This document shows positions 1 to 64,000 of a stretch of DNA of 64,000 nucleotides, piece after piece. Position 1 is the stretch's first letter; each line of letters opens with the position of its first letter. Made by a program: the position numbers and the translations under genes. The stretch comes from Sipunculus nudus (taxonomy: Eukaryota > Annelida > Sipuncula > Golfingiida > Sipunculidae): contig CM049320.1 in assembly GCA_026874595.1 (NCBI GenBank), positions 8,745,464 through 8,809,463 on the forward strand, read 5' to 3'. The notes below the pieces were generated by a model. It saw nothing but the letters and a program-made list of their open reading frames with translations, ran no database searches and was not told the DNA's origin.

Positions 1-61
1 TCTCACATACTGTAATAAGAGGGTGGTTTTAATAACTAAATTTATTATTTTACCTGATCAG

Positions 62-241
62 GTAGCAGCAAGTGATGAGGAAGGAGAGGAAGAGGAAAAG
101 AGTGAAGAGGATGAAGAAGATGAAGATAAGGAAAAAGATGATGAGGCTGAGAAGGAGGAGGATGAAAAACCAAAGAAGAAAAAGAAACCCAAGAAGAAGA
201 AGAAGGCAAAGGAAGAGGAAGAAAAAGAGGAAAAAGAAAAG
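62..241 (+). CDS. Exon 1 (first visible), acidic then poly-Lys leader
   Basis: 60 codons after acceptor ...tgatcag and before donor gtaatc. It begins VAASDEEGEEEEKSEEDEED, passes through KPKKKKKPKKKKKAK and ends EEKEK. No Met starts it: the apparent upstream start is intronic, so the gene continues 5' of the window. Confidence 0.85.
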
Positions 242-3200
242 GTAATCATTAAATATAAATGTGTATTTAAAATGCTTCTATATATTCATATTATAAATCT
301 ATAATATTATCAGTTTATGATCATGAATATTATTGTTACTAAAAAGACCAGCAGCAAGAGGGATATGTATTTCAGAAAGGAAGCTAGGTACAGTATCAAT
401 AATGTAATTCCTGAATATACATTAAACGAAGACAAAAATAATTTGACATTTTGCCAACAGTACAACATTCCTCCACCAGGTGTCAGGATTCACATCTCCA
501 CCAAGGCAAAGCAATAATATTGAAACTCCTTCCCCCTCCCTTCAACCCCTTTCCAGTTTGACACCACACTTTAATATAGGTCGTCTCTTGCTGAAATCAG
601 CCCCTCCACAAAGTGATGTTGAACTTGGTACAGCAGGTCTTGCTGTTCCTGCTACACAGTCAAACAAAGAAACAAACACAACCTCATTGGCTGAGGTAAA
701 AGCCAGTTCACACATTTAGTTAAGTTTTCTTTACATCAACACTCACTAATAAAAGTTATTATGTACTGAATTCTGTGATATCAATTAAAGTAAATTATAA
801 AATAATTACATAGCTAAAATTCAATTAGACAATTATCATTTCTCATTTGCTTATTCTAGCTGTATATATAAACTAATGTACAGGAGAACCCCACAACTAC
901 AAATACCTTTAGAACTGAGCAAAGTGGTTGTAATTTGGGGGTGCTCATATTAGTTACCTGGAGCACATATGGGGACCAAGAAAAGTGGTCATAAAAGGAG
1001 GATGATGCATTTCTAGGGTGGTCTTAAGGTGGGGTTCCACTGAACTAAACATAGGAGAGCACTTCACCTCCATTGAGATACTTGTTCAGTCACATAGTCA
1101 CTGAGTGTATTTACTCAAATATCTAAAATGTGTTGACTGCTGCAGGAATCTGAGAAGGAAGAAGTTGATGAAGAAATCACCAAGGATGAAGCCAAGGAAG
1201 TAAAAGCTGAGAAAAAGAAGAAGAAGAAAGATGAAGATGAGGAGGAAGAAGAGAAGGAAAAGGAGGATGAGGAGGTGAGACCTGTGCATATTTAATGAGG
1301 TCATAGGTCAGAGGTAAGGACGTGAGAAATCAGACTGAGTCCACCTCAAGACCAGCAGGAAAAATTTCCTTAATGTACTAAAGGTATATAGACTAATATA
1401 CATGCATGAACTACCAACTGAATATTAGGCCTACAAAAAATGACTATACTCACCAAGCTTTATTTCAACATTAATTCAGAGCTAAATGTTAATAAACATT
1501 CAAGTAAAAAACATTTATAAATTGAGCAATCAAAGAGCTTTTGTGGATGTACAAGATACTAAATGGTACATACATTTAGGCTGACTTAAGCACAAGCTTA
1601 GAACAAATGTTATATAAATAGGTAATTCTTGTTTTTTTTATGGTACTTATAAAAAAATGTACAAACACTAACCTCCTTCTGTGGATCAGGGGTAATACAC
1701 AGAACTCATAGCCTGGAGATTGTGAGTTGGAATCTCAGCCAAGGCAGTGAGATTTTTCAAAGGTCGGCCCCACCCAGGGTGAGTGTTCAGCTGGCTTAAT
1801 GTGAAGGCTGTGCCTGAAGGCCATGTGGTGGGTCCCTGGGCATTGCGACTCAGCAGTGGGAAGATTATACATGCACTCAGGGCCTGCAGATGCAGTAGTC
1901 ACCAGGCCTGGTTAAGACCAGGATATAAATGAGAGGAAGCGTGTGATACTGCTGTGTCATGTAGTCTAAAACCAAAATGGAATTCTGAGAATGTTCATAT
2001 ACTTAGTAAAACTAGCATTAAAAGGTTTAGGTGGCAACCGCCAACAAGTGATGTAGTTGAGTCCACACCATCTGAATCCAAGTAATAGTCCAAACCACTC
2101 AAGTCCAAGTCTTGTCCAGGCCACTCAATGCAAAGTCTGAGTCCAGGCCACTCAATGCAAAGTCTGAGTCCAGGCCACTCAATGCAAAGTCTGAGTCCAG
2201 GCCACACAAGTCTGAATCTGAGTCCAGGCCACTCAAGTCCAAGTCTGAGTCCAGGCCATTCAAGTCTGAGTCCAGGCCACTCAATGCAGAGTCTGAGTCC
2301 AGGCCACTCAATGCAAAGTCTGAGTCCAGGCCACTCAATGCAAAGTCTGAGTCCAGGCCACTCAATGCAAAGTCTGAGTCCAGGCCACTCAATGCAAAGT
2401 CTGAGTCCAGGCCACTCAATGCAAAGTCTGAGTCCAGGCCACTCAATGCAAAGTCTGAGTCCAGGCCACTCAATGCAAAGTCTGAGTCCAGGCCACTCAA
2501 TGCAAAGTCTGAGTCCAGGCCACTCAATGCAAAGTCTGAGTCCAGGCCACTCAATGCAAAGTCTGAGTCCAGGCCACACAATTCTGAATCTGAGTCCAGG
2601 CCACTCAGGTCCAAGTCTGAGTTCAGGCTACTCAAGTCCAAGTGTGAGTCCAGGCCACTCAAATCCAAGTCTGAGTCCAGGCCACTCAAGTCTGAATCTG
2701 AGTCCAGGCCACTCAAGTCCAAGTCTGAGTTCAGGCCACTCAAGTCCAAGTCTGAGTCCAGGCCACACAAGTCTGAATCTGAGTTCAGGCTACTCAAGTC
2801 CAAGTCTGAAGCTATGCCACTCAAGTCCAAGTCTGAGTCCAGGCCACTATAGTCCATATCTGAGTCCAGGCCACTCAAGTCCAAGTCTGAGTCCAGGCCA
2901 CTATAGTCCAAGTCTGAGTCCAGGCTACTCAAGTCCAAGTCTGAGTCCAGGCCACTCAAGTCCAAGTCTGAGTTTAGGACAATCGAGTCCAAGTCTGACT
3001 TCAGGCTACTCAACTCCATGTCTGAGTCCAGTCTGCTCATTGCAAGTTTGAGTCCAGGCCACTTAACTCCAAGTCTGAGTCCATGCCACTCAAGTGCAAG
3101 TCTTAGTCCAGGCCACTCATTGCCAGTCTGAGTTCAGGCCACTCAAGTCCAAGTCTAAGTCCAGACTACTTAAGTCCAAGTCTGAGTTCAGGCCACACAA

Positions 3201-5871
3201 GTCAAAGTCTGAGTCCAGGCCACTCAAGTCCAAGTCTGACTCCAGGACACTCATGTCCAAGTCTTAGTTCAGGCCACTCAAGTCCAAGTCTTAGTCCAGG
3301 CCACTCAAGTCCAGGTCTGAGTTGAGGCCACACAAGTCAGAATCTGAGTCTAGGCCACACATGTCAGAATCTGAGTCGAGGCCACTCAAGTGCAAGTCTT
3401 AGTCCATGCCACTCATATCAAGTCCGAGTTCAGGCCACTGTTCAAGTCTGTGTCCAGGCTATTCAAGTCCAAGTGTGAGTCTGGGCCACTCAAGTCCAAG
3501 TCTGATTCCAGGCCACTCAAGTCTGAATCTGAGTCCAGGCCACTCAAGTCCAAGTCTGAAGCTATGCCACTCAAGTCCAAGTCTGAGTCCAGGCCACTAT
3601 AGTCCAAGTCTGAGTCCAGGCTACTCAAGTCCAAGTCTGAGTTCAGGCCACTCAAGTTTAAGTCTGAGTTTAGGACAATCAAGTCCAAGTCTGACTTCAG
3701 GCCACTCAAGTCCATGTCTGAGTCCAGGCCGCTCATTGCAAGTTTGAGTCCAGGCCACTCAAGTCCAAGTCTGAGTCCAGGCCACTCAAGTCTGAATCTG
3801 AGTCCAGGCCACTCAAGTCAAAGTCTGAGTCCAGGACACTCAAGTCCAAGCTAAGCTTGGAATACAAAGTTTAATTATTTAGTAATATTAAGTTAGTAGT
3901 TTGCACATTTACATCAGTCTTTATAATATGTGACAATTTTTTTTTCTATTGGATTCAAGACAGATTCAGTATGATCGCTCAAATCCTGTACTCAAGTCCC
4001 AGTATAGTTCTATAAGTCCAAGTCTGAGTCCCTTAAAAAGTAGACATGAGTCCTACATTACAGCTTAAAAAAATAAAAGTACAAACACTGATATTTATTA
4101 AAACTAACATTGTTTTAAATGTTGTGGGAAATGTAACAATACCTGATATTGAGGAAAATTTTTACTTTAATTTATCCCCACAGAAGAAAGAAGATAAAGA
4201 AGAAGAAAAGGAGGAGAAAAAAGAGAAGACAGATGAGAAGAAAAAGAAGAAAAAAGTGGTCAAGGTAGAATTTCAGAACACTATCTAAAGCTGATGTCAT
4301 ACCTACAGCTAGTAATTATATCAACAACTGATATTGTCCCCACTTCCTTGGAAGAAAGAGGGGACATTGATTTGGGTTTGTCTAGCTGTCATTCTGTCTG
4401 TCTGTCTGTCCACAAGGTTTTTGTTTCTGTGCAATAACAATCCTAAATTGTATCTGATTTCTGCAGTTTAGAAGTTTGGATCAGTGATTGCTCTCATGCT
4501 TACCTTAATTTGTCTGAATTGGTTTTGGAGTGTCTGTCTTACAAGATAATAATACAATATGATATTTCATTTTTTATATAATGATGAATCAGCACATTTA
4601 GTTTCACTGATCACCAACAGGTGTTGCTAGCAATGGACATAAAATACTTGAATTTTTGCAGTAACTGCCAGGTGCTGCCAACTTTTGAGCATAGTTAAAA
4701 CTATTTGTACCTGGTCACCACAGCCTTTAAATTATCCCGGACTTGAAGGTGGAAGCGGGGGTCATAAATTCTGTGGAATTTGCATGTTATAGCTACAGAT
4801 GATATAATATTATTTTTCCATATGGAAGCAAATGTCATGTTAATGTCAGGGCAGTATACCTGACATGCTGGATTTCTAAGTTCCACAAATTTTCTGTTTC
4901 AGAAAAAGAAAGCAAAAGAAGACAAAACTAAAAAAGATGAAGTGAGTTTATTTAAAATAAAATGTAAACACAAATACTCTGAACAAATCAGTAGAGATAA
5001 TGAACCTTGAGCAACTTAGAAGTTCAGAGAACACAGTAGAACAGTACTAGACTAAACAGTTGACAGGACAGTTCAGTTAACTGTTTAGTGGATAAAGTGT
5101 AACTTATTTAACTGAACTGTACTGAGGAATTATAAACAGATCGTAAGTTAACTGAACAGTCCAGAAAACACAACACCACCCAAACTCAGTTAACTGAGCA
5201 TATCTGAGAACACAAGAACATCAGTTTACTGAACTGAGTTAAGAGTATACAGAGTACAGTCTTAGTTAACTGAACAGTTCAGAGGAAATTGGATATATAA
5301 GTGTTCTTTCAACATTGGGTAGCATGTCATACACAAAAAGGAAAAAATAAAATATCTTCATTTAACTTTAGATAGATGTTGAGTCAAGGTCAAAGTTTGG
5401 AAAATCTGGGCTATACTTGAAATGTAAAGCATGGTGTTTAAATGAAACATTAATTACATTTTTATATTCAGGTGGATGGAGAGAAAGAGAAGAAAAAGGA
5501 AGAAAAGAAGGTGAGAGTCTTTTCAGATATAACACTTCATTATTATTATTTTTTTATTTTTTTTATTTTTTGCTCGATTAACAGAGCAGCAAAAACAGCC
5601 CACAGGAAGCCCTGAGTCCCACATTTAAATATAGTGGAATCCTGCCTTGCAACCACCACTCAATTGAGACCACCCCACAATTACAACCACTTTTCTTGGT
5701 CCCTAATATATGATCCATATAACTTTGAATTCCACAATTATGACCACCCCAGAATTATGAACACTTTGGTCGTCACCAAGGTGGTCCTTTTTGTTGGGTT
5801 CCACTGTTTATACATTGCCTTGTGAGTTGCATTGCTTAAATATCATCTGCCATTCCCCTAAATATAATTGA

Positions 5872-5902
<31 letters not shown>

Positions 5903-8900
5903 ATCTGTAATTATCAATTGTGATTTGTTAGTTTTTGATTTTGCATTTAAATAATACTACTATTAAAATGTCAGAATTTGTCAGATTATCTGGCTGTATA
6001 GAAATTAAGAAAAAAAATTATTACATTACAATTCAAGCATATAATCCCGCTTATTATTTTTATTTTGCATTTTATTTATTGGGGCGCCCCTTCATTACAA
6101 ATGGCACAGGTCAGGTACTACCTTAGTCTTGCTCAATTCAGATATAGTGACTGATTTGAAGTACATTAGTATCTTCCCTATTCAGGGTAAAATAAACACA
6201 TTTTTTTTTATTTCAGGATGATACACCATCATTTACATTCAAGAAGAGAGAAATAGTAAGTAACACTGTATAACCTTAATTTGACATTTAATTATCTGTG
6301 TTAATTTTAAAGTTAATCAGAGCTAATCTTTCAGCAGCATTTAGCAAAACAATTTTAAAAAGAACCAGCATCCCATCATATATTTAAGATAAATTGTAGC
6401 TGTGCATCGAAATGACATAGTATGCAGTCAATAGGGCATAACATAATAGTCTGTTAATAGTTTGTGTCTGTACACATGATGTACAGTATACTGTGGTTGC
6501 CATTTTATTTGCGAGGGTTTCAAATTTGTGATGTTTGGGAAAATAAAGAAAATTATTATATAAACAAAACCTTTCTGAATAAGAGGCCTCATGGTCAAAT
6601 GTTGAAACTCAAAAGATTGGTATTATAAATAATAATTCATCTTGTATGTTACCATTAATCTACCATACTTATTATAAATAATAAGATCTTTCAAATTATC
6701 TGCTTACAATGAAAAATGATTTCTACTCGCTCAATAATCACTTGGGTATCGACCAGATTTTATATATATGTATGATTTTGCATACATGTTACTTTGTATA
6801 ATTAATTCATAAAATAATTGATCTACTCCACGTAGGTTATTGTGTGGTGATTGATAACAAAACTTGAACCAATGTGAAACAGTGAAAAGGTGAAAATCAC
6901 AAAATGTTAACATCGCGAATATGAAGCCAATCCAAGTATATACATTTAATTTGAAATCAGGTTATAACCAGCTTCTGTGGATCAGGGGTAGAGCACAGGA
7001 CTCAAAGCCTGCAGATTGTGAGTTCGATAGAATCTAAGCTGAGGTAGTTTTTCACGGTCAGCCCCCATACAGGATGAATGTTCTGCAGGCTTTATGGGAA
7101 GGCCTTGTGCCAGTTGGCTGTGTAAATTTCACTCACAAACCAGTGTGTCTTTCGGGGGTTCCATGGTGGTATGACCCAGCAGTGGGGGCGATTACACACT
7201 CAGGGCCTGCAGGTGCAGTAGTCACCAGGCCTGGTTAACTCTAGGATATTAAATGAGAGGAAGTATGTGGTACTGCCCTGTCACGTTGTCCAAAACCGCC
7301 ATGGAATTCTGCAGATGTACATATACATATGTAGTTAAGTTAGCATTAAAAATGGAGGCAATTACCTCCATAAAAAAAATATTTAAAAAAAGTTACATTG
7401 AATGAATTCTTCTTTACATTCCTTGTTGGTTCCTTAGTGTCTACAGATTACTGTTCCTTTCAGGTTGAATCTGATGATGATGACTGGGTAAGTTAACAGC
7501 AATAAAGTTTCTGGAGACATTAAACTCACAATATGGAGAAGTTAATGCTGTAATAGGAGATATTATATTTTACTATGGTATTAAAAATCTTACTTAACAT
7601 TTCTTTAAATTCCTCATAATACATTTACTTTTTAGAGGGCTGTTAAGGGCAAGGCCATAGTCCCCCATACAATTTTACATCTTTTTCAGGTTCTGCCCAC
7701 TTGACATTCCTCGAAATTTAAAAATGTTTATCTCAATGAGAGAGCTTGGCTCTTACTTAAAAAATGAATATATCTTTATAAAAATTGTTGTACAATTAAG
7801 AATATTTACCATAAGTGATCAATGTATATTTATGATAAGTGGTGACAATTTAATTCATCAAATGAATGGTTTTGCTATATAAGCATGTATAAGTTTAGTG
7901 TCTGAGATGTATAAATGTAATCTAGGCTTTGGTAGATGGAGTGTGACTTTTTCAACAACAAAAAAATTTCAGAAATTCAGTGACCTCAGGCTAAGCACAC
8001 CACTTATTTTGTTTTAATTCTTAATTTTGACAGCTTGGAGGTGGAGCAAAAGAAGAGGTGAAGGAAGAAAAGGTTGAAAAGAAGGTAAACTTATTTTATT
8101 GTATCCCCAGACAAAGTATAATTTTGCAGTAAGTAAGATCTCTGACTTATATTTACAACATGTTTAGGTTTGATTAAAGTCACAAATAAAAGGTTAAATG
8201 TACATGCATTTGAAAAGGTCATTCTTTATTCTATATTTTTTTAAAAGTAATTAATAGACCAAAAAATGTTACATCAACATTCAGTCAGTAATAGATAGTT
8301 CTGTGACATGATTGTTAAAACAGACTCTAGCAGTGGACATATTACACCATAGTACCTACTAAATCTACTTTCACAAAGACAAGGGTCACAAGACAGATAT
8401 CTCAGCAAGAGAGAACATGATTTTACGTTGATATTAACAGGCAAAGAGTTGTAAATTATAACAGCTTATATCTACCAGTAACATGAAGTTCCTGGAATCA
8501 ACCAGCGGCGGAGCACCAGAGCACATTCAATGTTTGCCTCGTGATGTCATCCTTACTCTATAATATGTACATTTATGGGCCAAATTAACTGGAGAATATT
8601 GAAAGAATTTCTGTTTGTGTGTGGTGCTGATAAAATAAACGTTTAATTCTTCTGTATATCTTATGTGTCATGTCTATTTTTTCCATAATGGATATCAAAT
8701 TTCTTGATTCATCCATTATAATTAAAGATGTTCACATTGATGACATGTGACATGTTGTTTTGTGCTTTTTTCTGCCTAACCTGATAACATATTATTTAAT
8801 AATTGCCTGCTTTAAATAAAAGCCTGCTTTGTATAATTGCCAGGTTAAAGCAGGGTCCGAAAAAATAAACACCCCAGGCATCTGATCAAGGAAATACAGT

Positions 8901-9613
8901 AGACCCAACTGGGTCACTTGTTCTGAAATGAAGCAAATTTATTTCTCAAGATGTGATGTTTTATTTTGTGAACTGAAATTTGTAAGAATGAAAGTAAATG
9001 TTCCTCTGTAAATTTTAAATTACTTTCTCACTTAGTTAACCTTGTTTGAGTAACCCCAGAATACAAGCAGTCACAGACAATACAGATATTATTTGTTGTA
9101 AAATTATTAAGTATGATGAATTTCTTCAGTGTTTATTGTGTATTGTTAACTCTGTGCATCATCTAATATGTACCTATATTATAGGATGATACTCCGACCT
9201 TCAAATTCAAGAAACCGGCATTTGTAAGTATAGTACCTTTGAATTGCCTTTATGACTACTTGCTATTTTTTATAACATTAGACACATCAATTCTCATTTT
9301 CTTAGGAATAGACATATTTATAATTCTTGAATGCATTCTAATTCAATTCACTATAACTTATAAACCTGTGCTCTTTTGGAAGTATTTCTTCAATTTTTTT
9401 ATTGCTTTTATTGAATATTTCTCACAACATACTGGCTTCAGGCCCAGTTGAACATAATGATTTTATAGAATATGTATGTTTAATATTTAGAGTATGGTGT
9501 TTTTGATTGTGGTTTGGTGATAGTTTATTTGTTTCTAATGCTTAAAACGTTATAGGAAGCAGTAAAAGTACTGTATTGATAAATTTACTACACTAGCATA
9601 GATCATATAAATG

Positions 9614-9648
<35 letters not shown>

Positions 9649-12600
9649 ATGCTTTGTATATGGTAATGTATGTATAAATACACATATATATATCATCATC
9701 ATCATTATCTTCATCAATGCAGTTGCCTCTTCAGCATTGTTACATAAATATCAATCCTTGTCTTTATCATCATATTATCCACACCATTAATTATTATTAC
9801 CATTAATATAATGACATTACCACCAATGGTCTCATGCCAACCTCTGTAGTTGTATCGTCATCAATGCAGTAACATCATATCATTATTTCAGTTTTATCTT
9901 CATCATCGATAAAAACAATGTCATTGATGTGGTTACATCATCATTACCTCAGCCATATCATCCTCAACAATTTGGTAACATCATCATGTCAGCATCATTG
10001 TTAATATCATCAGTATATTTATACAGTCATAATGCCCACATTAAAGTTACATCATCAATAGTATAGTTATATCAGCATTAGCATCTTCATGGTATATCTA
10101 TTAATTATTTCTATATTTATTTTGTAGGCTGATTCAGATGATGATGACTGGGTGAGTAGTCAGCTGGTTTTAAGAGAACTTTTCTTTTCCTTTACCAGAT
10201 TGGCAACATTTATTAGACTTGATCACACGTGTTAAAAATAATCCAATCAAAAGTCCATCCTATTGCAAAATATCAGAATTGCAATATATGATATATGATG
10301 TTTAATTCACATTATCATTGAAGCCAAAACAATTAAACGTGAAGGTTACATGTTCTGGTCTAACATACATTATAAAAATATTTTAATAATGGAATACACA
10401 TATAGACATGTGTGTATATTTATATATATATTATGTTTTTTAAATCTAGATTGACCTTCTTTGCTAAACATTATATTTCATTATAAGAATAAAAAATGTG
10501 ACATTTCAGTCTTAATATTTAATTCAGTTATTTAATAATTTTTTTTAGCTTGGAGGTGGAGATGAGAAAGAAGAAGAAAAGAAAGAAGAAAAGGAAGAAA
10601 AGAAGGAAGAGAAGAAGGTTGTGATATGACATCATTTTCTCTAATCATAACTTAAATTTTCCTACTTGATTTAATAAATTGCAATATTGTTTTGTTTTGT
10701 TTAATTTTCTACATGGGGATATGGATGGCAGTGTAGCCTGTTGCCTACTTGTAAATTGTTATATGTCATAAAGATACAGAGATGAATCAACAAGTCAAGG
10801 ATAATTAAAGCTGCCCATTCACCTACCTTTTGAAAAAAAATTATGTGATTTCTGGCATGCTCTGTGTATATAATAATGATCTAAGGGTATTCTGGTTATG
10901 AAAAGTTTCATAATGCCTACACAGTGGATGTATGTACTTGATTATCAACATGTTTGTAAACACAGCAATGTTAAAAAACAGGGAAAAACATGTCACCTAT
11001 AAGGTGGTAGGTTGCATATATGTGGGTCTGTATAGAAAGGTCACTTGTTCCAAATTGCCATTTGCAAAGCTGTTGCTTATCTGACTTGCTGCCAGATGCT
11101 CTTGTTGAATTTGTTTTGATTATTTTGTCGGGCTCCCACAAGTAATAAACACAATGATATAAACAAGCAGCCTGTGTGCGGTGATAGCCACATTTTCTGG
11201 TCTATTTTTATTAAAGCCCCAAGAGATGACCTTTAGTTTATAAAGTGAGATAGGTTACCACCTTGGAGTATAATTGATCAATGTGATTTTTTTTAGGATG
11301 ATACTCCAACATTCAAATTCAAGAAACCTTATGTAAGTGTATTCTTTGATATCTCTGTTTCTATCAGATCATTTTGTCAGTTTAATTTGAAATACTAGTG
11401 TAATAGTATTTGATGGTGTTTAAAATGACATTAAGAATGATTATTAAATAATTTTCATGAGAACATTCATGATACAAAATGACAATTTGACTTGCACAAC
11501 ATGTGATACAATTTAAAGAAAGTATTTCAATTTATTATACATTTGCTTGGTGGCTGCAGTGTACAGGTGTATATGTTTTACTCTTAGTTATCCAGTGTTT
11601 ATGTTAATCAGCAATCCTACAATGAATATACTAAATAGATTGTGATGAAATTTTGTCAAGGATTAGAATTTCTCCCACACCCAAAGACTAAACCTTTTAC
11701 TTTAGAGGTAATCTTGGTCACCACCATAAGATGTTTATTCATAGGCTTCAGACCTTTCGATTCTGACTTATGGCTTTTTCTTTTGTCTCTGTCAAGGCCT
11801 AGAGCTTAGAGTTAGCTATAGTCTTTCCCATTGAAATTTGGCAATATTTTCATAAACTTGCAGATTAATTACAGATGGTATGCTGCAATGAAGGGATGGG
11901 GTATTGGTCCAATCAAATATAAGTAATTTGAAATCATATCTTGCAAAATATTAAAGAAATACAATTAAATCAATATATGAGTAAACAGTCTATTTTTTGC
12001 AATACCTCAACCCCATTTATGAAGGTAAAGGTCACTGGTCACATGCTGATGCAAAAAACTCCACTTATAAACACCTTATTTCTAATAATTGGTCATTAGT
12101 ATTCTAAAAAGTAGTCTAAAGTAGTCTAAAACCCATGACAGACCCCATGTCACTTGGCCACAAGTTTCAGAAGAACCAGAGAGTTGCAAAATATAAATGT
12201 TGGTTTTGTAATGAAGTTTATATCTCATATAAGGCCTTTGGTCCCTCATCAGTTTTAAGGTCAGACGTTTGATAAATTTTTACTTTCAGAGAATAATTGC
12301 AAAATTTCAGTGGGCACCCTGCTGTAGAACAGACTATAGTGAATGCAGTTCATATACTGTGACAAATATTTCCTGTGTAGCTGTTTAGTTTAATAAGGAT
12401 GCATTCTATAATTGATGTGATAAACTTACAGCATGTTTAAAGGTCTGCTAAGGTTTTATTGGCTCCCATAATCTGTTTATCCATTTTTATTTGTTATTTT
12501 ATGTAATGAATGGCAGACCATTTTCCAGTATATTGAGATTTTGAATTTTTGTTTTCTCTGTAATTCTACAGGAAGAATCTGATGATGATGACTGGGTGAG

Positions 12601-15600
12601 TATTACATTATTCTAAGATGTTGCTTGACAATACACAATCCAAGCCCTGTACTGTGTCTGTGAAATAATCAATTAGTAATAAACTCTTTCATCAAGCTGA
12701 TTTTATCGGTAAGCAGACATGATTTAATCATTATTGTGTTAAACAGACTTCATAGAAATCTTTATTTCTTCAAAAGTTGAAATAATAAATTGTAAAACAA
12801 TTTTGATTTTTGCGCAATTACAAAAAAATAAAAGTCAATATCTGGAAAGTAATATAACATGCAAGAAGAGTGTATAAGTGTTTTTAAAGAGTTATGTATT
12901 TATGTAAAACAGTAGCAGATCAAGACTGTGAGTCTAGTTGGTCTGAAGCCCCCTATTTCAGCTGATGCAATATTTTTTCAGGGGTTTCAAACCAACCCGC
13001 CCCCCCCCCCTTTTTTTTTACCTTAGGACCTTATTAAAGTTCTATCATCACAGTGGTCTTCCTGATTTAGATCTCTATTTTCTAAAGTCCAGAATCTTCC
13101 TGTGTAATATGTCTTCAGTGTCCTCAATGGATTTTTAATTCTTTATCATGTAGGATATTAGAGTTTATAGGTTAGGTCTGGTTCCACTTCTAAGGCATAA
13201 TGGTTAAATATCAAAAGCCTCAGATATTAGTTCTACTATTTTAATGGTTGGCAATGATTTCTAGGCTTTTTTTGTCCACTATGTACAGTTTAATCTCACC
13301 TTATGACCACCTCAATCTAGTGACCACCTCTAAATAATGACCAGTTCTTCACAGTCCCAATTCTTCTGTCCTCTTCATATCAGACCTCACTTAGACAACC
13401 GTTTTGAAAATATGAATCCTTTTTCACGGTCCCATTGGTTGTTTTTTTGTAGGCTCAATCCATGTTATTTTTTTCATGTTCTTACAGCTTGGAGGTGGAG
13501 ATGAAGAGAAGAAAGAGGAGAAGAAAGAAGAGAAGAAAGAAGAAAAGGTAAGTAGAATATTACATCAGTTTATATTTCAGCTTTTTATTAAGCCATTAGA
13601 ATAAGAAAAATGCAGGCTGATTTATCTGGATAAAGAAATGTTAATATTGACATGATACAAGACTTTGTAGAATATATTATGTTTGACAACACCTACCGGT
13701 AGTAGCAAAAGAGCTGCAGTTTTGTGATAATTGTATCACATTGTTAAATCATAATTAGTTATCCCATTTGAGCATCTAACAGAAATATACTTGTTCTTTT
13801 GAAGAATTACTTAACATCAAACATAAATGGGTTATGGGTAGATATCACCTCTAACATTGTTTTATATGGTATGTTAGTATATAAACATTGTAGAAAATTT
13901 ATATTTAATTGTGTATGCTTAGGACACAGCAACTTATAAAGTCCATGTGTATTTATAGATAATCTTATAAGGCTTAAACTTAAAAGTTTTCTGTCAAATT
14001 TTTGATTCCCAAAAGTTGGTCAAGCTGTCTAAAGAAACATGTCCGGTCTGACATCTCTTTTATTTTATTTTTCTTATTCTCTCTCTCTGTCACACATACT
14101 TCCTGTCAGAGGATCCAGATGTGTAACACATGTTTGTCCTTCTCTGTTTCTCTGTCTCTGTCATGCTGTGTCTGTCCATTGGTCTCTGTCTCCCTCTCTG
14201 TCTTTTGTATGTTGGGAAATGAATGAGAATCTAGGATGATTCCAGAATATTTCCAGGAAGAATGTTCTTCTCAGGAAAAAAGGGAATCAAAAGATGGTTT
14301 AAATGATTCCTGTTCTTCCCAGGGAAAATGAGGATTCTCATGTTTCCCTGGATAGGTGAGAATTCCAGTCTCTCCTGGGAGGATTGAGAATTCCATTATC
14401 CCATTGAGCGACTGGAAATTTGAAATTCAAATCTGAGGAATCCTTATTTATCCTGGAAAGAACACAAATCATTTCATGCCAGCTTTAAACTCTTATTGTT
14501 ATCATTGAAAGATAATGTTTATCTTGATTTGTTAAAAAAAATGAATTATCTCTTTCACATTAATCCTGAATTGTTCTTTTGGTTATGAAAATGACAATGC
14601 ACAAAGAAATGTCTTTAAATAAATAATGTATTAAGAGTACTACTGCAAGTTGGGATAAGTATTAGATTATTAGATTTTTTTTTTTCATTTCATTTTAATA
14701 ATATCAAATAAAGGTTGTTGAGATTATCATGTCACAGAATTAAAAAAAATCATTCCATCATTCCACTTAAAAGGCTCAGTCAGGAATGGTTTTACCTAAT
14801 GCTGCAAACAATGTAATGGTGTTTTGTATAGGTGCTTATAATTGTTTTACGTACCTTCCCCACCCTTGAAAGGATATCATTTTACTGTTAGTTTAATTCT
14901 GGGAAAATGAGAATTCCTGTTTTCCCAGGAATTTTTAGCTCAGCAGACTATGAGTCATCTGAGCTATAGTCGTGGTCCATTGTCCGTCGTACGTCCGTCT
15001 GTCATGCCGTCCGTCCGTAGATGTGGCACGTTTTGAAACCGCATAATGTTAGATGTCCCCAAGATCTCCTACCAAGCCAAAAACTGGGTCTTTGCGACTC
15101 CGTTCCTTTGAGAAATTAAGGAAAAATCTTAATTTTTTATTAAAAACCTATGTTCACACTCCAGGACTGCCTACTATCAAAACCACTCATCTGTTTTTCC
15201 TCATATTTACCATAAATAATCCTCTATATACTTCCTATGTACATTCCAGAAATTATGTCTGTATTATATAATTTAAAAAAAGTTTTGGGCCCAAACATAA
15301 TGCATTTTGTAAAAAATCAGGAAAGATATTTGATCACTTAACACAAAACATGTTAAAGCTATGGACTTTTTTTCCAGTAATATAACTTTAATTAATCAAA
15401 ATTGAATTGTATACCCAAAATTAGATCAAAATCTTTTAAAATTTTTAAAATATTAACAAAAATAAAAAATTGGTACCTTAAATTTTGCCCAACTTTGATC
15501 ATGGCACTTTTTTCATGTAAGTACTTTAGATATAATTTTCTCAGCAGGTGTTTGTTAGCATTTTGTCTGTTAACACCAAAAATTTGAAACCAGTTGATCA

Positions 15601-18600
15601 AAAACTGTAGATTTTATTCAAGTTTCAAGCACCATGTCACATATTGTTTACATCAAGCTAGTGTCATGCAGTTTGCAAGAGCTCAGCTCCCCAGCTTCAG
15701 CTCTCAGTTCTTAAAATTTGGCATACAATTAGATGTCTCAAAAATCCCCTACCATTCCAAGAATTTGGTCATTAGGACTTAATACCTTCGCGATATTAAT
15801 GAAAAACTTCATTTTTTTTAATTATAAACCCATTGTTACACTTCAAGATTGCCTAATATCAAAACCACTGATCTGACTTTAATCATATATAATATACATA
15901 TTTTTCTATACATTCTCTATGCACAAGCCAGATATGATGTCAGTATTGCCTAATTGTTTTAAGTTATGGGCCCAAACATAATGCACTTTGTGAAAAATCA
16001 AGAAAAATATTTACTCCCTTAACAAGAGGATTGCTGAAGCTAGAGATTTATATTTGTCAGGGATGTATTAACATTATTTAATCAAAATTCAATTGAATAC
16101 CCAAAATTAGTTATGAATTTTTCAAATTTTATAAGTTATTAGTATAAATATAAAATTAGTAACTTAAATTTTGCCCAGCTTTGACCATGGCACGTTTGTT
16201 TCCTGTGAGCACTGTTGATATAATTTTCATATCATGCACACATAAGGATTTCAGCTTTTCAGTTTAGAAAGCTGAAAGAAATTGGCCAAAAATTGTAGCT
16301 TTTATTAATGTTTTTTTTTAGACCATGTCAAACCTAGGCTCTCTCTAGCCCCTCTTGAGTTGCCTGTATGTTGAACTTGTTGAACAGGCTTGCAGCAAAT
16401 TATGCATGCTTGAGGTGAGGCCTAAACTGGGGCAGCCTGGCAGCTTATGGCCAGCCACAGTTGATCCGGGTGTCCAACCCAACTCATCTAGTAGTTTTAA
16501 CCAACAAAATGACAATAAACAATTAATTAATAAATTTTAATTGGTTTTTAATAACAAATTAAAGAAAAATAGAAAAGGAATCCGTTAGTTGATAATAACA
16601 GGAAATTAACTTGCAGTTACTGATGATATAAGAATCTTGTATCGATGGATAGAATGTCACGTATTCCGAATAACACCATGCAGTCACCTATGGTATTTTT
16701 TAGTTCAATTTAATGATAAAAAAGTAAATCATATAATTCATTACTAATCATTAGGGATCATATGAAGGAAATTAATGATAGACGAAGATGCAGTTGATAA
16801 TATTAATCTAGATTCCTACTGTGTCTAGTGTATACATTGATGTGAAATTAGTCCAAAATGAATATATTACATTTATTTTTTTTTTTTAATATAAATAAAA
16901 GCCATTAAACCAGGTACTTATGATCATTATTTAAATGTGTGAATTTTGTATATTCTGGATTCTCAACATCATTGTTTGGTGAAAACTGAATAAATACCAG
17001 ACATGGTGTGAATACTTTGCAATTGTATTTAAAAACGAATATGAATATGTACTCCATTATAAAATTTCTTTCATAAGAATTGGAATTCAGGGAAACTTGA
17101 AAGATGAAAGTATATGAATACCAGTGCAAATACTTTCAAAATGTATTCACAAATGCATTCATGAATATATTCTTTAATATTATTTTAATAATCATTTCAG
17201 TTATATTTTATTTTAACAAATCATACAATTCTCTTATTATTATTAATAAAAATTATATTTGGGACAATATTTGTCATTTTTTTTAATAAATAGTTAAACT
17301 CTTATATTATATGTTCTGCTTATAAGTTATATGGCCAAGTCAAAATCTGTGTGACAATAGCACTCCGTTTGTTAATATAATAAATGAAATCAATCCTCTT
17401 CCCTGTCTCCAAAGGTACTATCAAAATCATTCATAAGCTAAACAACAACAAGTCATAATACAGGTTATTTTTATTACCACATAAAACCAGCATGTGCCTC
17501 ATTTCTGTTTCATATTTTTTTATCATATATAACAGCTGAGCGCCGTGACCCATAGGTCCCTTGTTTTTTATTTGTCCTGAGAAAAAATGAAAATCAGGAG
17601 ATATTATTAATTGATTCCTGTGTTTCTCACAGAAAGAATGGAAAATCCAGTATTTCCTGGGAAGAATTACAATTAATTCTCATTCTCATTTTAGACTAAA
17701 GTATTTAAGTAAAAACCAAGTGTGGATTATTGATTTAGTTAATACATGAATGAAGCATTTTATCTGTTTTACTGATAGATGTAAAATGGTAACATGAAAT
17801 TAGTTTCTCTTTCTGTTTATCAAACCTTCTTTGTTTAGTTTATAGGGGTTTTCAGCAGTACAGTATATTGAAGAATAGAATGCATGTGTAGAATCTATTT
17901 GTATCCTGCAGATTTTCCTCACATATTCAGTTAACTTTTGTGTTTTCATATTTCCCCCCAGGATGATACACCCTCATTTACATTCAAAAGTAGAACATAT
18001 GTAAGTAGTGTGGTACTAAATATGTTCTCTGATATCACTCTTTATTCTACCACTTCTCTTCCTGTGATTTGATTTGTTCACTTTCTCTTACATTTCTGTC
18101 CACTCTTAGTAACAAATAACTAACTCTATTTTATTTATATGTTGTGAAACCTATCTTCATGACATATGTACTAACCATGTTAAAATATATATATTTATCA
18201 ATCCTCAAGTATACTAATCAATATGATGGTTAATATTTTTAACTCTTGTATTAAGGTTATGTATGTGTGACAGTATTAGCCTTTTCTGTTGCACATACTA
18301 GATTGCTTCATAATTAATGCAACTGTATTCTGTTTATCGTCTTTTTTATCCGTATAAAAATTATATATATATAATTAACTGAATAATGAAGATAAAATGC
18401 AGATATGACCCCCATATTTTTTTCATAAACTTTTGACCTCTGCATGATATAACTATACATCTTTACTGGGAATGAACAAGGGCAACTTCCTATTATTTAG
18501 GTGTATCAAGTATACTTCAGTACTTCAAAGGATGTATGCTAAGAGAATTTTGGGTTGGAACATTATTGGAAGGAGAAAATCAACTATAATAGGGCAAAAG

Positions 18601-21600
18601 GGAGCATAATTTCACCAGCTACACTTAAAAAAATATTGTTCTGTGAAATCTGTACTCAAATATATTGAGTCAGTGGGTGGCTTTTTAATTTACCATAAAA
18701 TGTGAAATTTTGCAAACATGAAGAAAGGCTACAAAAAATGTGGAAATCTCTGTTAATGTGGAAAATTCTGTAAAAATACTCTGGGAAATAAAAATTTGCA
18801 ATACACGCTTCAAAATTAGTACCAGATTTTGAATGAGTACTGTGCATAAGAACATGTTTTATTTTGGTTACAGAGTAGAGACATTATAAAAAAAACATTA
18901 AAATGTCACTGTGACATTCCAGGCACATAAAAGCATGGATGTAGATTTTTATTTGAATGAATGAATGAATGAATGAATGAGTGAACGATTTGATAATTAT
19001 TATAAGTATTATTATATAAACTCTTACCTTCTTTCATAGTTAGTTCTCTTGCATATACAGTTATTTTAATGCATGCATGATATACTCCATAATAATTATC
19101 TGCATGCATAATATTGTATTTGTATTATTGACCAATATCATGGTTGATAATACACTTTCTTCCTTATATCAGGGAAATTAACTGTCAGTTATTTTGCATG
19201 ATCTGTATGCTTGATCAGTTTGCACTGATTTAAAATATGTTTATTTGTGAAAGTGTTATAACAAAAGAAATAGTTATAATGAAGAACACCTTTATATCCA
19301 TGTTTATTATCATGAGGATTTTTTTTTATGTAAGAGGGAGGAGAACTTGAATAGTATTTCCTCTCTCTTTCTCTGAGTAGTTGACAGATTTTAAAGTGTC
19401 ATATGCAATGTATTTTTCTGGTAGTAGAAAAAGTCATTTATCCCCAAGAATTTCTGTTTCTGCTTACCCCTCAAATAGAAACATTTATGTTTGTCTCTAT
19501 ACTATAGTATGCTTAATCTCTTGAGAGAAAGCAAATCAAAATGATAAATTTTATATTAATAAATGTTTGTTTAATATCAAATATTACATTTAATATTTAC
19601 ATATTAACCAGCATATGTACATACTTTTCAGCCAGTTGAAATAAGCATGTTCCAACCAGATCAGATTGATAACAAGAATTATAATTATTGTAATATAATA
19701 TAATTATTATAACTTCTGACATGATGTCTGCATACAGGGAAATTAACACATTTCCTTATTACAGACATACCTCTATTGCAGATACTTGAGTAGATATGTA
19801 ATTTCTTTAATGTGGACACCTCTGTATTACAGGCCGGTATAAATTAGCTGGTGTCTAAAACTTGGAGTGTTTACTGTATATTCCATTAACAATTCTTGAC
19901 TTTTTATATTTTTCATTCATACAGGATTCAGATGAAGAGGATGACTGGGTGAGTAAAGATTAATTCATTGAAAAAAGAAAATATAAGAAAAGCATCAAAT
20001 TTTGCAGTTTTGAAAATTTCTACGGATACTCTCATACAAACACTCCCTGAGTACTTATGTAAATTATATCATTACACCCGCTTTATGAAAATGAATTATT
20101 AAAAAAAAAAATTCATGTTTATTAAGTCTGTAATGAAAATGTGCTCAAAAACACTAGTAAAAAATAGTAAACTGTCATAAACAAATTTGTGAAAACTCAA
20201 AATAACAGCCACAGCAGCCATGGTAAACTGCAAACTGTTTTGAAAAATTACTGAAAATTTTTGCCTGGTAGCAGGCAGGTCAAACTTAAGAAAATATATG
20301 CATTAGTTGAATCCCCATATATTCTATAAAAATTCTCTGCAGGTTGAATGAGCAAATCAGTTTCAAAATACTGGTCACAGATAACAGTTTACAGGTGTCC
20401 TTTGAGTTCATGGGCCCTTGTTTGAGTTCTGTGTATATATAAAACACATTTAAAACATGTCCTCAATGGATTCTTCATTCTTTCTCATGTAGGATATTGA
20501 ATCAGTCTTTAAATATTATTGACATATTCTGGTTCAAAATGGTAAGTAACCCTCTTCTTGTATACCAGTATTATTAAATATTATAGGTATTCTACATCCC
20601 CAGAGATTAGCTCTAATAATTTTATGTTAGGCTTTGATTTCATGATTTCTATAGGGAGCCTGTATAAAAAAATAATGAAACTCAGAAAAATTAACTCCTT
20701 TGAACATAATGGCAAACAAGATTGCCATAATCTTTTGGTCTGAAGTCTGTGTTCTTTTTTATGTAATAAGAATAATGTCCTAACAGCTGGCAGGTGGAGA
20801 TAAAGACAAGAAAGAAGAAAAGAAAGAAGAGAAGAAAGAAGAAAAGAAGGTAAGTAGAATATTACTGGAACATGTTGTATCTATTTTGTGAACCATTAGG
20901 ATAAGAGAATTTGAGGGTCCAGTTTTAGAAATTTTTGGATAGAAATATCTATATATATATGAGAAGAGAATTTGTAGAATAAAAAAACAAGCTAGCAGCA
21001 ATATAGGTAAAGTTGAGCAATGATAGTGTGATATTGTCGAATCATAATTAATTGTCTCTTATAAGCATGTAACAAAGATAAAATGATGGCTCTTTTTAGG
21101 AATTCATCAACATGGAAAATGTCGAGTGTGACATCTCTCTCCTTTCATCCCTATTTTGCTCTCTTTCTTTCTCTCTCTTGTTCTTTCTCTTTCTCACACA
21201 CAAATGTCCTGTGAGAGAATATAAAGATTTGATGATAATTTTGTGGTTTTGTCATTGTTTGTCTGTCTAATAATGTCTCTATCTGCCTCTGTGTTTCTCT
21301 AGATGTCTGTCTCTCTCTTTGTTTCCCCAAGTCTTTTCTTCTTTGTCTCTGTCTCCTAACTGGTCATACTTTTACTAAATGTTAAATATACTAGTAACTT
21401 CAAGTAAGCTCCTGATTATTTTTTAAATATTTTATATAGGTGTTTTTAGGAGTACAGTTTATATTGGAGAATAGGGTGCATGTATCCATTGGCAAACTAA
21501 AACAACTACAAATATTCAGTTCTTATTTTGTATGTGTTTTCATATTTTTGCCCCCAGGATGATACACCTGCATTTAAATTCAAAAGTAGAGGATACGTAA

Positions 21601-24600
21601 GTAGTGTAGTGGACAATATTTTCTTTATCTTCTCATATTCTGTCACCTCTCTTTGTTTGACTTGGTTGGTTTTCAGTAATCTTAGATGTCATATTATGAA
21701 TCTTAATTTTCATAACAGTTTTACTAACCATGAAGGAAAAAAAGTACTTATCAATGTTAAAAAAACTTGTTGGTCCAAAAAGGTTAGAAAGGTAAGAAGT
21801 ATAATACTGTTTACATTATTTTGTTTGCTAATTATGTTTTCTTACATTTTCTACCCATATGAAAAATAAAAATACATTTAAAGATGTTTTTTGAGAAGTA
21901 TACTTTGTTTTGATTGTTGCTGTATACTAGTTCTGAGCACAGCTGCATTCCATTTATCATAGTAAATATCTGGGAATTAATATGAGATGCAAATATATGA
22001 ATAAATGTACCCTGTGGATAATTCAACTATACAACAATGATTTAACCGTACAACCATTGAAGGAATGAATGTGGGTATCATCCCATCATTTTATTGTGTC
22101 AAATGTATTTCCACTCATGTCATTGTGCCAGCAGCTTAATATTTTAAATTGCACCACATTCTACTGGCACATGAGGCCCTTTCTTAGTGTTAAATGTTAG
22201 ATAACAGGCACAAAGGATTTTTTTGGTGGGAATCTTTATTTTGAACTTTATTTTAATTGAACCACCAAAAGTGTACTAGAGGCCAAAGGGGTAGATTTTC
22301 TCACTAATTGGAATGGTTTGGACACATGAGCAGCATTATCATGGGTATATAACTGAGGAAGCATTGACAAGCATACTTTTATCCCTATAAACATACATTT
22401 TTAGCAAAAATTACAGATCAAATAATTATTTATAAAAAAAAAGAAATGTTAGGAAAATAAAAAATAAAAAAAAATAAAGAAAGAAAGAAAGAGGTTGGAA
22501 AAATAAAATTTGCTGACCACACAGTGTTCTCTATATATAGACATTCATATTAAATATAAAATAAATATATATTACAATTATTACTCGCAAAAAGTCAGAA
22601 TTTTGGAAAATGCAGCTACACTTCATTATTGGTGTTCTGTCTAAGTACTCAAATAATAATTATTTCACATTCTTTCATATTATAGTCCTTCACTCTACTT
22701 ATATACAGTTGAATTTAATGCATGCATAGTATACCACATGAATATGACCCTGCATGATCAGGCATTATGAACCAATATAATGGTTGATAATGCATCACTG
22801 GTGTCCTTTTATAACAGGGAAGATTGTCTGTGAGCTATTTTGCATGTTCTTTATATTCAGCAGTTAGATCAGAATTATAATTATTCATTGAATTTATATT
22901 GAAAATGTTCTAATTGAAAATCACAATGAAAAGCAATGGTAATATTGATATACATGTCCTTTGAGTGAAAGAGTTGGATGAATTTGAATAATGTTTCCCC
23001 ATTTTAATTTCTTAAGTTTTCATATGTTGAATTATCCTATGCAAGTTATAAAAGGTAATTTATATCCATAGAATTTCTTAAAGTTATGATTCAGAATAAA
23101 AAAAACATTTATCTCTTTTTTACTTAATGATATTTTTTTAAAAAGGCAGAAATTTAGCCTTATTAAATTTTTTTTAAATGTTTTATTATATATTACCAGT
23201 AAATGTTATATTTAAATCATTACATATTATCCAGCATTACTCTAGTTTTAATCTTGTTGAACTAAATATACTCAAAGCTTTGTGATATCAAGTTAAGGTC
23301 TACATATGAGAAACTTCTTTTACAGACAAGTCCATTTAAATATAATGGACACTTTCCTTATTACAGATGTTTTATGTGGTTTTATGAAAAGTGCATTCAG
23401 GGGTCTGTATTTATTATAATCTTGACACTTCTGGTTTATATTAAAAGTCAAGTCCTGTGTCTGTTATTCATGTAATTCTGTAGTTTCTGTAATTGGGAGG
23501 AGTCATGGAATATCCTATTATAATTTTACACATAGATCAATTAATTTTTTTTGTTTTTTTTTTTTAATTATATAGGATTCAGATGAAGATGATGACTGGG
23601 TGAGTAACACATAATTACCATCATTTATATGCATATGACAAAAAATTCAAGCAAAACATAAAATTTTGTAATTTACTAAATGTTTTTGATAAAGTCATGC
23701 AAAAAGACTTTATAAATTCATCATTTATTTAAAGTTATACACTTTGAAATGAAAGTTTGCTATATATCAGGTGTTGACAGTGATATCACTAGGAAAGTTT
23801 GATATCACTAATAATGTCAGCTGCTATATTTGGTGTATTTTGTGATTTTGAGTTTCTACCATTTCATTTCTCAGCCATTAACTTTCTGATTAATAATTAC
23901 TTCCTGATATAATGAACTGCTTAACATAAAATGTATAGAAACATATTTATCAACTATCTGTCAATTTCTTATGCTACATAATGTTCAATTGAAGATGTTA
24001 CTTATCTACTAGCTACTGTGTATGAAATCCTATTGATCTGTATTTGTTGTCAATTGTTAATTAAACAAATTAATACTTTCAGCTGGCAGGTGACAAAGAG
24101 GAAGAAAAGAAGGAAGAACCAAAAGAAGAAAAAATAGAGAAGGTAAAGCAACAGACTGGAACAAATCTAGTTTAAAGGAAGATGGTAAAATATGTAGAAA
24201 GAACAAATCCTGTTTATTCAGGGGAGAGGGGGAAAATTAGAAATATGATAAATGAACAAATATTTTTTTCAAGTTGTAGGAATAATAAAATATGAGAAAA
24301 TAACAAATTTACTTCAAGGGAAAAGGGTAAAATATGTAGAAAGAACAATTCTTCTTGTATGGCAATTTGTAAAATACAAGAAGAGAACAAATCCTCTTAG
24401 CTTAAAGGTAACTGGTAAAATAAGCAGGAAAAAAAATTTAGACAAAGATCAAATGTTTTGTTTGATTACATTTCTTTCAGTGTTAAGGTTTATTTTGACC
24501 AATTACTTAAGTAAAACTTCCTTCAAAAGGAATAAAAATTAAATACCCAACTATGTAAAATGGAAAAATAGTGAATTCTGAAACAACATGACTGAAGGAC

Positions 24601-27600
24601 AAATATCTCCGAAAATGAAATACAGGAAAATGCAAAAATATACATAAACAAATATAATAAAAAATGCTGAATGTTAATTGTTTTTAATGAAATTTATATG
24701 AAAAAAATATAGACAGAGCCAATCAGTACATCAGCAGTACAAGGCTTTTATTCACTCATCAGAATTGCACATAACAGCTTCTTTAACTTTTATCTTGCAC
24801 AGATAATATTGATAATTTTTCTAAATTTTTCTATATTAGCTGTTTGTCTTTATTCCTGTACATATATCCAGTCAATAGAAACATATATGTACTCTCTATA
24901 TGTGTTTATCGACTTGTTTTATTTGTATTCCAGAAAGATGACACTCCAAGCTTCACATTCAAGAAGAGAGATTATGTGAGTCATTAGTTTAGTTTTCTTT
25001 TGATGGGTGTTCCCTATTAGTACTTAAATGAGTTCCTTTGCAAAGTTTTAAACCCATATGAACTTAAATAAATAATTCAGATAATTTTGTCAAATTTTAT
25101 ATTTGCATGTTCATGAAGCTTAGAGTTGAAATCAGTTTATGCATGTATACTGTATGAGTGAAAGAGACACTTTTACAATATGAGAGAACTACCGGGTAGT
25201 GATTAAACATGAAAAAGGCATATGGAAATCATATATCTCATTTTTTGCCTCTGTTTAATTACATTAAAATTTTAATACCCTACCCTATACACTATGAAAT
25301 AAACCCATGAAAACAACATGAAAAATTGAAATAAAACCCCTGAAGCTTAAAGTGTAAAATCAAGATATTTAAAAAATGAATATAACTTTAGAAAATATTA
25401 AAAAGAAACATTTATTTTTGAATTCTGACAGTTTCTATATTCTGTCATTAATGTTCTCATTTAGATATTAAATCACCTGCAAAATGCAAATGGAGGGTAT
25501 GTAAAGTTTGTGGTTCCCTTTGCATTAGTTTGAAAATAATAAATTATCCTAAAGGAAAAATAAGGAATATCTAGCTGTGTGGGGATTGGCATGAGAAGTA
25601 TATTGAATATCTGTTCCTTAACTATGAAATTCTATCTGACTATTAATAAAGATTGATCACATATTGACAATAATATTTGATTAAATGTTGGCTTTATATC
25701 TTTAATATTAGGATTCAGAAGAGGAGGATGACTGGGTGAGTTTGTTGCATGAGCTGTATTAATCTACAAAATGTACATGTATGTGCGGAAGTAAGTATCT
25801 TTGTACATAAAAGCTGAAAATCCTACACGTTCATGCTGACTTTGCTTTTGCCTTCAAAGCACCTGCTTAATAAATAGGATAAACAAGAGTGTGGACTTGA
25901 ATATAGACAAGGATTTGAAATTGAACATTTCTCAAGCTTGGTTAGATTTAGAGCTTTCATGCTTTTAAATCAATTGAGTATTATAAGTTTCAGTACAAAA
26001 AGGACTCTGCTCTTTAACAGTGAAACCTCATTGTGTCGAACTCGCTTAAGTCGAATACCCCGCTAATGTCAAAGTTACAGACTCGATATTCTGGACAACT
26101 CTAGTTAAATTATAACCAAATTAAACCTGCTTGTGTCCAACCTCAGATGTGTCAAAGTTTTCTGAGGGTCTCTTCGACTTTGACACAGTGAGGTTTCACT
26201 GTATCTTGAAACCATGAATTTAATTGTTTCAAGAATTACTAGACTGTCTTAACAATGTAGCCACTTTAAACACATGGCTAGAGAAATGCAGATTAAGATG
26301 TTCCATTTTTGAAAAACCGTAAAAAATGCAAATATAAGTTAAAATGGTGGTTTTAGCATTTTATCACTGTATACCATCAGTGAATAATTACCTTTTGTAA
26401 ATCCTTTCTTATTGGAATCCATGCTGAAAAAATTTGCACCTACCTGAATTGCCATGTGTGCTGCTTCTTAATTATGCTTTTTCACAAAATTTTTCATTTT
26501 CTGTGAGAAAATTTTGTGCTTTTGTTAAAGCTTATTCATTATTTTCTCACAAACAAATGTTTACACATGCTGGTTGTTGATATTTCTTTTGAAGCTTTGG
26601 AGGCTTATATTTCCTTGTAACACTAACAAAATTTACAGGATAATTAATGGAAGAGATTAGTTTGGTGGAAATTATGGCAGAGATTAATACTTTCTTTTCA
26701 GGATGGCCATGTAAGGTATTTTTTTATCAACAATCTCAATTTGTAACTTGCATACAAAGTGTTGGCCATTTCTGTTTCAGTATCATTATTATTGGCAGAG
26801 GTCACAATCATACTGTTACTGACCATTTTGTTTGGGCAATGTCATTTGTGAATCAATAATAGCCCAAGGCAGTTTGGTGTGATAAAATAGAACTGCAAGT
26901 CCTAAACAGCTAATATACAAATTAGTGTTATGGTGAATTTTTCACCATCTTTTCTCAATCCAAAATTGTAACAAGTATATTTTATATGGTAAAAACTATT
27001 GCCCCTCTCTGGATCACCCAGTGTTGGGGAACATAGATTAGCCCATGAAAAGATTATCTCCATAGTAACCTGTCTGCCACCATATAATCAGATTTATCAC
27101 CATAGTAACCTCTGTACCATCACATGGTGAGGCAGTACCACTACAATGGCCATATAGTAAATTGTGTTCTATATTATGTTCAATACTGACTGTGTGTATC
27201 AAAAATAGGTAATTATAAGAGATCATCTGCTAAGTAAAACATGTCTGTAGGCCTATGGAGAGAACATTGTGCCTTTCCGGTGAATGGTAATTTTTGCCCC
27301 TGAGCGTACACAAAACAGTCTTTCACTACTGACTTATTTTAATTTTGTTAATGTTAACATGACATGAATAAAATCCATTAACAAAATTAGTATTAATGCA
27401 GCCTATATCACCCATATTAGGGAGCTAGTAATATCATGGAAATGTCTGTTATTCACTCTCATAGAATTAACTTGAATGAGAAAAAAATCAATGATTTATT
27501 TATTCACATGGATCTAGCAATCTCATTGTATTGCACTGAACCTTGTAAGAGCTGTCTACTTGTCATGCAGTAGTTTTGTGACCTCTGCCAGAAACCAGAC

Positions 27601-30600
27601 TTGATCACTTCTCCCTGAAAAAAACACTGAGGACTTTTTCTTTTCATATATGTTGTATATTTTATATACTTTGATTGAATGGTTGGCTAAATAGCTAGCT
27701 GGTGATGGTGATGAAAAGAAAGATGAGAAAGAATCCTCATCCTCATCAGATGAGGAGTCCAAGGAAGAGGATGAAGAAGAGGAAGATGCTAAATCATCAA
27801 AAAAGGTAAGATTCTGTGATTGATATGCTATTTTAAATTTCTAATTGATACATATTCATTCATGATGCTGAAAACATTCTTGAAATGTGCTAATTTATTT
27901 AGCATAATCTATCAAATGCCCCCTTTTGTGCTGAAACATTTTACTTGAAACATTATTCTTGTAATTTGAATTAGCTTCCATATTTCAATCTGTTAGTATT
28001 TCATCTGGAATTTTAGTTCATATCATTCCTTTAAAAATGTTACATATATTCATACTTACTGTCAAAATGTAATGATCCTTCTCTCTCTGTCTGTTGTTTA
28101 ATTTATACAGCAGTTTCACACACATAATAATAGGTTAGTTAAAGGTTTACATTTGGTAATGTTATCCCCATCATAGCTTGGAGGAGGCAGTGATGTTGAA
28201 GAAAAGAAAGAAGAGAAGAAGGAGGTTAAAAAGGAAGAATCATCATCTGAGGTAGCTCATTTACATAATGAATATGCATGAACCATCAAACACACTGTAG
28301 GGTAATAAATTTAGTTTTCCATCTGTTTTATTTTGTTGACATATTGCATTGCAGTAGAATATAGTTTTAATAATTAAATTTTATTTCTACTTGTCCATAT
28401 TTGGAATTATAGTGGAAATAGGAAAAAACAGGGTCATCACAGACTGGTGGTAATTAACATTCTTTGCCATGACCTTAGTGTCAGATGCTTATTAGCTATG
28501 TCTGTAGAACTCTTAATATCTGCAGGCATGATAGCTAAAAACCAATAATGTGGTCAATTCTGGATAGGCCAATACATAAGAGAAAAGGAACAGCAAATAA
28601 CATTGGATACAATCAGATATAAAATGTCAGTCTCATCCAGCTTTTCACTTTGCACTCCTGCCATCCAGGCTTATTCAGTCCTGTTGTTTTTCTTAGTTTC
28701 TGTGGAAGGTACAACATAAACAGCCATAATTGCTGTGGAAGGTTAGATTCCTTCTATAATTGCTTGATGCTGAGGGCTGATACCTATTCACTCCTAAAGG
28801 TGGAGATGTTGAACACTTGTGGTGAAAACCATGGCCAGGGGTTTCAGTGGAGTTAGTGGTCCATTTAACCATAATTCCTCACATACACATGATTTAAGTA
28901 TGTCAGCCTTTACATAAGATTAATGAGTACCTGTGTATATATTTGATCTGTTCAGCAAGTCCAGCTAATTAAGAAAAAAAAACATTTTTTTTCTGTGTGT
29001 AATGTGTGATAGTATACCCATGTACCTGTACATAGTGTTTAGTCAGCATTAGAGCCTTTTAAGTTTTAGCCATTTATGTATTTACCTTTTATGTTATCCT
29101 GGGCTTTGTCTTTATAATTTAAATTTTGTATATCTGGTTAGAGCTGCTCCCCTGTTTTGCATATGTGACACAGTTTTCTGAAAGAGGCAGAATTGCCACA
29201 CAATCCTGAAAAATCTTCAAATATTAAAATTTCAAATAAAAAATAAGTAGAACATGTCCTTAAATTGAGATCACTCTTACTGTGATAAGAAAATCTTTAA
29301 AAAAATGTGGGAGAATCAGGATAGAAATTAAGATAAAAGTTAATTTAGGACTATAATGAGTATATTTCTTTTAGTTTTGGTGAGGTGTATTATTTCTGAA
29401 CTCATTTAAAAATTTGTTTTTGAGCAGACTGTATCCCACAATATGAGCATACTGTGTCCCACATACAATATGCTTGTTTTGTTGCCATAGAAACCAGTTT
29501 TACTTTACCCTGTGTTGTCCTGTTCCAGCGACCCACCTTTGGTTTTAGAAACTTTAGAAGACCAAGGGTAAGAAAATAAAATTCTGATGCATTTAAATGT
29601 TTACAGATTATATGTATTCAGTTAAAAGTAAATTTGAAAGGATACCTTGGTTGATAACCAGCTCCATCTAGTGTTCATTTATAAAACAACATTTTCAAGT
29701 GAATTTCTGGTCTAAACACTGCCTGTTAATTTATTTATGACCAAATACGGAGTACTAATATTTATAGAGGCAATGAAGTAACTCTGTACTCTACAAAGTG
29801 GTAATATTTTCTTTGACCAATTTAATGAGAAAAGATTTTAAGATATCAAACACAGGCACTTGATGGTTCTGACCAAAATATGTTCATTTTACAAAACCTC
29901 TGACATGTTGTAATTTTATTTGGTCATTGTTTACCGGTATTTGATCAATAAATGCTTTCTTATCATTGGACGAGTGGGGAGTGTAGATACACATCTTGAT
30001 CATTGATTATCTGAATTTTCATTTTATGCCAGATTGCATGTCTTGTCAGAGATTTTGGAGATTTAAAAAAAGGTATTGTTTATGTCATGTCATGCCTTTT
30101 GGTATATGTGGATTGAGTTCCTTTTTCACAATTTTTTTCTTGTCCTTTTTCTTCAGTATATTCAATAATGAACTCTGTGTTCATGACATTGAGGATGGAT
30201 AACCGCCACACTAGACCTGAGATTTTGACACATTACACTTCCTTTGCATGTAGAGTTTAGTCACTTCCCTCTTGTGTTTAATGTAATTATATTGTACATT
30301 ACATGTGTACATTATAATTTGTTTTCAGTAGCTGATCAGATTTCTTTAGCTAATTAATTTTTATTATTATTAATTCCTCAGGAATCTGATGAAGATGATG
30401 ACTGGGTGAGTAAATGCTCACTTTGTTTACTTTTTTTGTGTTTCTTTTTGTGATGTTGTTATACAATGCACATTTATGTAAAATGCTTTATATTAAATGT
30501 TGAACCAACTGGCATAATCACCAAGAGGCTCTTTGAGATTAGCATTGCCTCAAGAATATTAAAGAGATTAAATTATTAAAGTGGCTAATTAATTACAATA

Positions 30601-33600
30601 ATATCTCTAAATTCAATATATAATTTATTTTTATCAAGAAACTTGAACACAAATGAAATTCCAATTGATGCAAACAACGTTGCCTTTTGTGTTAATATTG
30701 CCAGTCTGTATGGAAATATAAACTCTGGAGTCACTAGTGCAGTTGGTAGAAGGTTTTTACCATATCATCTTGAATGACAATTAGTTCACAGTTCTGGTGA
30801 GAGAATCTTTTCTTTTATTTTTATAGCCCTCAGCCTTAGTGGCCATTGTTTATCACCCATGGTGTCCTTCCATCCATCTGTCTGGCATCTGTTAACTTTT
30901 TCCTTATAAGCAGGATATCTCTAAAACAACTAAACACAGATACTTAATTTCTTAAGGATAGATTTATATCATCCAAATCTCAGTCATGTTGTAACATAGG
31001 TCACCTTGACATACTTTTAAAGGTTGAATAGCTATTAGTAGAAAATGTCTTATGACCTTATTTCTCGGGAACAAGAACCATTATGAAACGTGGTTTGATT
31101 ATTGGTCTTGATCTGTAACTGCTATTCAAGTACAAAGAAGGGTCATTTTTGCCCATGCATGTTGCTAAAACATTGTTTTACAGTGTACACAGTGTTTATA
31201 ATCATACAAATCTATAGATATCACTTGTGTCACATGACTTGTAATGGTACTTCATGCATTTCTAGTTCAAATTTATCCCTTGAACTAGAGACATATGGCA
31301 AGATATACATCAATGTGAGAACAAATGTTTCATAATTATTATGTCTCCCCTCAAATGGGGGAGACATAAAGTGTTTGGTCTGGCAGCCGCAGCGTCTGTG
31401 TCATTTCTTGTGAACACGATAACTTTTAAATGAATGATGAAATTTGAAATTTAAATTGTTCCTACCAGAATCTCTTAAATGTTAAAAACTGGTGACCTTG
31501 ACCAATATTCTCTTGTGAGAAGTTTTCCACAAAGTTCAAATGAGAGATTAGTTTCACAATGTTTTCTTGAGAGAGGATTTCCACAAAGTCCAAATGAGAG
31601 ATGAGGTTCATAATGTCTTCTTGTGAGAAGATTTCCACAAAGTTCAAGTGAGAGATGAGTTTCGCAGTGTGCTTGTGTGAGAAGAGTCTTAGTCTTATTG
31701 AGAGAGAAGAATTTCCAACCAGCCTTCTTGAGAGAGTATTTTCACACAGTCCTGCTGAGAGGACTTTCACTTAGTCCTCTTTTGAGATAATATTCACACT
31801 TTAGGGAGGATTTTAACGTAATTCCCTTGAAGGAGGAATATCTCACAAGTTTATTGTAAGAGGATTTACCGTATGTACTTTAATTTCTATTCTTCATCAT
31901 ACAGCCTGTTCCATTTGTTGTAGCTTGGAGGAGGAGATGATAAAGAGGAAAAGAAAGAAGACAAGGAGGAGGAAAAAGAGAAGAAGAAGGAGGATTCATC
32001 AAGTGAAGTAATATTCACATTAATATGTATGAGTTATATTATGAATATGCATGAAGACCTAAGTTCCAAAGAGAGTTCCTTATATAGTCTGTGTGTATTT
32101 GTTTTCCCCAAATCAGGGGTAGATGCCTTCTCTCCTTATTTGGTCAGATATGAACAAATGATGAATTAAAGCAAACCTCTTCATTTGTTTTTATTTGATT
32201 GACCTGTTAAGCTAATTAAGAAAATTTAAGCATTCTTGAAGGATACCCTTTCACCAACCTTATGAAAAAGCCAAAGCCAAAAGAAGTATACGCTCATCAA
32301 GCAGCTACAGGTTGCTGCAGTCAAGACCTCAGCCCTGCAGCTGTGTGCTCCTTAAGCATGTTCTCTGAGCCAACAGTAGCAGTGCCACGCCAAGCCAAGC
32401 AGGGAGCCGTAGAGGGCGCCACCGTCCATCCCGAGCCGTTGTCCTTTTAAGAAAGCTACAGCATTCACAGCCACAAAGCCAGAAGCAACCTACATTCCTT
32501 CCACGAATCCCAGCAGCGGAGACCCAGCCATGCCATTCGAGTGCCGAACTCCATCCTGTGAACGACACTACTTCGAGACCCAAAGCCCTTGTACTTGCGG
32601 TTTCGGCCATTTGGACCTTTTTAACCGGGTTTCCCGGTTATGCAAGTTTTTAGCAAGTTTTTTCTTCATGGGCACTTATGAAAAAGGTTTTATTTGATTT
32701 CTTGCTTCCTCTGTGTATATATTAATGATCTAAGGGTAATTCTGGTCATGCAAAGTTCCTTTATAATAAACCCTTCATGAAGGATGTATCAACTTATTCA
32801 TCATCAACCTGTTTGTAAACATGGCAGTGTTGACAAATGGCAAAAACATGTAACCTAAGGTGGTAGGTTGCATATATGTGGAGGTTGAAAGGTCACTTGT
32901 TGCAAAACACCATTTGCAGAACACTGGCTTATCTGACTTGCTGCCAGATGCATTTGTTAATTTGTTTGATTATTTGAGTGGACCCCCATATATTATAAAC
33001 ACTTTGATGAAAACAAAAGAAGCAGCCTGTGTGCAGTGTTATTCATGTTTTGTGACCTATTTTTATAAAAGCTTCAAGAGGTTACCTTTATTTTAATTAT
33101 AAAGGTCAGATAGATGATTGGCCCCCTTTAAATGGATGAAAATTCTTCAAAGAAAAAAAAAATAATAAAGTTAATGCTCAACTTGTTTTAAGTCATTTAA
33201 AAGGAAAATATATTTCCTTTTAATAACTGAGTCTTGATTTTAGAGTATTAAACTGAACAAGTGAAAACTGTGTCAATTGCATGAGTCCACTTTTGTTTAC
33301 ATAGAAACCTGACCCTTGTTCTGGTGTGTTATTTTGTTGCAACATGCCCCTATGACTCTAAGGAACTTTAGGAGACCCTGGGTAAAAAAAAGGTTTATTA
33401 TTGGCATTGAATTGACATTAATGATGATATGTGAAGAAAGTCAAAGTCTGTGCAAAAGTTTATCAGAGTTTATTTGGAATTAAATTTGATAGAAATTTTC
33501 CAGAATTGTTCATTTTCAAAGAAATATGCAAATATGAAATGATTATCTATACATTCACTTCAATAATAATCATAAAACCTTTTTGATAATCATGTGACTT

Positions 33601-36600
33601 TGTGAGTGATCTTGTGACACAATGAATCATCATCTTTTTGTAATATTTTTTTGTAGGTGTTGGGAACAATTACTTATTTTTTAATTAATTTTTGTTCTGT
33701 TATCCAGGAAGATAGTGAAGATGATGAAGATGAAGAAGAAAGTGATGGTGAAGTGGTAGGATCATACTGTATCCATTAATTCAACTTTGAAGTCTGACTC
33801 TTAATGACAGTGTGTTTCACAATATATCAAACATATCAATATTCACCCACAGTATTAAAGCAATGAGAAATTAAGATATCACAGATTTATACTTTTAGAT
33901 GTTGAACAGACCTAGTATTACTTTAGCCATGGTTGGAGGTAAAGTCACCTGTCTTTGATGATGACAATCTGTGTGATAAGCATAGGAAGTCTCTCAAGGG
34001 AAAACAGCAAGGTTGCAAGGGGTTTTGGGAAAAGTCAGAGAAAAATTTTTTTTTAAGGTCAGGGAAAAGTCAGGGAATTTTTTAATATATTGGGAAGTCG
34101 GGGGGGGGGGGGGGGAAGTCAGGAAATTTGTAATGGTTGTGGCGATCGCAGTAGGTTATCAGGTTAAAAGAGTTTGGCATCTCTTATAAAGATATGGTAA
34201 GTTTGCAGATTTAATCTTGTTTTCTTTTAAATTTTGAATAGAAATCTTAGGTTGATGATGCAGATTATGGATACACAGCATGTAACACGTTCCACAATCA
34301 ATGATGGACCAATTCTGTTTCTGAGCAGTAATATAAAAAAGCAGGATCTGATGTATGATACTGGTATTTGCTAGTCTTAACAATGAAATTTTGCGCTTGG
34401 TTGGCTTAAATACAACTTTATATAAGACAGTATTCAAAATTTGCATGATGATTTATCCTTGAAAACCAGCTGAAAGTCAGGGAATAGTCAGGGAATTTTT
34501 TTCAGATTTGGCTCCTGGCAACCCTGAACAGATTATGTTTGTGTCATTTTACTCAACCACTGACTGACTCAGATCAGCACCTTGGGAGAGTATTGTGGCA
34601 ATGTTACCCCAGGACTTGAGTTGTTGGGGCGCCATACCAGCACTACTCATTTGGAAGTCCACCTCAAAAATCCTCTTAGATTAAATCAGCATTAAAAAAG
34701 GAGGTCTTTACTTAAACTAAGAAAAATCTTTGATATTATTTTAAAAAGTGTGTTATTTTTGTATACTATTTCTTTTGTAAATTGTGTTTTATAAAGTAGT
34801 CTCTTTTAGACTGACTGTAAATACACTTATGCTTATATATGTTTTAATGTGCCTGTAAAGTATGATGTTAGTGTTTTTGTGTATTTATTTGAATACCTCT
34901 TTATAATGATCATATGAATGACTCCATTGAAAAAAAAAACTGTAATGTTTATGTTTATAAACTTGATGTTATGCTACAGGTACTTCATTTTTGCCGAACA
35001 TGCAATTAAAGGTTTTTATATTTTCATATTGGTTGTGTAATACATTTAATGCTTTTTATGTTTTCATTATCAAGCGTTACATATGCAATTATGAATCAAT
35101 TCATAAAACCTATCATACATTTCTTTTAATGTGGAAGAAAGCCATACAATTTTTATAAAGGATACATTGTTACTAACGTGGTTATGCTTCATGTATATTT
35201 ATTTCATCACAGCTGCTACTGTCATTTTGTGTAAAACACACACACACACAAAATGTGGCATGGCCAATGCTTCTGCTTCTAGCTTCGGGCTTGTGCATTC
35301 ATATGAAAATATATAAGCTTCTGTGTGAAGCATCACTGGTCTTTGTTTATGTGAGTGGGGGTTAACTGGTGCCACTTTATATTATATAATGAATTTCCTT
35401 TAATGTGCATATTGTTCATGTATCAACAGATTTACAATAGAATTATATTTTGATGCTGGCTTAAATGTACTTGGTGGTTTGTATATTTTTGTGACACCAT
35501 ATACTTTTTGGACATGAATTTAGCCATACAATAATGGCAGACATATATGTTTGTCTCAGTTAAGTTTGTGCAGTGTAATCCAGTTATCTTTAAAAAAGAA
35601 ATAGTTCAAAGGATTCAGTTTATTTATATTCCTTGGATATCTCCCACTGACTTTTTTAATGTGTAAATATGTAATATTTGATTAATATATAATTTTACTG
35701 GCAAAGAATATCATATATTTGACGGAAATTGTTTCATTGTCTAACAGAATTTCTATTTTTTTATTCAGGCCACCAGCAAAAAGGCAGAAAAGAAAGAGGA
35801 AAGTGAGGAAGATGAGAGTGAAGAAGAAAAGGTCAGAGGTCACATGTTAAGCTTAAGGTCAGAGGTTAAAGGGATAAGTTAGAGGTCAAATTTTGATAAG
35901 AGGGCATATGTTCAATTTTCAATCAGGTACTTACTTTTGGGATACATCAGATGTCATTACTCAAAATAAATTGGTTATAATTCTCAGTTTGATAGACAAT
36001 AAATGTATTTATATTTTCCCAATAATGAACCAAATACTGTGAATAAGGAAAATTAATAATCTATAAAAATTTCTAATACTTTTTAGCATGAAACAAGAAA
36101 TTTCAGATTTTTGTTTATATTAGCAATTTTATGCGGAAAGGAAGCAGAACTTGATTTATCAATCAATATGGTGGCAAGTTAATTCATTCAATTAATAAAT
36201 TGCATGACTATTTGTTGGATGGCTTATATTTGTTTATACCATTATACTACAGCCTAAAAAGAAAGAAGAACCCAAAAAAGAAGAAGAGAAAAAGGAGGAG
36301 AAAAAGGTAAATTTAAGGCAAATGAAATAACAACGCTGCAGAACTCAATATCATTTTAACAGATCCTGTAACATTTGCTTCCACAAAGTCATATCATAAA
36401 TGATTTTATAACTATTGTATAACAGTGTTGATAGTTGTGCAATTCAGCATTCATACTTTTTACCAATGTTACAATATTCATGTAAAATGTTATATATTTT
36501 AATTCAGAGTTGCTGCACTGATCTTACAACTGTCCCATACACAAGTATCTTATAATAAGTTAATCATCTCCCGACACCTTTTGTTAAATTAACTCTGCAT

Positions 36601-39600
36601 GTTACATGAATCTTTAAAATACTGTATACCTAATGGTGTATACTGTAAAATTGTTTTATTTTTATTTATATCAAATATCTGATGCATGATTTAAGATATA
36701 GATAATATGTCCAGACAAATTGTATGAGGTACCTGTACTCCAGGTCTTCAGTGATGCATACCATATTATACACACTGACAATAACAAGAGTATCATTTCC
36801 TTTTGTATTTGGTCATGTTGTCTCTTTTTCCTAGGATGCCGTGCCCACATTAAGGAAGTTCAAGAAGCCATGGGTGAGTTCTGTTTAAAATAACAATTAT
36901 TAAATGCAATATTTAATTTATACACTCACTTTCATCAAGTGTCCACAAGAAATTCTCAGCTGAATTGATCTATAATTCCATGAAGATCATGAAATTCCAT
37001 AAAGGTCTTTTTATAAATGTCAGAGATGTAAACAAAAAAATCATGAGACATGCATAATCTTCATTTTCAGAAATAAATAAGTTAATTAAGAGAGTTAAAT
37101 ATATTTAACAAACATCATCTGGTAGCATATTTAACCCATACAATCTATACTTGTATTTTATTCATTAATGAAGCAGCTATGTCATCATGTATTTATTCAG
37201 TGCGGCTGACTATTGCTAGATCTAGACCAGGGAGAGAGTTGCGGTGCGGCATTTAAGGGAGGGTATGATTATTTGACCTAAGTGGGAGCTCCTTAAAAGG
37301 ACCTTGCAAACTCAGGATGTGGCTATAAATAGAAGTGCTGCCATAATAAGGAGATCTACAGTACCTCTAATGCTCAGAGAGCTGTGCCCTCTGGTTCACT
37401 TGAGATCAGTACCAAGAACTCCATCATTTGGCTAGATTCTTTTTTAAATGTTGGTTCTAACCAAATATCTAAAGTTAAGCCGCACCTGTAGGAATTTAGT
37501 AAAGATACAACTGAGTGAGCTATCACCTTTAATGTCACTTAAAGACAGTTCAAATTTGTCCAAAATCTGTGATATGATCAGTAAAAGTGTAATTCACAGA
37601 CATCTTCCCAAATGGCCCACATAGAAAATACAGATTTACAATCTCTAACCTGTGGTTTCTGTTCTTATTCTGATAAATGGGAAAATCTTACAAACAGGCA
37701 GACATGCTTGCGAAAAACGTGACCTCCCTTTGTGGAAATTACTATTTATTACATTTGATACCTTGCATTTATAATTCTTTGTTTTTCCATTACAGGAGGA
37801 TTCTGATGAGGAGGAGGCAGATTTGGTAAGACATTTTTTTAAAATTTCCAGGAATATTTCAATATTGATTTAGAATTCTTCTGTGTGTTCCCCCAGTTTT
37901 GACTTTTCCACAATGATCTGATAATAATGATAACGATGATAATATGTAATAATTGATTAATATATAATTTTACTGGCAAAGAATATCATATATTTGACGG
38001 AAATTGTTTCATTGTCTAACAGAATTTCTATTTTTAGCTCAGCTGACTGAAAGTCATCTGAGCTATAGCGATCACTCTTTTTCGTCGTCCGTCTGTCTGT
38101 CTGTCCGTCTGTCTGTCCGTCTGTCCGTCTGTCTGTCCATTAACCAGGCACAAATCGTAACCACTGGACCTGGAATCTTCTAACTTGACATCCAGGGAGT
38201 ACCATGAAAAATCTCCTTGGAAACCTGAATTAGGTCTCTGTTACCGAATAACCTCTGAGCTATGGGGCTCCGAAGTACCCCCCAGAAAAATGGAAAATTT
38301 GATACAAAAGCTCAAGTATCTGAACAACTATTGCATTGATCACCATGATTCTGTGCATGGATATTGATCATGGAATGTTTCATCAGTTTCTGCAGTCTGG
38401 TGGCGCAACCTATATTTTTTTCGATTTTTACAAATTTTTTTCTTTATTTTTGAGACCTCTTGAGATGTGGTCATCTGTTAAAAGGGCACAAATTGTAATG
38501 ACTGGACCTAGAATCTTCTCTCTTGAAATTCCGGGAGGCCCATGAAAAGTCTCCTTGGAAACCTGAAATTAAGTCTCTGTTACCCATAACCTCTGAGCTA
38601 TGGGGCTCCGAAATACCCCCCAGAATAATGGAAAATTTGATTCAAAAGCTCCAGTATCTGAACAAATATTGCATTGATCACCATGATTCTTTGCATGGAT
38701 ATTGATCATGGAATGTTTCATCAGTTTCTGCAGTCTGGTGGGGCCACCTGTATTTTTTTTATTTTTACAAATTTTTTTCTCTATTTTTGAGACCTCATAA
38801 GATGTGGTCATCTGTTAACATGGCACAAATCGTAACAACTGGACCTAGAATCTTCTGTCTTGACATGCTGAGAGGCCCATGAAAAGTCTCCTTAAACACT
38901 TGAAATTAGGTCTCTAGCTGTTACCCATAACCTCTGAGCTATGGGGCTCCGAAGTACCCCCCAGAATAATGGAAAATTTGATACAAAAGCTCAAGTATCT
39001 GAACAATTATTATATTGATCACCATGATTCTTTGAGTGGATATTGATCATGAAATGTTTCATCAGTTTCTGCATTCTGGTGGTGCCACCTGTATTTTTCA
39101 ATTTTTAGCTCAGCTGACTGTAAGTCATCTGAGCTATAGGGATCACCTTTTGTCCGTCGTCCGTCCGGCCATCCAGGCGTCTGTCTGTTAACAGGGCACA
39201 TATCGTAACCGCTAGACCTGGAATCTTCTTACCGTAAAATCTGTGAAATTTCGTACAGAAAAAAATAATTAAATTTGTGGAAGTCCGAAATTTAACAGTC
39301 AATTTCAGCAGTTATAAAATTATGGTCTTGACAAGTTGAGATGCCTCGTTGGCAGTGGGCGATAATAGGTGCCTCAAGTGTTCACTCCCGATTTTGCATT
39401 CATCTGTGTGAACCATGAAGTTTCATGAATAAAAACATTATTTTCTATACTTGTGTTGTTTATTTAATATTAAATCACTTTGGAAAAGTAATCTTAAAAA
39501 AGTATATCTGAAGGATTTAATCCTGTCATGAAGCTCGACACCCGTGCATGCTTGCGTGACATCCGGGGCTTTGCCCGGAGACATCGTTTTTCAGTTGGCT

Positions 39601-42600
39601 TACGCATGGAAATCCCCACTAATGGTGCACAAAAAACTAGAGGTCTTTTGATCACTTAAAGAGTTAATCGATCCTGATTTTCCAATATCCAATATCCAAA
39701 CCTGTTAAACTTCATGAAAGTCTGCCAGCTCTTTGATGTACCATTTGATCTTGTGTGACTTGATCGTTGGGTTATACGGTACCCGGGTACTCGAAACTGA
39801 GCCGTTCTGGTGTGACATTCAAGATATTTATTTTAAATGTTTTAATAGAAATTAGCATTAATTTTTCAAACTGATTAACATTGCTATTACATACACCAGA
39901 GCGCTGAGCTTGCTTGAAAGAGACCAATTTGAACCTGGCTTACACACGGAAATCCCCCTGTACGGTGCACGTAAAGCTAGTGTTCTTGAGATCATTTTTG
40001 CGGAGTTAATCCTGATTATCCAATTTCCAACCTCCGTCAAACTTCATGGACGTCTGTAAGTTATTCACGGCATGTCGCTCGCAACCCAGACAATTAAGCA
40101 ACTCACATAAGAGATATTTTTTAAGTTTTTTCTGATGTCGCTGAAACAAAAATCTTAGTTTTCAGTCAAATTACATTCTATATGATGTAGATATCATTCA
40201 TATTAATTATCAATAGCATGGCATTCACATCGATCAGACCAGTAGGCTTGTTCAAACCAGATAACAGGGTGAGGTTACGTCAGTGTTACATTCACCGCAG
40301 TCCTGCTAACGTCAAATATGGCGTAACAGACCATCGGCAGTTCGAAATTTAACATGTCATTTTAATAATTATGGTTACTGAAGAAAGACCATGTACGAAA
40401 TTCATCGAGGTACGAAATTTCACAGATTTTACGGTACTTGACATCCTGGGAGGTCTATGGAAATTCTCCTTGTTAACCTGAAATTAGGTCACTGTGACCT
40501 ATATTCTCCGAGCTATGGGGTTCTGAAGTACCCCCCAGAATAATGCAAAATTTAATACAAAAGCTCAAGTATCTGAACAACTAATGCATTAATCACCATG
40601 ATTCTTTGCATGGATATTGATCATGGAGTGTTTCATCAATTTCTGGAGATTGGTGGTGCCACCTATATTTTTTTTATTTTTTACGTTTTTAGCTCAGCTG
40701 ACTGTAAGTCATCTGAGCTATAGGGATCACCTTTTGTCCGTCGTCCGTCGTGCCGTCCGGCCGTCCGGGCGTCTGTCCGTTAACAGGGCACAAATCTTAA
40801 CCGCTAGAACTGGAATCTTCTTACTTGACATCCTGGGAGGTCCATGAAAAATCTCCTTGGAAACCAGAAATTAGGTCTCTGTTACCCATATCCTTAGAGC
40901 TATGGGGCTCCAAAGTACCCCCAAGAAAAGTCCAAAATTTCATACAAAAACTTCAATTTCTCATTAACTACTAGACTGATGGTCATGATTTTTGGCATAC
41001 ATATTGATCATGAGAGGGTCCATCACTTCCTGCAGACTGGTGGTGCCACCTGTATTTTTCGATTTTTATGCAATTTTTTCTCTATTTTTGAGACCTTTAA
41101 AAAGGTGAACATCTGTTAACAAGGCACAAATCGTAACGACTGGACTTAGAATCTTCATTCTCGACACACTGAGAGACCTATGAAAATTCTCCATGGAAAC
41201 CAGAAATAAGGTCTCTGTTACCCATATCCTTCCAGCTATCGGGCCCCAAACTACCCCCCAGAAAAGTAAAAAATTTCATACAAAAACTTCAATATCTCAT
41301 TAAATACTTGACTGATGGTCATGATTTTTGGCATACATATTGATCGTGAGATGTTCCATCACTTCCTGCAGACTGGTGGCACCACCTGTATTGTTAAATT
41401 TCTTTACGAATTTTTTTCTCTATTTTTGAGACCTTTCAAAATGTAAACATCTGTTAACAAGGCACAAATCGTAAAGACTGGACCTAGAATCTTAATTCTT
41501 GACACACTGTGAGGTCCATGAAAAATATCTTTGGAAACCAGAAATAAAGTCTCTGTTAACCATATCCTTCGAGCTATGGGGCCCTTAAGTACCCCCCCCC
41601 CCCAGAGTAGTAAAAAATTTCATACAAAAACTTCAATATCTCAATAACTACATCACTGATGGTCATGATTTTTGGCATACATATTGATCATGAGATGTTC
41701 CATCAGTTCCTGCAGACTTGTGGCGCCACCTGTATTGTTCGATTTTTTACGATTTTTTTCCTCTATTTTTGAGACCTTTAATGATGCTGTCATCTGTTAA
41801 CGTGGCACAAATCAAAATGAATGGACCTAGAATCTCCATTCTTGACACACTGAGAGGTCCATGAAAAATATCCTTGGACACAAGAAATTAGGTCTCTGTT
41901 AACCATATCCTTTGAGCTATTGGGCCCCAAAATACCCCCCCCCCCCTCCCCAGAGTAGTCAAAAATTTCATACAAAAACTTCAATATCTCAATAACTACA
42001 TCACTGATGGTCATGATTTTTGGCATACATATTGATTATGAGATGTTCCATCAGTTCCTGCAGACTTGTGGCGCCACCTGTATTGTTCGATTTTTTACGA
42101 TTTTTTCCTCTGTTTTTGAGACCTTTAAGGATGCTGTCATCTGTTAACGTGGCACAAATCATAATGACTGGACCTAGAATCTTCATTCTCGACACACTGA
42201 GAGACCTATAAAAAGTCTCCATGGAAACCAAAATTAGGTCTCTGTTACCCATATTCTTTGAGCTATGGGGCCCCAAAGTACCCCCAAGAAAAGTAAAAAA
42301 TTTCATACAAAAACTTCAATATTTCATTAACTACTTGACTGATGGTCATGATTTGGGGCATAACTATTGATCATGAGATGTGTCACCACTTCCTGCAGAC
42401 TGGTGGCGCCACCTGTATCTTTGGATTTTTTATGAAATTTTTCCTCTATTTTTGAGACCTTTCAAAATGTGAACATCTGGTAACAAGGCACAAATCGAAA
42501 AGACTGGACCTAGAATCTTAATTCTTGACACACTGAGAGGTCCATGAAAAATCTCCTTGGAAACCAGAAATAAGGTCTCTGTTACCCATATCCTTTGAGC

Positions 42601-45600
42601 TATGGGGCCCCAAAGTACCCCCCAGAGTAGTCAAAAATTTCATACAAAAACTTCAATATCTCAATAACTACATCACTGATGGTCATGATTTTTGGCATAC
42701 ATATTGATCATGAGATGTGTCATCTGTTCCTTCAGACTGGTGGCGCCACCTGTATCGTTCGATTTTTTATGATTTTTTCCTCTATTTTTGAGACCTTTAA
42801 GGATGCTGTCATCTGTTAGCCTGACACAAATCGTAACGACTGGACCTAGAATCTTCATTCTCGACACACTAGAAGACCTATGAAAAGTCTCCATGGAACC
42901 AGAAATAAGGTCTCTGTTACCCATATCCTTCGAGCTATGGGGCCCCAAAGTACCCCCCCAGAGTAGTAAAAAATTTCATACAAAAACTTCAATATCTCAA
43001 TAACTACATCACTGATGGTCATGATTTTTGGCATACATATTGATTATGAGATGTTCCATCAGTTCCTGCAGACTGGTGGCGCCACCTATATTGTTTGATT
43101 TTTTAAAGATTTCTTCCTCTATTTTTGAGACCTTTAAGGATGCTGTCATCTGTTAGCATGGCACAAATCGTAACGTCTGGACCTAGAATCTTCATTCTCA
43201 ATACACTGAGAGACCTATGAAAAGTTTCCATGGAAACCAGAAATTAGGTCTCTGTTACCCATATCCTTCGAGCTATGGGACCCCAAAGTACCCCCCAGAG
43301 TAGTCAAAAATTTCATACAAAAACTTCAATATCTCAATAACTACTTCACTGATGGTCATGATTTGTGGCATAACTATTGATCAAGAGGTGTTCCATCAGT
43401 TCCTGCAGACTGGTGGCACAACCTGTATTTGTTCGGGTTTTTTTTTACGAATGTTTTATCTATTTTTAAGACCTTTAAAGATATGAACATCTGTTAACAG
43501 GGCACAAATCATAAAAACTGGACCTAGAATCTTCATTCTTGACACACAGGGAGACCCATGAAAATTCTCCATGGAAACCTGAAATTAGGTCTCTGTTAAC
43601 CATATTCTTTAGGCTGTATGGCTCCAAAATACCCCCCAGAATAATGGAAAATTTTATACAAAAAGTGCAGTATCTCAATTATTACAACACTGATGGTCAT
43701 AATTTTTGGCATACATATTGATCATGAGCTGTTCCTTCAGTTTCTGCAGTGAGCGTGCGCCACCTCTATTTTTTTTCAAATTTTTACAGATTTTTTTTTC
43801 TCTTTTTTCGAGACCTTTGAAGATGTGGCCATCTGTTAACAGGGCACAAATCGTAACGACTACACCTAGAATCTTCTCTCTTGACATGCAGGGAGGCCCA
43901 TAAAAAGTCTCTTTGGAAACCTGAAATTAGGTCTCTGTTACCCATAACCTTTGAGCTATGGGGCTCCGAAGTACCCCCCAGAATAATGGAAAATTTGATA
44001 CAAAAGCTCAAGTATCTAAACAACTATCGCAGTGATCACCATGATTCTTTGCATGGATATTGATCATGGAATGTGTCATCAGTTTCTGCAGTATGGTGGC
44101 GCCACCTGTATTTTTTTTTATTTTTACGAATTTTTTTCTCTATTTTTGAGACCTCATAAGATGCGGTCATCTGTTAACAGGGCACAAATCGTAACAACTG
44201 GACCTAGAATCTTCTCTCTTGACATGCTGAGAGGCCCATGAAAAGTCTCCTTAAAAACTTGAAATTAGGTCTCTGTTACCCATAACCTCTGAGCTATGGG
44301 GCTCCGAAGTACCCCCCAGAATAATGGAAAATTTGATACAAAAGCTCAAGTATCTGAACAATTATTATATTGATCACCATGATTCTTTGCATGGATATTG
44401 ATCATGAAATGTTTCATCAGTTTCTGCATTCTGGTGGCGCCACCTGTATTTTTTCGATTTTTTTAAGTTTTTTTTCTCTATTTTTGAAACCTTTTAAGAT
44501 TTGGTCATCTGTTAACAGGGCACAAATCATATCAACTGGACCCAGAATCTTCTGTCATGACATGCAAGGACAGTCATAAAAAGTCTATATGGAAACCTGA
44601 TACAAGGTCTCTGTTACTGATATCCTTTCAGCTATGAGGCTCGGAAGTTCCTCCCAGAATAATGCAAAAATTGATACAATAACTAATGCATTGATCACCA
44701 TGATTGTCTACATTTGTATTGATAATGGCTTGTTTCATCAGTTTCTGTAGACTGGTGGTGCCACCTGTATTTTGATTTTTTAAGAATTTTTTTCTTGATT
44801 TTTGAGACCTTTAAACATTTGGTCATCTGTTAACAGGCCACAAATTATAATGACTTGACCTAGAATCTTCTTTCTTAACATGCAGGGAGGTCCATGAAAC
44901 ATCTTGGAAACCTGAAATTAGGTCTCTGTTACCCATATCCTTCATGCTCTGGGGCTCCAAAGTACTCCCCAGAGTAAAGATTTGGTCATCTGTTAACAGA
45001 GCACAAATTATAATGACTTGACCTAGAATCTCCTTTCTTGATATGCTGGGAGGCCCCTGAAAAGTCTACTTGTGCACCTGAAATTACATCTCTGTTACCC
45101 ATATCCTTCATCCTATGCGGCTTTGAAATACCCCCCAGAATAAACATTTGGTCATCTGTTAACGGGGCACAAATCATAATAACTGGACCTAGAATTTTAT
45201 TTTTTGACATGCTGGGAGACCCCTGAAAAGTCATCTTGTAAACCCTGAAAATAGGTGTCTGTTACCATATACTTCATGCTACAGAGCTCCATAGTACCCC
45301 AATGAATATTGGATGATTTTATACAAAAGGTCAAGTTTGGAAAAAGTATTTCATTCAAATTTGACATTCAGATGATAAAATTACTTTTGTCGATGTCTTC
45401 CTGGTCAGCTGAGTGTCATGACCCCTGGGTCACTTGTTTTATTCAGGCCACCAGCAAAAAGGCAGAAAAGAAAGAGGAAAGTGAGGAAGATGAGAGTGAA
45501 GAAGAAAAGGTCAGAGGTCACATGTTAAGCTTAAGGTCAGAGGTTAAAGGGATAAGTTAGAAGTCAAATTTTGATAAGAGGGCATATGTTCAATTTTCAA

Positions 45601-48600
45601 TCAGGTACTTACTTTTGGGATACATCAGATGTCATGACTCAAAATAAATTGGTTATAATTCTCAGTTTGATAGACAATAAATGTATTTATATTTTCCCAA
45701 TAATGAACCAAATTACTGTGAATAAGGAAAATTAATAACCTATAAAAATTTCTAATACTTTTTAGCATGAAACAAGAAATTTCAGATTTTTGTTTATATT
45801 AGCAATTTCATGCGGAAAGGAAGCAGAACTTGATTTATCAATCAATATGGTGGCAAGTTAATTCATTCAATTAATAAATTGCATGACTATTTGTTGGATG
45901 GCTTATATTTGTTTATACCATTATACTACAGCCTAAAAAGAAAGAAGAACCAAAAAAAGTAGAAGAGAAAAAGGAGGAGAAAAAGGTAAATTTAAGGCAA
46001 ATGAAATAACAACGCTGCAGAACTCAATATCATTTTAACAGATCCTGTAACATTTGCTTCCACAAAGTCATATCATAAATGATTTTATAACTATTGTATA
46101 ATAGTGTTGATAGTTGTGCAATTCAGCATTCATACTTTTTACCAATGTTACAATATTCATGTAAAATGTTATATATTTTAATTCAGAGTTGCTGCACTGA
46201 TCTTACAACTGTCCCATACACAAGTATCTTATAATAAGTTAATCATCTCCCGACACCTTTTGTTAAATTAACTCTGCATGTTACATGAATCTTTAAAATA
46301 CTGTATACCTAATGGTGTATACTGTAAAATTGTTTTATTTTTATTTATATCAAATATCTGATGCATGATTTAAGATATAGATAATATGTCCAGACAAATT
46401 GTATGAGGTACCTGTACTGCAGGTCTTCAGTGATGCATACCATATTATACACACTGACAATAACAAGAGTATCATTTCCTTTTGTATTTGGTCATGTTGT
46501 CTCTTTTTCCTAGGATGCCGTGCCTACATTAAGGAAGTTCAAGAAGCCATGGGTGAGTTCTGTTTAAAATAACAATTATTAAATGCAATATTTAATTAAT
46601 ACACTCACTTTCATCAAGTGTCCACAAGAAATTCTCAGCTGAATTGATCTATAATTCCATGAAGATCATGAAATTCCATAAAGGTCTTTTAATAAATGTC
46701 AGAGATGTAAACAAAAAAAATCATGAGACATGCATAATCTTCATTTTCAGAAATAAATAAGTTAATTAAGAGAGTTAAATATATTTAACAAACATCATCT
46801 GGTAGCACATTTAACCCATACAATCTATACTTGTATTTTATTCATTAATGAAGCAGCTATGTCATCATGTATTTATTCTGTGCGGCTGACTATTGCTAGA
46901 TCTAGACCAGGGAGAGAGTTGCGGTGCGGCATTTAAGGGAGGGTATGATTATTTTGACCTAAGTGGGAGCTCCTTAAAAGGACCTTGCAAACTCAGGATG
47001 TGGCTATAAATAGAAGTGCTGCCATAATAAGGAGATCTACAGTACCTCTAATGCTCAGAGAGCTGTGCCCTCTGGTTCACTTGAGATCAGTACCAAGAAC
47101 TCCATCATTTGGCTAGATTCTTTTTGAAATGTTGGTTCTAACCATATATCTAAAGTTAAGCCGCACCTGTAGGAATTTAGTAAAGATACAACTGAGTGAG
47201 CTATCACCTTTAATGTCACTTTAAAGACAGTTCAAATTTGTCCAAAATCTGTGATATGATCAGTAAAAGTGTAATTCACAGACATCTTCCCAAATGGCCC
47301 ACATAGACAATACAGATTTACAATCTCTAACCTGTGGTTTCTGTTCTTATTCTGATAAATGGGAAAATCTTACAAACAGGCAGACATGCTTGCGAAAAAC
47401 GTGACCTCCCTTTGTGGAAATTACTATTTATTACATTTGATACCTTGCCTTTATAATTCTTTGTTTTTCCATTACAGGAGGATTCTGATGAGGAGGAGGC
47501 AGATTTGGTAAGACATTTTTAAATTTCCAGGAATATTTCAATATTGATTTAGAATTCTTCTGTGTGTTCCCCCAGTTTTGACTTTCCCACAATGATCTGA
47601 TAATAATGATAACGATGATAATAAGAATAATAATTATAATGATTGTTATATAACAATAATTCAGGTGGTTGTGTTAAGGGGAGGTTTTTTGATGATTAAC
47701 ATTTGTCAGGGACCAAAAAAGTGGTCATCTTAGCAGGTAGGTCATGATAGTGGGGTGGTCATCACGTGAGAATGCACTGTATTTCATGTACATACCTAAT
47801 ATACATAGTTAATGGGAGTGTTTAAAGACATGAAGCTGTGTTAATGTTGACACCTGTGATTGCGCCTGGTCCACTGTTTTTAACACGCGTTTACAGGATT
47901 AAGGGAACGGTTTCAAGGCAATATTTTGGCAGGTACAGATTTATTTGGAAGAGAAGAAGCTATTTTTTGAGTTAAATTAACATGCATTTTAGGTGATTGA
48001 GCCCCTTTAAAGATTGGGCACCAAGTATAAAGTCACTTAGAGTGAATATTATATGTGGTCAGTTTCTTCCATATCTGTAGATATATAATAATATTTGATC
48101 AAAACGATGGCAAAATTTACTTTTGCTAATAAAGGGATCAAGTGACAAGAAGGAAGAAGAGAAGAAGGAGGAGAAGAAGAAGGTGGTGTCTGAGAGCAAG
48201 TCAGACGAGAGTTCTACGGACGAGAGCGAAGACGACGAACCAAAACCTGCCCCAAAGAAAAAGGTGGTGTCCTCCTCAAGTGAAGATGAAAGTGAAGGTG
48301 AAACAGACAAATCAGAGGTATGAATGAAGTCCAACCATTGTACATATCTGAATAGTTAAAGGTCACATTCATATCTTATACAGACTGTATGGTCTCAAGC
48401 TGAATTTTAAAGAAAGTGTAAGTTTAAATTTGTGCCATTAATGTTGCCATTTATGAACATTATGATTATTATAATGTTTACAGCCAAACTGAACTGGCAT
48501 TAAAAATTATGCCATTTATTTTTTGGTGATTCAAAAAGGGGTGTATGTATATGCCAATTTGTAATTACTTTAACTATAAACCCTTACTTTAGGCTAAAAT

Positions 48601-51600
48601 TAAGCATAGGAAAAAGTGTCACTACAGGTCAGTTTTCAGAGATATTTAAAATAAAATTTACTCTTGATCTTCATTTATCCTCATGTAATCCTATTTAAGA
48701 AGTTTGAATTTAGGATTCATTGATAACAAATCATGGGTGCATTAATTATTTTATTTTCAAAGTAAATGTGACAGCTATTTGTAATATTTGCCTTTGGAAC
48801 TTAGACTGGTTTAGACCAGTTTGTCTACTTATTTGTCTCCATGGACATATCAGTTCATTTCATTTTGATGACTCTCAGTGCCGATTTTTTTTAAATGAGA
48901 CCATGCTCCTATCAAAAAGTCCTGTGCTTTAACTGAATGTGACTTTTAAAGATGTTTTTGTAGTCTTTAGCAGTAGATCCTAGTAGTGTATTAGTGCAAG
49001 TAGTATGAAGTGAATTTTGCTGTGTTTCCTTGTGAGCTATTTTACAATTTTCTTTCAGGTACAGATGTATTCAAATTCAATAATTTTTATATCAGTGAAG
49101 GACTAAGAACTAATAAGCAACAAGATAATAACCATTCAATATAAGTTTGAGTGAATTTTTTATTTGTCTTTGAATTGTTAATAAATATTTTATTACATAG
49201 CAGTAGGTGATTTCATTCTCCAGGTTGGTACACTGTTTAGTCATTGGACAAATAAATATATATAAAAAGAAAATTATAAATTTAAGTGTGGACAAGTTAT
49301 GCTTGATTTGCTTATTTATAATGAAGATCCAAAATATAAAGGTAATAGGTTGAGTCAGTTATTCACATTTATCACTGACATCATTAAGATATTTCATCAT
49401 TTATAGGCTTCTTGCATGAAACCTTAAGTGTGGATTAGATTTCTGGGACTGTATGCATTTAATTCCCTTAAAAACTACTTTAGCTCTCTCTTTCCTCTGT
49501 CTTCCTTCCTCCCATCTTTCCCTCCTTATTAATTTCTTCTTTACTTTTTGGAAATATTATTTCATAATGGAATATTCTCTTGTGAGGACTCTTTATTCTG
49601 TGGCTGAAACAGGTACCAACTTTTGGACTGAAATACAATCAAAACACAATACCCTACATGGACTCAAATACTTGTTGCCATGGAGACATTGTTAAGCACT
49701 AAAAGAACATCTGTTTACTGAAGGAAAATATGTGTAAATTTAAATTGTCACCTGATGAAGGAACATGCCTGCATAGAGTGGAAACCCACTCCAAACAAGC
49801 AGGTGTTTTATATGAAGAAGATTTCTAAGATTAGCAAAAGAAACAAAGTGTCAGGACAGGCCTGTATTAAGTAGTGATACGATGTGGGGTTTGGGATGTT
49901 CCCACCTGTATCACATACGGTTGCTGATGCGCGTGGCAGACAATGTTCCAAGACCAGTTTGATGATAGAAGTCACAGGAGAGAGTCTGGGCCAGTCTTTG
50001 CTGAGGCCCTGCAGTGCCCAGCTAGACATGGTCCCTCTCTCTCTGACTCTCTGAATCTCAGCGCGCACTACAGATAGTTTTGTTACAGAGCTTTCATGTG
50101 ACATATGAGACATACATATCCATATTTCTGCATTTCGTCATAAAAGCTAAACCTTATTGGATGACCCAGTGTAGGTCACAATTACATCAGATTTGTGAGT
50201 TGACTTTATAAGTTTTGCCAGAATCTATTGGGTAAAAGTTCTATGGAAAATCCCATGTCTGACCTGACATGCATCCTGTTATAGACTGACCTACAAATCC
50301 AATTTGGAGGACAGTGCTTATATACACATGCGGAGTCTCATAAAATAACATGTTTTAATTGTGTTCTACCATTCCCTCATAAAGACTAAATACATAAGTC
50401 ATTCTGTGACACTATTTCTGTTTACACAGACTTAAAATAGACCTTAATGGTTTGGTGTACTGTTCTCTGATTAAACTGGGAGAGAAGCCTATATGTGTGT
50501 ATGACCAGATGACTGTTTGTTGGTGTCATCAATTATGAGAAGTCATTCATTGTTCAGTCTGACATGCCTGAAACTGAGCTAAAATTTGTGAAATATGAAA
50601 TGTGAAATATTCCTTGAAATGTGTGTTAAGTCACAAATATGCATTTTCCTACTCCATAACATAAGTACAGACTTGAAGGCCTACAATAATGAATAAGTAT
50701 AGACTACATACCTTTAAGATTACATTTACTTTAAAATATTTATGTACACTCAAGTACTGGAGTCCAAATTTTGGTCTCAAGTACTTGGTAAGTATTACAG
50801 GACTTGAATACTCAAATTCTCCTTACAGCCCTACTTTCTTATTCTCTTCAAGATACTTAGAGATTCAGTAAATCACTCCCATATCATACTAAGTTCTCGA
50901 GGATGTTTCTGCTTTGAACCATTGGCATAATATTATATCTGAAGTTATTCAGTTAGATCTAGGACATGTTATTCAATGATACTGGAAGATCTAAAACAAG
51001 TTTCCAATTTAATTAACATTAACACTTCAAATGAACTGTGCTTCTTGCTCTTTGTTCATTAGTTTTAACTGTCTTAATTGTCTGCAGTTTAGTTTTTCAT
51101 GAACAGTTAGTTCAGTTTCATTTATTAATTGTATTCTGGGCTTATTTCCATCAAGTCCTACAAAATCAGTAGCAAAAAATTTCAAATATGATGTATTCTG
51201 GGCTTATTTCCATCAAGTCCTAAAAAATCAGTTGCAAAAAGTTCCATATATAATGTATTCTGGGCTTATTTCCATCAAGTCCTACAAAATCAGTTTAAAA
51301 AAGTTTCATATATGATGTATTCTGGGCTTATTTCCATCAAGTCCTACAAAATGAGTTTGCAGAAAGTTTTATATATGATGTATTCTGGGCTTTTTTCCAT
51401 CAAGTCCTACAAAATCAGTAGCAAAAAATTTCAAATATGATGTATTCTGGGCTTATTTCCATCAAGTCCTAAAAAATCAGTTGCAAAAAGTTCCATATAT
51501 AATGTATTCTGGGCTTATTTCCATCAAGTCCTACAAAATCAGTTTAAAAAAGTTTCATATATGATGTATTCTGGGCTTATTTCCATCAAGTCCTACAAAA

Positions 51601-54600
51601 TGAGTTTGCAGAAAGTTTTATATATGATGTATTCTGGGCTTTTTTCCATCAAGTCCTACAAAATCAGTTGCAGAAAGTTTCATATTTGATGTATTCTGGA
51701 CTTATTTCCATCAAGTCCTACAAAATCAGTTGCAAAAAGTTTCATATATGATGTATTCTGGGCTTATTTCCATCATGTCCTACAAAATCAGTTGCAAAAA
51801 GTTTCATATATAATGTATTCTGGGCTTATTTCCTTGAAGACCTACAAAATCAGTTGCAGAAAGTTTCATATATGATGTATTCTGGGCTTATTTCCATCAG
51901 GTCCTACAAAAATCAGTTGCAAAAATTTTCATATATGATGTATTCTGGGCTGATTTCCAATAAGTCCTACCAAATCAGTTGCAAAGAGTTTCATATGTGA
52001 TGTATTCTGGGCTTATTTCCATCAAGACCTACAAAATCAGTTGCAAAAAGTTTCATATATGATGTATTCTGGGCTTATTTCCATCAAGTCCTACAAAATC
52101 AGTTGCAGAAAGTTTCATATATGATGTATTCTGGGCTTATTTCCATCAAGTCCTACAAAATCAGTTGCTAAAAGTTTCATATATGATGTATTCTGGGCTT
52201 ATTTCCATCAAGTCCTACAAAATCAGTTGCAAAATGTTTCATATATGATGTATTCTGGGCTTATTTCCATCAAGACCTACAAAATCAGTTGCTTAAAAGG
52301 TTTCATATATGATGTATTCTGGGCTTATTTCCATTAGGTCCTAAAAAATCAGTTGCAAAAAGTTTCATATATGATGTATTCTGGGCTGATTTCAAAATAG
52401 TCCTACCAAATTGGTTGCAAAAAGTTTCATTTGTGATGTATTCTGGGCTTATTTCCATCAGGTCCTAAAAAATCAGTTGCAAAAAGTTTCATATATGATG
52501 TATTCAGGGCTGATTTCAAAATAGTCCTACCAAATCAGTTGCAAAAAGTTTCTTTTGTGATGTATTCTGGGCTTATTTCCATCAAGTCCTACAAAATCAG
52601 TTGCAGAAAGTTTCATATGTGATGTATTCTGGGTTTATTTCCATCAAGTCCTACAAAAGTCAGTTGCAAAAAGTTTCATATGTGATGTATTCTAGGTTTA
52701 TTTCCATCAAGTCCTTCAAAATTTGTTGCAACAAGGTTTCATATATGATGAATTCTTGGCTTATTTCCATCAAGACCTTCAAAATCAGTTGCAAAAAGTT
52801 TCATATATGATGTATTTTGGGCTTATTTCCATCAAGTCCTACAAAAATCAGTTGCAAAAAGTTTCATATATGATGTATTCTGGGCTTATTTCCATTAAGT
52901 CCTTCAAAATCAGTTGCAAAAAGGTTTCATATATGAAGTATTCTTGGCTTATTTCCATCAAGTCCTACAAAATCAGTTGCAAAAGGTTTCATAAATGATG
53001 TATTATGGGTTTATTTCCATCAAGACCTACAAAATCAGTTGCTTAAAAGGTTTCATATATGATGATTTCTGGGCTTATTTCCATCAAGACCTACAAAATC
53101 AGTTGCAAAAAGGTTTCATATATGATGTATTCTGGGCTTATTTCCATCAAGACCTACAAAATCAGTTGCAAAAAGTTTCATATATGATGTATTCTGGGCT
53201 TATTTTCATCAGGTCCTTCAAAATCAGTTGCAAAAAGTTTCATATATGATGTATTCTGGGCTTATTTCCATGAAGACCTACAAAATCAGTTGCAGAAAGT
53301 TTCATATATGATGTATTCTGGGCTTATTTCCATCAAGTCCTACAAAATCAGTTGCAAAAAGTTTCATATATGATGTATTCTTGGCTTATTTCCATCAAGT
53401 CCTACAAAATCAGTTGCAAAAAGTTTCATATATGATGTATTCTGGGCTTATTTCCATCAGGTCCTAAAAAATCAGTTGCAAAAAGTTTCATATATGATGT
53501 ATTCTGGGCTGATTTCAAATAAGTCCTACCAAATCAGTTGCAAAAAGTTTCATTTGTGATGTATTCTGGGCTTATTTCCATCAAGTCCTACAAAATCAGT
53601 TGCAGAAAGTTTCATATGTGATGTATTCTGGGTTTATTTCCATTAAGACCTACAAAATCAGTTGCAAAAAGTTTCATATATGATGTATTCTTGGCTTATT
53701 TCCATCAAGTCCTACAAAATGAGTTTGCAAAAAGTTTCATATATAATGTATTCTGGGCTTATTTCCATCAAGTCCTACAAAATCAGTTGCAAAAAGTTTC
53801 ATATATGATGTATTCTGGGCTTATTTCCATCAAGTCCTTCAAAATCAGTTGCAAAAAGGTTTCATATATGAAGTATTCTAGGCTTATTTTCATAAAGTCC
53901 TACCAAATCAGTTGCAGAAAGTTTCATATATGATGTATTCTGGGCTTATTTCCATCAAGTCCTACAAAATCAGTTGCAAAAAGTTTCATATATGATGTAT
54001 TCTTGGCTTATTTCCATCAAGTCCTACAAAATCAGTTGCAGAAAGTTTCATATATGATGTATTCTGGGCTTATTTCCATGAAGACCTACAAAATCAGTTG
54101 CAGAAAGTTTCATATATGATGTATTCTGGGCTTATTTCCATCAAGTCCTACAAAATCAGTTGCAAAAAATTTCATATATGATGTATTCTGGGCTTATTTC
54201 CATCAAGTCCTACAAAATCAGTTGCAAAAAGTTTCATATATGATGTATTCTGGGCTTATTTCCATCAAGTCCTACAAAATCAGTTGCGAAAAGCTTACTA
54301 TATGATGTATTCTGGGCTTATTTCCATCAAGTCCTACAAAATCAGTTGCAAAAAGTTTCATATATGATGTATTCTGGGCTTATTTCCATCAAGTCCTTCA
54401 AAATCAGTTGCAAAAAGGTTTCATATATGAAGTATTCTAGGCTTATTTTCATAAAGTCCTACCAAATCAGTTGCAAAAAGTTTCATATATGATGTATTCT
54501 GGGCTTATTTCCATCAGGTCCTAAAAAATCAGTTGCAAAAAGTTTCATATATGATGTATTCTGGGCTGATTTCAAATAAGTCCTACCAAATCAGTTGCAA

Positions 54601-57600
54601 AAAGTTTCATTTGTGATGTATTCTGGGCTTATTTCCATCAAGTCCTACAAAATCAGTTGCAGAAAGTTTCATATGTGATGTATTCTGGGTTTATTTCCAT
54701 TAAGACCTACAAAATCAGTTGCAAAAAGTTTCATATATGATGTATTCTGGGCTTATTTCCATCAAGTCCTACAAAATGAGTTTGCAAAAAGTTTCATATA
54801 TAATGTATTCTGGGCTTATTTCCATCAAGTCCTACAAAATCAGTTGCAAAAAGTTTCATATATGATGTATTCTGGGCTTATTTCCATCAAGTCCTTCAAA
54901 ATCAGTTGCAAAAAGGTTTCATATATGAAGTATTCTTGGCTTATTTCCATCAAGTCCTACAAAATCAGTTGCAAAAAGTTTCATATATGATGTATTATGG
55001 GTTTATTTCCATCAAGACCTACAAAATCAGTTGCAAAAAGGTTTCATATATGATGATTTCTGGGCTTATTTCCATCAAGACCTACAAAATCAGTTGCAAA
55101 AAGTTTCATATATGATGTATTCTGGGCTTATTTCCATCAAGTCCTACAAAATCAGTTGCAAAAAGCTTACTATATGATGTATTCTGGGCTTATTTCCATC
55201 AAGTTCTACAAAATCAGTTGCAAAAAGTTTCATATATGATGTATTCTGGGCTTAATTCCATCAAGTCCTACAAAATCAGTTGCAAAAAGTTTCATATATG
55301 ATGTATTCTGGGCTTATTTCCATGAAGACCTACAAAATCAGTTGCAAAAAGTTTCATATATGATGTATTCTGGGCTCATTTCCATCAAGACCTACAAAAT
55401 CAGTTGCAAAAAGTTTCATTTATAATGTATTCTGGGCTTATTTCCATCAAGTCCTACAAAATCAGTTGCAAAAAGTTTCATATATGATGTATTCTGGATT
55501 TATTTCCATCAAGTCCTACAAAATCAGTTGCAAAAAGTTTCATATATGATGTATTCTGGGCTTATTTCCATTAAGACCTACAAAATCAGTTGCAAAAAGT
55601 TTCATATATGATGTATTCTGGGCTTATTTCCATCAAGTCCTACAAAATCAGTTTCAAAAAGTTTCATATATGATGTATTCTGGGCTTATTTCCATCAAGT
55701 CCTACGAAATCAGTTGCAAAAATTTTCATATATAATGTATTCTGGGCTGATTTCCAATAAGTCCTACAAAATCAGTTGCAAAAATTGTCATACATGATGT
55801 ATTCTGGGCTGATTTCCAATAAGTCCTACCAAATCAGTTGCAAAAAGTTTCATATATGATTTATTCTGGGCTGATTTCCATTAAGTCCTACAAATTCAAT
55901 TGCTAAAAGTTTCATATATAATGTTTTCCAGGCTAATTTCCATTAAGTGCTTCAAAAATCAGTGTATTTAATACAAAAGATATAATGAATGACTATCAAC
56001 TTTTATTCACTATCTGTCAGCTGAGAGCTGAACTTCTGCAATGTTGGCTTAGACAGAAGTGAAATTATATATTTCTTTAAATTTTTTAATGAGTCCTTTT
56101 TATATCATAAAAATTGGTCATAAATTAAAATTATCATATTGTATTAGTATTTTTAACACCAGGATAAGGTATGATACAACATTTATTTATGTTTAAAAAT
56201 AATTTTTTCAAATTTAGTATCATTTAGTAATATTAATTATTATGAAATGAAGAACATAAAGCCAGAGTTGACAGGAATTGTTGTTGTGCAGAATTAAAAT
56301 ATGTGTGTCATAGCTAGCAATACTTCTGTTCATGTATTCAAATATCTGTATTGCTGGTAGTGTATTTTTGCTTCATGTGTTAACAGATGTAGCTTGATTT
56401 TGCTATTACAGCTTCATATGTTTATATATAGTTGTAGTGGACTGCAATTTGTCGTGTATTATTTAAGTAATTCTGTGGTAGTGGCGGTGGTAGTTGTTTT
56501 ATAATTTTCTACTTCATGTATGTTGCTGTGTGTGGCAGTAGTGGTGATATAATTTTGTACTATATATATATTGCTGTGTGTGGTGATGATTTTTGCTTGT
56601 GCTTGACTGTAGAAGAAGAAGGAACCCACTCCCCCACCAACCTTCAGAAGGTTCAGGAAACCCTGGGTAAACCTCTCAACAACTCATACGTAACATGTCT
56701 CACCAAATGTATCATGTGATATATAATGCCATGCTCCTATATGAAATTTAAAATTATCATGTATTTTTTTACTTTATAACATACTTAAAATGCCTGTGTT
56801 GTCATATATTATATGAAACAGTCAGAAATGATCATTTCCAAGTAGTACACTAATCTTTTCTAACCTTAACTGACCTTTTAAGTATATTTCCATAAAGAAT
56901 AAACATAACACAACAGAACATATTTACTAGGTGTGTAATGTATCATGTACATCGATGTAAGGCTATTTATACAAATATGCATTAAATCACGTGTCTCAGT
57001 ATGTTTTAAAGGGAGAGAGTATATTTCATGTTCTCCACCGAAATGTACTGGAAAAAAATATAATTTCAAGATTACTCTTCTTTCATATATATCTATTTAG
57101 TCACTAAGTGACACTGGGTGATCTTCTCATGAAGTTTTTTTTTTAATCAGCTGTCACATTTCTTTATTAAGTTACTTCTCAATTCGATGCATGTCACTTA
57201 CCCATTATAAATATTCCAATTCCACCAGCTTGTTTAATCAAACTCAGCTTTATATACATGTTATCTCAATTCTGTTCAGGTACAGTGAACAGACTTTTCA
57301 GAAATGCTAACTTTGCAAGGAATTAAAAAAATTGATGTCACAATAAAAAATATAAAAAAAACCCAAAATGCAAAAGAATCTACCTCAGTTTTTTTCAATT
57401 TAAATAAAAATTTTCTTTTAAAAAATTAAGGCATTTTCTTGTTTCAATTAATTTTATATATTCAATCATATTTGTCACAGGATTTTTAACTTTCAATTAA
57501 TTTTTAATTATTTTATTTTTATTTGATATTCTTGTTTTCAGATTCTTTGTTTGAGTAAAAAAAACATTGTATTTCATATTTTCAGTTTTTAGTACATGAT

Positions 57601-59755
57601 TTTCCTTAACTTGGTGTTAATTATATACTCTAGGTATTATAGATGTAATCATTTCTGGCTAATGATAATATTTTAAGATATGTCATAACAATATTTTGCT
57701 ATAAAGAAAAATATAGATTATTATTATTAAATGTACATTTAAGATATGTTCATGAATTATGACATCTTAAAACAAGAACAAAAATCCAATTTAGTAGTTT
57801 TTCACTGGTCTCTTATCATGTTTGAACCTTTTTACATTTATTTTCACATTTATTTTTTCTTTTTAATATTATATCAGGAGGACAGTGATGAAGATGAACC
57901 ACCCAAGGTAAATTTGAATTACCTGTTTCTCACACTTTACCTGACCTAGTCTGCTTAGCCTTATCAATATACCTTGCAATTTAATATATACAAGTAAGGC
58001 ATGCAGTGTCACCATAAATATATGTGAGCCTGTGCACATAACAAGATAGACAATATTTACACATATATTTTGCTATTTAAGGTAGATAAAGGGAGGATGT
58101 ATCTTCCCAATTGTGAAGTACCACATACATGATTTCTTTTGTAATTGTAAAGAAATGTAGCAGTTTGTGTCTGATATAACTAAAAGTAGGAAATATATTA
58201 ACTGGCCTTGTGGCTGTGTTGTCTTACCTGCATCCTCATTCAATAGATGATTTCACAAATAGGTCAATGACTTAAAATGCTCATGTCCTAAATGGGCTTC
58301 ATTGTCAAGGGATACTTTGGCACATCAGGAATGACAGACTTATTTAATTTTGTAAAAGGGGCAGAGAAATCTCAACCTAATTTTTTTCAGGAGATTTTAA
58401 GTTGAGATCTAAAATTAAAAATAAATTCAACTGAAGTGCATTAATTCACACAACAAGCTTCCAACATATCTAATTTCCAGCATAACATTTTGGTTTTCTT
58501 TGCCTAACATAACTCTCTCTTTAACTTTTGTTTATATTTGTTTTATTTATTCAGAAGGCTCCTGAGAAGAAAAAGGTAGAGTCAGAGTCAGACAAGTCAG
58601 AGTCTGAGGACGAGCCTCCACCAAAGGTATTAACAAACATACACACCATAGTAATACTTACACTCCATTCTCCATTATTTTTACTCTTTTAAAGGGGCCC
58701 AATCACCTATAAAGCATGTTGAGTTAACACGAAAAATAGCTCCTTCCTCTAAAATAAATCTGTACCAAAAATAAATCTATACTTAAAGTAAATCTGTCCA
58801 TCATGTGTCATAATGTGTGGAAAATGCCCTTATCTTTATGCAGGGGATGTGCAATGTATGTTTCTGACCTTTGGATTCTAAGTAAATACACATATACTTA
58901 GAATGCATATCACATCTTTATTCAGTGTGTGATAAAAAATGGTGAATTTGCTGCTGATTTCACTCTTTATTCATTCTTTATTTCAAAGAAACTTTTTTCT
59001 CTTTTTTAACGAGAGGACTTACTCGTTTTTTCAGTCATTTACCTTTGACAGGCCTATAGGGGATTTCATTAAGGATTCCCTCGATCTTGACCTTCCTGTT
59101 TCAGTTTGGTTGATTGATAAAAGTCGGGTTGATCATTGTTTTATTTTACTTACAGCCTGCTGCAGCACCAATGACCTTCAGAAAGTTCAAGAAAGCTTGG
59201 GTAAGTACAGGGCTGGCCTTCAGCATAATACAGCATTTTGTTGATGGAGGACCAGTGGAGGGACCTGCATTCTTTTATTGTTCTGCTGTTTTATGTTAAG
59301 ACTTTGAGATATTGTATACAAGTTTTGAAAAGTCACATCAATATTTATTTCATCTTTGTAATGTCCTCTGATCATTAAATGGATTATAACATATTTTATA
59401 CTATGTTTTATAATTTTGGTGTTTTTTTTTTTTAGAAATCAAATGGTTATCTTTAACTTGTTGTTTTTACAGGTAAATAAAGAAAAGAAAATGGGAGAGG
59501 CATATGTTGTATTTTTTCACATGATTTTAAACCTAGTAGCTAAAAGTCAAACTAACTCAGTGATATTGCATACAAGGTTATTTAATTTTGTAGTCAATTT
59601 GTGACTTTGTATGAAACTATGGGTTGAGAGGAGACAAGGAGTGCCATCTGTCTTCATTTAGCAGAACTAGGAGTACCTACTCTTTAAAAAGAAATCAAAT
59701 TATGACTTAGTGATTATTTTTACAGGAGAGTGATGAAGAACCAGACTGGGGTTAA
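62..59755 (+). CDS. Modular KEKE/DDW-repeat protein gene, 43 exons, 5' partial
   Basis: I see 43 short exons bounded by AG and GT, every one a whole number of codons in phase 0, together about 840 codons with one terminal TAA. Composition is dominated by Lys, Glu, Asp and Ser. Exons 1-5 are a charged leader. Exons 6-43 form 12 repeats of linker (K/E-rich, often LGGG at the start), basic-aromatic segment (DDTPTFKFKK or TFRKFKKPW) and acidic segment (SDDDDW or EDSDE). There is no signal peptide, membrane helix or enzyme motif in the visible part; the start codon and promoter lie upstream of base 1. KEKE-type runs and tiny in-frame exons recall triadin-like or PEVK-like disordered proteins, but the W-ended acidic repeat matches no family I know, so no function is given. 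Phase symmetry would allow any exon to be skipped in frame. Exon structure is well supported; identity is unknown. Confidence 0.88.
480..695 (+). CDS. Exon 2 (possible), Ser/Pro/Thr-rich insert
   Basis: 72 codons, phase 0-0, acceptor ctccaccag and donor GAG|gtaaaa. It encodes VSGFTSPPRQSNNIETPSPS and then a neutral stretch with FNIGRLLLKSAPP. Composition is unlike every other exon (almost no Lys/Glu runs), so it may be an alternatively used cassette or a false exon. The open frame in AT-rich DNA and matching phase argue for it. Confidence 0.55.
881..1042. mobile_element. Short TIR element (MITE), CAGNRGAACCCCAC ends
   Basis: The left end CAGGAGAACCCCAC and right end GTGGGGTTCCACTG are near-perfect inverted repeats about 160 bp apart, preceded by TA. 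The interior carries repeated 'gtggtc/ggaccaag' text. A related element is at 5632-5806. The pattern fits a small Tc1/pogo-type non-autonomous element. Confidence 0.5.
1146..1274 (+). CDS. Exon 3, Lys/Glu leader
   Basis: 43 codons, acceptor gactgctgcag, donor GAG|gtgaga. It starts ESEKEEVDEEITKDEAKEVK and continues into KKKKKKDEDEEEEE, a KEKE-type charged run. Confidence 0.87.
1676..2024 (+). mobile_element. tRNA-headed SINE, copy 1
   Basis: The head cttctgtggatcaggggta resembles a pol III A box and gagttggaatctc resembles a B box. A body of about 280 bp follows, shared with the copy at 6972-7353 (cagggcctgcaggtgcagtagtcaccaggcctggttaa block), and it ends in tagcattaaaa. It lies in the intron between exons 3 and 4 and is not a functional tRNA. 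Confidence 0.7.
2085..3850. repeat. 27-bp minisatellite, about 65 copies
   Basis: The unit is ctcaatgcaaagtctgagtc plus caggcca; later units carry ctcaagtccaagtctgag variants. About eleven nearly identical units sit at 2280-2580, and a diverged block around 2790-3050 recurs around 3535-3760 (higher-order copy). Because 27 is divisible by 3, several frames on both strands stay open for hundreds of bases, an arithmetic effect. Degenerate tail text continues to about 4035. Confidence 0.95.
4184..4264 (+). CDS. Exon 4, Lys-rich leader
   Basis: 27 codons: KKEDKEEEKEEKKEKTDEKK then KKKKVVK. Acceptor tatccccacag, donor AAG|gtagaa. Confidence 0.85.
4903..4941 (+). CDS. Exon 5, 13-residue Lys-rich exon
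   Basis: KKKAKEDKTKKDE between ttctgtttcag and gtgagt, 39 nt, phase 0. Confidence 0.85.
5010..5290. repeat. Degenerate GTTAACTGAACAG repeats
   Basis: At least six diverged copies of a motif like agttaactgaacagttcag separated by acac-rich text. The motif is itself partly palindromic (CTGAACtGTTCAG). It is intronic. Confidence 0.6.
5472..5510 (+). CDS. Exon 6, module 1 linker
   Basis: VDGEKEKKKEEKK, 39 nt, acceptor tatattcag, donor AAG|gtgaga. First linker directly preceding a basic-aromatic exon. Confidence 0.86.
5632..5806. mobile_element. Short TIR element, GTGGAA...TTCCAC ends
   Basis: Starts tagtggaatcctgcc and ends gggttccactg. The internal text (gaccaccccacaattacaacca) matches the family at 881-1042. 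A (TA)n tract follows at about 5876-5901. Confidence 0.45.
6217..6255 (+). CDS. Exon 7, module 1 basic-aromatic segment
   Basis: DDTPSFTFKKREI, 39 nt, acceptor ttttttatttcag, donor gtaagt. Founding example of the DDTPxFxFKK motif. Confidence 0.92.
6972..7353 (+). mobile_element. tRNA-headed SINE, copy 2
   Basis: The A-box-like tggatcaggggtagagca and B-box-like gtgagttcga are intact or nearly so; the body aligns with 1676-2024 and ends tagcattaaaaa. It is about 380 bp and intronic, in the same orientation as the gene. Confidence 0.72.
7464..7487 (+). CDS. Exon 8, module 1 acidic microexon
   Basis: VESDDDDW, exactly 24 nt, acceptor gttcctttcag, donor TGG|gtaagt. Confidence 0.92.
8034..8084 (+). 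CDS. Exon 9, module 2 linker
   Basis: LGGGAKEEVKEEKVEKK, 51 nt, acceptor attttgacag, donor AAG|gtaaac. First LGGG-type linker. Confidence 0.92.
9185..9223 (+). CDS. Exon 10, module 2 basic-aromatic segment
   Basis: DDTPTFKFKKPAF, 39 nt, acceptor tatattatag, donor gtaagt. Confidence 0.92.
9619..10110. repeat. (TA)n tract then CATCAT-rich degenerate microsatellite
   Basis: About 30 bases of (TA)n at 9619-9648 precede some 400 bases dominated by catcat/atcatc triplets (9690-10100) in the intron between exons 10 and 11. Confidence 0.75.
10128..10151 (+). CDS. Exon 11, module 2 acidic microexon
   Basis: ADSDDDDW, 24 nt, acceptor tattttgtag, donor TGG|gtgagt. Confidence 0.92.
10549..10617 (+). 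CDS. Exon 12, module 3 linker with weak donor
   Basis: 23 codons, LGGGDEKEEEKKEEKEEKKE then EKK, acceptor ttttttttag. The donor is gttgtg, poor against the gtaagt/gtgagt used elsewhere; the frame reaches TGA at once if not spliced here. Confidence 0.87.
10805..11266. mobile_element. About 460-bp dispersed element (MITE-like), copy 1
   Basis: This segment recurs at 32244-33131 in direct orientation, with long matching runs such as aaggtggtaggttgcatata and cttatctgacttgctgccag. The start ttaaagctgcccattcacct is roughly inverted at the far end of the other copy (gatgattggccccctt). It lies in the intron after an LGGG exon in both places, so intron paralogy is an alternative. Confidence 0.6.
11297..11332 (+). 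CDS. Exon 13, module 3 basic-aromatic segment
   Basis: DDTPTFKFKKPY, 36 nt (one residue shorter than its paralogs), acceptor gattttttttag, donor gtaagt. Confidence 0.92.
12572..12595 (+). CDS. Exon 14, module 3 acidic microexon
   Basis: EESDDDDW, 24 nt, acceptor taattctacag, donor TGG|gtgagt. Confidence 0.92.
13488..13547 (+). CDS. Exon 15, module 4 linker
   Basis: LGGGDEEKKEEKKEEKKEEK, 20 codons with a clean KKEE periodicity. Acceptor tgttcttacag, donor AAG|gtaagt. Confidence 0.92.
14937..17563. mobile_element. INE/'pearl'-like element with two long core repeats
   Basis: It follows TTTTT and starts with an imperfect hairpin, agctcagcagactatgagtc then atctgagct, followed by a cgtccgtctgtc tract. 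Two core units of about 680 and 610 bp follow (15046-15725 and 15726-16340; both contain 'gggcccaaacataatgca'). It ends cagctgagcgccgtgaccca then taggtcccttg, followed by T6. The termini match those of the 38036-45436 element. No transposase or Rep/helicase frame is visible, so it is non-autonomous. Class assignment is inference from structure. Confidence 0.65.
17962..18000 (+). CDS. Exon 16, module 4 basic-aromatic segment
   Basis: DDTPSFTFKSRTY, 39 nt, acceptor atttcccccag, donor gtaagt. KK is replaced by KSR. Confidence 0.92.
18001..19924 (+). other. Intron between exons 16 and 17
   Basis: AT-rich noncoding DNA. It has a (TGAA)n tract at 18954-18985 and a stretch near 19060-19200 (aatgcatgcatgatatactc, ggttgataatacac) that resembles 22715-22850 in the equivalent intron of module 5. 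No other feature seen. Confidence 0.6.
19925..19948 (+). CDS. Exon 17, module 4 acidic microexon
   Basis: DSDEEDDW, 24 nt, acceptor tcatacag, donor TGG|gtgagt. Confidence 0.92.
20787..20849 (+). CDS. Exon 18, module 5 linker
   Basis: LAGGDKDKKEEKKEEKKEEK plus K, 63 nt, acceptor gtcctaacag, donor AAG|gtaagt. Close paralog of exon 15 with LAGG instead of LGGG. Confidence 0.92.
21558..21596 (+). CDS. Exon 19, module 5 basic-aromatic segment
   Basis: DDTPAFKFKSRGY, 39 nt, acceptor tttgcccccag, donor gtaagt. Flanking intron text resembles that of exon 16. Confidence 0.92.
21597..23575 (+). other. Intron between exons 19 and 20
   Basis: AT-rich noncoding DNA with scattered A/T runs and (GAAA)n near 22476-22490. 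Apart from similarity to the module 4 intron near 22715-22850, I see nothing else. Confidence 0.55.
23576..23599 (+). CDS. Exon 20, module 5 acidic microexon
   Basis: DSDEDDDW, 24 nt, acceptor taattatatag after a long T run, donor TGG|gtgagt. Confidence 0.92.
24083..24142 (+). CDS. Exon 21, module 6 linker
   Basis: LAGDKEEEKKEEPKEEKIEK, 60 nt, acceptor tactttcag, donor AAG|gtaaag. The intron after it (about 24175-24640) carries weak repeats of 'gtaaaatatgtagaaagaac'. Confidence 0.9.
24934..24975 (+). CDS. Exon 22, module 6 basic-aromatic segment
   Basis: KDDTPSFTFKKRDY, 42 nt (one extra N-terminal Lys), acceptor tgtattccag, donor gtgagt. Confidence 0.92.
25712..25735 (+). CDS. Exon 23, module 6 acidic microexon
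   Basis: DSEEEDDW, 24 nt, acceptor tttaatattag, donor TGG|gtgagt. Confidence 0.92.
26018..26201. mobile_element. 184-bp pogo/Tigger-like MITE
   Basis: Left end cagtgaaacctcattgtgtc and right end gacacagtgaggtttcactg are inverted repeats of about 27 bp with few mismatches (tcgaactcg against cgactttga inside). TA follows the right end and TAA precedes the left. There is no coding capacity, so it is non-autonomous. It sits in the intron between exons 23 and 24. Confidence 0.75.
26202..27694 (+). other. Remainder of intron between exons 23 and 24
   Basis: Noncoding. A short 'caccatagtaacct' motif recurs around 27058-27115. I see no exon, RNA gene or mobile element. Confidence 0.5.
27695..27805 (+). 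CDS. Exon 24, module 7 linker part 1 (Ser-rich)
   Basis: 37 codons. It starts LAGDGDEKKDEKESSSSSDE, with acidic EEDEEEED and an AKSSKK end. Acceptor ggctaaatag (poor pyrimidine tract), donor AAG|gtaaga. First linker with a Ser run followed by acids, which would suit CK2-type phosphorylation (inference). Confidence 0.87.
28177..28251 (+). CDS. Exon 25, module 7 linker part 2
   Basis: LGGGSDVEEKKEEKKEVKKE then ESSSE, 25 codons, acceptor ccccatcatag, donor GAG|gtagct. Two linkers in a row (24, 25) suggest a module whose middle and acidic exons were lost, or a linker duplication. Confidence 0.88.
28252..29528 (+). other. Intron between exons 25 and 26
   Basis: Noncoding. Its last 70 bases (catagaaaccag onwards) align with the sequence before the dead exon at 33343. 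Nothing else recognised. Confidence 0.5.
29529..29567 (+). CDS. Exon 26, module 7 basic-aromatic segment (Arg type)
   Basis: RPTFGFRNFRRPR, 39 nt, acceptor cctgttccag, donor AGG|gtaaga. Marks the shift from FKFKK to FRNFRRP, leading to the later TFRKFKKPW type. Confidence 0.9.
30382..30405 (+). CDS. Exon 27, module 7 acidic microexon
   Basis: ESDEDDDW, 24 nt, acceptor taattcctcag, donor TGG|gtgagt. Confidence 0.92.
31339..31369. repeat. Perfect 12-bp hairpin, probable end of a repeat element
   Basis: ttatgtctcccc, loop of 7, ggggagacataa. Text after it (gtttggtctggcagccgcag) differs in composition from the intron. This looks like the 5' hairpin of an INE/Helitron-like relic; its far end is not found here. 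Confidence 0.5.
31505..31795. repeat. 54-bp tandem repeat, about 3 good plus diverged copies
   Basis: Core 'gatttccacaaagttcaa' recurs at 54-bp spacing (near 31527, 31581, 31635) with 'tcttgtgagaag' and 'tgagagatgag' between; flanking copies decay. The open minus-strand frame here reflects the 54 = 18 x 3 period. Confidence 0.8.
31924..32007 (+). CDS. Exon 28, module 8 linker
   Basis: 28 codons, LGGGDDKEEKKEDKEEEKEK then KKEDSSSE; acceptor atttgttgtag, donor GAA|gtaata. Ends SSSE like exon 25, so modules 7 and 8 are sister copies. Confidence 0.89.
32244..33131. mobile_element. MITE-like element, copy 2, interrupted
   Basis: Aligns with 10805-11266 across 32687-33131 and, more weakly, 32244-32270, with a 404-bp insertion between. 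Right end gatgattggcccccttta. It lies between exon 28 and the dead exon. Confidence 0.58.
32271..32674. mobile_element. 404-bp GC-rich insertion with 12-bp target duplication
   Basis: The segment is bounded by identical cttatgaaaaag at 32259-32270 and 32675-32686. It is far richer in G+C than its surroundings. A plus-strand frame is open from about 32413 past 32680 and contains MPFECRTPSCERHYFETQSP followed by CTCGFGHLD, a Cys/His-rich stretch. A 12-bp duplication suggests LINE-mediated retroposition of a transcript. I do not recognise the source; a degraded coding fragment or a SINE body are both possible. Confidence 0.65.
33343..33381 (+). pseudogene. Dead basic-aromatic exon of module 8
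   Basis: This 39-nt block aligns with exon 26 and reads HAPMTLRNFRRPW in the right phase with donor TGG|gtaaaa, but the acceptor dinucleotide is AA (gttgcaa|cat) where exon 26 has AG (gttccag|cga). Upstream text (catagaaacc) also aligns. An in-frame TGA at 33310-33312 and absence of any AG before 33361 rule out a nearby phase-0 rescue. Skipping it leaves exon 28 to 29 in frame. Confidence 0.72.
33708..33755 (+). CDS. Exon 29, module 8 acidic exon
   Basis: EDSEDDEDEEESDGEV, 48 nt, acceptor ctgttatccag, donor GTG|gtagga. Longer than the 24-nt type and without the terminal Trp. Confidence 0.87.
33756..35665 (+). other. Intron between exons 29 and 30, upstream of the tandem duplication
   Basis: Noncoding, AT-rich. 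It has repeated 'gtcagggaa' words near 34060 and 34475, a G16 run at 34100-34115, (CA)n at about 35237-35250, and a 'cagcattaaaaa' motif near 34688 like the SINE tail. No gene seen. Confidence 0.5.
35769..35831 (+). CDS. Exon 30, module 9 linker part 1
   Basis: ATSKKAEKKEESEEDESEEE plus K, 63 nt. Acceptor is T7 then attcag; the donor is the weak gtcaga. Confidence 0.87.
36253..36306 (+). CDS. Exon 31, module 9 linker part 2
   Basis: PKKKEEPKKEEEKKEEKK, 54 nt, acceptor tatactacag, donor AAG|gtaaat. Confidence 0.89.
36835..36873 (+). CDS. Exon 32, module 9 basic-aromatic segment
   Basis: DAVPTLRKFKKPW, 39 nt, acceptor ctttttcctag, donor TGG|gtgagt. The terminal Trp is now on this exon rather than on the acidic one. 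Confidence 0.91.
37796..37825 (+). CDS. Exon 33, module 9 acidic exon
   Basis: EDSDEEEADL, 30 nt, acceptor ttccattacag, donor TTG|gtaaga. Confidence 0.9.
38036..45436. mobile_element. 7.4-kb INE/'pearl'-like element, 338-bp tandem core
   Basis: It starts with hairpin agctcagctgactgaaagtc then atctgagct (38036-38064), followed by a ctgtccgt microsatellite (38082-38138). About 16 core units of 337-341 bp and three shorter ones follow; landmark words are 'ggcacaaatcgtaacgactg', 'gtaccccccaga' and 'ggtggcgccacctgtatt'. It ends gtcagctgagtg, hairpin TGACCCctGGGTCA (45419-45432) and cttg. CTCAGCTGAC at 38038-38047 is inverted as GTCAGCTGAG at 45404-45413. Extra 5' heads occur at 39107 and 40691. 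There is no long ORF, so it is non-autonomous. Termini plus T-tract target fit Helentron-associated INEs (inference). Confidence 0.75.
39232..40434. mobile_element. 1.2-kb TIR DNA element nested in the 7.4-kb element
   Basis: Terminal inverted repeats of 25 bp are perfect (ccgtaaaatctgtgaaattt... and its complement ending ...aaatttcacagattttacgg), flanked by TA at 39230-39231 and 40435-40436. The uninterrupted sister unit at 40815 reads tcttctTActtgac, confirming a TA target. The interior has two diverged copies of a block of about 110 bp (near 39594 and 39944) and no transposase frame. It fits a non-autonomous TA-targeting (Tc1/mariner-like) element. Confidence 0.88.
45447..45509 (+). CDS. 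Exon 34, module 10 linker part 1
   Basis: Same 21 residues as exon 30 (ATSKKAEKKEESEEDESEEE plus K). The acceptor attcag survives, but the original T7 tract is now the element's cacttg plus TTTT. The donor is again gtcaga. Confidence 0.84.
45932..45985 (+). CDS. Exon 35, module 10 linker part 2
   Basis: PKKKEEPKKVEEKKEEKK, identical to exon 31 except Glu to Val at position 10. Confidence 0.88.
46514..46552 (+). CDS. Exon 36, module 10 basic-aromatic segment
   Basis: DAVPTLRKFKKPW, same residues as exon 32 with one silent change (CCC to CCT). Confidence 0.9.
47478..47507 (+). CDS. Exon 37, module 10 acidic exon
   Basis: EDSDEEEADL, identical to exon 33. Confidence 0.89.
47932..48010 (-). 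mobile_element. MITE end, ctttaaaggggctcaatcac type, inverted copy
   Basis: On the minus strand this matches 58688-58766 (tttaaaggggcycaatcacc, gcatgtt, aaaatagct, aaataaatctgtacc). The outer boundary is not resolved; the element may reach back to about 47840. Confidence 0.55.
48135..48317 (+). CDS. Exon 38, module 11 linker (longest linker)
   Basis: 61 codons. It starts GSSDKKEEEKKEEKKKVVSE, has a Ser/Glu-rich middle with PKPAPKKKVVSSSSEDESEG and ends DKSE. Acceptor tttgctaataaag, donor GAG|gtatga. It contains two VVS...S(D/E) blocks and several possible CK2 sites (inference). G+C is higher than in neighbouring exons. Confidence 0.86.
48318..51128 (+). other. Intron after exon 38, before the satellite
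   Basis: Mostly AT-rich noncoding DNA. A compositionally distinct, G+C-richer patch at about 49750-50115 has an open minus-strand frame of 101 codons (49808-50113, includes SSWALQGLSKDWPRLSP); I do not recognise it. Confidence 0.5.
51129..55965. repeat. 62-bp satellite array, about 78 copies
   Basis: Consensus contains gtattctgggcttatttcca, tcaagtcctacaaaatcagt and tgcaaaaagtttcatatatg. Copies are head to tail without spacers. Higher-order copying is visible: a four-unit block of about 249 bp at 51182 repeats at 51431, and marker variants (gagtttgcaa; ctaggcttattttcataaag) recur at about 1057 and 559 bp. It fills more than half of the intron between exons 38 and 39. Open frames inside reflect the repeat. 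Confidence 0.97.
55966..56612 (+). other. End of intron between exons 38 and 39
   Basis: AT-rich noncoding DNA after the satellite; a 'gtgtgtggcagtagtggtg' word group lies near 56470-56590. Nothing else seen. Confidence 0.5.
56613..56666 (+). CDS. Exon 39, module 11 basic-aromatic segment
   Basis: KKKEPTPPPTFRRFRKPW, 54 nt, acceptor tgactgtag, donor TGG|gtaaac. A Pro-rich lead-in precedes the TFRRFRKPW core. Confidence 0.89.
56667..57877 (+). other. Intron between exons 39 and 40
   Basis: Strongly AT-rich, with many A and T runs. I see no exon, repeat array or element. Confidence 0.5.
57878..57907 (+). CDS. Exon 40, module 11 acidic exon
   Basis: EDSDEDEPPK, 30 nt, acceptor tattatatcag, donor AAG|gtaaat. 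Confidence 0.88.
58555..58626 (+). CDS. Exon 41, module 12 linker
   Basis: 24 codons, KAPEKKKVESESDKSESEDE then PPPK, acceptor tatttattcag, donor AAG|gtatta. DEPPPK echoes the DEPPK end of exon 40. Confidence 0.89.
58688..58766 (+). mobile_element. MITE end, tttaaaggggcccaatcacc type
   Basis: Matches the minus strand of 47932-48010 over about 80 bp. It starts at a TTTAAAGGGG terminus loosely like the ends of the 10805 and 32244 elements. The other end is not resolved. Confidence 0.55.
59156..59200 (+). CDS. Exon 42, module 12 basic-aromatic segment
   Basis: PAAAPMTFRKFKKAW, 45 nt, acceptor tttacttacag, donor TGG|gtaagt. Confidence 0.91.
59726..59755 (+). CDS. Exon 43, terminal acidic exon with stop
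   Basis: ESDEEPDWG followed by TAA (59753-59755), acceptor tatttttacag. Last acidic segment; Trp reappears and one Gly is added. Confidence 0.92.
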   Translation, partial: ESDEEPDWG

Positions 59756-60740
59756 AGGTCATGATACTGACCTTTCCATAAGGGGGCAAGAGGTCATGGG
59801 CTGAAAGGTCAAGAAGTACAATCACAGTTTTGTGCCAAAGGAAGATGATTTTGTGATATATGTAATCAGTGAACGAACCCTCCTGCTTGTAATTTAATTT
59901 TTAATCAACATGAACCAGATGAATACATTTTAATGGTGGTCCTTCTTACAAGTAAACTTAGCACTTGTCTTTATCAAACTAAGTCCCATGCAGCCTTCCA
60001 ACCGTGGCCAGATCATGCTTTTTTAATTTGTCAAAATGTACCCTTATTCCAATAAGCCAACATGCTTTTTACATGCTTATTCTGGTAATTTGGATCTCTT
60101 TTCTTAGATATATTTCAGATTTAATATTTATAATTTTATGTATAAAATAATATTCAACAGTTATATCATTAAATTTTATCTTGCCCAAGCCTGCAGGGCA
60201 AGATAAAATTTACATTTTTTGCAGCATCATTATTGGTTTAGGCGAATAATTTGTACATGATATTTGCTTATATATACATGTCTTTGCTTTATCATTCAAG
60301 TTAACATTGCTCAATCTCACTCAAGCTTTGCAGTTGTGTACACTTTAAATGAACTCAGTTTATATCTTATATATATAACTGTATACGATCATTGCTTTCA
60401 ACAGTGTTATTTCTTCTTGGTGATATATCACTAGTAGGTTTATGTACTCCTTATCTCAATCATCTGTGCATCATATACTACTTTGTGGTTTTAATTGCAA
60501 ATGTAATACACCTATTAAATATGTACAACAAAGTTAATTGTTTCTTTTTTTGTTGAAATTCCAGAAGGTATATAATAATGTATACTGAAATTACTGCTGT
60601 TAAAATGAGGCCATGGCTGCTAGTATGTGCAGGTCTGAATGAGTCCTTGAATCCTAGCTGCAAATTTTAAGTGATAATGAGCTAGGTCATGACCTCAGAG
60701 GTCTATGGCAAAGTGAGGTCCAGGTTTTCCTCTTGGGTTT
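59756..60740 (+). other. Probable 3' UTR and downstream DNA
   Basis: No further frame of the gene follows the stop. ATTAAA occurs at 60168-60173 beside a hairpin and again near 60512, but no poly(A) site can be fixed by eye. Several AGGTCA words occur just after the stop. Confidence 0.45.
60170..60212. promoter_or_regulatory. Perfect 17-bp inverted repeat, 9-nt loop
   Basis: Arms taaattttatcttgccc (60170-60186) and gggcaagataaaattta (60196-60212), loop aagcctgca. If transcribed it would form a stable hairpin in the 3' UTR; it could equally be a very short MITE relic. Function unknown. Confidence 0.6.
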
Positions 60741-60749
60741 TAGATGAGG

Positions 60750-61075
60750 GAAAATGAGGCCCTGCATGACCTTCAGGTCACATGCAGGCTTACTGAGAAT
60801 GAGGCCCTGACCTCTAGGTCACATGCCAACTTACTGAGAATGAGGCCCTGACCTCTAAGTCACATGCAGACTTACTGAATGAGGCTCTGACCAAGTCACA
60901 TGCAGACTTGCTGAGAATGAGGCCCTGACCTCTAAGTCACATGCAGACTGACTGAGAATGAGGCTCTGACCTCTAGGTTACATGCAGACTTGCTGAGAAT
61001 GAGGCTGCAACTTGTAAGCCACAGAACAAGTACCAGGCTATAACAGACTGAGAGTGAGGTTGTACCCTGTAAGTC
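60750..61075. repeat. 41-bp tandem repeat, about 8 copies
   Basis: Unit gaatgaggccctgacctcta ggtcacatgcagacttactga, diverging towards the right. The best copies contain TGACCTctAGGTCA (for example 60808-60821), an everted pair of AGGTCA half-sites. Confidence 0.85.
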
Positions 61076-61226
61076 ACACTAAAATGTTGCTGTAACATCA
61101 AGTTCTCAGAATAATATGATTTTGACTCAAAGGCCGGGAGACTGATTTTAATTAAATAGCATCAGGCAAATCTTGCTTGCAAACAGCCTTAAAAATATAC
61201 TAGTCATGTGTGCCCTTCTCAAAAAT

Positions 61227-61253
61227 GGGGGGGGGGGGGGGGGGGAGGGGGGG
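61227..61253. repeat. Poly-G tract
   Basis: G19, A, G7. A possible G-quadruplex former or an assembly-length-uncertain homopolymer. Confidence 0.9.
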
Positions 61254-61289
61254 ATTGATATTTGGCATCTATATTATAATCTGGGGTAG

Positions 61290-61400
61290 GATGTAGGATA
61301 ATGGTTAAGGCGTTTGACTTTGGAGCTACAGGTCTCCAGATCAAAACGAGCCAGGGCCTCAATGGCATAATGGAAAAATCTAATTGTAACCTCAGAGATT
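61290..61400 (+). mobile_element. tRNA-like SINE head fragment
   Basis: aggataatggttaaggcgtt followed by tgactttggagctacaggtc reads like the D-arm and anticodon region of a tRNA-derived SINE; the B box (agatcaaaacgagcc) is degraded. It is different from the SINE at 1676 and 6972. Confidence 0.5.
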
Positions 61401-63945
61401 TCTTCAGTTGTCTTAATGACAAGTAATGACTTTTTAATTATTTATTACCCTGTACATATGACACCTGACATCCAGAAGGTTAAATTGGACAAAATCCATC
61501 ATATTCCTGGTAAGTTCTGGCTGCTACAACACAGAGTAGCATAGTGACCTCTGACCTTATTAAATAAGTGTGAATTTTGCCCATAATCAAACTCGGACAA
61601 GATAATCTATTGGTAAGTGGTTATGGTGAGTTTTGTAAAAATCCATCAAAGTCCTGATACGTTATCTCGGGAACACTGAAAGTTAACGGCCAGACAGATG
61701 GAAGGACTGTGGGTATACCATAAAACGTCTCATCATAGACGGGCATATAAAAAGAGCTATCACTATCAGAAACTACACAAATACTGGGCCAATGTCAAAT
61801 CAGACCAGTGAACTTTGCCCATGTCAACTCGCCCAGAGATAAACCCATCCCTTACAAACCCTGCAAAAATCCTGCAGACCTGTTCCAATGCATGAAAGGG
61901 GGAATATGCTAGTTATTCTAACAAATGGACAATTTGATTTCAAAATATGTCGGGGGAAATGAGCAAAATTGATAACATTAAATTTGGTGCAATTTATCTT
62001 ATTTTACAGATCAATCTAAGAAAGACAGATTCAAAAACTGATATAACAAAAGAGAATTTTGCTGAGAGACATAATGAAGACAATAAAAATATAAGTATAT
62101 AATTTTTTATTGAAATACAAAATTTTTATTGTACTAATTTCCTATGCACAGATTCACATTTTATAAATGACATACATGAACCAATTGAGACCTTGTACTG
62201 TACAACTCTCACAGCAAATTTTTTTCTTCATCTATGTATATACATCTTGTACGGCATCAAACATTCCTGCTTTTGTGTTTGTGGATAGGTTTGTATAAAT
62301 ATACAAGTGTATATACCATATATTTCTTAATAATAGCCCATGTTTGTATAAATAGACAAAGTGTTTATACCGTATGTCTCTTAATAACAGCCCATGCTCT
62401 AATAAACACCCCCTCCCTTAAAGCACCTGCTAAGTATTGCTCCCACTCCATGTTCTCTCTTTGACCATGCGGATACTTATCCCTTGCACATAAATCGCAT
62501 ATGTATTCCACTGGTATATCTTATACAATTATTCACTTCCTAATTGCTTTAAAGTGACAAATATCAGGCTCTCTTTATAAAATAATTGAAGTACTTCATT
62601 GTTAATGCACTAATGAGTGTGTATACTACCACAGTATTTTAATATAATCATTAATACCTGGAGTGTCGCATGACTTTGTATAATTGCCCAGCTTGTGTAG
62701 GAGTGGCAGTGCTCTTTGGGGAAAAAAAAGCTAAATTACATTTTATGAGCCTGGTTACAACTCATGTAAAATATATGTTAAATACTTATATCATATAGAT
62801 TCATGATTTAAGATTTTGTTATAAGAAGTTAGAGTGGAAGACAGACAGCTGATTAATCATTAATACTGTAGAGTTAATGATAAGAATACATGAATATATT
62901 GTCTATTTCTATTTCTTAGAATACAAAAATTCCACAGACTTCAAGGGTTCAAGAATTTTAAATTATGTTCTGTTCTTGCCATTTAACTATAAACAAAGAA
63001 GGCCATTTAAACAAATACCATTAATTAACATTCCACCATGTTTTAATATTCTATTACAATCATATCTATAACATGATTGTAGCATCACTTTTTCTTTATT
63101 AGGTGTTTACCATATCTACCTAAGTTACACATAAAGATCATTTAATATTTGACTACAAGGTTAAGCTGATTTGGCACACACAGTTATATCACAAACAAGG
63201 GGATCACTATAGGGCACTGCTCCTTTTAGCCGGCCCCTAATTATACATTTCCATCCTATAACATTTAAATATAGCATCCTATAACATGTAGTATACATTT
63301 AATTACCGTTGATATAAAAAACATAATAAGTTAGTATACAACTTGCATGAATTTAAACTCAATGATATTTCATGTTTCAATACATTCATGCCAAATTTAA
63401 CTCTTCCTCATATAGAAGACTTCACATCTTCAAATTCTGGTCATGGTCTTCCCACAAGGGATTTCTTACCACTGGGTAAGGAGTTTTCAAACATTATTAA
63501 CTATCTCTCTATAGGAAGACCTCCAGCATTATCTTACCTGAAGGATGCAACATTTCACGAGTGAACTGGGCCTAGTCAAATGCAAAATAGATTGACTCTA
63601 TAACCTGATATATATCAGGCACGGCATGGGATGAAGTCACAAGGTATCAGAGAAAATGTTTGAGAATACAGAATATCACCAATGCAGTTTCTCGTGTAGA
63701 TGGAGGAGAAAGACGATGGGCCGATGCAAACGGAGGCCTGTTTGTGCAGGCAAAGCATGATTCAGCCGGACACTCATTAGCACGAGCGAAACTGACAACC
63801 CCATATTTTTCACATATATATGCTAAGAACTCTATTAAATAAATTAATGATTATTCAATAAATGTGAGATTACAACTGAATTGTACCTGAATATATGACA
63901 AATTCAAGGAAACTTGCAAAATTTGCCGTTTAACCTTGAATGAAA
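61400..63945. other. Intergenic or downstream DNA, nothing recognised
   Basis: AT-rich with short frames only. Frames at 63343-63564 (73 codons, includes HIEDFTSSNSGHGLPTRDF) and 63660-63842 (60 codons) have more balanced composition than the surroundings, but no splice or homology cue supports a gene. Confidence 0.4.
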
Positions 63946-63970
63946 CCCCCCCCCCCCCCCCCCCCCCCCC
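63946..63970. repeat. C25 homopolymer
   Basis: 25 consecutive C, near the right window edge. Confidence 0.95.
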
Positions 63971-64000
63971 GAGTAATTTTCCCTATAACATCCTGTGACT

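What the first reader, a model, noticed from the sequence alone, without database searches (positions are those of the whole stretch)
5472..59755. Twelve-module gene built from charge-patterned microexon triplets
Seen: linker (K/E), basic-aromatic (DDTPTFKFKK or TFRKFKKPW) and acidic (SDDDDW or EDSDE) exons recur in fixed order 12 times over 54 kb, seven of the acidic exons being exactly 24 nt. Known: KEKE- and PEVK-type disordered repeats exist. Inference: this alternation of basic-aromatic and acidic-Trp segments joined by charged spacers is a sticker-and-spacer protein built by repeated genomic duplication of a three-exon cassette. I know no described family with this unit.
Basis: partly seen in the sequence, partly recalled or inferred. 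Interest (0 to 1): 0.88.

Follow-up and report, generated by a model that had tools for sequence, protein, structure and literature searches.

The report
Actin-cap relative with modular charged tail
The repeated mini-exons are real and appear to form the long charged tail of an animal gene whose front part, just outside the window, is an SH3BGR domain, a family some of whose human members were recently shown to cap actin filaments; I found no description of this repeating tail.

Summary
On the + strand, 12 linker/basic-aromatic/acidic sets run from 5472 to 59755 and end in a stop codon. Seven acidic exons are exactly 24 nt; every modelled exon is a multiple of three and phase 0. One set (M8) has a basic exon without an AG acceptor. 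Genome-wide, an acidic-exon pattern has 7 hits and a basic-exon pattern 5, all here. Differences between copies fall mainly at third codon positions. Introns of M4/M5 and of M9/M10 align in register, so cassettes were duplicated with their introns.

The interpretation needs a major addition. Two to nine kb upstream of the window lie three exons encoding an SH3BGR thioredoxin-fold domain (PF04908, E=2.1e-29), then six acidic/Lys-rich exons, same strand, all phase 0. I infer one SH3BGR-family gene (47 exons, 68.9 kb, 924 aa) whose Glu-rich tail became modular. Human SH3BGRL relatives cap actin pointed ends (PMC12827327). Most likely the head docks on actin and the splice-tunable tail is a multivalent polyampholyte; the tail's function is inference, no transcript was available, and the species is unidentified. 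Verdict: new variant of a known kind.

The parts
62..241 (+). stem exon S3, VAASDEEGEEEE...KEEKEK, 180 nt. Further exons of the same gene lie upstream of the window: head H1 -9139..-9095, H2 -3641..-3456, H3 -2267..-2154, stem S1 -1592..-1548, S2 -775..-704 (window coordinates; L011)
   Evidence: phase 0, AG/GT
1146..1274 (+). stem exon S4, acidic/Lys-rich
4184..4264 (+). stem exon S5, Lys/Glu-rich
4903..4941 (+). stem exon S6, Lys-rich
5472..7487 (+). module M1: linker 5472-5510, basic 6217-6255 (DDTPSFTFKKREI), acidic 7464-7487 (VESDDDDW)
8034..10151 (+). module M2: linker 8034-8084, basic 9185-9223 (DDTPTFKFKKPAF), acidic 10128-10151 (ADSDDDDW)
10549..12595 (+). module M3: linker 10549-10617 (weak donor), basic 11297-11332, acidic 12572-12595
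13488..19948 (+). module M4: linker 13488-13547, basic 17962-18000, acidic 19925-19948
   Evidence: introns align with those of M5
20787..23599 (+). module M5: linker 20787-20849, basic 21558-21596, acidic 23576-23599
24083..25735 (+). module M6: linker 24083-24142, basic 24934-24975, acidic 25712-25735
27695..30405 (+). module M7: extra linker 27695-27805, linker 28177-28251, basic 29529-29567 (RPTFGFRNFRRPR), acidic 30382-30405
31924..33752 (+). module M8: linker 31924-32007, basic exon remnant 33346-33381 without AG acceptor (left out of the model), acidic 33708-33752
35769..37825 (+). module M9: extra linker 35769-35831 (weak donor), linker 36253-36306, basic 36835-36873 (DAVPTLRKFKKPW), acidic 37796-37825 (EDSDEEEADL)
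45447..47507 (+). module M10, recent copy of M9: extra linker 45447-45509 (weak donor), linker 45932-45985, basic 46514-46552, acidic 47478-47507
   Evidence: block 98.4% identical over 2,223 aligned columns
48135..57907 (+). module M11: long Ser-rich linker 48135-48317 (weak splice sites), basic 56613-56666 (KKKEPTPPPTFRRFRKPW), acidic 57878-57907
58555..59755 (+). module M12 and end of gene: linker 58555-58626 (weak donor), basic 59156-59200, last exon 59726-59755 ESDEEPDWG-stop

Best explanation
An SH3BGR-family gene of an animal, with a catalytically dead thioredoxin-fold head (3 exons), an acidic/Lys-rich stem (6 exons) and a tail of 12 repeated three-exon modules. Shown: the exons, their phase, the SH3BGR match of the head, the restriction of the exon patterns to this locus, third-position bias, cassette duplication with introns. 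Inferred: all exons form one gene. Inferred: the head docks on actin filaments, as human SH3BGRL proteins do at pointed ends. Inferred: the tail is a disordered polyampholyte in which basic-aromatic segments (PTFKFKK, TLRKFKKPW) bind acidic surfaces such as F-actin or the acidic-Trp segments of other tails, so that many weak contacts tether or condense filaments around the docked head. Because every intron is phase 0, any set of cassettes can be skipped or kept without a frameshift, so splicing could set tail length and valency.
For: Head: PF04908 E=2.1e-29, 1.7e-27 as the only Pfam family at E<=0.01 in the whole 924-aa model; solved SH3BGRL2 and SH3BGRL chains 2ct6, 8iah and others, E down to 2.3e-20. 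The head has no Cys and keeps a PIPPQVF motif (read from the sequence). Head-to-tail continuity: same strand, 561-nt intron between H3 and S1, all exons phase 0; the model ends in a stop after the 12th acidic exon. Function of relatives: SH3BGRL proteins weakly nucleate actin and cap pointed ends; muscle SH3BGR has a Glu-rich C-terminal extension and was not tested (PMC12827327; abstract, passages, Introduction, interface section and part 1 of the Discussion). SH3BGR co-localises with sarcomeric alpha-actinin (PMC8541172, passages). Constraint: pairwise differences by codon position 0.081/0.104/0.378 in six basic cores and 0.143/0.208/0.327 in seven acidic exons; flanking intron 0.60-0.71. Tail: charged fraction 0.67, net charge per residue -0.14, 12 Trp, 22 Phe, no Cys in 809 aa.
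Against: No RNA: that head, stem and modules share a transcript is inferred. Of 13 pointed-end contact positions listed in the interface section for SH3BGRL, this head keeps 5 by my reading of the alignment (G12, S13, K17, I39, A40; R46 is not kept), so pointed-end capping by this head is uncertain. No second animal genome was available, so conservation between species is untested. Kappa of the modules is only about 0.23. Several splice sites are weak. Nothing tested here shows that the tail binds anything.
Confidence: 0.55

Rival explanations
1. Elastic or length-setting tether. The tail is an entropic spring or ruler, comparable in role to titin PEVK, and cassette number sets its length; the segments have no specific partner.
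For: Phase-0 cassettes, high charge, low hydrophobicity; muscle expression and sarcomere role of vertebrate SH3BGR; recent module gain.
Against: Conserved aromatic and Trp positions and the fixed basic/acidic order are more specific than a bare spring needs. Composition is not PEVK: Pro 4.9%, Val 2.6%.
Confidence: 0.2
2. Largely passive expansion: an acidic tail tolerates repeats, and the modules spread by duplication without a dedicated function.
For: M8's basic exon has lost its acceptor; M9/M10 is a very recent duplication; linkers vary in length.
Against: Third-position bias and preserved splice sites in old copies whose introns have mostly lost alignable similarity.
Confidence: 0.15
3. 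Separate gene. The modules start downstream of the SH3BGR exons and encode an unrelated new protein.
Against: Same strand, all phase 0, stem exons of Glu/Lys-rich sequence between, 530-nt intron between stem and M1; a Glu-rich C-terminal extension is what distinguishes muscle SH3BGR.
Confidence: 0.05
4. Multivalent nucleation-promoting tail: the acidic-Trp exons act as DDW-type Arp2/3-binding motifs and the basic-aromatic exons as actin-binding elements.
For: Cortactin and HS1 bind Arp2/3 through an acidic DDW motif next to F-actin-binding repeats (PMC554100, passages); seven acidic exons here end in D-D-W and the last exon in PDWG.
Against: The resemblance is three letters in an acidic context; no WH2 or cortactin repeat was found by Pfam; a profile of the basic-acidic unit found no solved structure.
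Confidence: 0.05

Closest known systems
Vertebrate SH3BGR (muscle) and the SH3BGRL family (TPECs)
   Same: SH3BGR/PF04908 domain without Cys, PXXP and PPXXF motif, Glu-rich C-terminal extension as in SH3BGR
   Different: Family members are described as 10-20 kDa; this model is 924 aa, its extension built of 12 basic/acidic modules from cassette exons
Yeast Aip5
   Same: SH3BGRL-like thioredoxin-fold actin-binding part combined with a long disordered region that drives assembly and condensates (PMC6838200 passages; PMC12827327)
   Different: Disordered part is N-terminal; the sequence match to an Aip5 chain is not significant (E=0.12)
Cortactin / HS1
   Same: Acidic DDW motif and repeats each encoded by exons of equal length (five exons of 111 nt)
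   Different: No cortactin repeat or SH3 domain here; here the DDW unit itself is repeated
Titin PEVK and KEKE segments (recalled)
   Same: Many small in-frame exons and charged disordered sequence
   Different: Low Pro and Val; alternating basic-aromatic and acidic-Trp units

Membership tests
SH3BGR family (PF04908) | SH3BGR domain above Pfam cut-off | tested here: met
   102 bits against a cut-off of 21, residues 1-97 on profile 1-98 of 99
SH3BGR family (PF04908) | Thioredoxin fold without CXXC or CXXS/T | tested here: met
   No Cys in the three head exons (sequence); the fold is inferred from matches to solved SH3BGRL chains, not modelled
SH3BGR family (PF04908) | PLPPQIF-type motif (PXXP and PPXXF) | tested here: met
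   PIPPQVF in H2; motif as described in the paper's Introduction
SH3BGR family (PF04908) | Glu-rich C-terminal extension (SH3BGR itself) | tested here: met
   Tail Glu 27.4%, given that head and tail are one gene, which is inferred
SH3BGR family (PF04908) | Small protein, 10-20 kDa | tested here: not met
   Model of 924 aa if all 47 exons are joined; short isoforms cannot be excluded. Size is descriptive in the paper, the domain is what defines membership
SH3BGRL pointed-end cappers (TPECs) | Pointed-end contact residues | tested here: inconclusive
   5 of 13 listed zone-1 positions identical to SH3BGRL by eye
SH3BGRL pointed-end cappers (TPECs) | Pointed-end capping activity | not testable with these tools
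   needs purified protein
Titin PEVK | Pro-Glu-Val-Lys-rich repeats | tested here: not met
   Pro 4.9%, Val 2.6% of 809 tail residues; definition recalled
Cortactin/WASP-type Arp2/3 activators | Acidic Trp motif together with WH2 or cortactin repeats | tested here: inconclusive
   DDW present seven times; no WH2 or cortactin repeat at E<=0.01
Single alpha-helix (E4K4-type) segments | Opposite charges at i to i+4 outnumber like charges | tested here: not met
   Like charges outnumber opposite ones at i+4 in 14 of 15 linkers, M12 being the exception; criterion recalled

The most novel reading that the evidence does not exclude
A splice-tunable multivalent actin regulator: an SH3BGR head that holds filament pointed ends, fused to up to twelve cassette-encoded pairs of a basic-aromatic actin-binding element and a DDW-type acidic element, so that a cell sets nucleation strength or condensate valency by how many cassettes it splices in.
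Probability: 0.08. Interest if true: 0.85.

Novelty: new variant of a known kind. Interest (0 to 1): 0.5.

Why it matters
The role of the Glu-rich extension that gave SH3BGR its name is open: the paper that defines SH3BGRL proteins as pointed-end cappers did not analyse SH3BGR. A relative in which that extension has become discrete, countable modules on in-frame cassette exons gives a natural series of tail lengths and valencies for testing what the extension does. It is also a clear case of a disordered, charge-patterned tail that grew by duplication of a three-exon cassette, with one recent copy (M9/M10) and one decaying exon (M8) caught in the act.

Tried and rejected
Chance or a frame artefact: rejected by the scans, shuffles and genome-wide patterns, with the caveat that these were written from the exons themselves. 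A tRNA, Rfam RNA or repeat origin of the exons: no Rfam family at gathering score and no tRNA in the window; the tandem arrays lie in introns. Neural microexon programme: no TGC in the 30 nt before 12 of 12 acidic exons (the TGC rule is recalled). RBFOX sites: GCATG 1.70 per kb in 150 nt upstream and 1.14 per kb downstream of exons against 1.00 per kb over the gene, untested for significance, so no claim. Single alpha-helix linkers: disfavoured by the i+4 charge count. Repeat in SH3BGR paralogs: PF04908 found two further loci, on C6 and C3; a charged-exon scan of 30 kb around each, about 20 kb downstream, gave two short non-modular segments at C6, both before its first exon, and none at C3, whose first exon I did not find. 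Prokaryote and viral collections: 0 matches to a basic-exon pattern in each, uninformative for animals. Species: molluscan haemocyanin PF14830 gave 0 matches but rang in none of the 14 control genomes either, so it shows nothing; egg lysin PF01303 did not complete. Papers: SH3BGR with mollus 0; SH3 domain-binding glutamic with bivalve 1 and with oyster 1, the same Perna shell proteome, which names a scallop 'isoform X5'; four peptide strings 0; SH3BGRL2 with spectrin and junctional complex 0; microexon with mollus and duplicat 10 papers, 8 listed, read as listing only. The library holds open-licence PMC papers only, so absence in print is not shown. No structure prediction was run.

Full report
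What is there. The window is G000:C15:8745464-8809463 of a 1.43-Gb genome in 153 contigs. All 47 exons are multiples of three and all introns phase 0. Of 46 acceptors all are AG; of 46 donors 45 are GT and one (H3) is GC. Exon calling was by hand from motif and splice-site scans, not by a gene finder, and several sites are weak (listed in the observation check).

Anatomy. Head: H1-H3, 115 aa. Stem: S1-S6, acidic and Lys-rich. Tail: modules M1-M12. M1-M6 carry DDTPxFxFK basic exons; M7 has RPTFGFRNFRRPR; M9-M12 have TLRKFKKPW-like exons. The acidic exons of M1-M7 are 24 nt and end in DDW; those of M8-M11 are longer and lack Trp; M12 ends PDWG-stop. Linkers begin LGGG, LAGG or LAGD in M2-M8, and consist mainly of K and E, with Ser-rich stretches from M7 on. 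M8's basic exon keeps a donor and coding similarity but has no AG acceptor, so I left it out.

Is it more than chance. The acidic pattern with its donor occurs 7 times in the genome, all at this locus and on this strand; the backwards control occurs once. The basic pattern with its acceptor occurs 5 times, all here, controls 0. Equivalent local scans gave nothing on the other strand, in 200 kb of flank or in 20 shuffles. Substitutions between copies concentrate at third positions, most clearly in the basic cores (0.081, 0.104, 0.378), less in the acidic exons (0.143, 0.208, 0.327), while adjacent intron differs at 0.60-0.71. This is what purifying selection on a protein would give.

How it grew. 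Intron-against-intron BLAST finds matches in register between M4 and M5 (linker-basic introns 64% over 289 and 71% over 130 bp, basic-acidic introns 63% over 793 bp, entry introns 93% over 41 bp) and between M9 and M10 (98.8-99.6%). A block of 2.2 kb, 35756-37967 and 45434-47653, is 98.4% identical. So at least two steps copied a whole cassette with introns; for the other modules the introns no longer show in-register similarity over long stretches, and their common origin rests on the exons.

What gene it is. The head matches PF04908 at 2.1e-29 and solved SH3BGRL2 and SH3BGRL chains at E about 1e-20 to 1e-12; the whole model matches no other Pfam family at E up to 0.01. The repeat unit has no match in Pfam or in solved structures. 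Two other SH3BGR loci exist in the genome; near them I found no module-like exons. That head and tail are one gene is inferred from strand, spacing, phase and the Glu-rich extension known for SH3BGR.

How it may work. Human SH3BGRL proteins use the thioredoxin fold to cap pointed ends and weakly nucleate actin, and their C-terminal stretches modulate contact with the terminal protomer and perhaps tropomodulin; muscle SH3BGR, which has the Glu-rich extension, was not analysed (PMC12827327). SH3BGR lies at the sarcomere with alpha-actinin (PMC8541172 passages). Yeast Aip5 joins a related fold to a disordered region that drives oligomers and condensates (PMC6838200 passages). By analogy I propose docking by the head and multivalent, electrostatic and aromatic contacts by the tail, with valency set by in-frame exon choice. 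Against easy transfer: only 5 of 13 listed contact positions are kept in this head, and nothing here tests binding by the tail. The tail's charge segregation exceeds shuffles (0 of 300) but is moderate (kappa about 0.23).

Novelty. The family is known; the modular tail was not found in the searches made, which cover open-licence papers only. An automatic annotation name with isoform number for a scallop relative, quoted in a shell proteome (PMC6641155 passage), shows that related genes with several predicted isoforms are already in databases; whether they carry this tail I could not test. The species was not identified; a bivalve is a guess from genome size and contig sizes.

Noticed in passing
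2087-3850: 27-bp minisatellite, about 66 copies, in the intron between stem exons S4 and S5.
   Followed up: no
38140-39098, 40779-44973, 44812-45281: 338-bp satellite-like arrays (and a 166-bp period) in the intron between M9 and M10; related sequence also lies in the first intron of the gene, near window -6522.
   Followed up: partly
51114-55963: 62-bp array of about 78 copies inside the M11 linker-basic intron, making that intron 8.3 kb.
   Followed up: no
33346-33381: Basic exon of M8 with intact donor but no AG acceptor: an apparently decaying cassette exon.
   Followed up: partly
1669-2023 and 6965-7351: Two interspersed repeat copies about 71% identical in introns; the second resembles a tRNA-derived short element to my eye (not classified).
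   Followed up: no
window -2154 (L011): Exon H3 of the head ends at a GC donor (GCAAGT), the one non-GT donor of the model.
   Followed up: no
L022 (C6) and L024 (C3): Two further SH3BGR-domain loci in the genome, without module-like exons in the 30 kb examined around each.
   Followed up: partly
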